DNA from: Coffea arabica
Taxonomy: Eukaryota; Streptophyta; Magnoliopsida; Gentianales; Rubiaceae
Length of the DNA stretch: 64,000 nucleotides
Reading direction: 5' to 3'
Assembly: GCF_036785885.1 (NCBI RefSeq)
Contig: NC_092317.1
Span: 9,488,501-9,552,500 of the forward strand
Both the position numbers and the translations under genes were made by a program. Of this stretch, positions 1-64,000 are shown one piece after another (positions within the stretch are counted from its first letter, which is position 1; every line of letters begins with the position of its first letter). The notes beneath the pieces were generated by a model. That model was not told the DNA's origin and searched no databases. It was given only the letters and a program-made list of their open reading frames with translations.

Positions 1-735
1 AAACGGAGTTTAAACCTGCAATAGGTTAGTTTCTTGCTTTGCATTCTATGCTAACGGGTAAACGGAAGTCAAGTATAATATCGATCCGATTTATCGAACA
101 AATAAATTAGGCCATACATAGCTGGTGTTTTATTGCAAACCGTGTTGAATTAAAGTTTATCCGATAAGTAAAATTGTAAGTATGGGATATTGGTACTCTG
201 TTGTCATAGCGGAGGAAATTGTTTAAAGAGCTTATTGGAAAAGGGGTTTAATTTACATTTAGCCGATAAATGAATTTTTTTTTTACGGAAAATGGTAACC
301 TAGTACGGAGAAAGCCATAAAGAGCTGCTCTTTTACAAAGAGCTGATCTTTATTCAACAACGGCTTTAACTATATTTCATCCGGTAAATACATTTGTGTT
401 TAAGGCACCTGGATACTACTCTGTCAGTGTAACAGGGTCGCAAGCCATAAAGAGCTGATCGACAGTTTTCAACAACGGGTTTAACAGCAATTTCGTCCGA
501 TAAATACATTTGTATTTGATGCACGTCGGGGACTGTGTCAGTTTAACGGAAGAAAGCCTTAAAGAGCTATTCTTTAATCAACAACGGGTCTATTTTTTTG
601 CTTTTCGATAAATGAATTTGTAGCTGAGGAACTTGGGTAATTAGGTGACTGTATGAAGGAAGAAAGGCATAAAGAGGTTGACTTTTATAACACAACGCCT
701 TTAATAAATTCGGAAATTTCCTAAATTTCCCACTA
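1..735 (+). repeat. Array A of the CATAAAGAGCTG repeat
   Basis: Degenerate tandem units of about 100-120 bp, each with a core like CCATAAAGAGCTG followed by CCGATAAAT and a spacer. Cores are visible near 228, 315, 443, 554 and 668, all on the + strand. Several units carry the variant spacer AAGGCACCTGG/GATGCACGTCGG that is otherwise seen only in the array at 26,990-27,200, so the two outermost arrays resemble each other most. The array is cut by the start of the window. No coding potential seen. Confidence 0.75.
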
Positions 736-1007
736 TATCCTAAAATAAATTTCTAAATGCACTGCAAAGCTTTCTCGGTGGCGCTGTCACTGTGTCATGT
801 ACTTTCTCAAATTCGAGCAAGTCGAGGAATCACAAAACTGGGCTTTGTTCCGTTCGTCACCCATAATTCACCAATAACTAAAATTTTAACGTTCTTCACC
901 TATAATTCACCCGTAATTCTCTTGTTCCGTTCTGTCACCCATAACTAATATTTTATATAATTAAAATTATATAATTTATTAATATTATATACACATATAC
1001 ATTATAC
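736..1007. other. Non-coding spacer with short CACCCATAATTCAC repeats
   Basis: No gene seen. The segment 857-945 contains three or four short near-repeats of CACCCATAATTCAC, then turns into AT-rich DNA leading to the motif ATTAATATTATATACACATA. That motif also precedes the repeat ends at 7,122 and 20,873. Confidence 0.4.
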
Positions 1008-1365
1008 GGGATAATTTCACAAACCTCCCCTGAATTAGCGTATGGAAAAATGGGAAACTGGATAATTTATGAACGAAAGCCATAAAGAGCTGGTGTTTTA
1101 TCAGACAACTGATTTATTTTTATTCGATAAATAAATTCTTTTATGGAAAAGGGTACTCTGTTCTTATAATGGACAAAAGCCATAAAGAGCTGGGTTTTTA
1201 TTGGAAAACGAGTTTTAATATATTTTATCCGATAAATAAATCTATTAATGGAAAAAGGGGTGCTTTGTTCTTATAATGGAGGAAGGTCATAAAGAGCTGG
1301 TCTTTTATGGGAAAGTGATACATTACGAAAGTGACCGGGATTGTTGTGTTATGAAATTATCCCAA
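1008..1365 (+). repeat. Short TIR-like repeat copy containing array B
   Basis: Begins GGGATAATTTCACAAACC and ends in TGAAATTATCCC, so the outer bases form an inverted repeat. Inside are three CATAAAGAGCTGG units (1,081, 1,181, 1,289). The left end is nearly identical to those at 7,122 and 20,873. I could not identify a convincing target-site duplication (left flank TAC, right flank AAA). Confidence 0.55.
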
Positions 1366-2361
1366 AATATTTAGAATTAGTTTATTTATTTATTTAAATA
1401 ATTATAATATTTATTTATATAATACATTATGTAATTGTACTAATATTTTTTATAATTATAGAGAATATTATATATTAAGTAGTATAATTTTTAGTATATT
1501 TATAATAACAAATATAAGTATAATTATATAATATATTATTACCACATACACATATATATTATAAATATATGCACATATAATATACATTTATAAGTATATA
1601 TGTGGAATGTCAATGAGCTGAAGGTTAACATTTTGAGTAAAATTGGGCAAATAGGTCAAGATGCAAGAAAAAAATAGCAACTTATTATTTGGAAACGCAA
1701 CTTATTATTATTCACCTTGTAGGAATGCATATGCAATCGTTTTAGAAATTTGTCTTGCTCAAATATTCTATTTATTGGAACAAGAAAACTAATCTTTGGA
1801 CTTTGATTTAAAAATTGAAAGGGCAAATATGTAAAGTTGCATTCTCATAAAATTCTGTCTTTCCACATCTCTCCAACTCATACAGACTTCGTGTTGGTTA
1901 ACAGATTCCATTGCTGGACTTTATTTTGGTACAGACGCAAAGCAAGGAGCCTAGCTCAATTAATGTGAACCATTGCTCCCTGACCAACTGTTAGTATTGC
2001 ACGTATCCGAGAGGTTAAGCAGACGGACAGATTTAGTGTGTGACATTTAGATCCTTAATGTTTAGACGAGAAGTTGCCAACAAACAATTACAATACTAAC
2101 AGGCTAAAGTTACTACATGCCAACGTTTGTAGCAGGAGTATATGGCTGACGCATCCTGCATTTGACAGCAATTACAGCCATTATCTGATAATTTTTGCTC
2201 ATCCAAATGCAATAACCTGCAGACAATAGGGTGATTTCCAACTGCCGGCAGTGTTAGAATTTGCATAAAAAAAACTCAGCTTGTATCCTTTGCAAACAAA
2301 AACAGAAGTAGGGGAAGAAAGTAGTACCAACATATATGAATTAGACAGGCCCAGTGTCTCA
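1366..2361. other. Non-coding, very AT-rich then mixed sequence
   Basis: Positions 1,366-1,600 are almost pure A/T with ATATATA-like runs. Positions 1,620-2,361 are of ordinary composition but show no convincing reading frame on either strand. The right part probably holds the 3' flank of the minus-strand gene ending at 2,362. Confidence 0.4.
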
Positions 2362-3929
2362 CTAAAGCACAACAGTTTTGCTTGTGTGTCCCATCAGAAG
2401 AGAGGTTCTCTCCTTCCAATGGTTTGGAGAAGCCTCCGTACAGTGAACGGTCCATAAACTGATCTTCCTCATGCTTTCAAATTTTCCTTTTTTTCTTGCT
2501 CTGTGCATATGATCAGACGCAATTTTAGCTATCATAACGAGGTGTTGAACTATTGTGAACATATTCCTGAACATGAATGCAATGGATACCTCCGGAGAAT
2601 ATCTGTTTGGGGCTTCCCGTTTGCGCGTCACTTGCTTTGTTGTGTTATGCAGTCCAAGCTTGCTGACAACATTAACATAAAAGTGCCAATCCACACTGCC
2701 TTCTGTTACAGGTGATTGTCCAAAACGGTTTCGCTTAATGAAATCTCGTACATTATCAGCACTGGCCAATTTCTTCAGGTGTCGTACAAAATCTCCTTCA
2801 GGATCTGCAAATATGTTTTGTGTCAGGCTAGCTGAACAGGCTGTGCTTACCGTAGCAAAAGCCACATTTCAAAGCATCGCGAACCGCGTTTTACCCAAAT
2901 AATTGTCTTCTACAGTGTAAGATGTATAAGAGGTGGGGAAGATTGCATTGTACGGCTGAAGAATGAGTAATATGGAAACAGTTAGCCCTTATACACATAT
3001 TTGTGCATACCGGAACATATACATCATAACGATCAGTGGGTATGGTGCACTTACAGAATTAAGGAATGATTTATACGGAGAATCATCGACTAATATCGTG
3101 TTAGAGCTGTTGTACGACTTGTATTCTCCCCACACATGTTTTAGGTCCTTAAACATGACCGTTTTGCTTGGATTTTCCCTAAGGCTGGTTTGTGTCATAG
3201 TGCACCGCGACTGATCCTGCACAATATTGATTGTTCCCGACTTTCCTTTATCAGAAGTCTTGCACACGGACTGACTACACACAATCGAAGTAATTTGTGA
3301 ATTACATCTCACCCAAACAAATAACAGTCTCTGCTCCAAACGTTCATTCATTTTTTTGGATAGACTGTCCAACACTGGTTGAATATTGTGGCTGCAGAAA
3401 ACACAAATGTCTTCAATTCGAATGATAACACAAAAACTTGTATTGAAGTTCCAGTTAATGAAGTAATTCAAATATAGGTTCGCGGATACCTTAGCTTCGA
3501 TGACCAAACAGCCACCTCAAAATATGACAGACACACCTTCAAAAATTCAAAGCAATGTGGCCTGAAGTTGAACTCCCGATTTCTGGTCGAATGGCGAAAT
3601 GCACTGCCCAGAACCACTCCATTCAAATCAACAATAAGAAGCTTCTTCTTTGAATCATTGGCGGACGCAAGTTCTGGCGGGCTTTTTGTTACCCTTGTAC
3701 CTTCGACTGGGGAAAAAATGAAGGCATACAATTTTTCAGCACATGGATTTTGCATGTGAGATCCAATTTGAATGTCATAATGCGAAATCAAACAAGAGGA
3801 ATTGGAAAGTGTAAAGCAAAGATCTGGGGTCGAGAATTTATTACAATGTCGTGAGCAGAAGTCAATTAATAATGGAATAGCGGGAGTAGAAAAGCAATTT
3901 GTGAATGCGATGGTCACGGGGAGATGCAT
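2362..3929 (-). CDS. FCP1/NIF (NLI-interacting factor) phosphatase-like domain gene, four exons
   Basis: Minus-strand exons fit as 3490-3929 (or from an acceptor at 3706), 3055-3391, 2895-2955 and 2362-2804, with GT/AG at each junction and matching phases; about 426 codons if translation starts at 3929. The order of motifs is that of the NIF/FCP1-homology HAD fold: KKKLLIVDLNGVV (motif I, about 3,650), RPHCFEFL, EVAVWSSKL, LLFVWVRC, VMFKDLKHVW, NTILVDDSPYK and NAIFPTSY, then the tail LASADNVRDFI..FGQ. Members act on phosphoserine, for example of the RNA polymerase II CTD. Here the second motif-I aspartate is Asn (DLNG), as in a plant subgroup of unclear activity. The last part, downstream of DWHFY, is low-similarity and may not all be coding. 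The gene starts only 35 bp after the protease gene and may be its 3' half (see findings). Confidence 0.75.
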
Positions 3930-3964
3930 CGGAACAGAGGTACGTACACTTTTTATGGTTTCCT

Positions 3965-6830
3965 TTATACAAGATTAATTTCGTACCAATAATTTGCAAA
4001 TGCCCTAAAGAATTTAAAATTTAATATTGCCTTCATATGCAACGAACCAATTACAGTAAAGGCGAGACATAATGTACCGTTCCCTGTTTCCTGATGCCCC
4101 ACATCGTTGGTAGCATCATTTTGCAAATCTCCTCTGGTTACAGCCTCATGTGCCTGTTTATTTTCTATCAGGAACGCAGCATAAGCGAACGGGTCCGCAA
4201 GTTTCCCCAAAGCGATCTCCCAGGCAATAAATTTTCTAGCAATGACAGCATCAAGCTGTACATACATTCAGAAATGATGTCAGACGCAATAAAGTGAGCT
4301 TGCCACAAGGGGTTGTATACTTGTGCACTTACAAATTGTGGCCGACACCCCTTTGCCCAACATTGCGCAAACTTCAAGGTGAAAACCCCGCAACTCGCCG
4401 CGTCTGTCTGTTTTAGTTTGTGTTTTACAAGAATAAATGTCCAGGGTTGATTTTGGTGGAAAATTTCCATCAAAATCCATTCCTAAGAAGGAAATAAATA
4501 CAGCAGGTATCGAATGTTAGAAATATGTTACCTTCTTCGGAAATGAAGCTAAGGTACGATTTCGATGTTTACTCACCACAGATTGCATCAAACCTTGGTA
4601 GAAGCTTTTGTAATTGTCCATAGAATCAACAATGTACACTTCTTTGTCCTTGACATGTGCAATCATGAGCAACCAATGATTTGAATAAATGATTGGGAAA
4701 AAAATCTGCAATCGCATACAACGAGCAATGTCGAATGTGTTAAAAGCTAAGGCATATTAGGCTGAATCCAATTCCACTAACATGCAGCTGCTACTCATAT
4801 TGTATAAGAATGTTAAGGCGAGAATGATAGGTAATGTTTACCTTTTCAGGATTTGTCATGGAGTCGTCATTGCTTTGATCAACGAATGGCTTTTTGGTTG
4901 CGGGAGATATGCATGGATAGTCTAACACACATTTCAGCTACAACGAAGTGATTGAGAAGCAAGTATTAGTTCCACATTTTGCAAGGCACAACAGCACATA
5001 CAATAATTTAACATTACGTACCCAAAACATAGGATTGAAGAAAACAAATTGCTTATATTGTTTCTGGAGTAAGTGAAGGTACTGGGTCACAACCTTCACA
5101 GAATGGAACAAATTCAAACATTGAATAAGAGTGGAAATACAAAGCCAGATCAGTGAACAAGGTAGGCCTGTGCAATCGCATAAAAACTTACTTTGTCACT
5201 GAGACATGTCTCCTGAAGCATCACTTGCTCCAGTTCTTCTCTAGTAATATCAAAGAGATGCTGCCTATCTAGTGTACTGGCACAGCTGTGAACAATGATT
5301 GACATGATTACAATAAAGAGATGAAAGCGAGACCATTGTTAGCCATTGACAGTACCGATAGTTTAACATACATCTGCGGGACGAGTTGTCTGACATGAAA
5401 GCATACGGCTTCTTTCAATTCATCAGGTGGTACGCCGGAAGTTTGTGGTAGACACTGGACAATAAATTAAGGTATTAGCATATATAAAGGGGATTACAGG
5501 AAAGCGCAGGAGCATGTCTTACATCTCGTAGAAATGGCAATGTCTCAAATCCGCAGTCCTTCACTTTGATGGCACCAACCCCTTGTAAAATTTGTTTCAC
5601 TTTATCCACAACCTAGTCATACAAATATTGGGTTATCCTCCTGGGTTGCCATCGAGAAGAAGAAACAAGGAGTAAAATAACAATGTCACATACAGTTGCC
5701 CCTTTTCTGGTCTGTTCATATAGTATGACAACTTCTTCAAGGTGTGCTTTTTCCCCCACAACCGGCCGCACCTCGACCCCAGCACACTTCCCCTGCTTAT
5801 CCATCTCTTTTATTTCTACAAGTTTTCTATTCGCGTCCCCATTCTGACCAATGACAGCATCAGAGGTATAGGATTTCTTCCACATCCAACCACCATCTTC
5901 ACCTTTGACTGCCAGTCTTTTGATGTACGATACTCCCATTTTGTGGCCGTAAAATCCTTTGTCAACATGGTCAGCCAAGAATGGCACATCAAAGCGCCTA
6001 AACAGCCTGGTCAGCAACATACCAAAAGGGAGATGTGTTCTCTTATTCTCCCTGCTCTTAATCTTCCTAATCCTGTTGAGCATAGTTGCAATGATCAAAT
6101 TGCCTATGTTTACAGGTTGTTTGTGTAACATATGCCACAGTATAACTCTTTCTAATGCACTAACGGAAGTGATACTTCCGGCTTTAGGTACAATGCTATG
6201 CGTTATTATCAGATGTAACAGCCGTGGGACCACTTTCATATACGGCGCATAAAACTTATTCTTTTTGCCCAAGTTCATAACTCTGTAACCATTTAGCCGA
6301 ATCTCTCCAAGAAATTCTAGGTCATTGTACCCCTTCACAGCAACCTTATCTACATTCTTTGCGCTAATCCGTCTATAGTCAACAGTGTATCCACTGTCAA
6401 CCAACCCAAACTCTGAACACAAAACCTCAGCAGACAATTCCATGTGTACATTCCTAACCACTGAACGCAGAACAGACTTCTGCTTATTTGCCCTACAGTT
6501 AGCATAGAATTCCCTAACCATTGCATCATAGCACTTGTCATTATTTCCCAGCAAATTTAACAAATTTTGGGCATTAAGATATTCCGTGATATCGATACAC
6601 TCACCAGCGAGAGCTTGTACGTCGACCCACATGCCTGCATACACTGGAAGACTCATACAGGCCTCCATTTTACTGCCTATGCTTGCTTCGGGCTGCGGTT
6701 CAATTGTTGAGTACGTTGAGCAACAGAGGAACCGAACGCGAAAAATCCGATTTATTTGGACCTTGCCGCCTGAACTGCTCCAAATTTCAGAAGGGGGGGA
6801 GGGGGGAAAGTTTAAACCGAAGCTTTTCAA
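3965..6830 (-). CDS. Ulp1-type (C48) cysteine protease with N-terminal plant transposon domain, nine exons
   Basis: Exons on the minus strand: 5694-6668 (ATG at 6668; the frame is open to 6830), 5523-5612, 5372-5454, 5192-5285, 5022-5093, 4842-4937, 4577-4705, 4333-4482 and 3965-4255. Every junction is GT/AG and every phase agrees, giving about 659 residues. The first exon resembles the 'putative plant transposon protein' domain (motifs MVREFYANC, NIGNLIIATML, LPFGMLLTRLF). The C-terminal half is a Ulp1/SUMO-protease fold: His480 in SNHWLLMI, Asp497 in VYIVDS, Gln538 and Cys544 in KQTDAASCGVF, with the expected Gln six residues before Cys. Such proteases remove SUMO-like modifiers. ULP genes carried by Mutator-like elements are known in plants, so this is probably transposon-borne. 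Exon 9 has an internal donor at 4077 that could join it to the downstream NIF exons. Confidence 0.8.
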
Positions 6831-6868
6831 GTGTGTTTACACAACAACGGAGCTTTTAATGGGCTAAA

Positions 6869-7121
6869 CAGGAGAAAGTATGAGAAGTTCAGCAAAGACG
6901 AGCTTTTTGTGGGATAATTGATCAGGCGGGGACGGGCGTGGAGGGGAGGCAAACCCGATTTGGTCAAATCAAGATAAACCCGATTCGGTATTCCAGCGTC
7001 TATTCCGAAGCGGGTTATGCGGAAGGCAAATTACAAGGGGTTATATTACAATCTATTCATAATAACAAATGTAATTATGTATTTATATAATTTATTAATA
7101 TTATATACACATATATTATAA
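6869..7121. other. Intergenic spacer upstream of the protease gene
   Basis: No gene seen. It is GC-richer near 6,920-7,020 and then AT-rich. Ends in the shared flank ATTAATATTATATACACATA next to the repeat end at 7,122. The protease promoter should lie here or just inside the start of its first exon. Confidence 0.35.
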
Positions 7122-7990
7122 GGGATACTTTCACAAACCTCCCCTGAATTAGCTTATGGAAAAATCAGAAACATTATCTTTATGGACGATAGCCAAAAAG
7201 AGCTCGTGTTTTATTCAGGAACTTGTTTATTTTCATTTAATCCCATAAATAAATTTGTTTACGTAAATCGACTTTATTGTAAAGGAAAGCCATATAAAGG
7301 TCCGTCTTTTATTGTAAATCGAGTTTATTTTTTACATTTTTTCCGATAAATAAATTTAGTTATGTCCGAGAGTGTACTCTGTTGTTATAATGGAGGAAAG
7401 CCATAAAGAGTTCAGAAACATCAACGTAAATCGATTAAATTTTTATTTCATCGGAGTGAACAATTTATTTATGGAAAAATGGGTACTCCGTTGTTATAAT
7501 GGAGGAAAGGCATAAAGAGCTGGTCAATTAATGTAAATCGATTTTATTTTATTTTTACCCGATACAAAATTTTATTTATCTAAAAATGGGTACTCTGTTC
7601 TTATAATGGAGGAAAGCCATAAAGAGCTGGTCAATTATTGTAAATCGTTTTTTTTTTTTTACCCGATGTTTGGATTTTATTTATGGAAAAATGGGTACTC
7701 TGTTCTTATAATGGAGGAAAGAAATAAAGAGCTGGTCAATTGACGTAAATCGCTTAGAATTTTTTTTTAAACCCAACAAAAAATTTTTTTTACGAAAAAC
7801 TGGGTACTCTGTTCTTATAATGAAGTATAATGAAGTAGAGCCATAAAGAGCTGGTCAATTAACGTAAATGGATTTTTTTTTTTTACCCGATAAAAAACTT
7901 TATTTATGGCAAAATGGATACTCTGTTCTTATAATGGAGGAAAGCCATAAAGAGCTGGTCAATTGACGTAAAGTGATACTTTACAGAACA
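7122..7990 (+). repeat. Array C: best-preserved CCATAAAGAGCTGGTCAATT units
   Basis: Opens with GGGATACTTTCACAAACC, a close copy of the ends at 1,008 and 20,873. About seven units of roughly 105-110 bp follow, each with GGTACTCTGTTCTTATAATGG, AGGAAAGCCATAAAGAGC, TGGTCAATT and a T-rich ACCCGATAAAAA segment. The units are close enough to each other to suggest recent local amplification. No inverted partner of the left end was found at the right side. Confidence 0.8.
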
Positions 7991-8144
7991 GAACATATTG
8001 AAGATAAGCTATTTAGCTTTTCATACCAGTAATATTAACAGAGTAAGAAGTAGCGGTCAATTTACTGAAAAAACATAATTAATTTGTACACCATGGTGAC
8101 AAATTTGTGCATCAAAAGGAGTTGTCAACATTCAATCTTATACA

Positions 8145-9209
8145 CTAACGATAAGGTAGGGCAGCACAAATTGCTCCAATTTCTTCATCGCAAGCGCAGG
8201 CTTCACATGTACTCTCCTCCTCCACGTCATCGGCATCCATAGGCCATGAAGATGTTTTCCTCTCGTGTGTCATGGCACAACAAATGGGCGTTGGCTTTAG
8301 AAACAAAGGGTTCTTGACCCATATCATCCTCAGCAGCGCTCGCAAATTGTGACGAGGATGAAATTGTTTGGCATAAAGAATTCTGGATTTCTTCAACCCG
8401 CTCAGCAGTCGCATACCTTTGCGCTTTAACTCGTCCCCACCAAGAAAGATGTAAATTATTCCCAACGCATATGCCGCATCCGCATGGCCTGAAATGGCAG
8501 CTTCTTCCAGGCATTCCAATGCTGAGTCCTCATGCTTGTCCGTAAAATAATCAACCTAAACAGTGCAAGGTTGATATTACACTCTTCCGTAAAAGTCATC
8601 GGGGAAATAGTAACGAAAAAATCAAAAAAAGTGCTTCGTGAACATCCAAGGCGGCGGGACAATAATTATTTACTGGGGCAGAAAGCTGCAGTAACCTGTT
8701 GTATATATACGTTTTGGGGTAAAGTGTGCAGACCAAAATCATCATCAAGTTCAAATGATATAGATGACCTCAGCTTAGTCTAGAAAATTTCGAGCAAACG
8801 GGACTTCGGCCCAATGCTTACCACTCCTTTTCGATACAAGGCTTCTGGATTTTTGCTTTCTCTACACTTCTTCAAGAACCTCGACACTTGGTCGTTTTTT
8901 GACCACGGCACGATTTCAAACTTATCCATTGACACCCGGTGGTAAATGTTGTCTGCTTCCGAAACTTCGTAAAACAACTTACAGCTGCAAAATAAGAGAA
9001 ATGATCCATTAAACGCAAACGATTGTAACATGTCATATATTTTAAACGCCTCTTCCTGTTTCTATCACCAATACCAGAACGAACCATAGTTTTGCCCGGA
9101 AAAGATCAGTGGATGAACAAGATGCGACACGTGCAAGCACCTCGGATAGCACCTCGGTCGGAAGGGACAGGATGCAGGTTGTTGAACGCCCTTTTTGTTC
9201 GTTGGCCAT
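8145..9209 (-). CDS. F-box protein, At1g67623/At2g35280-like, three exons
   Basis: Exons 9085-9209, 8822-8984 and 8145-8555 join in phase (125+163+411 nt, 232 residues). Exon 1 carries the F-box, with SLPTEVLSEVLARVA followed by SSTDLFRAKL. Exon 2 continues with CKLFYEVSEAD, KFEIVPWS and NPEALYRKGV, the usual body of this small plant F-box family. Exon 3 has a Sel1-like stretch (GHADAAYALGIIYIF) and a cysteine-rich C-terminus (CEACACDEEIG). F-box proteins recruit substrates to SCF ubiquitin ligases. Its target is unknown. The frame is open and the splice sites canonical, so it is not an obvious pseudogene although it sits between transposon repeat arrays. Confidence 0.72.
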
Positions 9210-9815
9210 GTCCGGTTAATTTCTTTTACTGGCCACAGTCGAGTGAATCCGTCGAACGCCCAAGAATGGAGTAAACTTCAAACAACACCTACTTCCTAAT
9301 CAAATCCAATAATGATTGATAAGGTGTAATATATAGCCCTGTTTGTGGGAGACCGAGTAACCGTAGCGATAAACGAACAGAAATTTGGAAAGGCACAACT
9401 TCTCCTGCAAACGACGCAACATTCTGTCGTCAAAAAACAGTCATCCGAAACAATTTTACAAACCGACCAACGTATTATTCCAATACGGTTATTTCATACG
9501 CACCGTAACAAAACACCGGTAGCAAGGGACCATGAACAGTCACGATGTACACCTACATCGTAAATTGGTCGACGTTCATCGCAGAGCAAAGGAGCTTCCA
9601 CAGTGATAAACAGGGAGCCTTAGTTCGTAGCTGTAATGGGTCGGCAACCAGAGCTGGTATGGGAAATGGTCGCTATCACAGATTTGGCAGAGAGGTCCGG
9701 CGGGTGAAATGGCAACCGAAAGGGCAAAAGGTGATGTTGAATGCATATACTCCCGCAAGCCTGACTCCTCGTATGCTGCCACGGATGTATTTGTGGAGTC
9801 TGTCACCCATTAATT
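9210..9815. other. Intergenic region without a supported gene
   Basis: Several short frames overlap here on both strands but none shows a recognisable motif. The string TATAGCCCTGTT near 9,332 recurs near 20,302. Likely the upstream region of the F-box gene. Confidence 0.35.
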
Positions 9816-10525
9816 GAGAAGAGGCATAAAGAGCCGGTGTTTATTCGCCAAGTGGGTTAAAAGTAATAAAGAGCTGGTGTTTATCCTTTGTAAGCCTTTT
9901 CTCTATTATAATATGATTATGTATTTTTTTTGTTATAAACTAAAATTCATGAAATACTATAATTCAATTCAATTATGAGAGAAAATGAGTACAGGATTGT
10001 ACCTATAATGGATTGTAACTTCTATACATACTATAGCAATATTTCATGAATTAATCCTCTTGGGAATACGTAGGGACCTCTACTCACAAATTGTTGTTTC
10101 ATAACATTTTTTATTTTATGTAACTTTCACATATTTGATTTATGTTACACAGAAAACAGACGTCGGGTTTCCTTTTGCCCGCTATTAAACCCATTTTCCC
10201 TATAAAGAGCTGGTATGTTGCCAGCAAAAAAGCGGAGACAAATCGTACTACAAAACATGCCAGTTTCCCATTCAGCGCTGGTATAGTATGCGTTGTATGT
10301 TCAATGTTTCCTAATAAAAACCATACTAGTTCTGTCTTGGCCAGTATTTGCTGCTATAAAGAGGTAGTATGTTGCCCATAAAAAGTTGGTACAAAACATA
10401 CTAGTTTTCCTTTGGCCGCTATGTAACCAAAATTTGGATATAAAGACCTGGTATGTTTCCCATAAAAAGCCGGTATTTTACACATAAAAAACCAATAAAG
10501 AGCCATAAAGAGCTGGTATGTTAAA
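9816..10525 (+). repeat. Arrays D/E: divergent CATAAAGAGCTGGT units
   Basis: Two units at 9,823-9,870, then a differently spaced set between 10,140 and 10,520 in which TATAAAGAGCTGGTATGTT alternates with CATAAAAAGCCGGTA. Still + strand, but the spacer differs from arrays C and F, so this is an older or separate sub-family. No coding potential. Confidence 0.6.
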
Positions 10526-11424
10526 TACATAAATTTAACTTTCACAAATTGGCGCCAAATTACTTCTTCTATTGCCGCCTACGAGTAATAATTTTTTAAT
10601 CACCTTCAGTAGATATTAAATTTTGCAAAATTCTAGTTAAATGTAATTACCAACCGCCAGATACTTTTGGCAATTACTTAGCGTAAGTAAAATTTAAAAG
10701 GTGATATACTAATATTTTTACGAAAGGAAAAGTAATAGGTTTTGTATTTAACATGATTTAAATACGTGAAAGTAAAAAAAAAAAAGGTGATTGCCCAGTA
10801 ATATATCCGTTTTGTATAGGTTTCCACTATTACGAGTTTCTTCCATTTAATTAGTCTAATTAGTCACTTATTTTATGGTAAATAGGTAACCTACAAGGTG
10901 ACTTTAAATTTGTGAAAATCGGCAATTTTCCTGCCACATCCGGACCTCTACAATTTTTTTGTATTGTACTTATAACCCCTCAACTTCAGTAATCATTCCA
11001 ATAATTTATTTTTCTTTCAATCTTCTACCAATACAAGGACCAAACGGGGCATACAAAATATATAAAAATACCTTCTCACAGATGAAAATAATATTGTAAT
11101 CAGATTTGGACTGCATTGTTACAAAAAACTTAAAATTAAGGGAGGTCAGTGAAATCTTGACAAGCTCAGGGGTTGCCAGTGAAAGTGTCAGAAACCTCAG
11201 GGACAAATTTGTGACATTATTCATATTTACTGTATTCGTTCCGAAACGTCAACATAAGGAGCAAACAAATGTGTTGACTACTGTGAAGTAAAACCTATTC
11301 CTTCCTTCCAACCCCCAAATTATTGTTAAGGGCGGTGTCCGTGGACACCGTGGGAGCGGCGCTTCAGCTTGTGTTTGGCAGGGATAAAGTTAGGCGGTGT
11401 ACCGGAGGAGATAAACCTTTGCGA
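10526..11424. other. AT-rich non-coding region with a degenerate right repeat end
   Basis: No gene seen. Positions about 11,137-11,215 (GGGAGGTCAGTGAAATCTTG ... GCCAGTGAAAGTGTCAGAAA) match the right terminus of the repeat at 21,830-21,900, so this is a decayed copy of that end. Confidence 0.45.
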
Positions 11425-11863
11425 ATGGCTTCTTCGTCTTCAGCCGGGTCGGCCAATAGCACGGTCTGGCCTACATTATATTGCAATTGTGGTCGAAGCT
11501 GTGCAGTTCGCGTTGTCTGGAAGTCTGAAGCAAACAGGGGGCGCCACTACTATCGCTGCGCTAACGCCCTGGTAAGTTCCACGGTACAACTGTTCCGAAC
11601 AAATATTTCAGATTGCTAACGTGGTTCTATTGCAGAGGCCCTGTCGAACGTTCATTGGCTGGTGTGATGAGTTTGCTCGAGCAACGGGGTTTGAAGTTCC
11701 CGATCCCGCCCCGTCAAGTACCGCCCCCGTCAGCATTAGACCCGCGGCGGAGGTGTCTGCCATCAATGCTGAACTGAGAAGCATGCAAAGAAACGTGACG
11801 ATCCTTAACATTGCTGTGGTAGCTGTGGTGGCGGTAGTCCTTGTTCTAGTTCTGAAACCGTGA
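11425..11863 (+). CDS. Small GRF-type zinc-finger protein with C-terminal membrane anchor
   Basis: Two exons, 11425-11571 and 11636-11863, join in phase 0 (GTAAGT donor, TTGCAG acceptor) to give 124 residues. Exon 1 has CNCG, a WKS..N.GR segment and GRHYYRC, and exon 2 continues with RPCRTFIGWCDEF. This is the GRF zinc-ribbon fold. The tail (ILNIAVVAVVAVVLVLVL) is a transmembrane segment after a short coiled region. GRF fingers bind nucleic acid in other proteins. Short GRF plus membrane-tail proteins are numerous in plant genomes and often lie near MULE-type genes, but their role is not established. Confidence 0.7.
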
Positions 11864-12147
11864 ATGAATGTGTTCCCGTTGATTGCATCCCCTCGATGCC
11901 CCCCCCGTTGCAGTACTGTTTGTATGGTCCCAATAAGGATAGAATGGGCATTTAGGCTCGTTTACAGCCTCTTGTATTTTTGTGGTTGCTACTGCTGTGG
12001 CATTGCCTTTTGTCCATCCGTTGTCAACCGGTGGTTGCCGCATATGCGACTGAGTTGGCCAAACCGGCGGAGTGATACTGTGTAATTTAAGATTTTCCCT
12101 TATATAACATACTAGGTTTCCGTATTTGGTTTTTGTTTACATTGTGC

Positions 12148-12378
12148 ATGATGTGTTTTTCCGAAACGCCTGTTCCCTTTGTCCCCCGCAATGTGTGTGC
12201 GGATGAGGTACTACGGATCGTAGATGGATCGATGAACGTCATTAGTCACTGCGATGGCAACCGCTGCGTTGTTAAATATGAACTTCAGCTTAGCCAGCCA
12301 ACTGAACAAGTTGAAGCTTACCAATTGGGATGTGGCACAGCATTGTTAGGTTTACGGATGCGAAATTTGTGGAGTTGA
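12148..12378 (+). CDS. Small unrecognised reading frame downstream of the GRF gene
   Basis: A 76-codon frame (MMCFSETPVPFV...) on the same strand, 285 bp beyond the GRF stop. Composition is more protein-like than the surrounding DNA but I recognise no motif. It could be a separate short gene, a read-through exon of an isoform, or chance. Confidence 0.2.
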   Translation: MMCFSETPVPFVPRNVCADEVLRIVDGSMNVISHCDGNRCVVKYELQLSQPTEQVEAYQLGCGTALLGLRMRNLWS

Positions 12379-12640
12379 ACGACCTAAACAAGTTCTTACT
12401 TATATATTTGGATTTAAGTACATCCGCTTACTGCTTACATATCCGACAATACGGTGCACGGCTTACATTTTCAGGCCTTGCATAATATCATCCCCTAACC
12501 CCTACCCTTCGTACGCTTACAATCAAAACCATGCATGGTACGCCCAACAACACCAAGGGCCAAGAACAAAAAACCGCCCAACCTCCAAATATGATGTTCA
12601 ACAAAAAAAATTAAAAGCACACCGCTGTAACTGCGAACGT

Positions 12641-13300
12641 TCACTCGAAACGCTCCACAATAAGACCAAACATAGGGTTTAAGGAGGCAACGGTGGTAGC
12701 TACCCTGAGAAAGCTGCGGTATTTCTTGCGCCGCACAGTGAGGAGAAGGCTGTCAATAGCATCTCTGTCTTCAAACGTGATCTCTACAGCTGATGGATTC
12801 CAGCAAATGGTTGCGGTGTGAAGGTTGTCCGCAATGGCAACGTTACGTGTCAAGCTGGCGGCATACCCCTCTTCAGCAAGAAACCGTGTTACAGACCAGT
12901 CTTCAAAGTTGGCGCCGAAGAGGATCCACACGTCGGTATGGAGCAGTGGTTTTTGACCGAGGAAATGTGCAACAAATTCCTCCTTGCCCACAAACCAGGC
13001 ATTGTAGGTCATGATGTAAAACGCCTTCAGGTTCTGCATAAGGGGGAGTGGACGACGGCGCCACTTGACCAGCGAACGGAATACTTCCTCGTTCGCAATG
13101 GGGTTGCGAACCGGTATGCATGACACCAGCATCGACTGCGGAAAGTCCGGTCCCGGAAACCTATCTAACCGCACCAGCGCCTCCTCAACTATCCACTTCA
13201 CGCCAATGTGGTGAAGTGGTAAGAGCTCGTGTTGAAAGTAGGCGACCATGCCTCCGTTGTTGAGGACATGCATTTCAGGAAGTCGTCCATACCCTGCCAT
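12641..13300 (-). CDS. Orphan 219-residue protein, single coding exon
   Basis: A 219-codon frame starting MAGYGRLPEMHVLNNGG. The context is that of a real gene: a TATA box at 13538-13545 on the same strand, a 5' leader exon ending at a GTAAGT donor (13393), and a TTTTCAG acceptor at 13309, eight bases before the ATG. The protein looks globular, mixed alpha/beta, with many aromatic residues and no signal peptide or membrane segment. I do not recognise the family. It sits between arrays D/E and F with the F-box and GRF genes, so it may be element cargo. Confidence 0.55.
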   Translation of the reverse strand: MAGYGRLPEMHVLNNGGMVAYFQHELLPLHHIGVKWIVEEALVRLDRFPGPDFPQSMLVSCIPVRNPIANEEVFRSLVKWRRRPLPLMQNLKAFYIMTYNAWFVGKEEFVAHFLGQKPLLHTDVWILFGANFEDWSVTRFLAEEGYAASLTRNVAIADNLHTATICWNPSAVEITFEDRDAIDSLLLTVRRKKYRSFLRVATTVASLNPMFGLIVERFE

Positions 13301-13308
13301 GAGTCAGT

Positions 13309-13393
13309 CTGAAAATCGATTATGTTACGAGGAATGAAGGGTCGGTTCAGGAAATAAACATACAGAACCCTATGAGAATATACCAGTACTTAC
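13309..13393 (-). other. 5' UTR intron of the orphan gene
   Basis: Donor AACAT|GTAAGT at 13393 and acceptor GATTTTCAG| at 13309 on the minus strand, 85 bp long. It lies between the TATA-driven leader and the ATG at 13300. Confidence 0.45.
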
Positions 13394-13537
13394 ATGTTAC
13401 GGGTGGTAAAAGGAAGATGCGAAACTGATACAACGGGGTTGTATGAAGCTCAAGCGGCATGCAATAGGGTTCTCTGTTGTGCGAAACCAACGCCGGGGTG
13501 AATGGGCATGCAAGGAAGAAGTTTAGTTGTGTGAAGC

Positions 13538-13545
13538 TTTTATAG
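13538..13545 (-). promoter_or_regulatory. TATA box of the orphan gene
   Basis: CTATAAAAG on the minus strand, about 240 bp upstream of the ATG including the leader intron. It lies right at the edge of array F. Confidence 0.5.
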
Positions 13546-13555
13546 GAGGACATAA

Positions 13556-14110
13556 GGGTACGATGGATACTATGTTCTTATAATGGAAAAATTGCCATAA
13601 AGAGCTGGTCAATTGACGTAAATCGATTTTAATTTTATTTGTACCCGATATAAAAAAATTTTTTTATGGAAAAATTGGTACTCTGTTCTTATAATGGAGG
13701 AAAGCCATAAAGAGCTGGTCAATTGACGTAAATGGATTGTAATTTTTTTGACACCCGACCAAAAATTTTATTAATGGAAAAATGGGTACTCTGTTTCTAT
13801 AATGGAGGAAAGCCGTAAAGAGCTGGTCAATTAATGGGAAAATTGATTTTATAAAATTTGTTCCCGATAAAAATTTTATTTATGCTCCTTAATGGGTACT
13901 CTGTTCTTATAATGGCGTAAAGCCATAAAGATCAGGTCAATTAACGTAAATCGATAAATAAGGAAGTTTTTTACCCGATACAAACTTTATTTATGCTCCT
14001 TAAATGGGTACTCTGTACTTATAGTGGCGGAAAACCATAAAGAGCTGGTCAATTAACGTAAAAAAAAAAGAAAAATTTAACGTATAAAAAAATTTATTTG
14101 CTCGGTTGGA
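13556..14110 (+). repeat. Array F of CCATAAAGAGCTGGTCAATT units
   Basis: Five units of about 105-115 bp (cores near 13,594, 13,704, 13,812, 13,921, 14,035), closely matching array C in both core and spacer (ATGGGTACTCTGTTCTTATA). Together C and F bracket the F-box, GRF and orphan genes. Confidence 0.78.
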
Positions 14111-14149
14111 GTGTAAATCTGGTGCGGACAAGACTGGCGCCAGTCTTTC

Positions 14150-14416
14150 TTACAGGAGAAGATGCAAGAGTTGTACAATTTCGTCAGATAATGAACGGTC
14201 GTGCGTGGAGGGGAGCCCACCTTTGCTTGTTGTGAAAAGATCAGTGTGAAGCTTTTGATTGACTACTGAACCATGGCCCTTCACATATGCGAAACTGGGG
14301 GGAAACACTGGCGGCTCCCTATCCCGTATGGCGAAGGATACAAGACCATGTTCCCGCCCAAAAAATTTGTGGTTATCTTTGCAGGCCATGGGCGGAACAA
14401 TGGCAGCCGATATCAT
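14150..14416 (-). CDS. Unrecognised 88-codon frame
   Basis: Frame MISAAIVPPMACKDNHKFFG... between array F and a hAT-like end. No motif recognised and no clear splice context. Possibly a decayed exon fragment. Confidence 0.15.
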   Translation of the reverse strand: MISAAIVPPMACKDNHKFFGREHGLVSFAIRDREPPVFPPSFAYVKGHGSVVNQKLHTDLFTTSKGGLPSTHDRSLSDEIVQLLHLLL

Positions 14417-14564
14417 TCATGAGAATCATGACAAATCAGCAAAATTCACAGTTTTCTTTACATTTGATAAACTTAAGTGTTACTAATTCACAATTCGCGG
14501 CTTGTGAAGATTAGCAAAAGAATTAAAGAGTTGGGTTCAGCAAATGGGTTGTTCATTTTATTTA

Positions 14565-14720
14565 TTTGCAATGATGGAGCCAAGGGGGCAGAGGGGGGCC
14601 ATGGCCCCCCTCTAAGTTTTGAAAAATTTAATTCATAATATGTAAATATATGTATAAGTCAAAGTTGGCCCCCCCTAATTTTTTAGAAATTTAGTTTATA
14701 TTATGACAGTTAATATACAT
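14565..14720. mobile_element. hAT-like terminal sequence
   Basis: ATGATGGAGCCAAGGGGGCA followed by the G/C palindrome GGGGGGCCATGGCCCCCC and then AATTTAATTCATAATATGT. This 'variant of GTGGCGGAGCCAGGGGGG' start is typical of plant hAT elements of the TTF/ZMYM1 type. No transposase frame survives in the next 2.5 kb. Confidence 0.5.
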
Positions 14721-17310
14721 ATTATATATATCTGTGTGTCTGTGTGTGTGAATTACCACCTTTTGATATAATTTTTTGTTCAAAAAAAAGTTATTTATTT
14801 TTAATTGTACTAATTATTTAACATTCAAAAAATTATATAATTTGATGATCCATCGTATCATATTTACCAAATTTGATGTATTATAATAAAAGACTTAATT
14901 CATAATTATCAATGGGCTACAATAAAAATAATTACTTTATTGGTCCATATACAAATATACACCTTAGCCTAATTGAACCAAAAATTTAAACTTAGTGATC
15001 TATCCTCTTGTTGACTCATATACAAATATACAAATAATTACTTGAAGGCTTGGTGAAGACAAGAAATTGAGTGATATATCCTGTTATAGTTATGGAATGG
15101 ACATTTTCACTTATCAAAACAATCAAAATAAAGCCCCAAAACAAGATAAAAGATCATTTCTTGAATGATTGCCTAACAATGTACATAAAAAAAGGAAGTT
15201 TCCTTGAAATTTAGCATTGATTCAATTAGAGATGAATTTAGTTCTATGAAAGAACGTAAAACTCAATTTATTTTTAATAAAAGAGGATGAAATTTCAAGG
15301 TATATTAACATAACTTTTATCTTTTTTTAATTGAAAATAATTATGTTTATATTACAGCTCCGTCTTTTTGTTTTTGCACAGGTAACATATTGGAGCATCT
15401 TCTCATTATGTGCAACTTAAGTGGTTTGTGATGTTATAAGATATTTAATCAAATGTTATTTCTTATCTTAATTTTAGTTATAACTATGCTACATATTTAT
15501 GAAATAGACATACCTTTATAAGAGTGCGAGTTTAACTAGCAAATAAAAGGGAAATAATGTCATGCATTTAAAAGATCAACAAACATGGCAGTATTAAAAA
15601 TCTAAACTTGCACTAGAGGTGATAGTACTACAATAGAGGACAAAAAAATCTAATAAATGAAAATCGAAGGTAAACGATGATCAGTCACAAAAATATGATG
15701 CTTATTAAATTAAAAAATAATCAGAATCTCTTCATTTATGGATAGGTAATTATATTTTAATTTATATAAAGTTTATTAATTGTTAAAAATGCTCAGAAAA
15801 TGGATAAGGTGGATGACGTGTAAAATAAATGTTGGGGCTAGCAATTTAGAATGTGTAGATGACTAGCTTGTATCCATGATAGGTAGCAAAATTTTCATGG
15901 TTTTAATTTTAGGAAATGATAGCTTGGAAATAAAAGAAATGCAAAATTAGATAATGTCATCTTTTACTGAAACTGGTTGTACATGACTTACTCTTATCCT
16001 TTTATATTGTCCATAATGATAGATAATGTAATTAGAGTTTCAGCTGATTGTTAGGCATAGAAATGGACATGTCATTACTATTTGGCTAAAGAAGTTAATA
16101 ATAATTTGTTCATTTGACTAGCTAAAACAATTGCAGTTTTCGAAGCAATGCATTTGGTGGTGGAAGTTATTATTCAGGCTTTTAGCTTAGAGTGTCACTC
16201 TACAAAATATTATTACAAAATTCTATTTTGCTTAAGAAGACATTTTTGCAATATTACAAATTGGTGGATTTTAATTTGCATATGTAGATTTACAAATATG
16301 GCAATTCATGTTTTTATTTAAACTTGCAATACATATTCTATAACAAGTTCAGCCAGAAATGTTTTCATCTATTTGTAATGCTATTAGACATGATTTAAAT
16401 GGATAGCTTAACTTGCTATTTCTCTCAAAAAAGAAAGAAAAATATGCAAGTCTGTATTTTTTTTATTGATGTTGCAGATAGTGACAGTTAAGTTTTTGTG
16501 GGTTTCTATATTTTTTCTAATTATTAAAATTTTAGAAACATTATCACTACTCATTATTTAATTACAACTAAAACTATGCTGCTATTAAACCGATAATGCA
16601 CTCATAATGGATGTGCTTTCTTTTCTTTTTTGGTATCATTCCTTTTCGATAATAGTGGTTAAAAATTCTTTTTCCATTGTACAATAAATTGGGGTTAACT
16701 TTTTATAAGCCAGAAGTTTCTTTTCACAGCAAATTGAAAAAGTGTTATATTCATATTTCTATGGAAGAAAAACTGGTAGATTTTGTATTTAACAAAAATT
16801 AAATATTTGAGGGTAAATACAAATCTGTATTTGAGAATAAATATTTGTAATAAAGTAAATGTTTGAAAGTAAAATACCTGTAAAGAGTTGGTACTTTAAA
16901 TAAATAATACATATTTGCCTATAAACTACGCTTTTTAAAGTTTATTAATTGTTAATTATTTTGAAATACTTTGTCATTCTTTGGACCTGTAGCAGAAAGG
17001 ACAAATCAGGTACAAAATCCTAATTTCACTCTCTAAAACAATGTTTTAATCGTTTGGACTGAATTTGTAAAGGATTAGTAACAAATGGAATGAGATCAGT
17101 GTAATTGGTCAAATCACAGGAGAGGTTAGTTTCTGAAATTATCCCTTTGAAGCAGAGCCACTAACACACATTTTTTGTGGGAAGCAAACCTCCCACCCCA
17201 CCAAAGCCTCAAGGCCTCGGTGCTGGCCACCAGCCCAAGAGCTGGTGGTTTTGGCCTCTAGTATGAATATATGCGGAATGTTACTTTTTTTTTTGAAATA
17301 TTAACCCGTG
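14721..17310. other. AT-rich non-coding transposon remnant
   Basis: No gene seen on either strand, and stops are frequent in all frames. Positions 15,376-15,525 (beginning ACATATTGGAGCATCTTCTC) are repeated at 28,229-28,375. Positions 17,117-17,145 end in TTTCTGAAATTATCCC, the right-end motif of the GGGATAATTTCAGAAA repeats. 17,220-17,260 has a small inverted repeat around CCAGCCCAAGAGCTGG. Confidence 0.5.
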
Positions 17311-18001
17311 TCAACATAGTACTGTCATTGGAGTTGTGGCAACCCGTATTCGTTTATCGTCCGGACCATCCATGCCAAGTTGCTTTTCAATTTGAGCTGT
17401 TAATGTCCCGAAATTGCGGTTTGTGTTTTTAAATTCAAAATTTTGCATCTTTTCTAATCCCATTCCCCCCTTGCTATAATGAAACGTTCGGAGACATTTC
17501 ATTGCTTAGGACGCGGAGGTTGGCCACAATACTGTTTCCGTAGTCGTCCAAGTAAAACTGAAAAGGGTATGTATGTAAAGGCCAATGAAAACACGACATT
17601 TTACACGCGCCGACCGTCACTGTAACACAAATTTCCCAATTTGCAACCCTACTTAGAAGGTACAAGGGCATTGCACGCCCAACCTGGCCACAGCCGTCCA
17701 AAATGTCTTGCACTTCAAATTTCTGAGCGAAGAAAGATGCCTACGCACATACAAGGCCGCAACACTTAACGGCAAAGCTGTTCATAATCGCGGGTGGGGC
17801 GACAGGGATTTTGTGATAGCCTGCGCCGTCACAATATTCGTCCAAAATCCAACTCCAACAGCCGTGCGATGGGCAGGCTCCATCGCTACCGGCCTCCGCG
17901 TGATGAAGAACACTCGCAACAACTGCTGGTTGATCGGAAAAGCCACATATCACACATTTTCCTTGCACAGGGGGTAAATGTTGCAGAATCAATGTCGACA
18001 A
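17311..18001 (-). CDS. Unrecognised minus-strand gene, several exons likely
   Basis: Three consecutive frames (17741-18001 with CVICG and a Cys/His-rich body; 17474-17713; 17311-17502) are separated by plausible splice signals: CGCTCAG| before KFEVQDILDGCGQ, and CCCTTTTCAG| before FYLDDYGNSIVANLRVLSNEM. Base composition is higher in G+C than the flanks, like the other cassettes. It is head-to-head with the plant mobile domain gene, whose ATG is 127 bp away, so both may share a promoter. No family recognised. Confidence 0.35.
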
Positions 18002-18127
18002 TTACTTGTGCTTATTTTGCCCTAAGTCCTCATTTGGTTTATACATATATAAAAATGGCTGAATTGGTTCTACATTAATGCACAGGAAGTCTATTCAATT
18101 TATCCTAGAGGGTCGTCAGTCGAAATT

Positions 18128-20116
18128 ATGGAGTGGTGGAAGAGGCTGCCTCGTAAGGTGGCCGCGAAAGTTGTTAGTGCTGGGTTTGGGGATTTTCTGA
18201 GCCACTTGCCCGTGGCCGATAGAGATAGGAAGTTGCCTGTCGCACTTGCGGAGCGATGGTGGGACTCAACAAACTCCTTCCATTTGCCTTTCGGAGAGAT
18301 GACACTGACACCCTTGGACTTCACCTGTATAACCGGTGTTGCAGTGGGCGGCTTGCCCATTACGTGGGATTACAATGTTAGGGAAAATGCCAATTACATC
18401 AAGGAGCAATTGGGTTGGGTGCCAGCTTTTGCTTCTGCCGGTGCCATCAGAGTTACCGATATATTGTCATTCTACAAAGACAAGGCGATTGACGAGAACG
18501 ACGACGTCCAGCTGGCACATCTGACTAGAGCTTTCTTTCTATACATGCTTGGCCGCACTTTACTTAGCAACACGGCCGAAACAATTCACCTGTGCTGTCT
18601 GCCAGCGCTGGAGGACGTAGATCGTATAGGGGATTATAACTGGGGAGGGGCGGGGATGGCAACCTTGTACAGATTTATGTCCGCCGTCTCCCGACGCCTG
18701 ACGAAAAGCCTAGGCGGCTACAGCTTCGTTTGGGAGGTAAGTCCAGATTTGCCTTCACTTTGTGTCAATTCGACATTTCCATGTTCCGTTACATAAACTT
18801 TTCTAGCAGTTAGTGTTCATCTCGAACGGTGGACATAATTTGTACGACCACGTGTAGGTGTGGGCTTACGAAATTCTTCAGTTAAGTCCGTATAAACTGA
18901 AACGGGACGAGAGGGACGTATTGCCCAGAATGTGGCGATGGCGCTCGTGTAATAGAGCCAATCGACTAGCACCGTCTACGGTCGAAAATTTTCGCCGCGC
19001 AATTGACACCATTGACCCGGAAAACGTTAGTTCCCCTACTTAGAACATCCAATAGCTTCTACCGCCTAAGTGTTAACAGTTGTTATGAATTTGTTCCGCC
19101 TGTGGAACAAACCAATGTTACATCGCTTGTTAATTGTGTGTCATAGGTGAACTGGCTGCCCTTCCCTGCAATGGCATTGCCCAGTCGGTATCTCAAATCC
19201 AAGGAACTAACTGCAACGAGATTGCTTTTGGATGGCCCCATGGGAAGATTTTACTACCTGGGCGAGAGGGTTATTAGGCAGGTGTATGCAGGTGTATGTG
19301 CAAAGCAACCTCCCCATCGGCCATCAGATATGTACAGCACTGATACAATTTCGGGAAACATGCTACATGATGTGCTTCGTGGACTGCCCATTGCAAGCCT
19401 ATACCCAGATCCCCCTCCATATGCTACGTATGAGGAGTTTGTGTGCAGCAGGCTAATGAGACCAATGACTTCCTCCACGTTGGCACCCAGTGGGAAGGAG
19501 TGCGTAATTCATATATGTGACCAGTTGCCACTAAGTGAGGCCACAACACCGTCACTGAAACATCCAATTAATTACCCTCCCTGGTCTGTGTTGTGCATAC
19601 AAACTGATGGATCACTGGAGCAAGAGGGCATTCACAGAGTTGGTGGCGATGTAATAGGGTTGCCTCTTCCATGTGCTGTTGGTGATGTGGTATGGCATTC
19701 TTCGCCCTGTACTTAACCCGCCATTTAATTTGCGCAATTTGTGTACAATTAATACAGCCATCTGTGTTGTTTCCGCTTAGGTGCCTAGACACTGGTACGA
19801 GGACCTGCTTGTTCAGTGCATGGGCCTGAGAAAGAAAGTCTTAGAAAAAAGTGCAGAAATATTTCGTTTGGCATCCAATGTGTCGGACAACACACAAGTG
19901 GTGGACCAAAGGCTACATCAAATACAGGTAATTTTGGAAAGTGCATTGAAGCTCCAAAAGGGGACAGGGAAACGCTGCCTTCGCGGTGAACTTGGTGGCC
20001 GGAAATCCTGTGTTTGTAAGCGTCCCAACACAAGTGCCGGGACGCAGACATTTACGGATGAGCTTGGTAGAGCCAAAGCTCACGAAAGTCAGGGAATTCA
20101 TAATGCCAAAGACTGA
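18128..20116 (+). CDS. Plant mobile domain (PMD, MAIN-like) protein, four exons
   Basis: Exons 18128-18736, 18858-19025, 19147-19689 and 19781-20116, all phase 0, give about 551 residues. Residues 1-200 are a PMD: WWKRLPRKVAAK, LAERWWDSTNSFHLPFGEMT, LTPLDFTCITGVAVGG and FLYMLGRTLL match the family's conserved blocks. Exons 2 and 3 continue it (VWAYEILQLSPY, MWRWRS, VNWLPFP). Exon 4 (HWYEDLLVQCMGLRKKV) ends in a short coiled coil and a basic tail. MAIN/MAIL1 are nuclear proteins needed for meristem maintenance and transposon silencing. The mobile copies in plant genomes ride on Mutator-like and gypsy elements. A second GTAATT donor in exon 4 (after 19,926) could give a shorter isoform. Confidence 0.75.
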
Positions 20117-20872
20117 GCACCCATGGCCCCAAACCGCAAACAAGGTTGTGTAGCCGGAGGAATGAGTATGCAAACTTCTTGGTACTGCCCACCAACAAAG
20201 CTAAGCTGTGAGCAATCGCCACGTGTGTTGCGTAATTCTGATACAATTTTAAACTTGAACACGGAAAATGTTAACAGTTGACAGATAATTCCCACAACTA
20301 ATTTATAGCCCTGTTCTTATATTTCGTCTGTCCCAGATTGTTCTTCACCTACAATTCAAGTTTGCAGTGAAATTAAATATTTACAACAAAACAATTTAAA
20401 TGGAAGTTGTTGTTATTATAAATCTATCACATTTAATGCATTACAATTTTCGAACTTATTTATATGAAATGACGGAAAAGCCTTTTGTATGAATGCAACT
20501 CCAACACAAGAATATGAGTTCAAGTTTGTGCAAACTAGTTACTTGAAATATTGTACTCCATTCGAAATGTACAAATGGTGTAAAAAAAATTAATCGTTTT
20601 CAGCTCTGTTTCGTTACTTTGTGCACAAGACACATTTCCCTTTTTCTTTCACTTCAACAACTTCCTCTGCAAATTTCCGAGACTAAGCTCCTACTGCAGC
20701 AACATCCCTATCTATAATTACATAATATATATAATTACTAATTAACTAATATTTTACACAGTTATAACGTATATAAGATTAAATTAAATCATTTTGCAAC
20801 CTTATATGCATAATAATAAACATATTTATTATTATATGAATTATTAATCTTACATACACATATATATTGTAA
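20117..20872. other. Non-coding, AT-rich downstream of the PMD gene
   Basis: No gene seen. Contains TATAGCCCTGTT (20,302), shared with 9,332, and ends in the AT-rich flank (ACATACACATATATATTG) that precedes each GGG(A/C)TAATTTCA repeat end. Confidence 0.35.
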
Positions 20873-21907
20873 GGGCTAATTTCAGAAACATCCCCTGAAT
20901 TAGCTTGTGGAAAAATGGGAAAACGGATGATTTATGGAGAAAAGGCATAAAGAGCTGGTGTTTTAGTGCAGACCTGGAGTACTTTTTTTACCCGATACAT
21001 AAGCAGGGTCAAAAATTCACTGCGCTAGTTAACCAATTTTTCATATATAAACAAATTTACTAAAATTAAAATAGCGTGTTTCAAAGTTGCGCTTCTATTT
21101 CAAAGTCAACTACTCTTAAACAGCTTTTACTAAAATTAAAATAGCGTGTTTCAAAGTTGCGCTTCTATTTCGAAGTCAACTACTCTTAAACAGCTACTGC
21201 TTAATTCATATAATGGAACAAACCCGTAAAGAACTGGTATATTATAGCAAACAATTTTTGTTGTTTACTTTAAAATATTTCATTTACATTAAATAATTCA
21301 AAAAATGCTAGTTTTCCTTTCGTAAAGATGTTTCTGTAACGGCTTTTGAATTTTATTTGCAAATTTTTATGAAAATTAAATGATTTATAATAAAAGGTTC
21401 ATACAAAACGTGGTACTTCATTCATGTAATACAGAGAAGGCATAAAGAGTTGGTACTTTATGGGATATTTCCTTTTTAAACTATTCTGAACATATATTAC
21501 GTAGATAACCTACCATTTTTTTTTACATAACAAATTACTGTACCATTTTTTGAATGGCATTTCAAAAACATTTCTAACTGAAACAGCACCCACAATAATG
21601 GCACAAAAAAGGTGCCTTACTCCCTAATCCAGCTTTACTTCATGTATTACTCTCACAGTTTGTGTTATTGTTGTTAGGCTTCATTAATCACTGTACATTC
21701 CTTTTTCTCCGACTAAACGGTAATAATAAACCCCAACATCAGTAATAAATCCCAAGTTCATACCATATATTTGTAATTTTGGCCTTCATGATGTCAGCTA
21801 AGGGACCCAATAACTCAAAGGCAAGGGAGGTCAGTCAAATTTTGACAACTTCAGGGGGTGCCAGTGAAAGTGTCACAAATCTCAGGGGAGGTTTCTTAAA
21901 TTATCCC
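20873..21907. mobile_element. 1.0 kb TIR element with TAA target duplication
   Basis: Left end GGGCTAATTTCAGAAACATC and the reverse complement of the right end GGGATAATTTAAGAAACCTC match at 23 of 26 positions, and both sides are flanked by TAA (20,870-20,872 and 21,908-21,910). A 3-bp TAA duplication fits PIF/Harbinger-type insertion. No transposase frame is present, so the copy is non-autonomous. It contains three CATAAAGAGCTGGT-like motifs (20,948, 21,225, 21,440). Caution: the other left ends at 1,008 and 7,122 share flanking sequence too, which weakens the target-duplication reading. Confidence 0.55.
21057..21196. repeat. 70-bp tandem duplication
   Basis: TTTACTAAAATTAAAATAGC ... TACTCTTAAACAGC occurs twice back to back with essentially one base difference (TTTCAAAG/TTTCGAAG). 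The near identity means a recent duplication inside the TIR element. Confidence 0.8.
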
Positions 21908-21910
21908 TAA

Positions 21911-23160
21911 TAAATATATTACAAACCACATTGTAATTGATAGTTATTGGCTAATTAAATATGTTGGTACAAATGTATTACTAAAGTTACTCGAACTAAT
22001 TAATAATTTCTATTAGTAAATATGTATAATTAGTAGTATAATTCATAATATTAATTATATTACATAAATTAATGTACATATATAATACATATAACTAATA
22101 ATACCATTGTTATTGGTGCACTGAAGAGACGCATAAGCATTGTGAGCAATGAAAATAGATGGGGAGAAACAGAAGTTACTGTTCCTACACATGAATGGAA
22201 CGATGGGCAAAAGAAAAGGCGTTGGGCCTTATGGTCATTGGTTAGGATAGCAAGCCGAGGAACAAACAGCCCAATCGTAAAAGCAGTTTATAGCAGCAGC
22301 GTACGGCACCAGTTTACAAAAGCTGGGCAACTGAAGCTGATTCCCAGGTAGCCACTTCGGAAAACGTCTATCCCACGAAGAGATTTTGCGCAACATACGA
22401 TTCCACTTAATTTCGTATTTACAAAAAAAGGAACAAGTTTGGCTCGTCTAATAAACAATTTGTCAACTACTTACTCTCCTATTAACCAAGTGCAGTAGCG
22501 GTATTTGCTACAGCAGTGCTTACGACGCAACCTTGACAGTCATGCATCTTGTGATCCTTCTGTGCATGACCCCTTCGGTGGAACTACAATGACTTACCCA
22601 TCTACACCTAGCAACCTTGAATAATCTTCACCCCACCGATACATAACAAAACACAATCCCTAAAGCCGGTGTTGCTCTATAACCTGTCTGTCGTCACGGC
22701 TGCTACTTCCATGCACAACCATACCATCTCTTTCAACCTCTGCATTTCACACCTAGAAGAATATATAATAGGATTTACACACGCAACGGCAGTGAAATAA
22801 GAACAACAAAGCCATTTACCAACAGGTACTGCATCAGTACAATGACTGTTTACAACCTTTCAGTGGCTGTGGTGATAACAGCTTACAATGGCCCATGACA
22901 CATTCAAACTTACATTATTTACACTTCAATGGTAACGGAATCAAATTTTTTTAAACAATATACCCAGCTTTCCCCGCATTCACGAATACCTTGTAGCCTT
23001 CTCATGCTCAAGACAAATTAATGCGAAGGAAAGATACAAACCCTTCCCCTTCTACAATTTCGTACTTGTTTCATGGAAAGACTACTCTTGCACCTCGACT
23101 CACCAAAACCTGCCTTATTTATTGCGTAACTGCAAACCGAAGCATCACAACAGTAGTGCC
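21911..23160. other. Non-coding 3' flank of the FAR1-type gene
   Basis: No supported gene. The first 200 bp are AT-rich; the rest is ordinary composition with only short frames. Probably includes the 3' UTR of the minus-strand transposase. Confidence 0.35.
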
Positions 23161-25921
23161 TCATCTTTCTCCTGGACTTCTTTGTTGGCCACCTGTGTCC
23201 CTTCCACCGCTACCGAATGGTTGTGGTACAAATGCTTGTCCTCTCCATTCGCCTGAGTCGCTGCAGCCCGTACCAATTTCAAATGATTTTTCCAGCGAGT
23301 CATCCAAACAGTTTTCCATATAATCATCATCAACTGCTGTGTTGTGCGAATTCTTTTTGTATGGGCATGTTCGTTGGTTGTGGCCTGCCTGCAATCTTCA
23401 ACCCATATATCACATGTCAAATCATTTGTGACTGCAAGTAATCACGTTAACCGAGCACAGTGCTAACATTACACCACTTCAACTTTCTTGCATTGCCAAT
23501 AACTTTGTATACTTTGTATGCACTTTTAATTATGTGTTTATTTACTACTGTTGTTAATAAGAACGAAAAATACCCACTTCTTCATTATTACCTTCGCTGT
23601 CCACTTCATGTATTTTATCAATTAACTACTGTATAACTACGTATGCAATTCCGATAGTACCTGCAATGACCACACTTTCTTTTCTTCTTTGCTTCTGCAT
23701 GCTTGTGATCACCTTTACACCGGGACACCCTAGGATCTAACAGCCCGAATGTTCTTCTACTTCTATCGTTCCTCACTCTTGAATCCATTGCAAATCCATC
23801 TCCCCCATATCCCCTATCAATCCACTTCTCCTTTAGGTCCACAGAATGCTTGTCAAACATCTGTTGCAGGTCATTAAACGCATCATCCATGTAGGAGGCA
23901 TAGTAACACATAGTATTACAGCTGGACTTTAAAGTGCCATATCTGGCCATTTGTGTCAGCTGTTCGTCTGCAACAAATTCTTTCATTCCATTATTACTAC
24001 AGTGAACTCCCTTTGTCCACCGCTTCGAAATGCATGCTTCTGGGATCCTGTTCATTCCTTCTACCACCATCACGCGAAACATGTGAGCACAAGGAATCCC
24101 CTTTGACTCGAATTTCATGCAAGAGCAGATTAGCTTCTCCATTGACCTATCATAATCCACCCTCCAACTTATTTCGTGTCCACCATATTTCGAGTAATAA
24201 TATGTACGATTCCCTCCATCCTCGCTCCAGCCCTCAGAAATTAGAAGTCCTTGCCTGTTCAAATGCTTCCTCACCATGAAGAACACATTCCTTGTAAACA
24301 CCTCCGCTGCGCTCCCCTCTAATTCGGGCAGGATTGTGGTTAAGACTGGTTTTGTGTTTTCGCTTGTGTGAACTGCTTTGCTCTCGGTATGTCGAAGCCA
24401 TGCTATTGCCAAATCAAAACTTCTAACGAATTCATATAGTCGCATTTTTTCATTCAAGTACTCGTTCAAAAAAGCATTCATTTTCTCACACCTTTGAGTA
24501 CTTCTCATACCTGCAAAAAAATGACCGCGTAAATAGGCCTCTGCCCATAACCTTCTCCTACGGTACAATTTCTTCACCCACTCATTCTCTACCACCCCAC
24601 ATTCATTAACCAACCTAGCCCACCGATCCTCAAACTCAAGAGTGCTACACTTTCTCGCCATCAGGTTATAGAACCTGTTATTAAACTCCTCGCAGCGAAT
24701 ATTACTCCGTGCATTTCTATGCAAGTGCCACGAACATAGCCTGTGACAAGCATCCGGGAGAAGATTCTTTATAGCTCTTCTCATTGCACTGTCCCCATCT
24801 GTCATCACTGCTACTGGCTTTCTACCTTTCATAGCCTCTACAAATGTACTTAGCACCCATTCATATGTTTCAATCCTCTCATCTGATAGCAGTGCACAGC
24901 CAAAAACAGTACTGTTCAAATGGTTGTTTACCCCTGCAAGTACAACTAGTGGCTTGCGGTATTTATTTGTTTTGTATGTTGTATCAAACACCAATACATC
25001 TCCAAATACACTGAAGTCCGCACGAGATTTAGAATCTGCCCAAAACAACATTGCCAATCTTCCTTCGTTATCTACATGATATTTATAAAAGAACATGTCA
25101 TCGGCATCCTTCTTCGCTGCCAAGAACCCAAGTGCCCCTTCTGCATCGCCATTAAAAATATCTTTTCTACGTTCCTCGTCCATTCGGTTATACAAATCCT
25201 TAATGCAAAATCCCACGTTACTATACCCTCCGGCTTTGATAACAAAATGTTTCATTATCTGGCATATTCTGGCCCCAACCAACTTTAGACTTTTTGCCTG
25301 CGCATATTCTGCATCGCTCACTTTTCTATGCGACCTAATGTGTTGCACACTTGCCTCTGATGCCAGCGGGTGATTGTGCTCCATAATGAAACGTGTCACC
25401 ACATACTTTACCGATTCTATGTCATATTTCACGCGAAAGCAAGCCCCACACCCGGTTCTTGTGATTGGTTTTGCTTCTCTTTTCCGGTCTTCATAATTAA
25501 ACCACTTTTCATTCCTGTAACCTTCACAGCAACATACCCATTTTCTAAATCTTGAAATGCCATCTGCATCTCGTTTGGCATTACTTTTACGAATCCCAAA
25601 TCCGCTTAGTTTCGCATACAAATTATAGAATTCCCCAGCTTCTTCTTCCGTGTCAAATGTTAATTTCATTACGTCATCCACGCCTATTGCGCCCACCAAT
25701 TCATCTGCCTCCTCATCTTCGTGTCCTCCTATTGAACCACCGCTTTCTTCAATGAATGTGTCTCGGTCACACTCAGGTTCTTGGTTAAGGTCAAATGACC
25801 TTAACCTGCCGCAAACATCCAACGCCATTTGATTAATTCTCTGTTTCCTGCACCATGTCATGAGTTGAGTTTTAAGCGCCCCATCCTGCCCCATAGTTAC
25901 AACCCCTGTGTGGTTGTTCAA
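23161..25921 (-). CDS. FAR1/FHY3-family MULE transposase
   Basis: An uninterrupted 767-codon frame (23618-25921). Residues about 95-188 are a FAR1 DNA-binding domain of the WRKY-GCM1 zinc type (CCCEGYR, CGACFRVK, EHNHPLA). The MULE DDE domain follows: Asp313 in VFDTTYKTNKYRKP, Asp375 in VMTDGDSAM with CHRLCSWHL, and Glu479 in TQRCEKMNAF. A SWIM zinc finger lies at 599-613 (CSC...CAH). The C-terminal KCGHCR runs into a GT donor, and a zinc-knuckle remainder (QAGHNQRTCP) lies in an exon near 23161-23404. All catalytic residues are present, so it could be active. Domesticated FAR1/FRS factors look alike, but the flanking repeat arrays favour a transposase. A GC-richer leader with a GTGAGT donor near 26,622 may be its 5' UTR. 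Confidence 0.8.
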
Positions 25922-26960
25922 TGTTTTTTCTAACCATGGTCGCTTAACATTTTCTTTTCAGCCTCCCCATATGCTTTCGTTTGTAACATAAATACTGCTC
26001 GTCTACTAATGGAACAAAACATATATACACGATCATTTCAGTTAACAAACCATACTTTACCTCACAACTTTCACAAAATGCACCCGATAAACATTACTCT
26101 CACATTCATATACACAGTTTTTATAAGTGTGGCTGATGCAATTATATCAACCTTTAGCATAAAATACCACTATCGACATGCATTTTCATTAACACCCACA
26201 AACTCAACCTCTACTGTGTGTTTCTTTAATTCTTTTCACATAAGCATTCGCAATGCAGTATGGGGGCCATTATCCATGTCCACACGGCCATCCAAATCAC
26301 TCTGTTTTAAGACTTTAGTCCTGTTACAACGTCTTCTTCACGTCTTCACTCATTTCTGCTTAATTTCCTTTACACAATTTAATACAAATTAGAGGACCAA
26401 CATTTCTTACGTACGTACACAAAGCTCGGTGCACAAACAAACTACGATAATATCCCGGTTTCGTTTCATCTTTGTTCGAAGACGCAGGGTCTTACACCCC
26501 GTATTTCGTATTCCTTATTCCTCTATCATTTCCTCTTACAACAACTGTAGAAATCACCCTACTAGACGTACTTTACTCGTTATTCTAATCCATTTTTCAA
26601 AGTTGTGGACAAAAGTACTCACCTTTGATTTCTCTGCTTCTGTTCCACGCCGCTGCAGTCTGTCACCACAGCTTCGGAAGGGCCTTCCTCAGATGTATCT
26701 ACCGTCACCGCCTGCGCCTGAATTTACGCCAGTAGACACCACCTCTTTACCAAATTTTTGCCTACCATTCCGACCTCGCCACCTGTCTTCAAACACACGC
26801 ATCACCGCGGGCCCCAACATGGCTCTGTGTTTAGTACCTAATACGCTTCCTCTTCGGTGGCCCCACCATGGCTTTGTTTAGTACCGCTTACGCTTCGTCT
26901 TCGGTGTTTCATACAACAGAACCGACACCGCAATTTTTATGCTTTCCGATAAATTATTTT
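25922..26960 (-). promoter_or_regulatory. Upstream region of the FAR1-type gene, possible leader exon
   Basis: No convincing protein on either strand; the + strand frames here are pyrimidine-rich shadows. On the minus strand a GC-rich stretch (about 26,880-26,625) ends in ATCAAAG|GTGAGTAC, a good donor, and could be a spliced 5' leader exon of the transposase. Confidence 0.3.
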
Positions 26961-27480
26961 TTTTTCAAGGAAATTGGGTTCTCCTAACTGTGTGATGGAC
27001 GAAAGCCGTAAAGAGCTGGTCGTTTATAAGACAACCGTTTTAACTACATTTTATCCCATAACCCAACATTTGTATTTAAGGCACGTTGGGTACTCTGTCA
27101 TTGTAATGGTTGAAAGGCACAAAGAGCTGGTCTTTTACTCACCAACGGGTTTAATTGCATTTCATCCGATAAATCAGTCTGTCTTTATGGCACCTTGGGT
27201 ATTATGTTGTTGTAATGGAAAAAAGCCAAGGGGAGATGAAACTTTTGAACTGAGACACACGTTTGAATATAATAATGGTCCTCAAAATGGATTTAATCTT
27301 TAGTTGTAGTCCAGGAAAGCCGTAAAGAGTTGGCTGTTTATTCAAAAATGCATTTAAATATGATATTCCGTTGTTAAAATGCATTTAAAATGCAATCGCT
27401 AACATTTGTATTCAACGAAAATGAGTTATTCCGTTGTTATTATGGACGAAAGAGTTGAAAATTGGGGTTGTTTTAATAAA
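26961..27480 (+). repeat. Array I of the GTAAAGAGCTGGT repeat
   Basis: Units near 27,003, 27,113, 27,320 and a weak one at 27,445, on the + strand. Spacers AAGGCACGTTGGGTACTCTG and AACGGGTTTAATTGCATTTC match array A far better than C or F. This is the last array; no further copies were seen to the right. Confidence 0.7.
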
Positions 27481-27829
27481 GTTACGGGTTTATTTTTACT
27501 CCTTAGCCCATTATATTTATGTTAATTCCGTTTCACCCCAATGCATTTCCAGCTTGTGCAGTACGCTACATTTCCAATGTCCAAACCGCGGTTATAGGTC
27601 ATCACTTCCTTTTCTGGAATTATTCCCTTTCGGGTCCGTACTTGTCAGCCTGCAACGTGGAGGCTTCTTTGCCATATTATCTGCTTTCCACACGTATTTT
27701 CTCCCTTTGTGAATGCACTACAGAAATTACCTCACATCATATGTTGTGAGAGTTATTGTGATACGGATTTTGTGTTTTCATAAAAGATACACTAGGAATG
27801 ACCTAAGAGATGCTTCTTTGATTCACGAG

Positions 27830-27830
<1 letters not shown>

Positions 27831-27880
<50 letters not shown>

Positions 27881-27886
27881 TATATA
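27831..27886. repeat. (TA)n microsatellite
   Basis: About 27 TA dinucleotides, interrupted once near the right end, abutting the Stowaway element's TA target site. Confidence 0.9.
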
Positions 27887-28215
27887 CTCCCCCCGTCTCA
27901 CTTTAATAGTTCTATTTCTTTTTTCACACAATTTAAGAAAAAATAGTTAACTTTGTTGGAAAAGTAAATTTAGATTGCTATTTTTCTAAAATACCCTTAC
28001 ATTAAATAGAGTACAACTTTATGGAAACTTAAATTGATGGCAAAAAAAGAATCAACTCTCATTAAATGGGGTAGGTTTATAGTAACAACAACTTACATTG
28101 AATAAGGGCATTTTAGAAAAATTAAAATACAACTACATTCTTCAATTGAAAAGTGAACTATAATTTGAGACAGACGAAAAGGAAAAACATGACTATCAAA
28201 GTGGGACGGAGGGAG
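27887..28215. mobile_element. Stowaway (Tc1/mariner) MITE
   Basis: 329 bp with ends CTCCCCCCGTCTCACTTTAA and, inverted, CTCCCTCCGTCCCACTTTGA, flanked by TA on both sides. These are the classic Stowaway terminal repeats. No coding sequence, as expected for a MITE mobilised by a mariner-like transposase. Confidence 0.88.
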
Positions 28216-28506
28216 TATATATTTACACTGGTGACATATTGGAGCATCTTTTCATAATGTGCAAGTTGAATAGTTTGTAATGTTATCAGATATTTAATCA
28301 AATGTTATTTCTTATCTTAAATTTCGTTATGACTATACTACATATTTATGAAATAGACAAACATTTATAATTAAAGTTAATATTTGCTATTTTTAGATGT
28401 CATATATTTAAATAGATAAAAATTATTTTAAAAATAACTTATTAAGATAATTTTGTTAGGAAAAATTTTGGTCTCCCAAAGGAAAAAAATCCTAGCTCCA
28501 TCACTA
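28216..28506. mobile_element. Right end of a hAT-like element
   Basis: Shares about 150 bp with 15,376-15,525 (ACATATTGGAGCATCTTTTC...). It ends in CCTAGCTCCATCACT, the reverse complement of the hAT-like start GTGATGGAGCTAGG. It abuts the LRR pseudogene, so the insertion likely truncated that gene's 3' side. Confidence 0.5.
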
Positions 28507-29464
28507 AAGTTGATACATTGAAGTTGATCAAAGTTGATAAATTAACCAGACTTGGCTCTGTAGATTTACAACAATTCTTTACCATACCTATTAAACTGTT
28601 CCGGGCAAGATACAGCCCCTCCAGCTTCTTCAAGGTTCCATATTCCCATGGTGTCTGTCCGCTAAATTCATTTGATGACAATGACAATAGTTGGATTACT
28701 GAACAAGCAGTTAAATTTGATGGCAACTGGCCATTTAATTTATCTGAAGTTAAATAAAGCCCTCTGAGACTTGGAAGATCATTGCACACGTCTGGAGGAA
28801 GATTACCAGATAAGTTATTTCCTGAGAGAGCAATAATTTCCAACGTTGAAATGTTGAAAATGGAGGATGGTATAGACCCTGTAAGTTGGTTATACTGCAA
28901 ATTTAGTACCCTCAGGTTTGGTAGAGCTCCCATCACTTCAGGAATCTAATCTTTACCTTGTAAAGGATTGTATGATAGTTCCAATGTTTCAGGCTTCGAG
29001 AATGAGGGATAAATCCAGTAAAGCTGTTATTTCTAATTGACAAAAATTTAAGTTCAGGAAAGGAACCAAACCATGACGGATTATCTCCAGTGAAGTTGTT
29101 GAGCTTAAAGTTCATAAACCACAGGCATCGCAAACGGGACAGATCTCCAGGTTGATTGCCCTGGTAATTGTTACCACTCAGGTCCAAAGAAACAAGAAAA
29201 GACAAGTTCCCCAGATGGGGAGGAATGCTGCCTGTCAAACCCATGAATGGTATGTTTAAAGCAGTTACTCTATGATGTTGGATGCCACAAGTGACTCCAA
29301 TTCAATCACAAACAGAAGTATTAGCAGTCCAGTCGTCTTCCAGGACTAGGTAGGGTTCTGATAATGCGTGCTCTTTCAAAGCAACAAGAGCAGATTGATC
29401 AGTGACAATATTGGTTTCTATGTTGGCTAAGCAAGCCATCGAAAAATGCAGGAACAGAACTGCA
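28507..29464 (-). pseudogene. LRR receptor-like kinase pseudogene, N-terminal LRR part
   Basis: The minus strand encodes the end of a signal peptide (PLAVLFLHFSMACLANIE), an LRR N-terminal cap (TDQSALVALKEHAL ... IGVTCG) and LRRs of the LxxLxxLxLxxNxLxGxIPxx type (MGLTGSIPPHLGNLSFLVSL; LPNLRVLNLQYNQLTGSIPS), as in FLS2/EFR/Xa21-like receptors. Lesions: a TGA within the cap near 29,310, a frame change near 29,000, a TAG near 28,950, and loss of everything 3' of about 28,507 including the transmembrane and kinase regions. No start codon survives. Clearly inactive. Confidence 0.82.
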
Positions 29465-29507
29465 AGAGGAAAGTAATACTGAAGAATTCTTGAAAATGTA
29501 ATTTATT

Positions 29508-29625
29508 TTTGAAAAAAAAAAAGAAGCTCCCCAACCCCCCCCCCCCCCCCCAAAAAAAAACCCCCAAAAAAAATATCTGTTTTGACGGAATGCAATCTCT
29601 CTCTCTTTTTTTTTTTGGCAACAGG
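29508..29625. repeat. Homopolymer-rich repeat, copy 1
   Basis: A-run, CTCCCCAAC, then an approximately 16-base C-run, A-run, C-run, A-run, followed by TTTTGACGGAATGCAATCTC and a T-run. The order of parts matches copy 2 at 30,704. Confidence 0.7.
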
Positions 29626-30703
29626 ATGTGAAGCTTGACTGCCGACTTTCACACTTCTTTTATGGACGAACAAAAAATGAGTATGGCTTAACTGCGTCTC
29701 AAATGTCAAGTAAGATCAGCATTTGGGGTCCTATCGAATCTGTTCACGTTTGAAACCAAGAAAAGAAAGAGCACGAATGCCTATCCATACTTCCCAGCTA
29801 ACTAAAGTTAAAGTTCCAGGAACTAGAATTCTAAATTCAGATCTCTTTAAACCTTTCTACTAGTTCGTATTAGTTGGGATGTATTCAATTTGTATTGAGC
29901 CTACAATTTTTTAGTTGAAATGCCCTTCAGTTTCATTCGATTTGCATCCATCCTACCAGTTGTGAGCATAATGTAACTCTTTGATAAGTGTCTTTACCCA
30001 CAATCTTCCTTTGATCCTACCATTTGTGAGCATAATTTAACTCTCCATAGATGCTAGAATCACTAGTGCTCTATAATCACTAATGCTTTTGGCACGCTCT
30101 ACATGTATGCTTACTTCAAAATATATATATAATTAGTTTTTTTACAATAAGTTATTGTATGTAGCAGGTATAGTGCGTGTATATTTTTTTTTTTTTTAAG
30201 AAATCTATTAATACTACGCGTTTTTATTTAGGAAATTATTATATCTATAATCATGGTCGAGTGGAAATACTAACTTTAGAGGATATTTTTAATATAACAT
30301 TAAGTGATATCTGATAATGAGAAATGTACACTTAAATTAGCATTGTACTTTATCCCTTGAGTTAGCATTGTACTTTTATTGCTCAGGTGGATGCGTAGTC
30401 TTGTGAATTAAGACTCAATTCTCACCTTTTACACCCCCCAAAGTGCAAATTGCAAAAGCATAGTATTGTGTTTCTGACACATTTTGTAGATATTATTATA
30501 TATTGTTGAATCAAATATACTGGCCTACTAGACAACTGATAAAAGAGAATTGAATTGAAGTTACACATCAATGTTCTTTTTCCCACTCAGTGTATCAATT
30601 CCACCTAATAAAAAATTAAAAACCACAGACAGATAAACATTTAGATGCTGGCATTCTCCAAATTTGATAAAATCAACAGAACAAAAATTGGTATCATTTA
30701 AGT
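29626..30703. other. Non-coding AT-rich segment between the two homopolymer repeats
   Basis: No gene seen. It includes the presumed upstream region of the LRR pseudogene. A short duplication (ATCCTACCANTTGTGAGCAT) occurs near 29,950 and 30,015. Confidence 0.35.
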
Positions 30704-30812
30704 CAAAAAAAAAAAAAAAAAAAAAGAGAAGTACCACAGAAGTACCCCCCCCCCCCCCAACCCAGCCCAAAAAAAATATTTGTTTTGACGGAATGCAATT
30801 TTTTTTTGGCGA
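30704..30812. repeat. Homopolymer-rich repeat, copy 2
   Basis: An approximately 21-base A-run, a 14-base C-run, an A-run, then TTTTGACGGAATGCAATTTT and a T-run ending GGCGACCAG. Same layout as copy 1, about 1.2 kb away, on the same strand. Confidence 0.7.
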
Positions 30813-31239
30813 CCAGAGAAAATGCAATCAAACGTGAAATCAAACAAATTATCCAAAAGAAAAAAGGATAAAAAAAAACATATTATAGAAAAGGGCGTCA
30901 GGTCTCCAAGGTGATTTAGCATCAATGTAGAGCTATTCAGACGCAAATTACCCATTTGTATACATGAGATTCATCCTTTGCCCCAAAATTAATCTGAAAC
31001 CTAAATAAATTTAAAAACCCGAATTCACGATAAGAAAAAAATAAAGAAAAAAACTTCGAAGGAAATAAAGAAAGGCGATCAGAACCTGTCGGGATTCATA
31101 GTTAACATCAGAGGATTATTATTCAGTGGATTGACAGACTTATGAATTCTATCATCCCCTCGCTCTTTCTTTAAATCCCCAAATTTTAATTAGAAACAAA
31201 AAAAAAAGGTTTGATGATAAAAATCGAAACTTTTATATG

Positions 31240-31570
31240 TACACAACCGCTTAATACTCAGGAAGTGCTCAGAACTTCTTAGAGGAATTAGGTTGCCGTC
31301 ATAGACAAACGACGTCGTCGTCGTCGTCATCTCCGGCCCGAATTATGAGCTCGTCACTGCAATCTACTGAAAATTGCGGCGAGTAATCAAAAGAGGAAAG
31401 AACACTTACTCGAGTTTGCGATTGAAAGGTGAAAACTATCTAAAACCCTACGCATCTGAGCCGAGCTGAGCTGAGTTGAGTTGAATCGATGGCTGCTTGT
31501 GACTTTAGGAGGCGGCGAAACGCTAGCATCTTCTTCTTCACGCCGCCTAAACCTAAACCGTACTTTTGAA
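31240..31570 (-). other. Possible first exon or leader of a minus-strand gene
   Basis: A GC-rich island in AT-rich DNA. The minus strand shows a 28-codon start (MLAFRRLLKSQAAIDSTQLS...) rich in Arg, Ser and Leu, like a mitochondrial presequence. A GAGTAAGT donor lies near 31,412, and downstream (ATG)(ACG)n gives a second short frame. No continuing exons were recognised at lower coordinates. It could be the orphaned 5' end of a host gene cut off by insertions. Confidence 0.3.
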
Positions 31571-33223
31571 AGACTTAAAAAAAATTATATATATTTCTTT
31601 TGGGACCTTTTGTTTTTATTTATACTTATAATATATGTAATTTAAATGGAAAAAATGGGCATACAATTTTTCTTGTATCGAATATTTGAATGGATTCCTT
31701 AGATAATTTGGGATAATTGTCTCTTTCGCTTGGTTTGATAATCTAGTTCAGTATTTATTTGATAATTCAATTCAACATTTAAGGTTGATAATCCAATTCA
31801 TATTTATCAGATTTTATTATGTAACAATATTTAATTATCATCACTTAATGTGATATATATTCAAAATTATCAAATTTTACTCAATGGATTCAAATTTCAG
31901 TTTTCAACTTCAATTTTATCAAATGCATCCTTAGTTCCTTTATTGTGTAATTAAGTTATTTTTACCAAAGATTTGGAGGAGTTCCTTAAATAATTTGGAA
32001 TGCATTAGTTCCTTTTTAATGGGAGATTGTAGCTCCGGCTCTGTAGTTGGGATGCAAAACACGACAAGATCATTCTTTTGTCAGTCATACTACCTTTTTT
32101 TTTTTTTTTTAACGAAATGACTCTGGGGTGTTTGAACAGTCATTTTTTACAGAAAAATTACTCGTGAACACATTTTCCTATTATCTTTTTATCTCACATA
32201 CATCAAATCGTTAAAATAATTTTTCTACAAAACAATCCAGAAAAATGCAATCCAAATTCTTTGAGAACGACTTTAGTATTACTAAGTTAAAAACTCATTT
32301 GTTATTGAAATTATTTTGATAAATTACACTACCACTTGAGACTCATTGGAGCCATTTGAGGGTTTGGATTTCAAAATTGACAATTGAACTCACACAGGGA
32401 AATTTATGATAATTTCTTAATGTGATAGCATGTGGATGTATTCTTCCTCAGCATCAGACCTCCAAAAACGGTACAGAGAAAAATCTTTGCAAGGATTCCC
32501 ACTGCCTTTTGATCATCTAAAAGCAAGATGAAATCCTAATAGAGCTTCATGAAAGATACACCAATGGGTTCTAAATTTTATAACTGTAAAGAGACCCAGA
32601 GACATCATAGGATCATAGCACAGCAGCCTAACATAGCACTATAGCAGCTAGGCCTCCACCTCCATGGGGACAGTGGATGTCAGGCAAAGGAAATTACAAG
32701 TAAACTGATGAGCTTAAACAAGTTTCAAAGTCTATAAAAAGCATCCAGATGAAATGCTAGTTCTACTCTTAAGCATTTGCTGCAGAGTCCAAATGCATTG
32801 TCTCAATTTTCTAGATAAGGCAGATTTGAGTAGGCTATGTTTGCCAATCTGCTCAGGCTACATATTTATCATCAACATCAGCATCAATTTTCTCCAGGAG
32901 GGCAGACTAACAAAATGAAAATGAAAAAGAAGCAGGGGGCAATAAAGAAGGAAATTAGCTATATCAAACTTAAAACTGATGTCGCTATCAACCAATGTCC
33001 ACCAAAGAGTTGTCGGCGGGGAATTTTAGTTTAAAGTATGGCAAGGGTTGGTGGGGTTTTGCATGGCCGGATAAAGATGACCCCAAAGAATGGGAGGAGA
33101 GGTTCATGGTGAAGAATATGCAATGATGTCTGAGTAAAATAGAGAGAAAATGCTAAATTTTCAACTACCCTCAGTTCAGTAAGCTCTTATCAAGAATTAA
33201 CTATCTTCTTATTGTCTTCTAGT
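31571..33223. other. Non-coding region
   Basis: No gene seen. The first part is AT-rich. Positions about 32,400-33,223 have ordinary composition and lie just beyond the stop of the PRPP synthetase fragment, so they may hold its 3' UTR and downstream sequence. Confidence 0.4.
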
Positions 33224-33355
33224 TCACTGAAATATGCTACTCACAGAACAGTCATCATGAACGCGCCAAATGGTTTCACCCAACAGGTTTGCAACTGAAA
33301 GTACAGTTAACTGGGGCAAATAATTCTTCTCAATTGCTGGAATTGTGTTTGTAAC
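33224..33355 (-). pseudogene. PRPP synthetase 3' fragment, end of last exon
   Basis: The minus strand reads TNTIPAIEKNYLPQLTVLSV, then ANLLGETIWRVHDDCS and a stop. This is the C-terminal end of ribose-phosphate pyrophosphokinase, which makes PRPP for nucleotide, His and Trp synthesis. The exon is split at 33,355 by the Ty3/gypsy element and resumes at 42,793. The open frame across the break was preserved until the insertion, apart from lesions upstream (see the other half). Confidence 0.85.
33351..33355. repeat. Target-site duplication GTAAC, left copy
   Basis: GTAAC immediately precedes the 5' LTR and is repeated at 42,793-42,797 directly after the 3' LTR. A 5-bp duplication is standard for Ty3/gypsy integrase. 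Confidence 0.9.
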
Positions 33356-33809
33356 TGTAGTAGGGCCCATGCGCACATCGGCCCGGTCCATAAACACATC
33401 AGTCCGGCCCACGAGTTCGGACATGAATAGCTGGTCGGAGTGTCAGGTCAGTTCGCAGGTCCAGATGGGCGCCGCCTCCCAGGCGGATGGGCCTGATGGG
33501 CTGCGAAGCTCGTATTTATCGGAGCTGGGTAGTGGAGCCCTAGGAGCCGTTTCTCTCCAACAAAGACTCCTTGTCCTACCAGGAAACTACTACCTGTGAC
33601 TCTATAAATATCACGCGTAGGAAAAACACAAGGTACGCTACTCATAGTGCAAACTCTACTCTTCTACTTACGAATCCATTCTGACTTGATCGTCGGAGTT
33701 GCTTCAGGGGACTTAGCCCCGCAGCTCGTTCACGTGCAGGTCGAACACTTGACCAGCTCGCTCCCCAGGCACCAGGCCAGTTTGGACCTTCACTTCGGCA
33801 GTCGCATCA
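33356..33809 (+). repeat. 5' LTR
   Basis: 454 bp from TGTAGTAGGGCCC to GCAGTCGCATCA. Promoter TATA box CTATAAATA near 33,601, upstream of the transcribed R region. Confidence 0.93.
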
Positions 33810-33810
33810 A

Positions 33811-33828
33811 TTGGCGCCGTCTGTGGGA
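33811..33828 (+). promoter_or_regulatory. Primer binding site
   Basis: TTGGCGCCGTCTGTGGGA, one base after the 5' LTR. This form of site is common in Tat-type gypsy elements. I cannot name the tRNA with certainty from sequence alone. Confidence 0.7.
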
Positions 33829-33853
33829 AACACGTTACTCTTCTTCGCGAATT

Positions 33854-35092
33854 ATGCCGAAAACTAGGTCGCAGAGAAACGCTGGCGGATCCAAGGGGAC
33901 GGAGCGAAGCGGCCCCCAAAACTCCCCTCGGGATCCAACACCTGGAGAAGGAGGGGCAGGGCCCTCACGAATCTCGCCCGAACAGCTGGTTCAGAAGGTG
34001 GCGGAAAACCTGCCCACCTTTGAGGCGATCATGAACTACCTCAAAGGGCAGTCGGGAGGTCAACCGGACAAGGAGCCTAAGGTCCAGGGAGCAGACCTGT
34101 CAGAGTCCCGAACTGGGAGTCCCAAGCACGGGGCCAAGCGGGCGCATCGGGAACTCACGCGTGAGTAGATCGAGGTCGTGGAGCCCTCTCACAAGAACTC
34201 CCGAACCGAACATCCGGAGCCCGTCCGGAGGCCCTCCCCCCTGAGGGAACGACAACAGGTACAGGACGAACTGGACCTACTGCTGGACCCGGAGGCGGAC
34301 AGGTACATTGCTTCCCCCTTTGTGCTCGATATCGAGGAATACCAACTGCCCGCGAAGTTTAAAATTTCAAACACGAAATCTTACGACGCAACCACGGATC
34401 CGGAAGACCACCTGTTCGTGTTCATGACGCAGATGCGTTTACAAACGGCCGCGGATGCGGTCAGGTGCAAGACCTTCCCGATGTTCCTAGAAGGAAGGGT
34501 CCGGCAGTGGTTCCAGGGACTTCCCCCCAGATCGATCAGGTCTTTTACCCAACTCGCACGACTGTTCTCAGCGCAGTTCGTCTTTTCGCGAGCCTTCTCT
34601 AAAAGCACCGCTCACCTCATGACCATCCAACAAAGGGCCGAGGAATCACTGCGCGAATACATGGTGCGATTCAATAACGAATCCCTCCAGATCCGCGACC
34701 GAGACGACAAGGTGGTCATGGCTGCCTTCATTAATGGGCTGCGGAAGCAGAAGTTATACACGGAGCTCGTGGAGAGACCACCCAAGTCAGTCCGGGAGAC
34801 GCTGGACCGAGCTCACGAGAAGGCCAACGCTGAGGAGGCCAATCACTTGAAAAGCGCGCAAGAGAGGCAGAGGGATGACAAACGCCGAAGGATCACCGAC
34901 CAGGGAGACGTGCGACGTGACCAGGGACGAAAGAATAACTATGGCTATCCGCCCAGAAGCCGGCCCCTGGGGGGAGATAAGCCTTGGACTTCTCTCACGG
35001 CCCCCAGAGCTCGGGTTCTTGCGGTGATGGAGCAGGAAGGGCTCTCCCGATCTCTACTGTGCATACCACCGAGATGTGGGGCACGATACTGA
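33854..35092 (+). CDS. gag of the Ty3/gypsy element, interrupted
   Basis: Starts MPKTRSQRNAGG. A basic, Pro-rich N-terminal part is followed by the retrotransposon gag core (YDATTDPEDHLFVF ... RQWFQGLPPRSI ... FSAQF). A single in-frame TAG at 34166-34168 splits the frame, which is otherwise continuous to about 35,050. There the reading frame changes just before the zinc-knuckle segment (CAYHRDVGHDTEDC), which continues in another frame from about 35,055. Gag forms the cytoplasmic particle that packages element RNA. This copy cannot make a full-length product without readthrough and frameshifting. Confidence 0.85.
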
Positions 35093-36097
35093 GGACTGCC
35101 GCCACCTTAAGAAGGAAATCGAAAAGCTGATACGAAGAGGTCATCTTGGCCAGTTTGTCCGTGAGGGGCGAACTGATCAAAAGCAAGGGGGTTTCAAACG
35201 AGATCGGGGTACCAGCTCGCACGACCGACCTCGGGGTCCTCGGGATCGAACTCCAGAGCAAGGAGTTCAAAACCTAGCGGGAGTGATCAACACTATTGCA
35301 GGGGGACCTGCTGGGGGAGATAGCCATACGGCTCGGCGAAATAACCGACCTCCCCCCAGTGGGAAGAGCTCGAACAAGCGCTTAAAGATGTACGAGGAGA
35401 TCATCTATGGGCCAGAGGACGCGGTACCCTTAGCCTCCAATAATCATGAGGCAATTGTGATAGAAGTCATCACGTTCAACTACAAAGTAAAGAAGGTATA
35501 CATCGACAATGGGAGCGCATCGATGTGTTGTACTACAAGGCCTTCAGAGAACTGCAGCTGGAAGACAAACTGCTCATCCCAGTTCGTACTCCTTTGATAG
35601 GTTTTGCAGGTCCGCCAGTGAGGCCAGAAGGAATGATAACCCTCATGGTCACTGTAGGGGAATCACCGAAGTGCCGAACTGTTCCGGTGAATTTCGCGGT
35701 GGTGAAGGAACCGTCCTCCTACAACATGATACTAGGACGGCCAACCCTAAACGCACTCCGAGCTGTCTGTTCAACCTTACACCTTAGCATGAAGTTTCCA
35801 ACGCCCGATGGAGTGGCCGAGGTGCTGGGAGACCCGGAGGTAGCTCGGGCCTGCTATATCGCAACCCTCAAGGGTAAGGAGAAGCTAGTAGCCCAGGCAG
35901 CCTATCTGGAACCCTGGGAACCTGCTGAAAAAGAGGAGAGGTTGGAGACGGACGAGAGTCTGGTTGAATTGCCTATCTACCCTGAACGACCCGACCGTGT
36001 GGTTAGGGCTGGATCTGGCCTAAGCGAGCTAACGCGGAGAGCCCTGCAGTCTCTCCTGGAGGAATACGCCGAGATTTTTGCTTAGAGTGCCAACGAC
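35055..36097 (+). pseudogene. Gag C-terminus and aspartic protease region, frame-broken
   Basis: The zinc-knuckle segment and the region to about 35,515 read in one frame. The protease active-site stretch (VKKVYIDNGSAS, near 35,490-35,515) is followed at once by a one-base frame change, and the rest (KAFRELQLEDKLLIP ... MILGRPTLNALRA) reads in the frame used by pol. A TAG at 36083-36085 then separates this part from the reverse transcriptase frame. The protease would normally cleave the Gag-Pol polyprotein. Confidence 0.8.
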
Positions 36098-39000
36098 ATG
36101 CCCGGAGTTCCTCCCGAACTGGCAGTTCACAAGTTGCACGTGGACCCAAGCATCCAGCCAGTAAAACAAAAGAAGAGAAACTTCGCGCCTGAGCGCAACG
36201 AGGTCGTTAAAGAGGAGGTAGGCAAGCTGTTGGAGGCCAAGATTGTGAAAGAGATCTACTATCCGACCTGGCTAGCCAACCCTGTGCTGGTCAAAAAGGA
36301 GGACAGGGCTTGGCGGATGTGCGTGGACTTCACCGACATGAATAAAGCTTGTCCGAAGGATTGTTACCCCCTCCCTCGCATCGACCAGCTGGTAGACTCG
36401 ACTACCGGATGCGAGGTTTTTTGCTTTCAGGATGCCTTCAAAGGGTATCATCAGATAGCCCTGGATGAGGAGGATCAGGAGAAGACCGCCTTCATCACCG
36501 AGTACGGCACGTACTGTTATACCACCATGCCATTTGGGTTAAAAAATGCTGGCGCGAGCTATCAGCGGCTGGTCAACAAGCTGTTCAGAAGCCAAATCGG
36601 CCGAAACATGGAGGTATACGTAGATGACATGCTGGTGAAAAGCCGAACTCAGGAGCAGTTCATCGACGACCTCAAGGAGGTCTTTGGCGTCCTACGGAGC
36701 TCGCGGATGCGATCGAACCCCAAGAAGTGCACTTTCGGGGTTAGGTCGGGCAAGTTCCTGGGGTACATGATATCCAAGGACGGAGTAAGGGCTAATCCCG
36801 ACAAGGTAAAAGCTATCACGGACATGGCTCCTCCCCGAAACATAAAAGAGGTCCAGCGGCTAGCTGGCAGGATGGCGGCCCTAAACAGGTTCTTGTCGAA
36901 GTCTGCAGTTCGGGGTTCCCCCTTTTTCAAAGCCTTGCGACGAGGTCCTCAGTTTGAGTGGACCCCCGAGTGCCAGCGAGCGTTCGACGAACTAAAAGCC
37001 CACATCGCGCAGTTGCCAGCCTTGACCTCTCCCGCACAAGGAGAAACCTTATTTATCTATCTAGCAGTGGGGGAGGAGGCAATCAGTGCGGTGCTAGTTC
37101 GGGAAGAAGGCAAAATCCAGAAGCACGTATACTACGTCAGCCGAGCTCTGCAGGGCGCGGAGCCAAGGTACACCTCAATTGAGCGGTATGTTCTGGCATT
37201 AGTTCACGCGGCCCGGAAGCTCAGGTCGTATTTCCAAGCTCACCCCGTGATAGTAATGACCGACCAGCCTCTCAAGCAAATTCTTTCGAAACCTGATGCA
37301 TCGGGAAGAATGGTGAGGTTGGCCGTGGAGCTGTCCGAGTACGACCTCAGCTACCAACCCCGCACGGCCATTAAAGCCCAAGCATTGGTAGATTTCATAG
37401 CCGAAGGAATTTCCTTTGGACAACAGGAATCGCAGGTCGAGTTGGCCAGAGACGCAGCTAAGGCCGAGCGGGCCGGAGAGGCTGCCGAGGTCGCGCAGGC
37501 CGCCATGTTCGAACTGACCCAAGACGCAGCTGAGGCCAGGCAGGCCGGAGAAGCTACCGAGGTCACCCAAGCCGCTAAGACTTCCAAGACCGAACAGACC
37601 ATAGACGCAACCGAGGCCGAGCAGGCCAGGGAACCTGCCGAGGTCATACAGGCCACAAAGGAAGCTACGGGCGAGCCGAACGGAAACGCAGCGGAGGCCG
37701 AACAGGTCAGAAATGCTGTGGAGGACGAGCAGGCCGCCGGAAAGGTAGGACAGTCCATTCCGACCTGGACGCTGTTCGTGGATGGGTCGTCGAGCAAGGA
37801 AGGATGCGGAGCGGGGCTTCTCTTGACCAGCCCCATGGGGGATGAATTGGCCTACGCCCTGAGGTTTGATTTCAAGGCCTCCAACAACGAGTCCGAGTAC
37901 GAGGCCCTGGTCGCGGGGATGATGATAGCTCGAAAGTTGGGGGCCGAATCAATAGAAGTCTACAGCGATTCGCAGCTGATAGTAAATCAGGTAGGGGGAA
38001 GTTATGAAATTAAAGAGGAGCTACTAAGAAGGTACGTCGCCAGAGTGCATGAGCTGAGAGCTCAGTTCAAACTGTTCACGCTCAAGCAGGTCCCGCGAAG
38101 CCAGAATAAGAGGGCAGACGCACTGTCCAAGCTCGCCTCCACCTCAGTGGGCACATTGAACAAAGAGTTCTTGGTAGAGGTCGTCAGGAATCGGGCATAT
38201 GATTGGGTAGATGCGGCCGTTATTCAAGTAGTGAGCTCCTGGATGGATCCCCTAGTGCGGTACCTGGCCAATGGAGAGCTCCCCTCAAGTCGGGTAGAAG
38301 CACGACGGGTCCTTCTCAAGTCGCGGGGATACGAGCTCTCGAATGGGGTACTTTACAAAAAATCATATCTACGTCCATGGTTGAGGTGCGTGACTACAGA
38401 GGAAGGAGACTATATCCTGCGTGAGCTGCATGAGGGTATCTGCGGGAACCATGTCGGCCCGAGGGTTCTGGCCAAAAAAGGAATGTTGTCTGGATATTAC
38501 TGGCCCACCATCTTCTTGGACTCAGCCGAGCTGGTAGCCCGATGCAAATCCTGCCAACTGCATGCTCCGATCCACCATGCCCCAACTCAAGAGATGGTGC
38601 CTCTTCAGAGCCCTTGGCCCTTCTTCCAGTGGGGGGTAGACCTGCTGGGCCCGTTCCCTCGAGCTCCTGGGGGTTATGAACACATTGTGGTGGCTGTGGA
38701 TTACTTCACCAAGTGGGTGGAGGCCGAGCCCCTTATCACCATTAGCAGCAGGTCGGTCCAGAAGTTTCTCTGGCGAAACATTGTTTGTCGATTTGGTATA
38801 CCCCGGGTCCTGGTCTCAGACAACGGACGACAGTTCGTGGACAACTCTCTCCAAGGTTGGTGCTCGGAGCTCGGAATTCGGCAGCACTTTACCTCGGTAG
38901 GTCATCCTCAAGCCAATGGTCAGGTAGAGAACGTCAATAGGACCATCCTGCATGGCCTGAAGACCCGAATAGAGTCTGCTCAGACTGGATGGATCGACGA

Positions 39001-39469
39001 GCTGCCCACAATACTATGGTCGTACCGGACCACTCCTCGAACTGCCACCCAGGAAACTCCTTTCGCCGTTACTTACGGGGCAGAGGCCGTGATTCCGGCA
39101 GAGATCGGTGTTCCCTCGGGCAGAGTTCAGAACTTCATAGCTCGGGACAACGAGGACGAGCTACGTCTTAACTTGGATCTGCTGGAAGGAAGGAGAGAAG
39201 AGGCGGCCATACGTATGGCTAAGTACAAAGGACAGATTGTGCGACACTACAATGCTAGGGTGAGGTCTCTGTCCTTCAAGCCAGGGGACCTGGTCTTGAG
39301 GAAGAACAGCGTGAGTCGGCTTCAGGGCACGGGCAAGCTGGATCCAAATTGGGAAGGTCCCTATGTGGTGAAATTGGCAGACCGAGCTGGATACTGCAAG
39401 CTAACCCACCTCAGCGGGGAAGAGGTCTCGCGTACCTGGCACAATTCCAACTTGCGGATTTTCCGTTAA
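36098..39469 (+). CDS. pol: reverse transcriptase, two RNase H domains, integrase
   Basis: A clean 1,123-codon frame, in the same frame as the preceding protease part. Reverse transcriptase has Asp112 (FQDAFKGYHQI) and YVDD at 174-177. The Ty3-type RNase H is around 310-435. An Ala/Glu-rich linker of about 110 residues (445-555) follows. A second RNase H carries FVDGS (Asp562), Asp624 in YSDSQ and Asp674 in RADALSKLAS. Integrase has an HHCC zinc site (His778, His785, Cys816, Cys819), the triad Asp848 (GVDLLGPF), Asp908 (SDNGRQF) and Glu944, and a GPY/F tail (NWEGPYVVK). All catalytic residues survive although upstream gag and protease are broken, consistent with a young copy. Confidence 0.95.
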   Translation: MPGVPPELAVHKLHVDPSIQPVKQKKRNFAPERNEVVKEEVGKLLEAKIVKEIYYPTWLANPVLVKKEDRAWRMCVDFTDMNKACPKDCYPLPRIDQLVDSTTGCEVFCFQDAFKGYHQIALDEEDQEKTAFITEYGTYCYTTMPFGLKNAGASYQRLVNKLFRSQIGRNMEVYVDDMLVKSRTQEQFIDDLKEVFGVLRSSRMRSNPKKCTFGVRSGKFLGYMISKDGVRANPDKVKAITDMAPPRNIKEVQRLAGRMAALNRFLSKSAVRGSPFFKALRRGPQFEWTPECQRAFDELKAHIAQLPALTSPAQGETLFIYLAVGEEAISAVLVREEGKIQKHVYYVSRALQGAEPRYTSIERYVLALVHAARKLRSYFQAHPVIVMTDQPLKQILSKPDASGRMVRLAVELSEYDLSYQPRTAIKAQALVDFIAEGISFGQQESQVELARDAAKAERAGEAAEVAQAAMFELTQDAAEARQAGEATEVTQAAKTSKTEQTIDATEAEQAREPAEVIQATKEATGEPNGNAAEAEQVRNAVEDEQAAGKVGQSIPTWTLFVDGSSSKEGCGAGLLLTSPMGDELAYALRFDFKASNNESEYEALVAGMMIARKLGAESIEVYSDSQLIVNQVGGSYEIKEELLRRYVARVHELRAQFKLFTLKQVPRSQNKRADALSKLASTSVGTLNKEFLVEVVRNRAYDWVDAAVIQVVSSWMDPLVRYLANGELPSSRVEARRVLLKSRGYELSNGVLYKKSYLRPWLRCVTTEEGDYILRELHEGICGNHVGPRVLAKKGMLSGYYWPTIFLDSAELVARCKSCQLHAPIHHAPTQEMVPLQSPWPFFQWGVDLLGPFPRAPGGYEHIVVAVDYFTKWVEAEPLITISSRSVQKFLWRNIVCRFGIPRVLVSDNGRQFVDNSLQGWCSELGIRQHFTSVGHPQANGQVENVNRTILHGLKTRIESAQTGWIDELPTILWSYRTTPRTATQETPFAVTYGAEAVIPAEIGVPSGRVQNFIARDNEDELRLNLDLLEGRREEAAIRMAKYKGQIVRHYNARVRSLSFKPGDLVLRKNSVSRLQGTGKLDPNWEGPYVVKLADRAGYCKLTHLSGEEVSRTWHNSNLRIFR

Positions 39470-39733
39470 ACTCGCGCATGACATCTCGTCTCAAGGTCAA
39501 GACTTTTATTAATATCGATGTATTTGGTTAATAAGTTATTTTGTCTTAGAGAATAGCTCATTTAGGTTGGCATAAGGCCGAACTGATGTGTTTATGTCAA
39601 GAAATTTTGCAAATGCGACTAAGTATGAAGCAAAAGAAAGGCTTTTCATTCCATTCGATAAACTGTACAAGAGAAGAGCTCATACAAAAAGAACTGTCTA
39701 CTAACAGTTCGGCTCCTATCCTAAAGCCCTACT

Positions 39734-41891
39734 CTAGTTCTCCCCCTCCTCCTCCTCCTCCTGCTCGGATTCGGGGGTGGAGACTGGCAGCAGGGGATCA
39801 GCAACTAGGTCGGCTAGCTTCCGTCCATGCGTGTAGCCTTCCACCAGGCGGTCGAGCTGCTCTACGGCCAGGGGGTTGTAACTGGGAAAGTTTCCCAGAT
39901 CGAACCCGGGTAGACCCAACCCTTGCACTTCCTTCAGGGCTTGGGAATACCCATGCTGCAGCACGGGAGTATTCAAGATAGCCAGGTCGCCCCTAAAGTC
40001 CTCTGATCGGAGGAAGGCTCGCACGCCCTCCTGGCATCCCTCGGCCCTGGCCGCCTCCGCCTGAGCAGCCAGCTCGGCTGCCTTCTGTTGCTCTTCCTTC
40101 AGTTGGGAGGTCAGCTCGGAGTTCTTCTTCAGCTCCAGCTCGAAGTTTGTGTGGACTTGCGCGAGTTGCCTCTTCAGGCCTTCAGCTTCGGCCACAGCTG
40201 CTTCGTTCTGACTGAGCAGTTTCTCGTTGGTCGCCTTCGTTTCGCTCATCAGGGGGAGCAGGCTCTCGTAGCGCTTGGCCAGCTCGGACCCAACCACGTT
40301 CACCTGAGCTGTGCCCGTATAGTAATAGTCGAGGAGGTCGGACGAGTCCATGGCCTTAACTAAGTTGTAGTCCCGTGGGAGGACGGCCCCATGAGCGAGC
40401 TCCCGGGCCACCTCGGGGAACTGTGCTCGATCATTTATGGATAGTTTCCACTGGGGGCAGAAGTGCATGGGGTGTTGATGCGTCGTCAACCGAGTCTGGG
40501 GGTCGAAAAGCAAGGAGCTCTGGCGTTGCCACAGGTTAGGGGGAGCTTCAGCCCGGGCTTGTTTCTCGGCGGTGTTCACGCCGTAGTGGCCGCCTTGAGC
40601 AGGCTCAGGTGTTGGCCTCTCCTCCCGAGTTGGGGACGAATTCGTCTCCACCCTAGCTCTCTTGGCAGTTGTCTTCTTTTTCTTCTTCTTCCCAGCCTCA
40701 ACCGCCTTGGAGGATTGAGCAGGAGCTGGCTGAGGTATCGGAATTGGCGCCGATCTGGCTGGGATGGCCGAGGGATTCTGAGTGGTAGCGCCCGGGTTGC
40801 TGGCACCGCCAATGGACAGAAGTGAGGAAAACCGCTTCACTGCACAAACAGAAGCCCAGGAGGGCAATGCCTAAAAAAAAAAAAAAAAAAAGGGAAGACG
40901 GAAGGGCAGGATAGTTACAGGTGTCTAGCTCGTCCGGGGAGAGTGGTCTATCCTCTGGTGAGGGATCCGAGGAGCTAGCTCGGATCAGCCCCGCCGCCCA
41001 AAGCTGGTCGTTGCTGAGTTCTTTCACGTCCAGCTTCGCGTCCGAGCTGAGTAGGCGGCTAAGCTCGGACACGGGGAGCGGGGACGGAAGGGGATCTGAG
41101 ACTTGAGTCTCTGCTCTCCAGGTAAGGGGAGGAAAACCTAGGTTCTTCACGAAGAAGAACTGAGGCTTCCAGTCCTTGATAGAGGAAGGTGCCTCCGTGA
41201 ACAGCTCGCGGGTGGGGGTTTTCGCTCCACTTCGGCGGGCAAAGTAGAACCACCCAGGCACCTTCCCGCTGACCTTCATCTGGAAGAAGGCTCGGAACAG
41301 GTCAAGAGAAAAAGGGATTTCGAGTGCTCGGCAGAGGATGAAAAAGCCTATGATGGAGCGAACAGCATTGGGGATGACCTGAGTTATGCGAATACCCCAG
41401 AAGGTAAGGATAAAGAAGAGGAAATTGGGGATGGGCAGGCGGAGACCAGCCATCAGCTGGTCCCTGTAGATCGCCACGAAACCAGGGGGAGGTCGGCTGG
41501 CGACCTCCCCTGGGCGGGCGGCCCTGGGCTCGAATTGGGCTGGGATTTCATATTTTTCCGCCAGCTCGTCAACATCTTTTTGCTCCAGGGCTGGGGGAAT
41601 AGTGTCGACCTCCCCAAAGTCGCCACTCGGCCCCCCCGAGGTCCCTACCGCCTTCTGATCTGGAGCTGCATGTTCAGCTGCTCCGACTAGAGGCTGGGCA
41701 GGTCGCTCGGCCGGGCTCATTATTCTAACAGGAGACAGGTTGGGAGAGGCTACGGGTCTTGGCCCAAATGAAATAGAAGGAGAAGAACTAAAGGAATCTG
41801 AAGAGCTGCTATCTAAGAGTATGGGGCTAGCTGTTCTATGCCTATGGGCTGAACTAGTGACGTCAGAACTATCAGAACTGTAAGAAGACAT
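39734..41891 (-). CDS. Antisense additional gene of the Tat element (two exons, coiled coil)
   Basis: Opposite strand to gag-pol, between pol and the 3' LTR. Exons 40919-41891 and 39734-40839 join in phase (donor ACCT|GTAACT, acceptor TTTGTGCAG at 40840) for about 692 codons. Exon 1 starts MSSYSSDSSDVTSS, is Ser/Pro-rich, then has the 'putative gypsy type transposon' domain (PPGFVAIYRDQLMAGLRLP, PNAVRSIIGFFILCRAL, FRAFFQMKV, GWFYFARR). Exon 2 has a KKKKKK basic patch, a long coiled coil (about 40,270-40,010) and an acidic end. Extra ORFs at this place, often antisense, are known in Tat-lineage elements; their function is unknown. A run of 18 T on the coding strand serves as the polypyrimidine tract. 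Confidence 0.75.
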
Positions 41892-42325
41892 AAAAAGGAA
41901 AGGGGAACTTACTGATGGAAGGAGATCGGATGAAAGGATGATCTAAGGAATGCGCGAACTGACTCTGGGCTCCTAAGGCAGGGCGACCCGACGTATTCTC
42001 GAAGGAAAAAGGATGAAGCAGCGAACTAGGGATTGAAGGAGCGAACTGATAGAGTGAAGGAGAAGGAGTGAAAATGACGCCCAAGAGGCCTATTTATAGG
42101 CGATTCTCAGGGCGGGAAAGCGAGAGGGCACGCATTTATTTGAACTGTTTATGGGGAACCGTTCCTAACTGTCATAACTGGTCGACGCGTCGGACGGTTG
42201 AGGTGGCAGACGCGAACCGACGCGACGGTTGCTTGCACCACTCCCCGACGGGGGCCCCACACCGAGTTGACACGACGCCCTGGAAGTCGGCCTAGATTCA
42301 TGCGCATGTTCGATGACTCTAGACT

Positions 42326-42338
42326 AGAGGGGGGCTAG
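42326..42338 (+). promoter_or_regulatory. Polypurine tract
   Basis: AGAGGGGGGCTAG directly before the 3' LTR, the expected primer site for plus-strand DNA synthesis. Confidence 0.7.
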
Positions 42339-42792
42339 TGTAGTAGGGCCCATGCGCACATCGGCCCGGTCCATAAATACATCAGTCCGGCCCACGAGTT
42401 CGGACATGAATAGCTGGTCGGAGTGTCAAGTCAGTTCGCAGGTCCAGATGGGCGCCGCCTCCCAGGCGGATGGGCCTGATGGGCTGCGAAGCTCGCATTT
42501 ATCGGAGCTGGGTAGTGGAGCCCTAGGAGCCGTTTCTCTCCAACAAAGACTCCTTGTCCTACCAGGAAACTACTACCTGTGACTCTATAAATATCACGCG
42601 TAGGAAAAACACAAGGTACGCTACTCATAGTGCAAACTCTACTCTTCTACTTACGAATCCATTCTGACTTGATCGTCGGAGTTGCTTCGGGGGACTTAGC
42701 CCCGCAGCTCGTTCACGTGCAGGCCGAATGCTTGACCAGCTCGCTCCCCAGGCACCAGGCCAGTTCGGACCTTCACTTCGGCAGTCGCATCA
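42339..42792 (+). repeat. 3' LTR
   Basis: 454 bp, same length as the 5' LTR, with eight single-base differences, all C/T or G/A changes, and no indels. Four of them fall in the last 80 bp. Confidence 0.93.
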
Positions 42793-43628
42793 GTAACAAT
42801 AACTTCTTGAAACAGGCCACTTGACAACCTCTCAACTGTAGGTGGGCCATAGAGAAACAACATCAACCCGGTGATCTATAATGGGATGCATACATGAAAA
42901 AATAGGGAACTATAAACATGCGTTCTGCTACCACAAAGTTCACATGGAACTAAGGGTTAAAGAAATCTGACACAGGCAGGAACCACATTAACCAAACAGA
43001 GCTCAACATGAATGTATATGCACATAAACTTCAAATAGTTGACATATACATGACAAATTGGTGATCTGGCCGTAGGCAATGAACAACAGATATGCTGAGA
43101 ACTCAGTCAAACGTATTCTCAAGGCCCACAGGATTGTCGAGTATTATAGGCAGGCTAATTGTATAATAGCTAAAGAAGATGAAGAAAGAAGCTCCAACTG
43201 ATTAGAGAATTCTAAGAACTGAAGCAGGTTTTTTCTTGAAAAAAGAAAAGTGATGGTCTGGAAGCCGGTGTTGACAATGTAATTAAGATCTCATTTGCCG
43301 AATAACACAGCAAATTGGGCCAAACAACCCCCCCTCCAAAAAAAAAAAAAAAGGAAACGAGAAAGTTAGGGAACAAAATGGTGGGAAAAAGTGCTGCAGC
43401 GTGTGATCCATTAGAATAAAAGTATGAACATACTAGGCCAGTACAAACTATTTGGATTCGATGTTGCCAGACAACAAAAACATGTTTGTACGAGAATGAG
43501 CAAACAAGGATATAGTGTGAAAAAAGGGACAGTAAGCAAATATCACCTGAAGACTGCATGAGCGCAGCATGCATACACTTCCCTTGCCCCTTCATCATGC
43601 AAAAGAGCTGCTCCTTTTACAATGGTCC
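42793..43628 (-). pseudogene. PRPP synthetase 3' fragment, last two exons (upstream half)
   Basis: Exon 43547-43628 reads TIVKGAALLHDEGAREVYAC and then CAHAVF. After a 700-bp intron the last exon (42793-42846) reads PPTVERLSSGLFQEVIVT and runs into the element's insertion point. The expected acceptor at 42847-42848 is GG rather than AG; using the next AG (42836) would put a stop in frame. No earlier exons (for example the PRPP-binding VDD motif) were found up to 45,300. So this is a 3' gene fragment with a splice defect, later hit by the retrotransposon. The GTAAC target copy is at 42,793-42,797. Confidence 0.75.
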
Positions 43629-45300
43629 CTGAAACCAACCATCAGTTACTAGGTTAATTGTCAAGATCTACATGGCATGAAAAAAAAAACTACATGACCA
43701 ACTAATTGGTACTATAGAATCAGAAAGATGCTTCAAATAGCAAAACGAGATTAAAAACGAGAAAAGATAACTTTATGTTAGAATAAATAAAAAAACAAAT
43801 CCAATATTTTTACTGGAAAATGTTAGTGCTCTGCGATGAAGTTTTAAATAAAATCTAACCACCAATTACTGCCATTGGATGTTTCTTTTTGACAATAAAA
43901 TACACTGCCCAACTCATTTTATGTAGTCCTGCATCTGTTTTTGCTAGGCTAAAAGTATAAAGATTCCATATACGAACAATTTGAGATGCATCACACGTAG
44001 TATCTATTCAAACTTAAAATTTTCATTCTATTCATGTCATGTCATGCATCTAGTCCCACTCATCTAAAGAAATTCTTGCACTGTCAGAGTTAGAAAAGTT
44101 AATCCTAGGTTTTAGGCCGCCTTGTTTCATTTAGTAATTAAAACAAAAGAAACTAAATTTTTTAGCTTCTTAGCTAACTTTCTTGAATTGGGTCCGTGTA
44201 TTAGCATACAATTACATCTTCCATGGGACAGTACTTGTGTTCTAACTCCAGGATTTGGCAATTTGACAATTTTCTCTTTTTTTTTTAAACTTTGGCTACA
44301 TTACAGAAAAGTAGTAAACAAATATTAATTTAAAAAAAAAAGCAACAAATTCCAAAGTTGGTGATTGTTTGGACATGGTTTCTAACGTTCTAGTCTAACA
44401 GCTGCATCAGTTAGTAGAACGAAGTTTTAGTTTATGTGATCTAGCAAGGCAACTTTGCTGTTTAACAACAGCGAAGGGGTGATACATCCTAAGTAGAACG
44501 AAGTTTTATTTTATGTGATCTGGCAAGGCAACTTTGCCGTTTAACAACAGCCAAGAGGGGATACAACCTTTTCACTTGATAGCTAAGTAATGTTGATCTT
44601 TTTCTGTATCTGGTGTCTTTTGTACTTTGGGGACTTATTTATTGGCTGATTAATTAAATCAGCTTCCTTGATGCTGCTCAAAAATGCAAAGATTAAGATG
44701 GTTGGACTCTGTAAACTATTTTGAAATGGTGTCTTACTAACATATTATTATTAGAAAAAGAAAAAAGAAAAAAGCCCAATTAAATTGCATTTTTTGGGGA
44801 AAAATTACTATAGTAACTTCTTAGGATGTCATAAATATAAGGTAAAAAGGTAATTGAAAAATGTGTAAAACAAAATATTCAGAAAAAAGAAATTTTTTTG
44901 TGTCCAACAAATGCACTATTTGGAATGTTACAAAATGTTATAATAGCATTCTCTACCCAATTTCGTGATGCCACAGTTGCTACATTAGCCCCTCATCCAG
45001 GGAAGGATAACTGCCTTAAAAATTAAGCCAAACTTTCTTCTTTATCTTCCACGACTAGTCCTTTATATCCCAGCAAAGTTTTAGTTTCAAAACTACGGCT
45101 ATGACGAATATCTTAACAACCAATCTAGATTTTCTCTCATATAATTTGATACCTTTACTTGAAAGAAGAAGAAGAACTTCCTGTGAAATGCTACCAGATA
45201 GATAGTCCAGATAATTGTTCATTGTTTAAGGTACACACCACACATCACTATCAAAAAGGAAGCAATTTTTACCCCAACGCATCACATTCTATTGGCTGGT
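43629..45300. other. Non-coding region between the PRPP synthetase fragment and the LTP gene
   Basis: No gene seen; AT-rich with many A- and T-runs. Contains the 79-bp tandem duplication at 44,413-44,570 and, toward the right, the upstream region of the lipid-transfer protein gene. Confidence 0.4.
44413..44570. repeat. 79-bp tandem duplication
   Basis: AGTAGAACGAAGTTTTA...TATGTGATCT followed by GCAAGGCAACTTTGC and GTTTAACAACAGC occurs twice with a 79-bp period and a few mismatches, about 0.85-1.0 kb upstream of the LTP start. Confidence 0.8.
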
Positions 45301-45306
45301 CACCTC

Positions 45307-45313
45307 TATAAAT
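45307..45313 (+). promoter_or_regulatory. TATA box of the LTP gene
   Basis: CTCTATAAATTG, 117 bp upstream of the chosen ATG. Spacing implies a short leader of roughly 85 bases. Confidence 0.65.
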
Positions 45314-45423
45314 TGTATTCAAACTGCTATAGTCTGCATAGCAGGCCAAGTGTAAAAAGCCAGGTCCAGAAGTAAAGATTAGTTTCTTTCTTCACCATTC
45401 TTACTTTGAAGGCAAACTCAAGT

Positions 45424-45786
45424 ATGGCTAATTCATCAGGACTCCTCAAACTAGGGACTCTTGTAATGTTCGTATCCATGCTTATCATGAGTTTCTCCCA
45501 TGGAGGGCAAGCACAAATCTCCTGTGACACTGTTGACAACGACCTGTTTCCATGCCTTAGCTTCGTCCTGAATGGTGGAAAAGTTGCACCTGCTTGCTGT
45601 AGTGGTATTAAGACTCTACTCAGCCTCGCTAAGACTAAAACTGATCGCCAAAGTGTTTGTTCTTGCTTGAAATCTGTTGCTCAGAGTGCTACTGATGGTC
45701 AGCTCAAGAATGCTGCACAAATCCCTCATCTGTGTGGTGTTAATCTCCCATACAAGATTTCTCGCAACATCGACTGCACAAAGTAA
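45424..45786 (+). CDS. Non-specific lipid-transfer protein, type 1
   Basis: 120 residues, single exon. The first ATG (MANSSGLLKLG) is chosen because the frame upstream has no ATG. Residues 1-30 form a signal peptide ending GGQA, so the protein enters the secretory pathway and the apoplast. The eight cysteines (34, 44, 58, 59, 79, 81, 104, 118) have spacing C-x9-C-x13-CC-x19-CxC-x22-C-x13-C, exactly the type-1 nsLTP pattern, with the family's CGVNLPYKIS near the end. Four disulphides enclose a tunnel that binds fatty acids and phospholipids. Roles include cuticle deposition and defence. Expression cannot be read from sequence. No lesion seen; sequence divergence elsewhere in the chain is ordinary for this family. 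Confidence 0.93.
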   Translation: MANSSGLLKLGTLVMFVSMLIMSFSHGGQAQISCDTVDNDLFPCLSFVLNGGKVAPACCSGIKTLLSLAKTKTDRQSVCSCLKSVAQSATDGQLKNAAQIPHLCGVNLPYKISRNIDCTK

Positions 45787-46095
45787 TGTTCTATCTTGCA
45801 CACTCTTTAATCTGTATATTTTTCATTATAATCACTAGCGTTCTAGGCATTCAATTCTACTGTAATGAAATTTTCGGAAAAAAAACAACTTTTAATTGTA
45901 CAAGATGACGAAAAAAACGCAAAGAAGAAATTACAAAAAAGTGTGGAAGGTTTTTTAGAACATGGGTACTTATCGGAGGATGAAATTTTCCACGATGGCA
46001 ATTTTTTTAGATACAAATGGTATTCATTGAATAAGTTTAGGCAGTGTATACCAATTTTGCAGTTCTAAAGTGTTTCAGAAAATGTTAGAAACGTA
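45787..46095. other. 3' flank of the LTP gene
   Basis: A short frame (MKFSEKKQLLIVQDDEKN...) has no recognised motif and is probably chance. The LTP 3' UTR is expected in the first 150 bp. Confidence 0.35.
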
Positions 46096-46785
46096 GAATA
46101 GGATATCGCAACGGATCTTCTGTACCACATCCTGTCTCATATCCTGTCTCACTCCTTAGAATCTCGCCAAGTGTTCCTTAATAAACCAAACCCTCAAACA
46201 ACCCAACTCGAACCATATTAAGTTAATTAATCGATTAACCAGGCAAAGAAACTTAATCTCTTTAACCAATACAACCAAAACCAAAAATATTAAAAATTCT
46301 TTAACCAAAATCACATTTATCAACGGAGAAAACCCTAAAACCCAAACAACCTCTGTCCGCTTCATCATCTTCACCATTCAGCTTTGACGAAATATTCACG
46401 GATATGGTCCGAGATGCCGAAAAGGGTTTGCACGAAGATGCATTGGCATTGCACATGAGAAACAACTTTTTTACGAGGATGAGATAAAGCGTCGAAGCTC
46501 TTCCCAAAGGTGAGAAACAACTTATTTCTTAAAAACCTTGGTGGGTTTCTTCGAAGCTCTTTCTTATGGTAGAAATATATTTAGTTTAAGTGTAAATTTG
46601 TACTGGGTAATGGGTACTTCCGCTTCCGAAAAAAGTTTTGTTTTTGGATGCAAAGTTAATTTAGCTTTTGTTGTTTGCGTCAAAGGTCATCAGATTATGT
46701 GCTCTCAATGGGCAATTGGACGAAGCTCACCACCTGTTCGATCAAATGCCTAAGAGGAAGATGAATCAAACTGTAAGGTAAAAAC
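46096..46785 (+). repeat. Left arm of a 0.68 kb inverted repeat with a PPR gene fragment
   Basis: Matches, inverted, the segment 49,015-49,695 with only scattered mismatches. The arm carries two pentatricopeptide-repeat fragments in different frames: VRDAEKGLHEDALAL near 46,408, and VIRLCALNGQLDEAHHLFDQ near 46,690-46,750. Neither forms a full gene. Confidence 0.85.
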
Positions 46786-47241
46786 AGCACATTTACCTTT
46801 CGTGGGATTTCATGACCACAAGACAAACATTGCTTGAGATATGGAGGTATAACTTGCAGGTTCTGTTTCTTCTAAGGCTTGCATATTCGGATGATATGTA
46901 TAAATGGTTAAACACAAAAATTTGGTAAAATGATTAAAGAAGGTTCAGACTGGGATTGAGCTTTGTAGGAAATGAGTTCTGTTTTTTGATTGTTTTCTTA
47001 GTTATACTGGTCCATAATGCCAACTAAGTGTCTCCAGGCCTAAATTTGTAAAATCTCATGTCTAAGAATTTGTTTCTACAGGCTTTATTTTTGTTCTCAG
47101 CAACCGAATTTAAGAATGAGAAACTAGCATTGCTATCTTATCTAAATTTTTTGGTGTATATGCTTAAAATATTTTTGATCAATATAATCCTTGGTTCTTG
47201 TCCTTTTTGGCCTATTCTAACTCATCGTGACTTTGTAACAG

Positions 47242-47371
47242 GGATGGAGGGATAAAGGGACTTTTTACAGGAGTTGGTCCTCGAGTGGCCCGGGCAGGCC
47301 CTTCAGTGGGGATTGTTGTTTCATTTTATGAAGTTGTCAAATACGCTTTGCAGCAGAGACATTTGACATAG
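47242..47371 (+). pseudogene. Last-exon fragment of a mitochondrial carrier (MTM1/SLC25A39-like)
   Basis: After a TTTGTAACAG acceptor the frame reads GGIKGLFTGVGPRVARAGPS, then VGIVVSFYEVVKYAL and a stop. This is the C-terminal end of the third carrier repeat of the MTM1-type mitochondrial carrier (manganese/glutathione-linked). No other exon of the gene is nearby, so it is a captured fragment inside the inverted-repeat loop. Confidence 0.75.
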
Positions 47372-48140
47372 TGAAAGAGAAGTTTCAGCATCTTACTCGA
47401 TTTCTGACTCTTACCATATCTTTTGAAGATCCTTTTCATCTAATGGGTTGGTGAACAAGTTGGCGGCATTGACTTAATTGGCAAGGATCCAGGGCATAGT
47501 CGGGCAACAAACAGTGTCCGGGAAGGTGCATCTTTGATGGAAAACAATTAAACTGCATGTTTTCCGCTCTGTTTTGGCATGGGAAGATTGTTGCTTCTCA
47601 TTGTTTGAGGGACGTAGTGGTTATACTGCAACACTGGAATTTAGAAAACTGCACTTGCATCTCTAGCTTTGAGATCATTTCTAGTTATGCATTATTCCTT
47701 CCACTAGTGAAGAAAATAAAATTCCGCAGTATATCTCAGCAAGATGTCCACTTTCCATCTCTAGCTTTGAGATGATTTGAATCAAGCGACATGCTGGGAA
47801 TAAATGACCATTTTCTGGTATACTATTTGTCGAGTGGCCAAGTTGAACACTTTCACGGTTCACATAGAAAAAAAAACACTAGAGAGCGAAAGGAATTAAT
47901 TGAATTTATTGCATTAATTGAACTTATTTGATCTGCTTGTAACATAGGTTAGTAAATATTAATTCCGAACAGAGACCATTAATTGAATTTATTGTATTAT
48001 TTTACAACGTGGTCAAAGACATACGTGTCCATCAGCCGAGGAATTTCAAGCAAGTCAAGCAAAGTACAATGGTTTGCCAGAAGAGTTTGGTTCATCTTCC
48101 TCTTCTCCAATATTTGTTCTGCAAAATCAACGAACCCAGA

Positions 48141-48233
48141 GCAACCAGAAGTTAACTTTGAGATTTCAGATATTTGCCAAACAAGAGAAACATATGACCT
48201 AATATAACTTTATCATCAACACAACTCGGAGAC
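48141..48233. repeat. Direct repeat copy 1 (partner at 48,661)
   Basis: AGCAACCAGAAGTTAACTTT ... TCATCAACACAACTCGG, about 93 bp, repeated 520 bp downstream with about 8 differences. The second copy overlaps the PPR fragment's 3' end. Confidence 0.75.
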
Positions 48234-48660
48234 TATATTTGTGGTTTTTGATCAATCTTTATTGCCTCTTCAAAGAATACTCTGTTAGCAAATGAGCCAT
48301 TTCTGCTTTGCATACTTTATTAACAAATGAACAATCCTGTCTTGTATAGATTGACTGTCAAAACCACCTGTAACAAAGAATGGAGTACAAAATAGTGCAA
48401 CGGGCAAATGATGGAAATGTCCATTTACGTGCATAAGTTCTATTAGTTTTCATAGCATACCTTAGCATAAAGGGTAATATGAATCATTTTAAGAGTTCGA
48501 TGGGCTATTTGATAAAAAAAAAAATAGTTGAATGGGTGAACGAGACTTTTGAAAAGTTTGATGATGACCTGCACTTTATCCAAAATACTATTGTCATATA
48601 GAAGTTGATAAAATGTAATAACAAGACTACTATAAAGCTTGCAATTATACCAACAAGACA

Positions 48661-48753
48661 AGCAACCAGAAGTTAACTTTGGGATTTCAGATATCTGCCA
48701 AACAAGAGAAACATAAGAACTGATATAACTTCATCATCAACACAACTCAGCAA
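48661..48753. repeat. Direct repeat copy 2
   Basis: Partner of 48,141-48,233, same strand. Confidence 0.75.
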
Positions 48754-48975
48754 GGAGAATGTTCTCCAAATGCTGTCTACAACTGAGTTTTGGCATAACC
48801 CTTTTCGGAGCAAACCCAACGCATCTTCGTGCAAACCCTTTTCGGCATAGGGGGCTATCAGTGAATTCCACAGAAAAGCTGATTCATGACACTTAGGCAT
48901 TTGATCGAACAGGTGGTGAGCTTCGTCCAATTGCCCATTGAGAGCACATAATCTGATGAATTTTGAATCAAACAA
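48673..48975 (-). pseudogene. Pentatricopeptide repeat (PPR) gene fragment
   Basis: About 50 residues of clear PPR signature: FIRLCALNGQLDEAHHLFDQ, then FLWNSLIAPYAEKGLHEDAL, that is two repeats of the P/S type. The remainder is unrelated sequence. Full PPR proteins have ten or more such repeats and bind organellar RNA. This is a fragment, and a shorter copy of its first repeat lies again at 49,046-49,115. Confidence 0.75.
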
Positions 48976-49014
48976 CCCATATTTTCACCGTACAAATAGC
49001 CTGTTTTGGTTCAT

Positions 49015-49695
49015 CTTTTACCTTACAGTTTGATTCATCTTCCTCTTAGGCATTTGATCGAACAGGTGGTGAGCTTCGTCCAATTGCCCATTGAGAGCAC
49101 ATAATCTGATGACCTTTGACGCAAACAACAAAAGCTAAATTAACTTTTCATCCAAAGACAAAACTTTTTTCGGAAGCGGAAGTACCCATTACCCAGTACA
49201 AATTTACACTAAAACTAAATATATTTCTACCATAAGAAAGAGCTTCGAAGAAACCCACCAAGGTTTTTAAGAAATAAGTTGTTTGTCACCTTTGGGAAGA
49301 GCTTCAACGCTTTATCTCATCCTCGTAAAAAAGTTGTCTCTCATGTGCAATGCCAATGCATCTTCGTGCAAACCCTTTTCGGCATCTCGGACCATATCCG
49401 TGAATATTTCGTCAAAGCTGAATGGTGAAGATGATGAAGGGGACAGAGGTTATTTGGGTTTTAGGGTTTTTTCCATTGATAAATTGTGGTTTTGGTTAAA
49501 GAGTTTTTATTTTTCTTGGTTTTGGTTGTATTGGTTAAAGAGATTAAGTTTTTTTGCCTGGTTAATCGATTAATTAACTTAATATGGTTCGAGTTGGGTT
49601 GTTTGAAGGTTTGATTTATTAAGGGACACTTGGCGAGATTCTAAGGAGTGGGACGGGATGTGAAACAGGGTGTGGTACAGAAGATCCGTTGCGAG
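49015..49695 (-). repeat. Right arm of the 0.68 kb inverted repeat
   Basis: Reverse complement of 46,103-46,785. Both arms start at a GTAAGGTAAAA end and finish at CGCAACGGATCTTCTGTACC. The loop between them is about 2.2 kb. Confidence 0.85.
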
Positions 49696-52377
49696 ATGAT
49701 TTGCATGTAACCTAAGACGAGAGGCAACCATCAGCAACTTTTGGATTGAAGAAAAAATTGAACATAAAAAGATCAAACTAGTAGAAGGATTATTTGTTAT
49801 TTTTGATGTACTTTGAAAGCAAAACCGAAACCAAAAACATTATAATTGAAAACTAACAAAATTCTAACGGAGAAGAAAGGAAGAATTTGACTAATTAACC
49901 GTAGTTAGTAAGATAAGTGTGAGATTAATACCAATTTATTGACTAAGTACATATCGAATAACAACAACTATAGTTGTAGTGGGGCTTCAAATTCTCTGTC
50001 CCCAAAGTAGTCTCTGTCTCCTCTGTCCCGTTATTTGTACAGCTGCCACGTGTCTCTAGTCTTTTGTTAACCCAAAGTCAAATAAATCGATAATAATCAG
50101 TTTACAAGTTTACTCAAAATCAATTAAAACAGATAATTCAAAACTTTTTTTATTTTCTTTTTAACAACAAATAGTCTTTTTTTTTAAAATTTTCCTAAAA
50201 TTTTTTTTCCCTTAAAATAAGAATTAAAGGGTAAAACATAAAAATAAAGATACAAAAAATAAAAATAAAAAACAAATTTATTAAAATTTTGGTGTCTAGA
50301 AAGTTAACATAAAAAGAAACAATTAAAATTATAACGTAGAAAACAAACCATTAAAGTTATAACATCAAAAAGAAACCCTTCACTCAAAAAGGATTAAACA
50401 ATTTTTGAATTATAAATTTTTGTAACTTAGCGGGTTTTTCAGTTTTTATTTTTTATTTTTTCCTTTTTGTGCTGACCAATGTAATTGTCTCAAAAACTTT
50501 AATTTTTTTCTAGGCAGTATGTTATTATTTTTAATTTTTCCTTTTTATAGTGACTTAATGTCTTTTTATAGTAATGTTCCAACTTTATATCCAAAATCTA
50601 TATTAGATTATCAATCTGGGACTAATTCGCTTCATTTTTAAAATGCAAGGAACTAGTTTGCAGTATTTTAAAGGTGAGAGATAAAAAATATTTTTTTACC
50701 GCAAGGTAAGGGATTAATTATCAGTGCTAATATATGTGTTTGGATAGTAGATTATTTGAGATAATTTTATAAAAAAAATACTATAGCATTTTTTTCATAC
50801 AATATATGTAAGTTAAAAAAATAATTAAAAAATGTGTTGATGATATAAATAATTTAGTGTGTATAAATAAGGTGTAAATAATATATAATCCAAACAAAAA
50901 TTGTGTGTTAAGGTGTATTGGTTATGTGGCAAATTTTATGTCAAATGTATTGCAAAGGGATTTTACGAGATCTAGGCAAAATTGTGACCGCCAACACTAC
51001 ATGCCATATATTTCGTCAATAATGTGGCGCTCAAATGAGGTCAGGCAACAGCCAAGATGCTTCCCACTTCCAAAAAATCAATTTCCTAATTTTATTACAA
51101 TTCATAGAGGAAGACTTGACTTCTGGATTGGACATAGACAGATAGACTTGAATCAATAGATTCCTGAAAAAGAAAAAAAATATTCAGAAGAGAATAAAAT
51201 ATATTTGGTAGGTTCTCCCCTCCTCAATTGTTACATACTACCCTTTTCCCCGAATTTAATTTGGTCATGGCGATGAGAAAGGAATCTTGTACTATTTTGT
51301 TCCTTTTCGACCTATAAAGGTGGGACGTGTCTTGGTCATGGCGGCTGGAATATTTAGGGTTTTTTGTTCATACCGCGTGCCAAGACTTTGCTATCCCACC
51401 CAAAACCGTGGACCTACAAAGGTGTCTTCGTCCTGGGCATGGCTCGTGGAAAATTGTTTGTTTCCCGTTCATGACCAAAACCATGGGCTCTTGTCGTATT
51501 ATTACCGGCCAATAAATTTCTTCCCGTTTTTTTTTTTTTTTTTGTCAATACAGTGGATATCTGGGTATCACCCGACTAATTTCACTGCACCTGAATCCCC
51601 GCCTCCCAAGAGACCCAGAGCGGTAATGAAGCAGGATCGACCACATGATCTGGGCCTAACGAGGGTGTTCCCAAAGCCAGCCGACCCGCACCCAGGGGGC
51701 CTTCCGATTTGTTCTCTTTTGAAGTTTTTTGCACTTAAAATTCAGCTAGTATGGTGTTATTGAATTAAAAATTTAGACAAATTTGAATTTTAAAAACTAA
51801 TTATATACACAAATACAGCAAATTACACATATTCAGTATGCTACCGTTTCACGTTCACTTGTTGTCCGCTTTCTGTGTTACATTCAAGTATCCACTCCAA
51901 ACCTATCTTGGATTCATCATGATTCCACTTTAATGTTTCTTCCAAAAAAAAAAAAAACTTCTTTTCAAATCTTTGAAACTTTAGTTTTGAAAAAAAAAAA
52001 AAGAAAATACTTGTAACAGTGAATTAGTACATGAGAAATTTAACTATTAAACACTACTAGTTACTATTTCATTCTTCATCCTTCGTGTACTTTGTTTGAT
52101 TTCCTTGATTTAATTCTTCTTCATATTTAATTAATCTTCATCCATTCCACAATCCAAAACACACCACCAGCAGCACCCTTTTGTTTTTTTTTGGAGGGCT
52201 CCCAGGCGTCCCTACCATGTGAATTGAACTGCTTTCTTTTTGACTGGAAGAGGAAATGAACGGCGTGAGAAGTTTCGCAGAGATAGTTAAAAACAACAGA
52301 AGATTAGAAGTTTCACCTAACAGGCAAAAGCTTCTCCTCCTTTACTAGTTGTTGAAAGCAAAGCTCACTTTACCAGG
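49696..52377. other. Non-coding AT-rich region upstream of the CNL gene
   Basis: No supported gene. Positions 50,100-50,900 are mostly A/T with T-runs. A GC-richer piece at 51,290-51,730 has open frames on the + strand without any recognisable motif. The last 300 bp should contain the CNL promoter and leader; no clear TATA box was picked out. Confidence 0.4.
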
Positions 52378-55020
52378 ATGGCTGACCCTGTTGTCTCTGT
52401 TGTTATTGAGAGAACTAGCAATCTGCTGATTCAAAAAATCGTTTTCCTGAAAGGCGTTCGACGACAAGTTGAGAGACTTCAAAATGATCTGGTCCGGATG
52501 CGGTGTTTCCTGAACGATGCTGATCAGAGGCAAGATGAAGATGAGAGGATCCGCAACTGGGTTTCTGAAATCAGAGCTGCGGCCTACGATGCGGAGGATA
52601 TCATTGAGATCTTTGCCAGCAAAGTTGAGTTCTTCACAAAGGACAAGGGACTCGTCACCAAATTGACGTATTATCCCTTGAAAATTGTGAGCCTCAACAA
52701 GATCGGTAAAGAGATTGAGTCCTTACGGATGAGGCTCAAGGAGATTGCTGACAGCCGCGAAGAGTATGGTATCAAAAATCTTAGAGAGGGGATGACTACA
52801 CATGGAGAAGAGCTTCAACGGATCAGGCGATCCTCTCCTCTCAACGAGGACAAGGATATAGTGGGCTTCGGGGAGATAACAAAATCGCTGGTGTCAGAAC
52901 TTTTGAAAGGGGGCAAAAACCGCCGTGTGGTTTCGATCATTGGCATGGGAGGTGCTGGTAAGACAACTCTAGCCAAAAAAGTTTATAACCATGCTGACGT
53001 CAGGACAAGATTCAACTGCCGTGCTTGGGTATGCGTCTCTTCAAGCTACAATCACAAAGAGACGCTGAGGACAATCATAAAGCAATTAAATCCGATGACT
53101 AATGAGCTACTTGACATGTTGGAAAGGATGCAGGAGCAGGACTTGGAAGAAAGGCTGTATAAAGATCTACAAGATAAGCGTTATCTTGTGGTACTTGATG
53201 ATGTATGGAAGGAAGCAGCGTGGGATTGTCTAGCCACGAGGGCCTTTCCTGATGGTAGTACATCAAGTAGATTGCTACTTACAAGTCGCAACTTGGATGT
53301 TGCCGTACACGCAGATGCTCTTAGCAAACCACATGAGTTGAAAACTTTGGGGGAGGAAGACAGCTGGCAGTTGTTTCTCAAAAAGGCCTTAGTCCATGAA
53401 GCTAATGCTGTGTGTCCTCCAGATTTGGAAGAAGTAGGTAGAGAGATTGTAAGGAGATGTGCTGGTCTGCCACTGGCCATCACAGTTATAGGTGGCCTGC
53501 TACTGGGCAAGAAAGAGTTGAAGAGTGAATGGGAGAAAGTTCTCAGCAACTTTAGCACATACCTATCAAGGAGCCAGAACGGAGTATCAGCAATTCTGGA
53601 ATTAAGTTATGCAGATCTTCCTGCCAATCTGAAATTTTGCTTTTTGTATTTGGGTTTGTTTCCCGAAGACTCTGTGATTTCTGTGCGCAAGTTGATCCAT
53701 ATGTGGGTTGCAGAGGGAATAATGCAGAAAAGAGATGCAGAAAATTTGGAGGAAACTGCAGCATATGATGATGTGGAACGACTTTGTCGCAGAAATATGG
53801 TCCAAGTGGCGGAAATGACTATTGATGAGAGAATTAAAAGCTGCAGAGTCCATGATTTGCTGCGAGACGTTGCAATCAGAAAGGCAGAGGATGAAAATTT
53901 TTTTCAGATCCATGACACCAGAGATGATAAAATATCAGCCAAATCCAGGTACCTTGCTGTTCATACTCTCTCTCGGGATAAAAATTATTTTGGGTCTTCA
54001 ACCCCTCCTCTTCGGTCTCTACTTTTTTTCAATATCCGCCGTTACGGGGAAGACATTAGTCTTAGCTTCAAAAGTTTCAGAAAGCTTAGGATAGTGGACC
54101 TTGAGAATGTTGAGATGGGTTATGATTTGCCAGAAGGAATTGGTGAATTCAGGCTTCTAAGGTACCTCGGTTTAAGACGCACATCCATTGAAAGGCTCCC
54201 TCATTCCTTCGGTTTTTTGCGAAACCTACAAACTCTTGACATACGGAACATTAACCGAGTGATAGTTTCAAATTTCATTTGGAAACTTGAAAGTTTACGG
54301 CATCTACACGCTTATGATATAATGAGTAATGTGCCTCTTAAAATTGAAGGATTGAGGAATCTCCAAACTCTGTCGCGCATACACTTTGATCACATTATGC
54401 ACAATGACATGACAACTTTGACAAGTCTTCAGAAACTGGGGATTTGGGTGGATGGAACATCAGAGATAGACAAACTCTGCACGCATTTATCTGAGGTTGG
54501 AAGCCTAAAGACGTTACATCTTTATTGTCTCGAGCAGCCACAGTCTCTAGCTGGACTTTCTAAGCTCCATCATGTAACAGCGCTCAAGCTATTCGGGAGG
54601 GGTTTGAGAACGCTGCCTCCTGATTTCCCTCCAAATCTCTCTCGCTTGTCTTTGAAAGAAACACGACTCGGGGCTGACCCAATGCCAGTACTAGAGAAGT
54701 TGGGACAGCTGTCGTTCCTCAAAATGAAAGATGCATATGAGGGATCACAGCATATGGTCATTTCTAGGAATGGGTTTCACCGATTGAAATTCCTTGAGCT
54801 CAGATACCTAAGAGTGGATGAAATAAAGGTGGAGGAAGGTGCATTGCGACGGCTCCAGTGCCTGAGAATCAGGGAGTGCTACAGATTAGAAAAGTTGCCG
54901 GAAGAGCTGAAGCACATATCTACTCTTGATAAGCTTGAGCTTGTGGACATGCCAAAAGATTTTATCAGAAGGCTTGATGCGGACATGGTGTCCAGTGTCC
55001 CTAGCTTCAGCATATTTTGA
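52378..55020 (+). CDS. CC-NBS-LRR (CNL) disease-resistance protein, RPP8/RPP13-like
   Basis: Single exon, 880 residues, intact. Coiled-coil Rx-type N-terminus with an EDVID-like motif (AYDAEDIIE, 69-77). NB-ARC domain: P-loop GMGGAGKTT (189-197), kinase-2 YLVVLDDVW (269-277), RNBS-B LLLTSRN, GLPL box CAGLPLA (361-367), RNBS-D CFLYLGLFPED (421-431), and an MHD position written VHD (491-493) in RVHDLLRD. About 12 irregular LRRs follow to the end. CNLs sense pathogen effectors and oligomerise into resistosomes at the plasma membrane. Trp in kinase-2 (DDVW) is the CNL hallmark. VHD is a common natural variant. No frame lesion. The LRR tail is short but within the family range. Confidence 0.93.
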   Translation: MADPVVSVVIERTSNLLIQKIVFLKGVRRQVERLQNDLVRMRCFLNDADQRQDEDERIRNWVSEIRAAAYDAEDIIEIFASKVEFFTKDKGLVTKLTYYPLKIVSLNKIGKEIESLRMRLKEIADSREEYGIKNLREGMTTHGEELQRIRRSSPLNEDKDIVGFGEITKSLVSELLKGGKNRRVVSIIGMGGAGKTTLAKKVYNHADVRTRFNCRAWVCVSSSYNHKETLRTIIKQLNPMTNELLDMLERMQEQDLEERLYKDLQDKRYLVVLDDVWKEAAWDCLATRAFPDGSTSSRLLLTSRNLDVAVHADALSKPHELKTLGEEDSWQLFLKKALVHEANAVCPPDLEEVGREIVRRCAGLPLAITVIGGLLLGKKELKSEWEKVLSNFSTYLSRSQNGVSAILELSYADLPANLKFCFLYLGLFPEDSVISVRKLIHMWVAEGIMQKRDAENLEETAAYDDVERLCRRNMVQVAEMTIDERIKSCRVHDLLRDVAIRKAEDENFFQIHDTRDDKISAKSRYLAVHTLSRDKNYFGSSTPPLRSLLFFNIRRYGEDISLSFKSFRKLRIVDLENVEMGYDLPEGIGEFRLLRYLGLRRTSIERLPHSFGFLRNLQTLDIRNINRVIVSNFIWKLESLRHLHAYDIMSNVPLKIEGLRNLQTLSRIHFDHIMHNDMTTLTSLQKLGIWVDGTSEIDKLCTHLSEVGSLKTLHLYCLEQPQSLAGLSKLHHVTALKLFGRGLRTLPPDFPPNLSRLSLKETRLGADPMPVLEKLGQLSFLKMKDAYEGSQHMVISRNGFHRLKFLELRYLRVDEIKVEEGALRRLQCLRIRECYRLEKLPEELKHISTLDKLELVDMPKDFIRRLDADMVSSVPSFSIF

Positions 55021-57440
55021 CTCTAGAATCTAAGTCCTTATTTGTATTTCGAACATAGAATGGAAGGTATGTAGTGTAGTGATTAATAAAATTATTTCAA
55101 GTTTTTATCAAAATATATAAATAAAAAGAATGTTTCCGTTGTTGTTTTCCCCAATTCACAAGCTTTTTAAGTCCTTTTTTTTTTTAAATTATTTGAAATC
55201 TCACACTTCAATGCTTATTTTTTTAATTGTCCCACTATTAAACAAGGAATGACTCTTTTGTTATTAATGATATTTTGGGCAACTAACAGTGTCTTATAGG
55301 ATTTGTCTTTCTATAAATTTGCAATGCATATATCATATTAATACAAGTAGTAATTAAAAAAAAAAAATAAACAGCTCAAGTCTTCAGTGGGCCTCAAAAA
55401 ATCCTCATAGTAAACTCTTAGGATTTGTAAATGTCGAAATCGATAAAAAATATCTTGAGGCATTTGGTTGATTCTAATTTTTCCCATGCTGTCCAAACTG
55501 AAAAGGAGAATAATGAAATAAAAGCCCATATTTGTGTACTGGAAGAGAAAAAAGAATGAAGTTGGCAAGGAATCCGTCCCGTATAAACTGTTGGCCCATT
55601 TGAAATTGAGGATTGGTTGCTTCCTAAATACTACTCACTATGCATGTAAGATGTTAAAAGTAAAAAAAACTAAATTGGTCAATTTTGAGTTTGTAACTGG
55701 ATCCCTTACTGAACTTGGTCTTGAACCATGATTTGAAAAAAAAAAAAAAAAAAAAATTTTTTTACTTGCATCACAAATACAATTTTTATCACACCTTTTC
55801 ATTTTTTTAATCACCTTTTTATTTTACATATATCACATTATAAAAAGTACTATAGTAATTATTTCATATGAATATTTCAAATAATCTCCTATACAAATCT
55901 ATGTACTTTTACCTTATACTCTCATTTATTTATTCTCTCTACTGAGCGGCCCTGCTTCACCTTGTATTGTACCATTGTCTAAATTTCAGTGTAGTGATTA
56001 ATAAAATTATTTCAAGTTTTTATGAAAATATATAAATAAAAGGAATCTTCCTGATTCAACATCCTTAGTTTGACATTATTTTAATCTTTATTCCGCCATA
56101 TAATTCAGACCAACTGACAAGCTTTTTTAAGTGCTCCATTTTTTTTTTTCAAGTTTGGGTAACTGACATTTACACTTATGTCTTATAGGATTTATCAATT
56201 TACATTCTTGATAGTAAACTCTTGGGATTTGGAAATTTTTAAACTCTTGGGATTGATCATAATTTTTCCCATTCTGTCCAAACAGAAAAAAGGGAATAAG
56301 AAACAAAAGCCTCTGTTCAGGTACTAGAAGAGAAGAAAAGAACGAATTTAACAAATAAATCAAGGAATTCATCCCATATAAAGTGTTGGTCCATCTGAAA
56401 TTGAGGATTGATTGCTTCCTATATCTACTCACACTATACACAAGAAGTAAAAGAAAGAAAACAAATTTAAACATGCGAAAAGCAAATAACAAACTGTTCA
56501 ACGAAGTTATTTCGGATAAATGTTCAAGGGGAAAAAATTTAGTGAAGGGAAAATTTCTGAATACGGGCACAAGAATGAAAAAACATAATGCAATCTCGCT
56601 TCTGGAAAAAAACTGATCAAATATTATTTTCTGGAAAAACTGAGTAAATGTTATTTTACTCTCAACGAAGCAGAAATGCCAAAAGAACGATGACTTTCAA
56701 TTGCTTATTATTATTTTTTTTTTTTCTCTTTCAAGCATTAGGGGATAATTCTAAGGGCTTCCAAGAATTTACTGTAGGCCATACAGAAAGAAACTAAAAG
56801 TTTCGGGTTGCAAGTTGTAGGAAATAAAATTTTGTTAATTTAAAATTCTGTATTTGCTGTCTGCATTTGCTGAGGAATCTCGATGAATAACAGCGGAATC
56901 ATGGAGAAAATGAAATAGGAAGACAAAAGAGGCATATGTTCTTTAACTCTGCTTTTAAAGTAATGGGAGGGGATTTGTCACTCTTTAAGTTTATTGTGCT
57001 CTTTACGTACTGAATAGTTTGATTTCCCACTCTGCAAAGACATGCAATTAGCCTTCCTGATTCAATGAAAATACCTCGAGGCATGTGACTGCTCGTCATT
57101 TTTCCCATGCTGTCCAAACTAAAAAAGAGATTAAGGAAAGAAAAGCCTCTATTCAAGAGAAATGAATAACAAATCATGGAATTCATCCCATATAAAGTGT
57201 TGATCCATCTGAGACTGAGAGTGAGGATTGATTGCTTCCTATATAGTATATACTACTCACTATATATATAAGATGTAATAGAAAAGATAACAAATTTAAA
57301 CGTGCAAAAAGCAAATAACAATCTGTTCAATGCAATTGTTTGGGATAAACATCAAAGGGAAAGAAAATTACTGAAGAGAAAATTACATTAAAATTTATCC
57401 AAAAGTGCAATTTGCCAAATACGATTGTAGATACATAACC
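55021..57440. repeat. CNL 3' flank made of three related blocks
   Basis: No gene. Blocks near 55,480-55,655, 56,260-56,470 and 57,095-57,275 share CCCATGCTGTCCAAACTG, then GAAAAGAGAATAAG-like, CCCGTATAAAGTGTTGG-like and TTGAGGATTGATTGCTTCCT strings. GTGATTAATAAAATTATTTC occurs at 55,079 and again at 55,992. On the minus strand each block encodes a SLDSMGK...MP..IF peptide, possibly a remnant of LRR coding sequence. Blocks are 70-85% alike by eye. Confidence 0.55.
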
Positions 57441-60400
57441 TGTCGCGCCCCATTTTTTTTGATAAAATAAATAAATGGTTTGAAAAAAATGTATTTTTTG
57501 ATTCAATTTGTGATTGGAAAATGAATTGTTATTTAAAAGAAAAATGGGTCTAAATGGGGGTTTGAGAATGCGACGATTTGACCCAAAATTATAGTTTAAA
57601 AAGGGTTTTTGAAATAAAAAATCGGAGTCGCCACTTGGTAATGAGTTAAGGTGTACCAAGTCACCTAAAAAAATGAATTTTTAAAGAAAAATAGGAAAAA
57701 ATATTAAGAAACCCCTTTTAAACGACTCCTAGTCCACGTAAACCAACGAAAAAGGTTCGGGAGTCACATTTGACGAAGGGGAAGGCAAGGATAAAAATCC
57801 AAGGCACCCCTTCGACCTAGCCAAGGCTAGTTGCGTGATTTAATCAAATATTTTCTTGTTTTAACCAAAGAATTTATTACATTTGGATGTACTATATGAA
57901 TGCAAACCCTAGACCTAGGGGTATTGGGGAAAATTTCTCTTCAAAGGTTGAATGGTGCCAATCACATTAATTGTGAAGCCCAATAATGACCCTTTGGAGA
58001 GGTCACGAATAATGCGAGTGGGATGCAAATGAATGAAATGCATGTATGCAATGTGAGGACATGAGTTTGAAAAAGTAATAAAAAACAATAAATATGTAAA
58101 TGAAAATGTGCACGTGAGCGGGCAAGGTATGGTAGGTGAAATGATAATATGAAGTGCATGTGTGCAAGTGATGATAAAAGTGTTCGTGTGCAAGTGAAGA
58201 AACATAAAGGTGCACGTGTGCAAAATGGGAGGAAAAATGAAAGTGTGATGAGGGTATAAAATGGTAAAGTGGATTTGAAAATGCATGAGCCTAGGGAATT
58301 CATGCATATTGGGTACGGGGAGACCTAAATCGTGACTCAATTTGCCCTTTTATAGAGGGAATACAAGCGTGCTAAGGCTTAGAAAAAGCCACACTCGTCT
58401 ATATCCCATATTTAAGGGGACCCTCAAGCAGATGAACCCTATAACTAGCATGAAATGCAAAAATCCTAAAATGGAGGGAAAAGGGGTTCGAGGGGCATGC
58501 AAAATGATAAAATTAAAAAAAATGCATGACATGTAATGAACATGCAAACATGTACTAACGAGGGGAAGTCCCTAAGGGTTTAGCGTTGGACTAGCCCATT
58601 CTATGAATTCCGACTAGCGTTGGACTAGTGGAAACGTACATTCATCCATCACATTCATTTATAAATATAGAAAGCAAGTAGACATGCAAAATCACTTATA
58701 ACACGTAGCACATAACACTTAGCATGCTCGACTAGATGCAATAGCTTAATAAAGCAAGTAACACGTAACACATAGGCATGCAACCAAACTAATGAACTTA
58801 TTACATTCACTAATTAAAACAAAAGGGGAAGGGGAAAATGGACCAAATTGCTCGCCAAAGCCCTATCTATTACAAGCCAAGAGGTGTACACATACCCCAT
58901 TAAAAGAATAACTTCATGAAAATGAAAGTAAATGACATAAGTAAAAGGAATTAAGAAAAAACTAGGAAAGCAAAGTAGGCATGCAATTCACTTAACACGT
59001 TGGGTCATATAGGAGAGATAAACAAAGATAAAAGAAATTATACCTTCCCCTAATGGTAAGCAAATGAAGGAAAATGGCTTCAAAACAATAAAGAGGTCAA
59101 GGCATCAATTTAAAAGTAAAGTATAAGCAAAAACACCAAAACCCACCTAATTGCGACTTGAATGAGCTCAAAAAATGCTTAAAGACCAAGAAAACGGAAT
59201 AACCCGTTCAATTTCCAAATATAGCATCTACTAAAGACCCAAAACAAGCATTACTCAAACATTCAAGTCCAAATAAATCGTTTAAGCACTTCAAAGATTC
59301 CAAAAATAAAGAAAAAGAGCCAAACAATGATTGAAGTTGCAATGATTTTAGGACTTAATTACAAGATACTAAAACATGCTTGGGCTATTGTGGCACAAAG
59401 AGAAACTTAGAGGGATCAAATTAATTGAATTCTTCAATTTGCTTGGGCCATGGTAAGATAAGGAGAGACTTAGGGGGCCAAAGCGTAAAGAAAAGGCCAA
59501 GGAATGGTTCAATTTGCACTTTTAGAAACCAATTACAACCATCAACAACCACTCAAGTCTAATTAACACATTTTGGGAAATTCACAAGCTCAAAAGCAAG
59601 GAAGGGGGCCAAGTCATGACTCAAATTGCAATTATTTTAGAACCCAATTGTAAGCTACTAGAACATAGTTGGGCCTTAGTGAGCTAAGGGGGGACTTGGG
59701 GGGGTTCAAAGGCAATTTTGAAACAATTTCCATGCAGGTTCATGCAACAAGCGTAAGAAACTTGTTTCTGCAACAATCATTTTTGCTGAAAGCTTTCTGC
59801 AGCCCAAAACAACATTGCTACTTTCATTTCCGCAAAACAAATGTCAACCTCGACACAAACTTAATCAAAATTCTTTCAAATCAAACCAACTTCATTTCCG
59901 CAAACAACTTCAACATTCAATCAAACCAAAACATAAAAGAAAAATCATGCAAATGCCATGAAGAAAATTTCTGCTATAACCATTTCGCAGCTTCAGGAAA
60001 AATCTTTCCTTCCACAACCATTCTCATGCAATTTCTTCTTACACTTAGACATATTCATGCAAACAACCAATAAAAGGCTTGATTGAACTGTCATCTAGAC
60101 AAGATACCAGCTTGGAACCGAAATGAAAGAGTAAACAAAAAAAAACTAAAACCGTAAGACATGAAGATTCGGCCAGCTATGTACATTTTCCAGCAATGTT
60201 TCTTGCCATTCTTGTGGTCATTCTAATGCAACTTTTCCATCCAAACAAAAACTAGAATCTTAAACAAACATCATAACTTTGATCTTAACAATAAAATTAC
60301 CAAATTCAACATCCTAATAAGCCAAAACCTAAACAGAAAAACACACCAGTGCTTAGAGAAAAGTCCAGCCAGCATTCGGCAATTGGAGTTGTTCATTATT

Positions 60401-62305
60401 TCATTTTTTTTCTTGCTTAGCCGGACCAATAAACTTCCTTAGCTTGAACATCTAATTTTAATTAAACATCTAACCAAGTGAAAATCAACCACTTTCCAGC
60501 AAATTTCATGCTAAAATACCCATGCAATTTCCAAAACAAACTTCAACGGCTAAACTAGAAAAATTGGTTTAGCAATCCAGCAACTTCCAATAAAATTTCC
60601 AGCCATGCAACCAAATTCCTCAGCCATAAAGATCACATGCAACACCAAATAACAAACTATCTATCAGATTGGATCCAAAATCAAGTTCAAATGTCATCAA
60701 AATCACCATTTAACCAGAAATTCAACCCAATTCTCTCGATTGACATGCATGCAACCGGATTTTTGGTATTCCTTCAATTTTCTTGTTTAATCCAAGTTAA
60801 TTAGCTTCATGCAGAGCTAGATCATCCAGGCTTTGGTTAGTTAAACATACATATAGCTCAGATCATCAAAACTTGGTCAACCGAAGCTGCAAATTTCCAG
60901 CTTAAACTCTCGGCAACCATTTTCTTCACAAACAGATTTTTCTATAACTTAAGTTATCATCTAACCACACAATCCTCACATGCATGTCCTTAAACAACTT
61001 CATCAACCCATAAACAACTAGTTTAAGTCCAGAAATTTACCTCAGCTTAAGACTTAGCTCACACGCCAAGCAGCTGCAAAATTTTCCTCCTCTCGGCTTT
61101 GCTCACGCACGCAGGGTTGGTTGGTCTGAGTTCAGTGGTTGCAGTTGTAGTGATTGTGGTTGAATTGAGCACGGCTGGTTGAGGTGAAGAATAATGGCAG
61201 CTCTCAGATGATGGAGAAAGTAATGAAGCTCACGCAATTGTCTCCTGCTCTCACCCTCTCTCGGACAGTTCAAGTACCGAAGCTCGCACCGCTCTCTTTC
61301 TGGCTTCTCTCGTCAATGATACCAAGGCAGAGAAATGTTGTTGTGAGCTCAGCTGGGAGCTCAACTCATGCGCAAGAAAGCTGAGAAAATCTTCCTTCCT
61401 CTCGGCTCGCACGCACAGGTTTGGTTCGCTTGGCTGTGGCAGATGGTGGAGCTGGTGGTTGCTGCGGTGATGGTGTTGGTTGGAAGATGATTGCAGCTAG
61501 TGGAGGTTGAAGAGAAACGAAGGGGACTCACGCACAACTTCTCCCTCTCTTCCTTCGAGCTCACGGACAGAAACAAGAAAGATTGCAGCTCCCGAGTTTT
61601 TTTCTTTTTTTTTTTCCAGATGCAAGGTGCGGCTCCCTCTTTGTCTCTCTGGTCGATGATTCCGATGTGAGGTGGAGTGGTAATGCCAAGTTGTGATAGT
61701 GGAGAGAAATCTTGTTGTGTTCTGAGGTAGTGGAATGGAATGAGTGGCGGATGAGGGAGGTAGAGTGTTTTAGAGGTTATAAGTCGGCATAGAGATGGAA
61801 GGTGCTGGAATGTAAAATGGAAATGGATTCGGCAGAAATAGAATTTTGATTTTTTGATTTTTTGATTTTTTGATTTTTTGATTTTTTTTTTGAAACAAAC
61901 AAAATTGATAATAATAAAAACAAAATAATTAACATTTGATGAAAAATAAACTAGAACAATAAAGTGCAATTTCCATTTCTTTTCCATTTCCTATTTTCAT
62001 CGTTTTTCTCTTTTTTTTTTCTTTCTTTTTCTTTTTTCAAAATAACTTAACAAAAATAAACAAAATGCCAAAAGATTGAATTTAGAAGACATAAAACATA
62101 TTTTGTGGGCAATTTTCTTTTTTCTTTCTTTTCTCTCCTCTTTTCTTTTCACTTTCTCATTTTCATTCATTTTCCAAGAGATTCTATGCTAACAACTTAA
62201 AAATAAAAATAAAACTAGAAACTAAAACTAAAAATCGAATAAAACTAAAATGAAAAAATTAAAAATAAACAGCAAATGAAATTACACCAAAATTTGGTGT
62301 CTACA
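57441..62305 (+). mobile_element. Probable very long LTR of a large retrotransposon
   Basis: Starts TGTCGCGCCCCATTTTTTTT, ends TTTGGTGTCTACA, 4,865 bp, with no gene on either strand. The early motif GGAGTCGCCACTTGGTAATG and the later GGTGTCTACAGTTTGCCCC belong to sequence I have met as widespread plant repeats. Length and lack of coding fit an Ogre/LARD-type LTR. The right partner is not in the window, so the boundaries rest on TG...CA and recognition only. Within it, 61,180-61,620 is GC-richer with scattered short frames but nothing recognisable. Confidence 0.4.
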
Positions 62306-62375
62306 GTTTGCCCCTCTTTGTCTGAGTTTTGAAAAAACTTGAGACAAAGAAGTAGACACCAAATACTTACCTGTG
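62291..62375. repeat. Large imperfect palindrome at the presumed LTR/leader junction
   Basis: AATTTGGTGTCTAC pairs with GTAGACACCAAAT, and inside that CTTTGTCTGAGTTTT pairs with AAAACTTGAGACAAAG, leaving small loops. The transcript could fold into one long hairpin. It spans the putative end of the long LTR. Confidence 0.8.
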
Positions 62376-62422
62376 TTATTCGGCTGCAATGGACGCTTCT
62401 GAAATGAGGATCGACCTCTTTA

Positions 62423-62453
<31 letters not shown>

Positions 62454-62479
62454 GGAATTGACCCAAACAGGAAATTAAA

Positions 62480-63150
62480 ACGGGACTGACCCGAGCAGAA
62501 ATTTAAAATTGGGACTGACTAGAGAAGGAAATTCAAATCATGGGACTGGCCCGAACAAGCTTTAATCGCGGGACTGACCCGAATGAGCTTTTGAATCGTG
62601 GGACTGACCCGAATGAGCTTTTGATCGAGGGACTGACCCGAAAATGCTTTTGATCGAGGGACTGACCCGAATGAGCTTTTGATCGAGGGACTGACCCGAA
62701 AATTCTTTTGATCGAGGGACTGACCCGAATGAGCTTTTGATCGAGGGACTGACCCAAAAATGCTTTTGATCGAGGGACTGACCCGAATGAGCTTTTGATC
62801 GAGGGACTGACCCGAATGAGCTTTTGATCGAGGGACTGACCCGAATGAGCTTTTGATCGAGGGACTGACCCGAATGAGCTTTTGATCGAGGGACTGACCC
62901 GAATGAGCTTTTGATCGAGGGACTGACCCGAAAATGCTTTTGATCGAGGGACTGACCCGAAAATGTTTTTGATCGAGGGACTGACCCGAATGAGCTTTTG
63001 ATCGAGGGACTGACCCGAAAATGCTTTTGATCTAGGGACTGACCCGAAAATGCTTTTGATCGAGGGACTGACCCGAATGAGCTTTTGATCGTGGGACTGA
63101 CCCGAAAAAGCTTTTGATCGTGGGACTGACCCGAAAATGCTTTGACAATC
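62480..63150 (+). repeat. 29-bp minisatellite, about 23 copies
   Basis: Unit GATCGAGGGACTGACCCGAA followed by TGAGCTTTT or AATGCTTTT. Units are nearly identical in the middle and degenerate at both edges. Since 29 is not a multiple of 3, any frame cycles through three peptides, so it is unlikely to be coding. It lies in the 5' leader region of the presumed retroelement. Confidence 0.92.
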
Positions 63151-64000
63151 GGTCAGTGGGATTAAACCCGAGCCTGCCGTGATAAAATTTGTGTTGATTT
63201 TTGATTGATGATTTTTCCTTTGCTCTTCTTTTTGACTTTTGAAAATCTTTCCAAAAAATTAATTTGCCCCAGTATGATGAATTTTTGGCAATGTGAGTCC
63301 AGAGTTGATTCTGTATCGCCATGCTGTTGCATTTTTGATGAAATTTGCTTGCGACATTTTCAATCTGCCTTTGTTCACCGGAGGACTCTTTCCGACACCG
63401 ATTCCAGTGCGAGGTGTGCTTACTTTCGTCTGTGTATGCAATTTTTCTGCAAAAGAGAGAAAAAACACAGAAATTGCCACCATCATTTGATCCGTTTTCC
63501 TTTGAGAATCGTGTAAACATGAGTCTTTCAAGGCCTTTATCAAATTTTGCTGCGGCAGTCGATTGAGTTGGATTTTTCACCCTAAGGCCTTTCCAATTTA
63601 CAAACTGATCAGGTATATGCTTTGCCATATTGTGAAGTCTGCGTAACTGACTTTGTTGAACCTTAACCCTTTTCAAGAGATGACTGAACCCAAGTATGCT
63701 TCGAATAAACCACGGAGATTGTTATTCACCAAAATTCAAAGATAAAGAATGAAGTATGCAAGAAAATTCACATGTCATGTAAGAATAAATATGCACAAGA
63801 ATGCACACATAACCATTTGTGCTTAAATTCTACAAAAATGCCATGAATGCAAGTAATTTGGAAAAATGAGCTTCCTAAGAATGTATTTGCAAAAGAATGT
63901 TTTACAAAATGACACAGTTTTGGCCAACAAATGTCATATTCAATTCTCTGGATATCTTTGTTCTGGAATTAAAAATTGACAGAAGTATGACAAAATGAGA
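63151..64000. other. Leader/internal region of the presumed retroelement, truncated by the window
   Basis: No supported gene. Frames of up to about 100 codons occur on both strands but lack motifs. The window ends before any gag or pol sequence. Confidence 0.35.

Follow-up and report, generated by a model that had tools for sequence, protein, structure and literature searches.

The motif bound by Arabidopsis VANC proteins is short and tandemly repeated in the noncoding parts of VANDAL elements, and VANC6 motifs also occur in AT9TSD1, which is unrelated to VANDAL (PMC5735166). Ulp1-bearing VANC genes have been named KIU (review PMC13317346). In grapevine, the Jittery-like Mutator-like elements (MULEs) Jitvine-1 and Jitvine-2 measure 11.9 kb and 14.4 kb, respectively, some families have ULP sequences downstream of the transposase, and the longest tabulated MULE reaches 17.7 kb (PMC2528002). 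Pack-MULEs carry gene fragments, and none above 7 kb was reported in 2004 (PMC6431247).

Herein, we show that a stretch of Coffea arabica DNA belongs to one giant mobile element with about thirty complete copies. A MULE of 30-37 kb in about thirty end-to-end copies exceeds the longest one tabulated for grapevine (PMC2528002), the coffee family being about twice as long. Like VANDAL elements (PMC5735166, PMC10398659), the coffee element is a MULE without long terminal inverted repeats (TIRs), carries a short motif in noncoding tandem arrays, encodes a candidate accessory protein, and shares its motif with other elements, as VANC6 motifs are shared with AT9TSD1. It differs from them in its 30-37 kb length, its many genes, its FAR1-type transposase, and its units of about 107 bp with a conserved block of about 40 bp, compared with a 9-base VANDAL motif; its DUF1985 match stays below the cut-off (in the PMD exon), and protein binding is predicted. 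With Kaonashi/KIU MULEs (PMC13317346, PMC2528002), it shares a Ulp1 domain in a MULE gene and, as in KI-MULEs, a Ulp1 gene on the strand opposite the transposase, here the left gene. In contrast to them, it has two Ulp1-bearing units, of which one is accompanied by a NIF phosphatase-like domain, and adds TPR_27, GRF, orphan, and PMD genes. Pack-MULEs also travel with genes aboard (PMC6431247), whereas the coffee cargo is found again in distant relatives and frequently has open frames. Among the titles and abstract openings listed in literature searches, no earlier report of such an element was found.

The window, the whole 64,000-nucleotide stretch analyzed, contains most of one copy. The complete element is 32,225 bp long (C8:9484007-9516231; window coordinates -4493 to 27731), opens with GGATGTTGCTGC and closes with CACTACAGAAATTACC; its left end falls outside the window. 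Both ends are common to three copies, exact to the base, and copies B and C are collinear with the window element from end to end in a base-by-base comparison. A preliminary description had proposed a single giant element at 1..27480, with arrays A and I outermost. The single element was borne out; these limits were not, as the common ends lie elsewhere and a further 4.6 kb extends beyond array A. Features are collected in Table 1.

Table 1. Features of the giant element (window coordinates) and related-locus pairs with equal flanks (genome coordinates)
Feature	Position	Strand	Evidence or remark
Giant MULE, part inside window	1..27731	+	Terminus and copy comparison
Array A	112..571	+	4 sites
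Array B	1080..1301	+	3 sites
NIF-type phosphatase exons	2362-3974	-	Pfam NIF E 2.1e-5
Ulp1 protease exons	4168-4756	-	Peptidase_C48 E 2.2e-5 and 0.0027; second below cut-off
Transposase_32 (Tp32; PF20167) exon, 407 aa	5613..6836	-	Pfam E 2.2e-22
Array C	7193..7959	+	6 sites; upstream of Tp32 exon
TPR_27 gene exons	8145..9277	-	Pfam E 5.9e-15 and 1.5e-11
Array D/E	9824..10517	+	9 sites; between TPR_27 and GRF genes
GRF zinc-finger gene	11287..11863	+	Pfam E 2.1e-8
Orphan protein, 220 aa	12641..13303	-	Frame
Array F	13595..14049	+	5 sites; upstream of orphan
Lone weak site	16878		CCATAAAGAGCTGGT match
PMD gene	18053..20113	+	Pfam PMD E 1.9e-27; extent past first exon by eye
Array H	20945..21454	+	3 sites
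FAR1/MULE/SWIM transposase, 779-aa open frame	23618..25957	-	Pfam, motifs
Array I	27006..27334	+	3 sites; upstream of transposase, 0.4 kb from right terminus
Equal-flank pairs	C2:40531657 with C2:40696587; C9:8615539 with C9:9449418; C1:9567174 with C2:10558396

Across the genome, the terminus sites listed (on the left 100 of 124, on the right 100 of 152) gave at least 54 pairs. Among the listed terminus matches, 31 of the 32 pairs longer than 25 kb combined both termini with the transposase and the Tp32 gene, and 26 of these 31 giants measured 30.4-37.5 kb; the PMD gene lay inside 31 of the 32 units. In the gene searches, scoring covered the best 58 of the 1591 FAR1 candidates from a first look and the best 102 of 1713 for Tp32. 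The 63 FAR1 rows merged into 57 places once fragments were joined, and 63 of 104 Tp32 rows were used for linkage, the remainder consisting largely of fragments and of relatives at 44-65% identity. Tp32 was found at 17-31 kb, on the same strand and the expected side, for 43 of the 57 listed transposase places; the cassette order given in the preliminary description recurs.

Exact target duplications of 9-10 bp flanked 20 of the 31 giants, compared with 9 of 1806 controls, six of these nine probably coming from related-locus pairs. Scoring accepted exact duplications of 9-11 bp, with offsets of up to 4 bases allowed for rescanned elements. No exact duplication of at least 9 bp was found in the other 11 giants, which include the window copy. 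Three pairs of related giants have equal flanks, which leaves about 28 independent giants, 17 of them with exact duplications. Small paired elements (19 of 22 scored jointly with the giants) had an exact duplication in 13 of the 19 tested, one such case being an AT repeat; one further small element, checked separately, had none, and its duplicate and a 17.7-kb pair complete the 22. Joined flanks of one copy were found elsewhere without the element; empty sites numbered five, with 1-3 mismatches. The target duplication and empty site that the preliminary description had asked for exist for the family, the duplication being absent from the window copy itself. The MULE-type transposase and the duplications at family level place the element among the MULEs. 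The 700-bp ends of the three copies shared no long TIR; a degenerate short TIR may exist, since 13 of 22 terminal bases agree, a level reached by 0.4% of shuffles.

The transposase matches the Pfam MULE (E 7.4e-26) and FAR1 (E 1.4e-17) domains and has FDTT, TDGD, CSWH, and SWIM-like CxC..CAH motifs. We take FAR1-type transposases to be Jittery-like. An identical protein is encoded at three places in the genome. The 4.6 kb outside array A contain a further DUF/Ulp1 gene, the left gene, with a Peptidase_C48 match (E 1.2e-7), DUF7745 and PMD matches below their cut-offs, and no DUF1985 match in Pfam. Its putative DUF and Ulp1 domains follow each other in the order and strand that a KIU-type gene would show. 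The left gene was stop-free in 40 of 51 listed rows (at least 93% identity, 230 aa; counted by eye). In distant relatives, for which 16 of 27 distant Tp32 places were used, left-gene relatives lay 7.6-9.5 kb from six of seven FAR1 transposases of 45-49% identity, and at C16 a Ulp1-like frame, read by eye, follows the left-gene relative.

Pfam supported the NIF, GRF, PMD, FAR1/MULE, and Ulp1 cargo named in the preliminary description, with the second Ulp1 exon below the cut-off, but its F-box gene did not hold up: the two exons scanned match TPR_27, with no F-box match. The Tp32 exon probably forms the 5' portion of the Ulp1-NIF gene; a database query with the joined Tp32-Ulp1-NIF exons found no matching protein. 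The NIF-type exons read DLNGVV at the position of the phosphatase motif, which we take to be DxDx[T/V], and the H, D, Q, and C residues of the Ulp1 exons are present by eye. NIF adjoins 19 of 27 distant Tp32 genes, a set of 27 places that omits one C13 place and a few fragments. Frames were often open. The TPR_27 exon was stop-free in 47 of 51 rows (at least 80% identity, 125 aa; counted by eye), and the orphan, which has no Pfam match, in 34 of 46 rows (at least 88% identity, 216 aa; counted by eye). The PMD gene, whose first exon is weakly DUF1985-like (E 1.4e-5, below cut-off), was found at 46 places; 33 of them had no stop, including two in shifted pieces (flags set by hand). The cargo genes are linked in distant relatives too. 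Captured host gene fragments, which define Pack-MULEs, were not what we found; the cargo, of whose dozens of copies many have open frames, is a recurring toolkit and not captured scraps.

Allowing up to 3 mismatches on both strands of the window, the 15-mer CCATAAAGAGCTGGT had 38 matches compared with 2.0 expected, a number reached by none of 100 shuffles. At up to 2 mismatches, all 28 window sites (spanning 112-27131) were on the plus strand. Within the element, 34 plus sites and one minus site were found at up to 3 mismatches, the minus site having 3. This confirms the same-strand core noted earlier; because array units are tandem copies, the pattern amounts to about seven clusters and not 34 independent sites. 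The strand rule also held in copy B (38 plus, 1 minus), was weaker in copy C (17 plus, 4 minus), and gave way to mixed orientation in the smaller relatives read. Copy C lacks array H and has just two weak opposite-strand sites at the position of F. The 17 putative coding blocks span 9.7 of 27.7 kb and contain none of the 34 plus sites, and the window element thus has the VANDAL-type trait of a motif in noncoding tandem arrays. Tandem Repeats Finder gave periods of 107-116 bp in arrays A, B, C, and F. The spacer variants proposed to be shared by A and I and by C and F received weak support, with mean identities of 0.77 and 0.78, respectively, compared with 0.68-0.75 for other pairs of different arrays. 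The idea of the 15-mer as the sole conserved core was weakened: the loci read supplied 119 distinct units, across which a block of about 40 bp is conserved, and in units anchored on TACTCTGTTCTTATAATGG, the anchor (favored by its own choice as anchor) scored 1.48 bits/base, the 15-mer 1.34, and the rest 1.03.

The arrays are not exclusive to the giant element, as the exact 15-mer occurs 940 times genome-wide and other element types bear it. On C1 and C2, 59 of 92 15-mers (those among 100 of the 940 that were listed) lay outside paired elements and more than 40 kb from listed FAR1/Tp32 genes, "no gene" here meaning no listed match. Arrays occur in the smaller relatives read, two of them over their full length (9.2 kb and 6.8 kb, neither with long frames) and a third, of 9.8 kb, in part; these share the termini of the giants. 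Long-TIR elements with different ends and 10-bp duplications bear them as well. Boundaries flanked by exact duplications of at least 9 bp were sought for L023, L021, L026, L016, L011, and L017, and none was found. Arrays without genes had been named in advance as an observation against a single element. They do occur, and the single-element view stands, because smaller relatives and other-ended elements bear arrays. The motif was absent from the 7 kb read between the two genes of the C16 relative (transposase 49% identical), which fits family-specific sites and equally fits no role.

We propose, with a probability of about one half, that this is a giant FAR1-transposase MULE whose arrays serve as cis-sites for an element-encoded anti-silencing protein, likened by description to VANC/KIU. 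A FAR1-type transposase lies near its right end; near its left end lies the DUF/Ulp1 gene, a candidate for the VANC/KIU-like role, and the Tp32-Ulp1-NIF unit and the TPR_27, GRF, orphan, and PMD genes stand between the two. The array units would be candidate binding sites of the VANC/KIU-like protein, which, once bound, would remove silencing marks locally. With sites strewn along the element, a single protein could hold all 32 kb open, and gene-less relatives that bear arrays could rely on it in trans. Products of the Ulp1, NIF, TPR_27, and PMD genes might, more speculatively, act on host chromatin or protein-modification pathways to the same end. A tentative extension, which we hold with clearly less confidence, is that the lineage built a standing anti-silencing toolkit (two Ulp1 units, the NIF phosphatase-like domain, TPR_27, GRF, and PMD), the array unit being a shared landing pad opened in trans, a public good for long-TIR elements with other ends and for gene-less relatives. 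If the arrays are anti-silencing sites, they would show, in a crop, how a very long transposon stays open and how this service may extend to other elements. The DNA unit, candidate proteins, and target copies named here are exact, testable sequences.

In our view, an element-encoded VANC/KIU-like binder would suit the arrays better than the transposase or a host factor. Arrays could be binding sites of the FAR1-type transposase required for excision, like the subterminal repeats of other DNA transposons: the transposase contains a FAR1 DNA-binding domain (Pfam), array I lies just 0.4 kb from the right end, and the smaller relatives read have arrays between the same termini. We consider this unlikely, as arrays run through the interior (array F is separated from the left end by 18 kb and from the right end by 14 kb), copy A has no array within 4.6 kb of its left end, elements with different ends bear arrays, and the stretch read at C16 has no motif. 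Slightly less likely still is a promoter or regulatory role, in which a host transcription factor would recognize arrays that MULEs have in common. Arrays C, D/E, F, and I do lie upstream of putative gene starts, but A/B and H are beside putative 3' ends, and array strand in the window copy is constant whatever the gene direction. We would give no better chance to functionless satellite-like repeats that conversion or nested insertion carried from one MULE to another; the variation of site number and strand between copies and the genome-wide abundance of the 15-mer agree with passive repeats, whereas the conserved block, the avoidance of putative coding blocks in the window copy, and the presence of arrays in several element families and gene-less relatives do not. 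That small elements came to lie nested together by chance, as the missing target duplication of the window copy might suggest, is practically ruled out by the collinearity of three copies; for the family, it is refuted by the 31 units that have termini and genes in common, 20 of which are flanked by exact target duplications.

The transposase of copy C is rearranged. Among copies A, B, C, and L015, dN/dS by block ranged from 0.14 to 2.90, with some values undefined, few changes, and frameshifts and stops in several blocks; between few copies such ratios are noisy and only suggestive. Two inverted units of the left-left type (C3:23642506-23679223, C1:13480911-13524879), considered as palindromic new elements, proved to be inverted duplications because the same host flank is present on both arms.

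The giant gene-carrying element proposed in the preliminary description was recovered as three collinear copies with identical end bases, on contigs C8 (where the window is C8:9488501-9552500), C2, and C1 (see table). Its left terminus reads GGATGTTGCTGC[A/G]GTATG... and its right terminus ...CACTACAGAAATTACC. No long terminal inverted repeat (TIR) was found between the ends; 13 of 22 terminal bases agreed in inverted order, a level equalled by 0.4% of shuffles. Across the 1.198 Gb genome, the 28-base left end was matched at 124 sites, with up to 3 mismatches, and the 23-base right end at 152, against 0 for the reversed left-end control and 7 for the right-end control. Pairing was performed with 100 of the left and 100 of the right sites, so that the resulting counts are lower bounds. 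At least 54 paired-end units were obtained, 22 of 6.8–17.7 kb and 32 over 25 kb. Among the matches listed, a FAR1 transposase and a Transposase_32 (Tp32) gene were both present in 31 of the 32 long units, and neither in any of the 22 shorter ones. The plant mobile domain (PMD) gene also lay inside 31 of the 32. These 31 giants measured 30.4–37.5 kb in 26 cases and 48–77 kb in five. Grapevine MULEs reach 17.7 kb, some Jittery-like families among them carrying ULP sequences (PMC2528002), and a review of giant transposons mentions Pack-MULEs and enlarged CACTA elements of 16–20 kb in a red alga (PMC6431247). A literature search by titles and abstract openings found no earlier report of such a giant element; novelty in print is unproven.

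Features of the giant element, of array-bearing elements with other ends (loci L014, L020, and L022), and of the rest of the window
Feature	Position	Strand	Size or repeats	Target duplication	Remarks
Giant element, window copy	window -4493 to 27731		32,225 bp	none	
Giant element, C2 copy	C2:40531657-40564473		32,817 bp	perfect, 10 bp	
Giant element, C1 copy	C1:5080811-5114538		33,728 bp	perfect, 10 bp	
Left gene	outside window	+			Peptidase_C48 (Ulp1) E 1.2e-7; DUF7745/PMD similarity below cut-off
Array-bearing element	L014:3901-8222		TIRs 1.57 kb, 89% identical	TCTTTGGAAG	
Array-bearing element	L020:2996-5201		TIR 0.69 kb, 93%	TAATTCAAAA	
Array-bearing element	L022:4107-4961		855 bp	TAGTAAAAAA	
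LTR retrotransposon	window 33356-42792		454-bp LTRs, 98.2% identical		gag and pol domains; flanks share GTAAC
Inverted-repeat unit	window 46103-49697		3.6 kb; repeats about 680 bp, 96% identical		
NB-ARC/LRR disease-resistance protein	window 52321-55020		899-aa open frame		
Tandem repeat	window 62542-63135		29 bp x 20.5, 91% matches		overlapped by three - strand open frames

Of the 31 giants, 20 were flanked by exact target duplications of at least 9 bp, with end offsets of up to 4 bases allowed; so were 8 of 12 small elements, versus 9 of 1806 mismatched flank pairs. Duplications were also present at 5 of 7 further small elements. A 9.2-kb element beyond the paired list had a 10-bp duplication with one mismatch, and none was found at its 6.8-kb neighbor. 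A query made by joining the two flanks of the C2 copy and keeping a single duplication matched five places with 1–3 mismatches (reversed control 0); these are sites without the element. Identical transposase, Tp32, NIF, TPR_27, and orphan exons were encoded at three places, which therefore indicates recent spread. The insertion at C1:9567174 and C2:10558396 has equal flanks on two chromosomes and may be older than the split of the parental genomes.

Six copies of 35.3–35.8 kb with nearly equal transposase scores (C3:24850793, C10:5462425, C10:9690048, C7:7801165, C1:50303243, and C9:43608492) had both ends, differing flanks, and no target duplication; they may have inserted or been duplicated by another route. 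At C3:23642506-23679223 and C1:13480911-13524879, the left half of the element and host flank were duplicated in inverted orientation, the former sharing its flank with the giant at C3:24850793. Four left ends on C9 (8890258, 9002275, 9033605, and 9064947) had no paired right end nearby among the ends listed. The last three are spaced about 31.33 kb apart, which suggests tandem duplication of a truncated element.

Gene models are unspliced and putative, with domains taken from Pfam matches. As initially described, genes between the arrays, which are clusters of a 15-base core, lie on both strands. The order is left gene (+), arrays A/B, Tp32-Ulp1-NIF unit (-), array C, TPR_27 (-), array D/E, GRF (+), orphan (-), array F, PMD (+), array H, FAR1/MULE transposase (-), and array I. 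The NIF motif reads DLNGVV where DxDx[T/V] would be expected, so phosphatase activity is doubtful. Among the matches listed, the transposase was found at at least 57 places. At 43 of these, Tp32 lay on the expected side and in the same orientation; all seven places of 45–49% identity were among the 14 without Tp32 so placed. At C10:8405724, C9:10376794, and C16:26653482, which form an older subfamily, the PMD gene (83–87% identity) is on the transposase's strand, an inverted cassette. Many degenerate orphan-gene copies stand in tandem at C14:19094246-19109551 and C13:17055311-17069490, at each locus inside a stretch of about 15 kb.

Open frames were counted by eye, with related loci counted separately. 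The TPR_27 exon was open in 47 of 51 rows, the orphan in 34 of 46, and the PMD exon at 33 of 46 places, including two where the frame is split into shifted pieces. Among the matches listed, the left-gene exon was open in 40 of 51 rows, Tp32 in 25 of 49 (≥82% identity, ≥380 aa), and the transposase in 18 of 33 (≥80% identity, ≥720 aa). Between copies, dN/dS was below 0.5 in several blocks and above 0.5 or undefined in others, and some blocks contained stops and frameshifts; these values are suggestive only.

Gene linkage extended to distant relatives. The NIF exon lay on the same strand, 3′ and within 2.5 kb of Tp32, in 19 of 27 Tp32 relatives (44–65% identity), and 14 of 21 TPR_27 relatives (51–67%) had a Tp32 relative (44–70%) no more than 40 kb away. 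The left gene, on the opposite strand, was 7.6–9.5 kb from six of seven FAR1 transposases of 45–49% identity and 7–47 kb from 12 of 16 distant Tp32 genes. The cargo is thus old, and from these linkages the ancestral unit looks like the left gene together with the transposase, additional cassettes lying between the two. At C16:40862201-40869200 (L136), frames resembling TOPLESS-type and PPR gene fragments by eye lie between left-gene and FAR1 relatives.

The core recurred in the window as reported (seven or more clusters across 27 kb), with 38 matches at up to 3 mismatches versus 2.0 expected. Its claimed confinement to the + strand held for all 28 sites with up to 2 mismatches; at up to 3, one of 35 sites in the element was on the - strand. 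None of the 34 + sites fell inside the 17 putative coding blocks, and the array intervals of the window copy are intergenic. Because units in an array are tandem copies, the evidence for the one-strand pattern comes from about seven clusters. With the anchor set outside the core, the loci read yielded 119 distinct units, in which two conserved blocks lay within one ~40-bp stretch of the ~107-bp unit. The consensus contains CCATAAA, followed some 60–70 bases further by TTTATGG; the L014 TIRs begin near ACCTTTATGG.

Beyond the window, 92 exact 15-mers on C1 and C2 were surveyed. Giants held 21 (20 on the element's strand), small elements 4 (2 per strand), and 8 more, outside paired elements, had a listed FAR1 or Tp32 gene at most 40 kb away; the remaining 59 formed 36 clusters elsewhere. 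Two whole smaller relatives (9.2 and 6.8 kb) had arrays on both strands and longest frames of 126 and 132 aa. The L014, L020, and L022 elements are putative MULEs, judged by TIRs and 10-bp duplications with no transposase seen. Exact duplications of at least 9 bp were sought at loci L023, L021, L026, L011, L016, and L017, and none was found. The array motif was absent from the 7 kb between the genes of a C16 relative (transposase 49% identical).

Most likely, the element would make a protein that binds the array units with an anti-silencing effect (probability about 0.5). A trans-acting, sequence-specific anti-silencing system would account for arrays like these, which are intergenic, seem family-specific, are kept in smaller relatives, and also lie in elements with other ends. 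PMC5735166 describes a counterpart in Arabidopsis VANDALs, where VANC protein binds a short motif, is located at introns, intergenic stretches, and noncoding terminal regions, and causes a methylation loss that spreads along the element. The motifs vary by family, and those of VANC6 also occur in AT9TSD1 (PMC5735166). KIU genes are described as VANC genes with Ulp1 (PMC13317346). The main rival, that the FAR1-type transposase itself binds the arrays, is considered unlikely.

In the rest of the window, a target duplication was sought at the inverted-repeat unit and none was found. A Transposase_28 frame lies on the other strand of the LTR retrotransposon.
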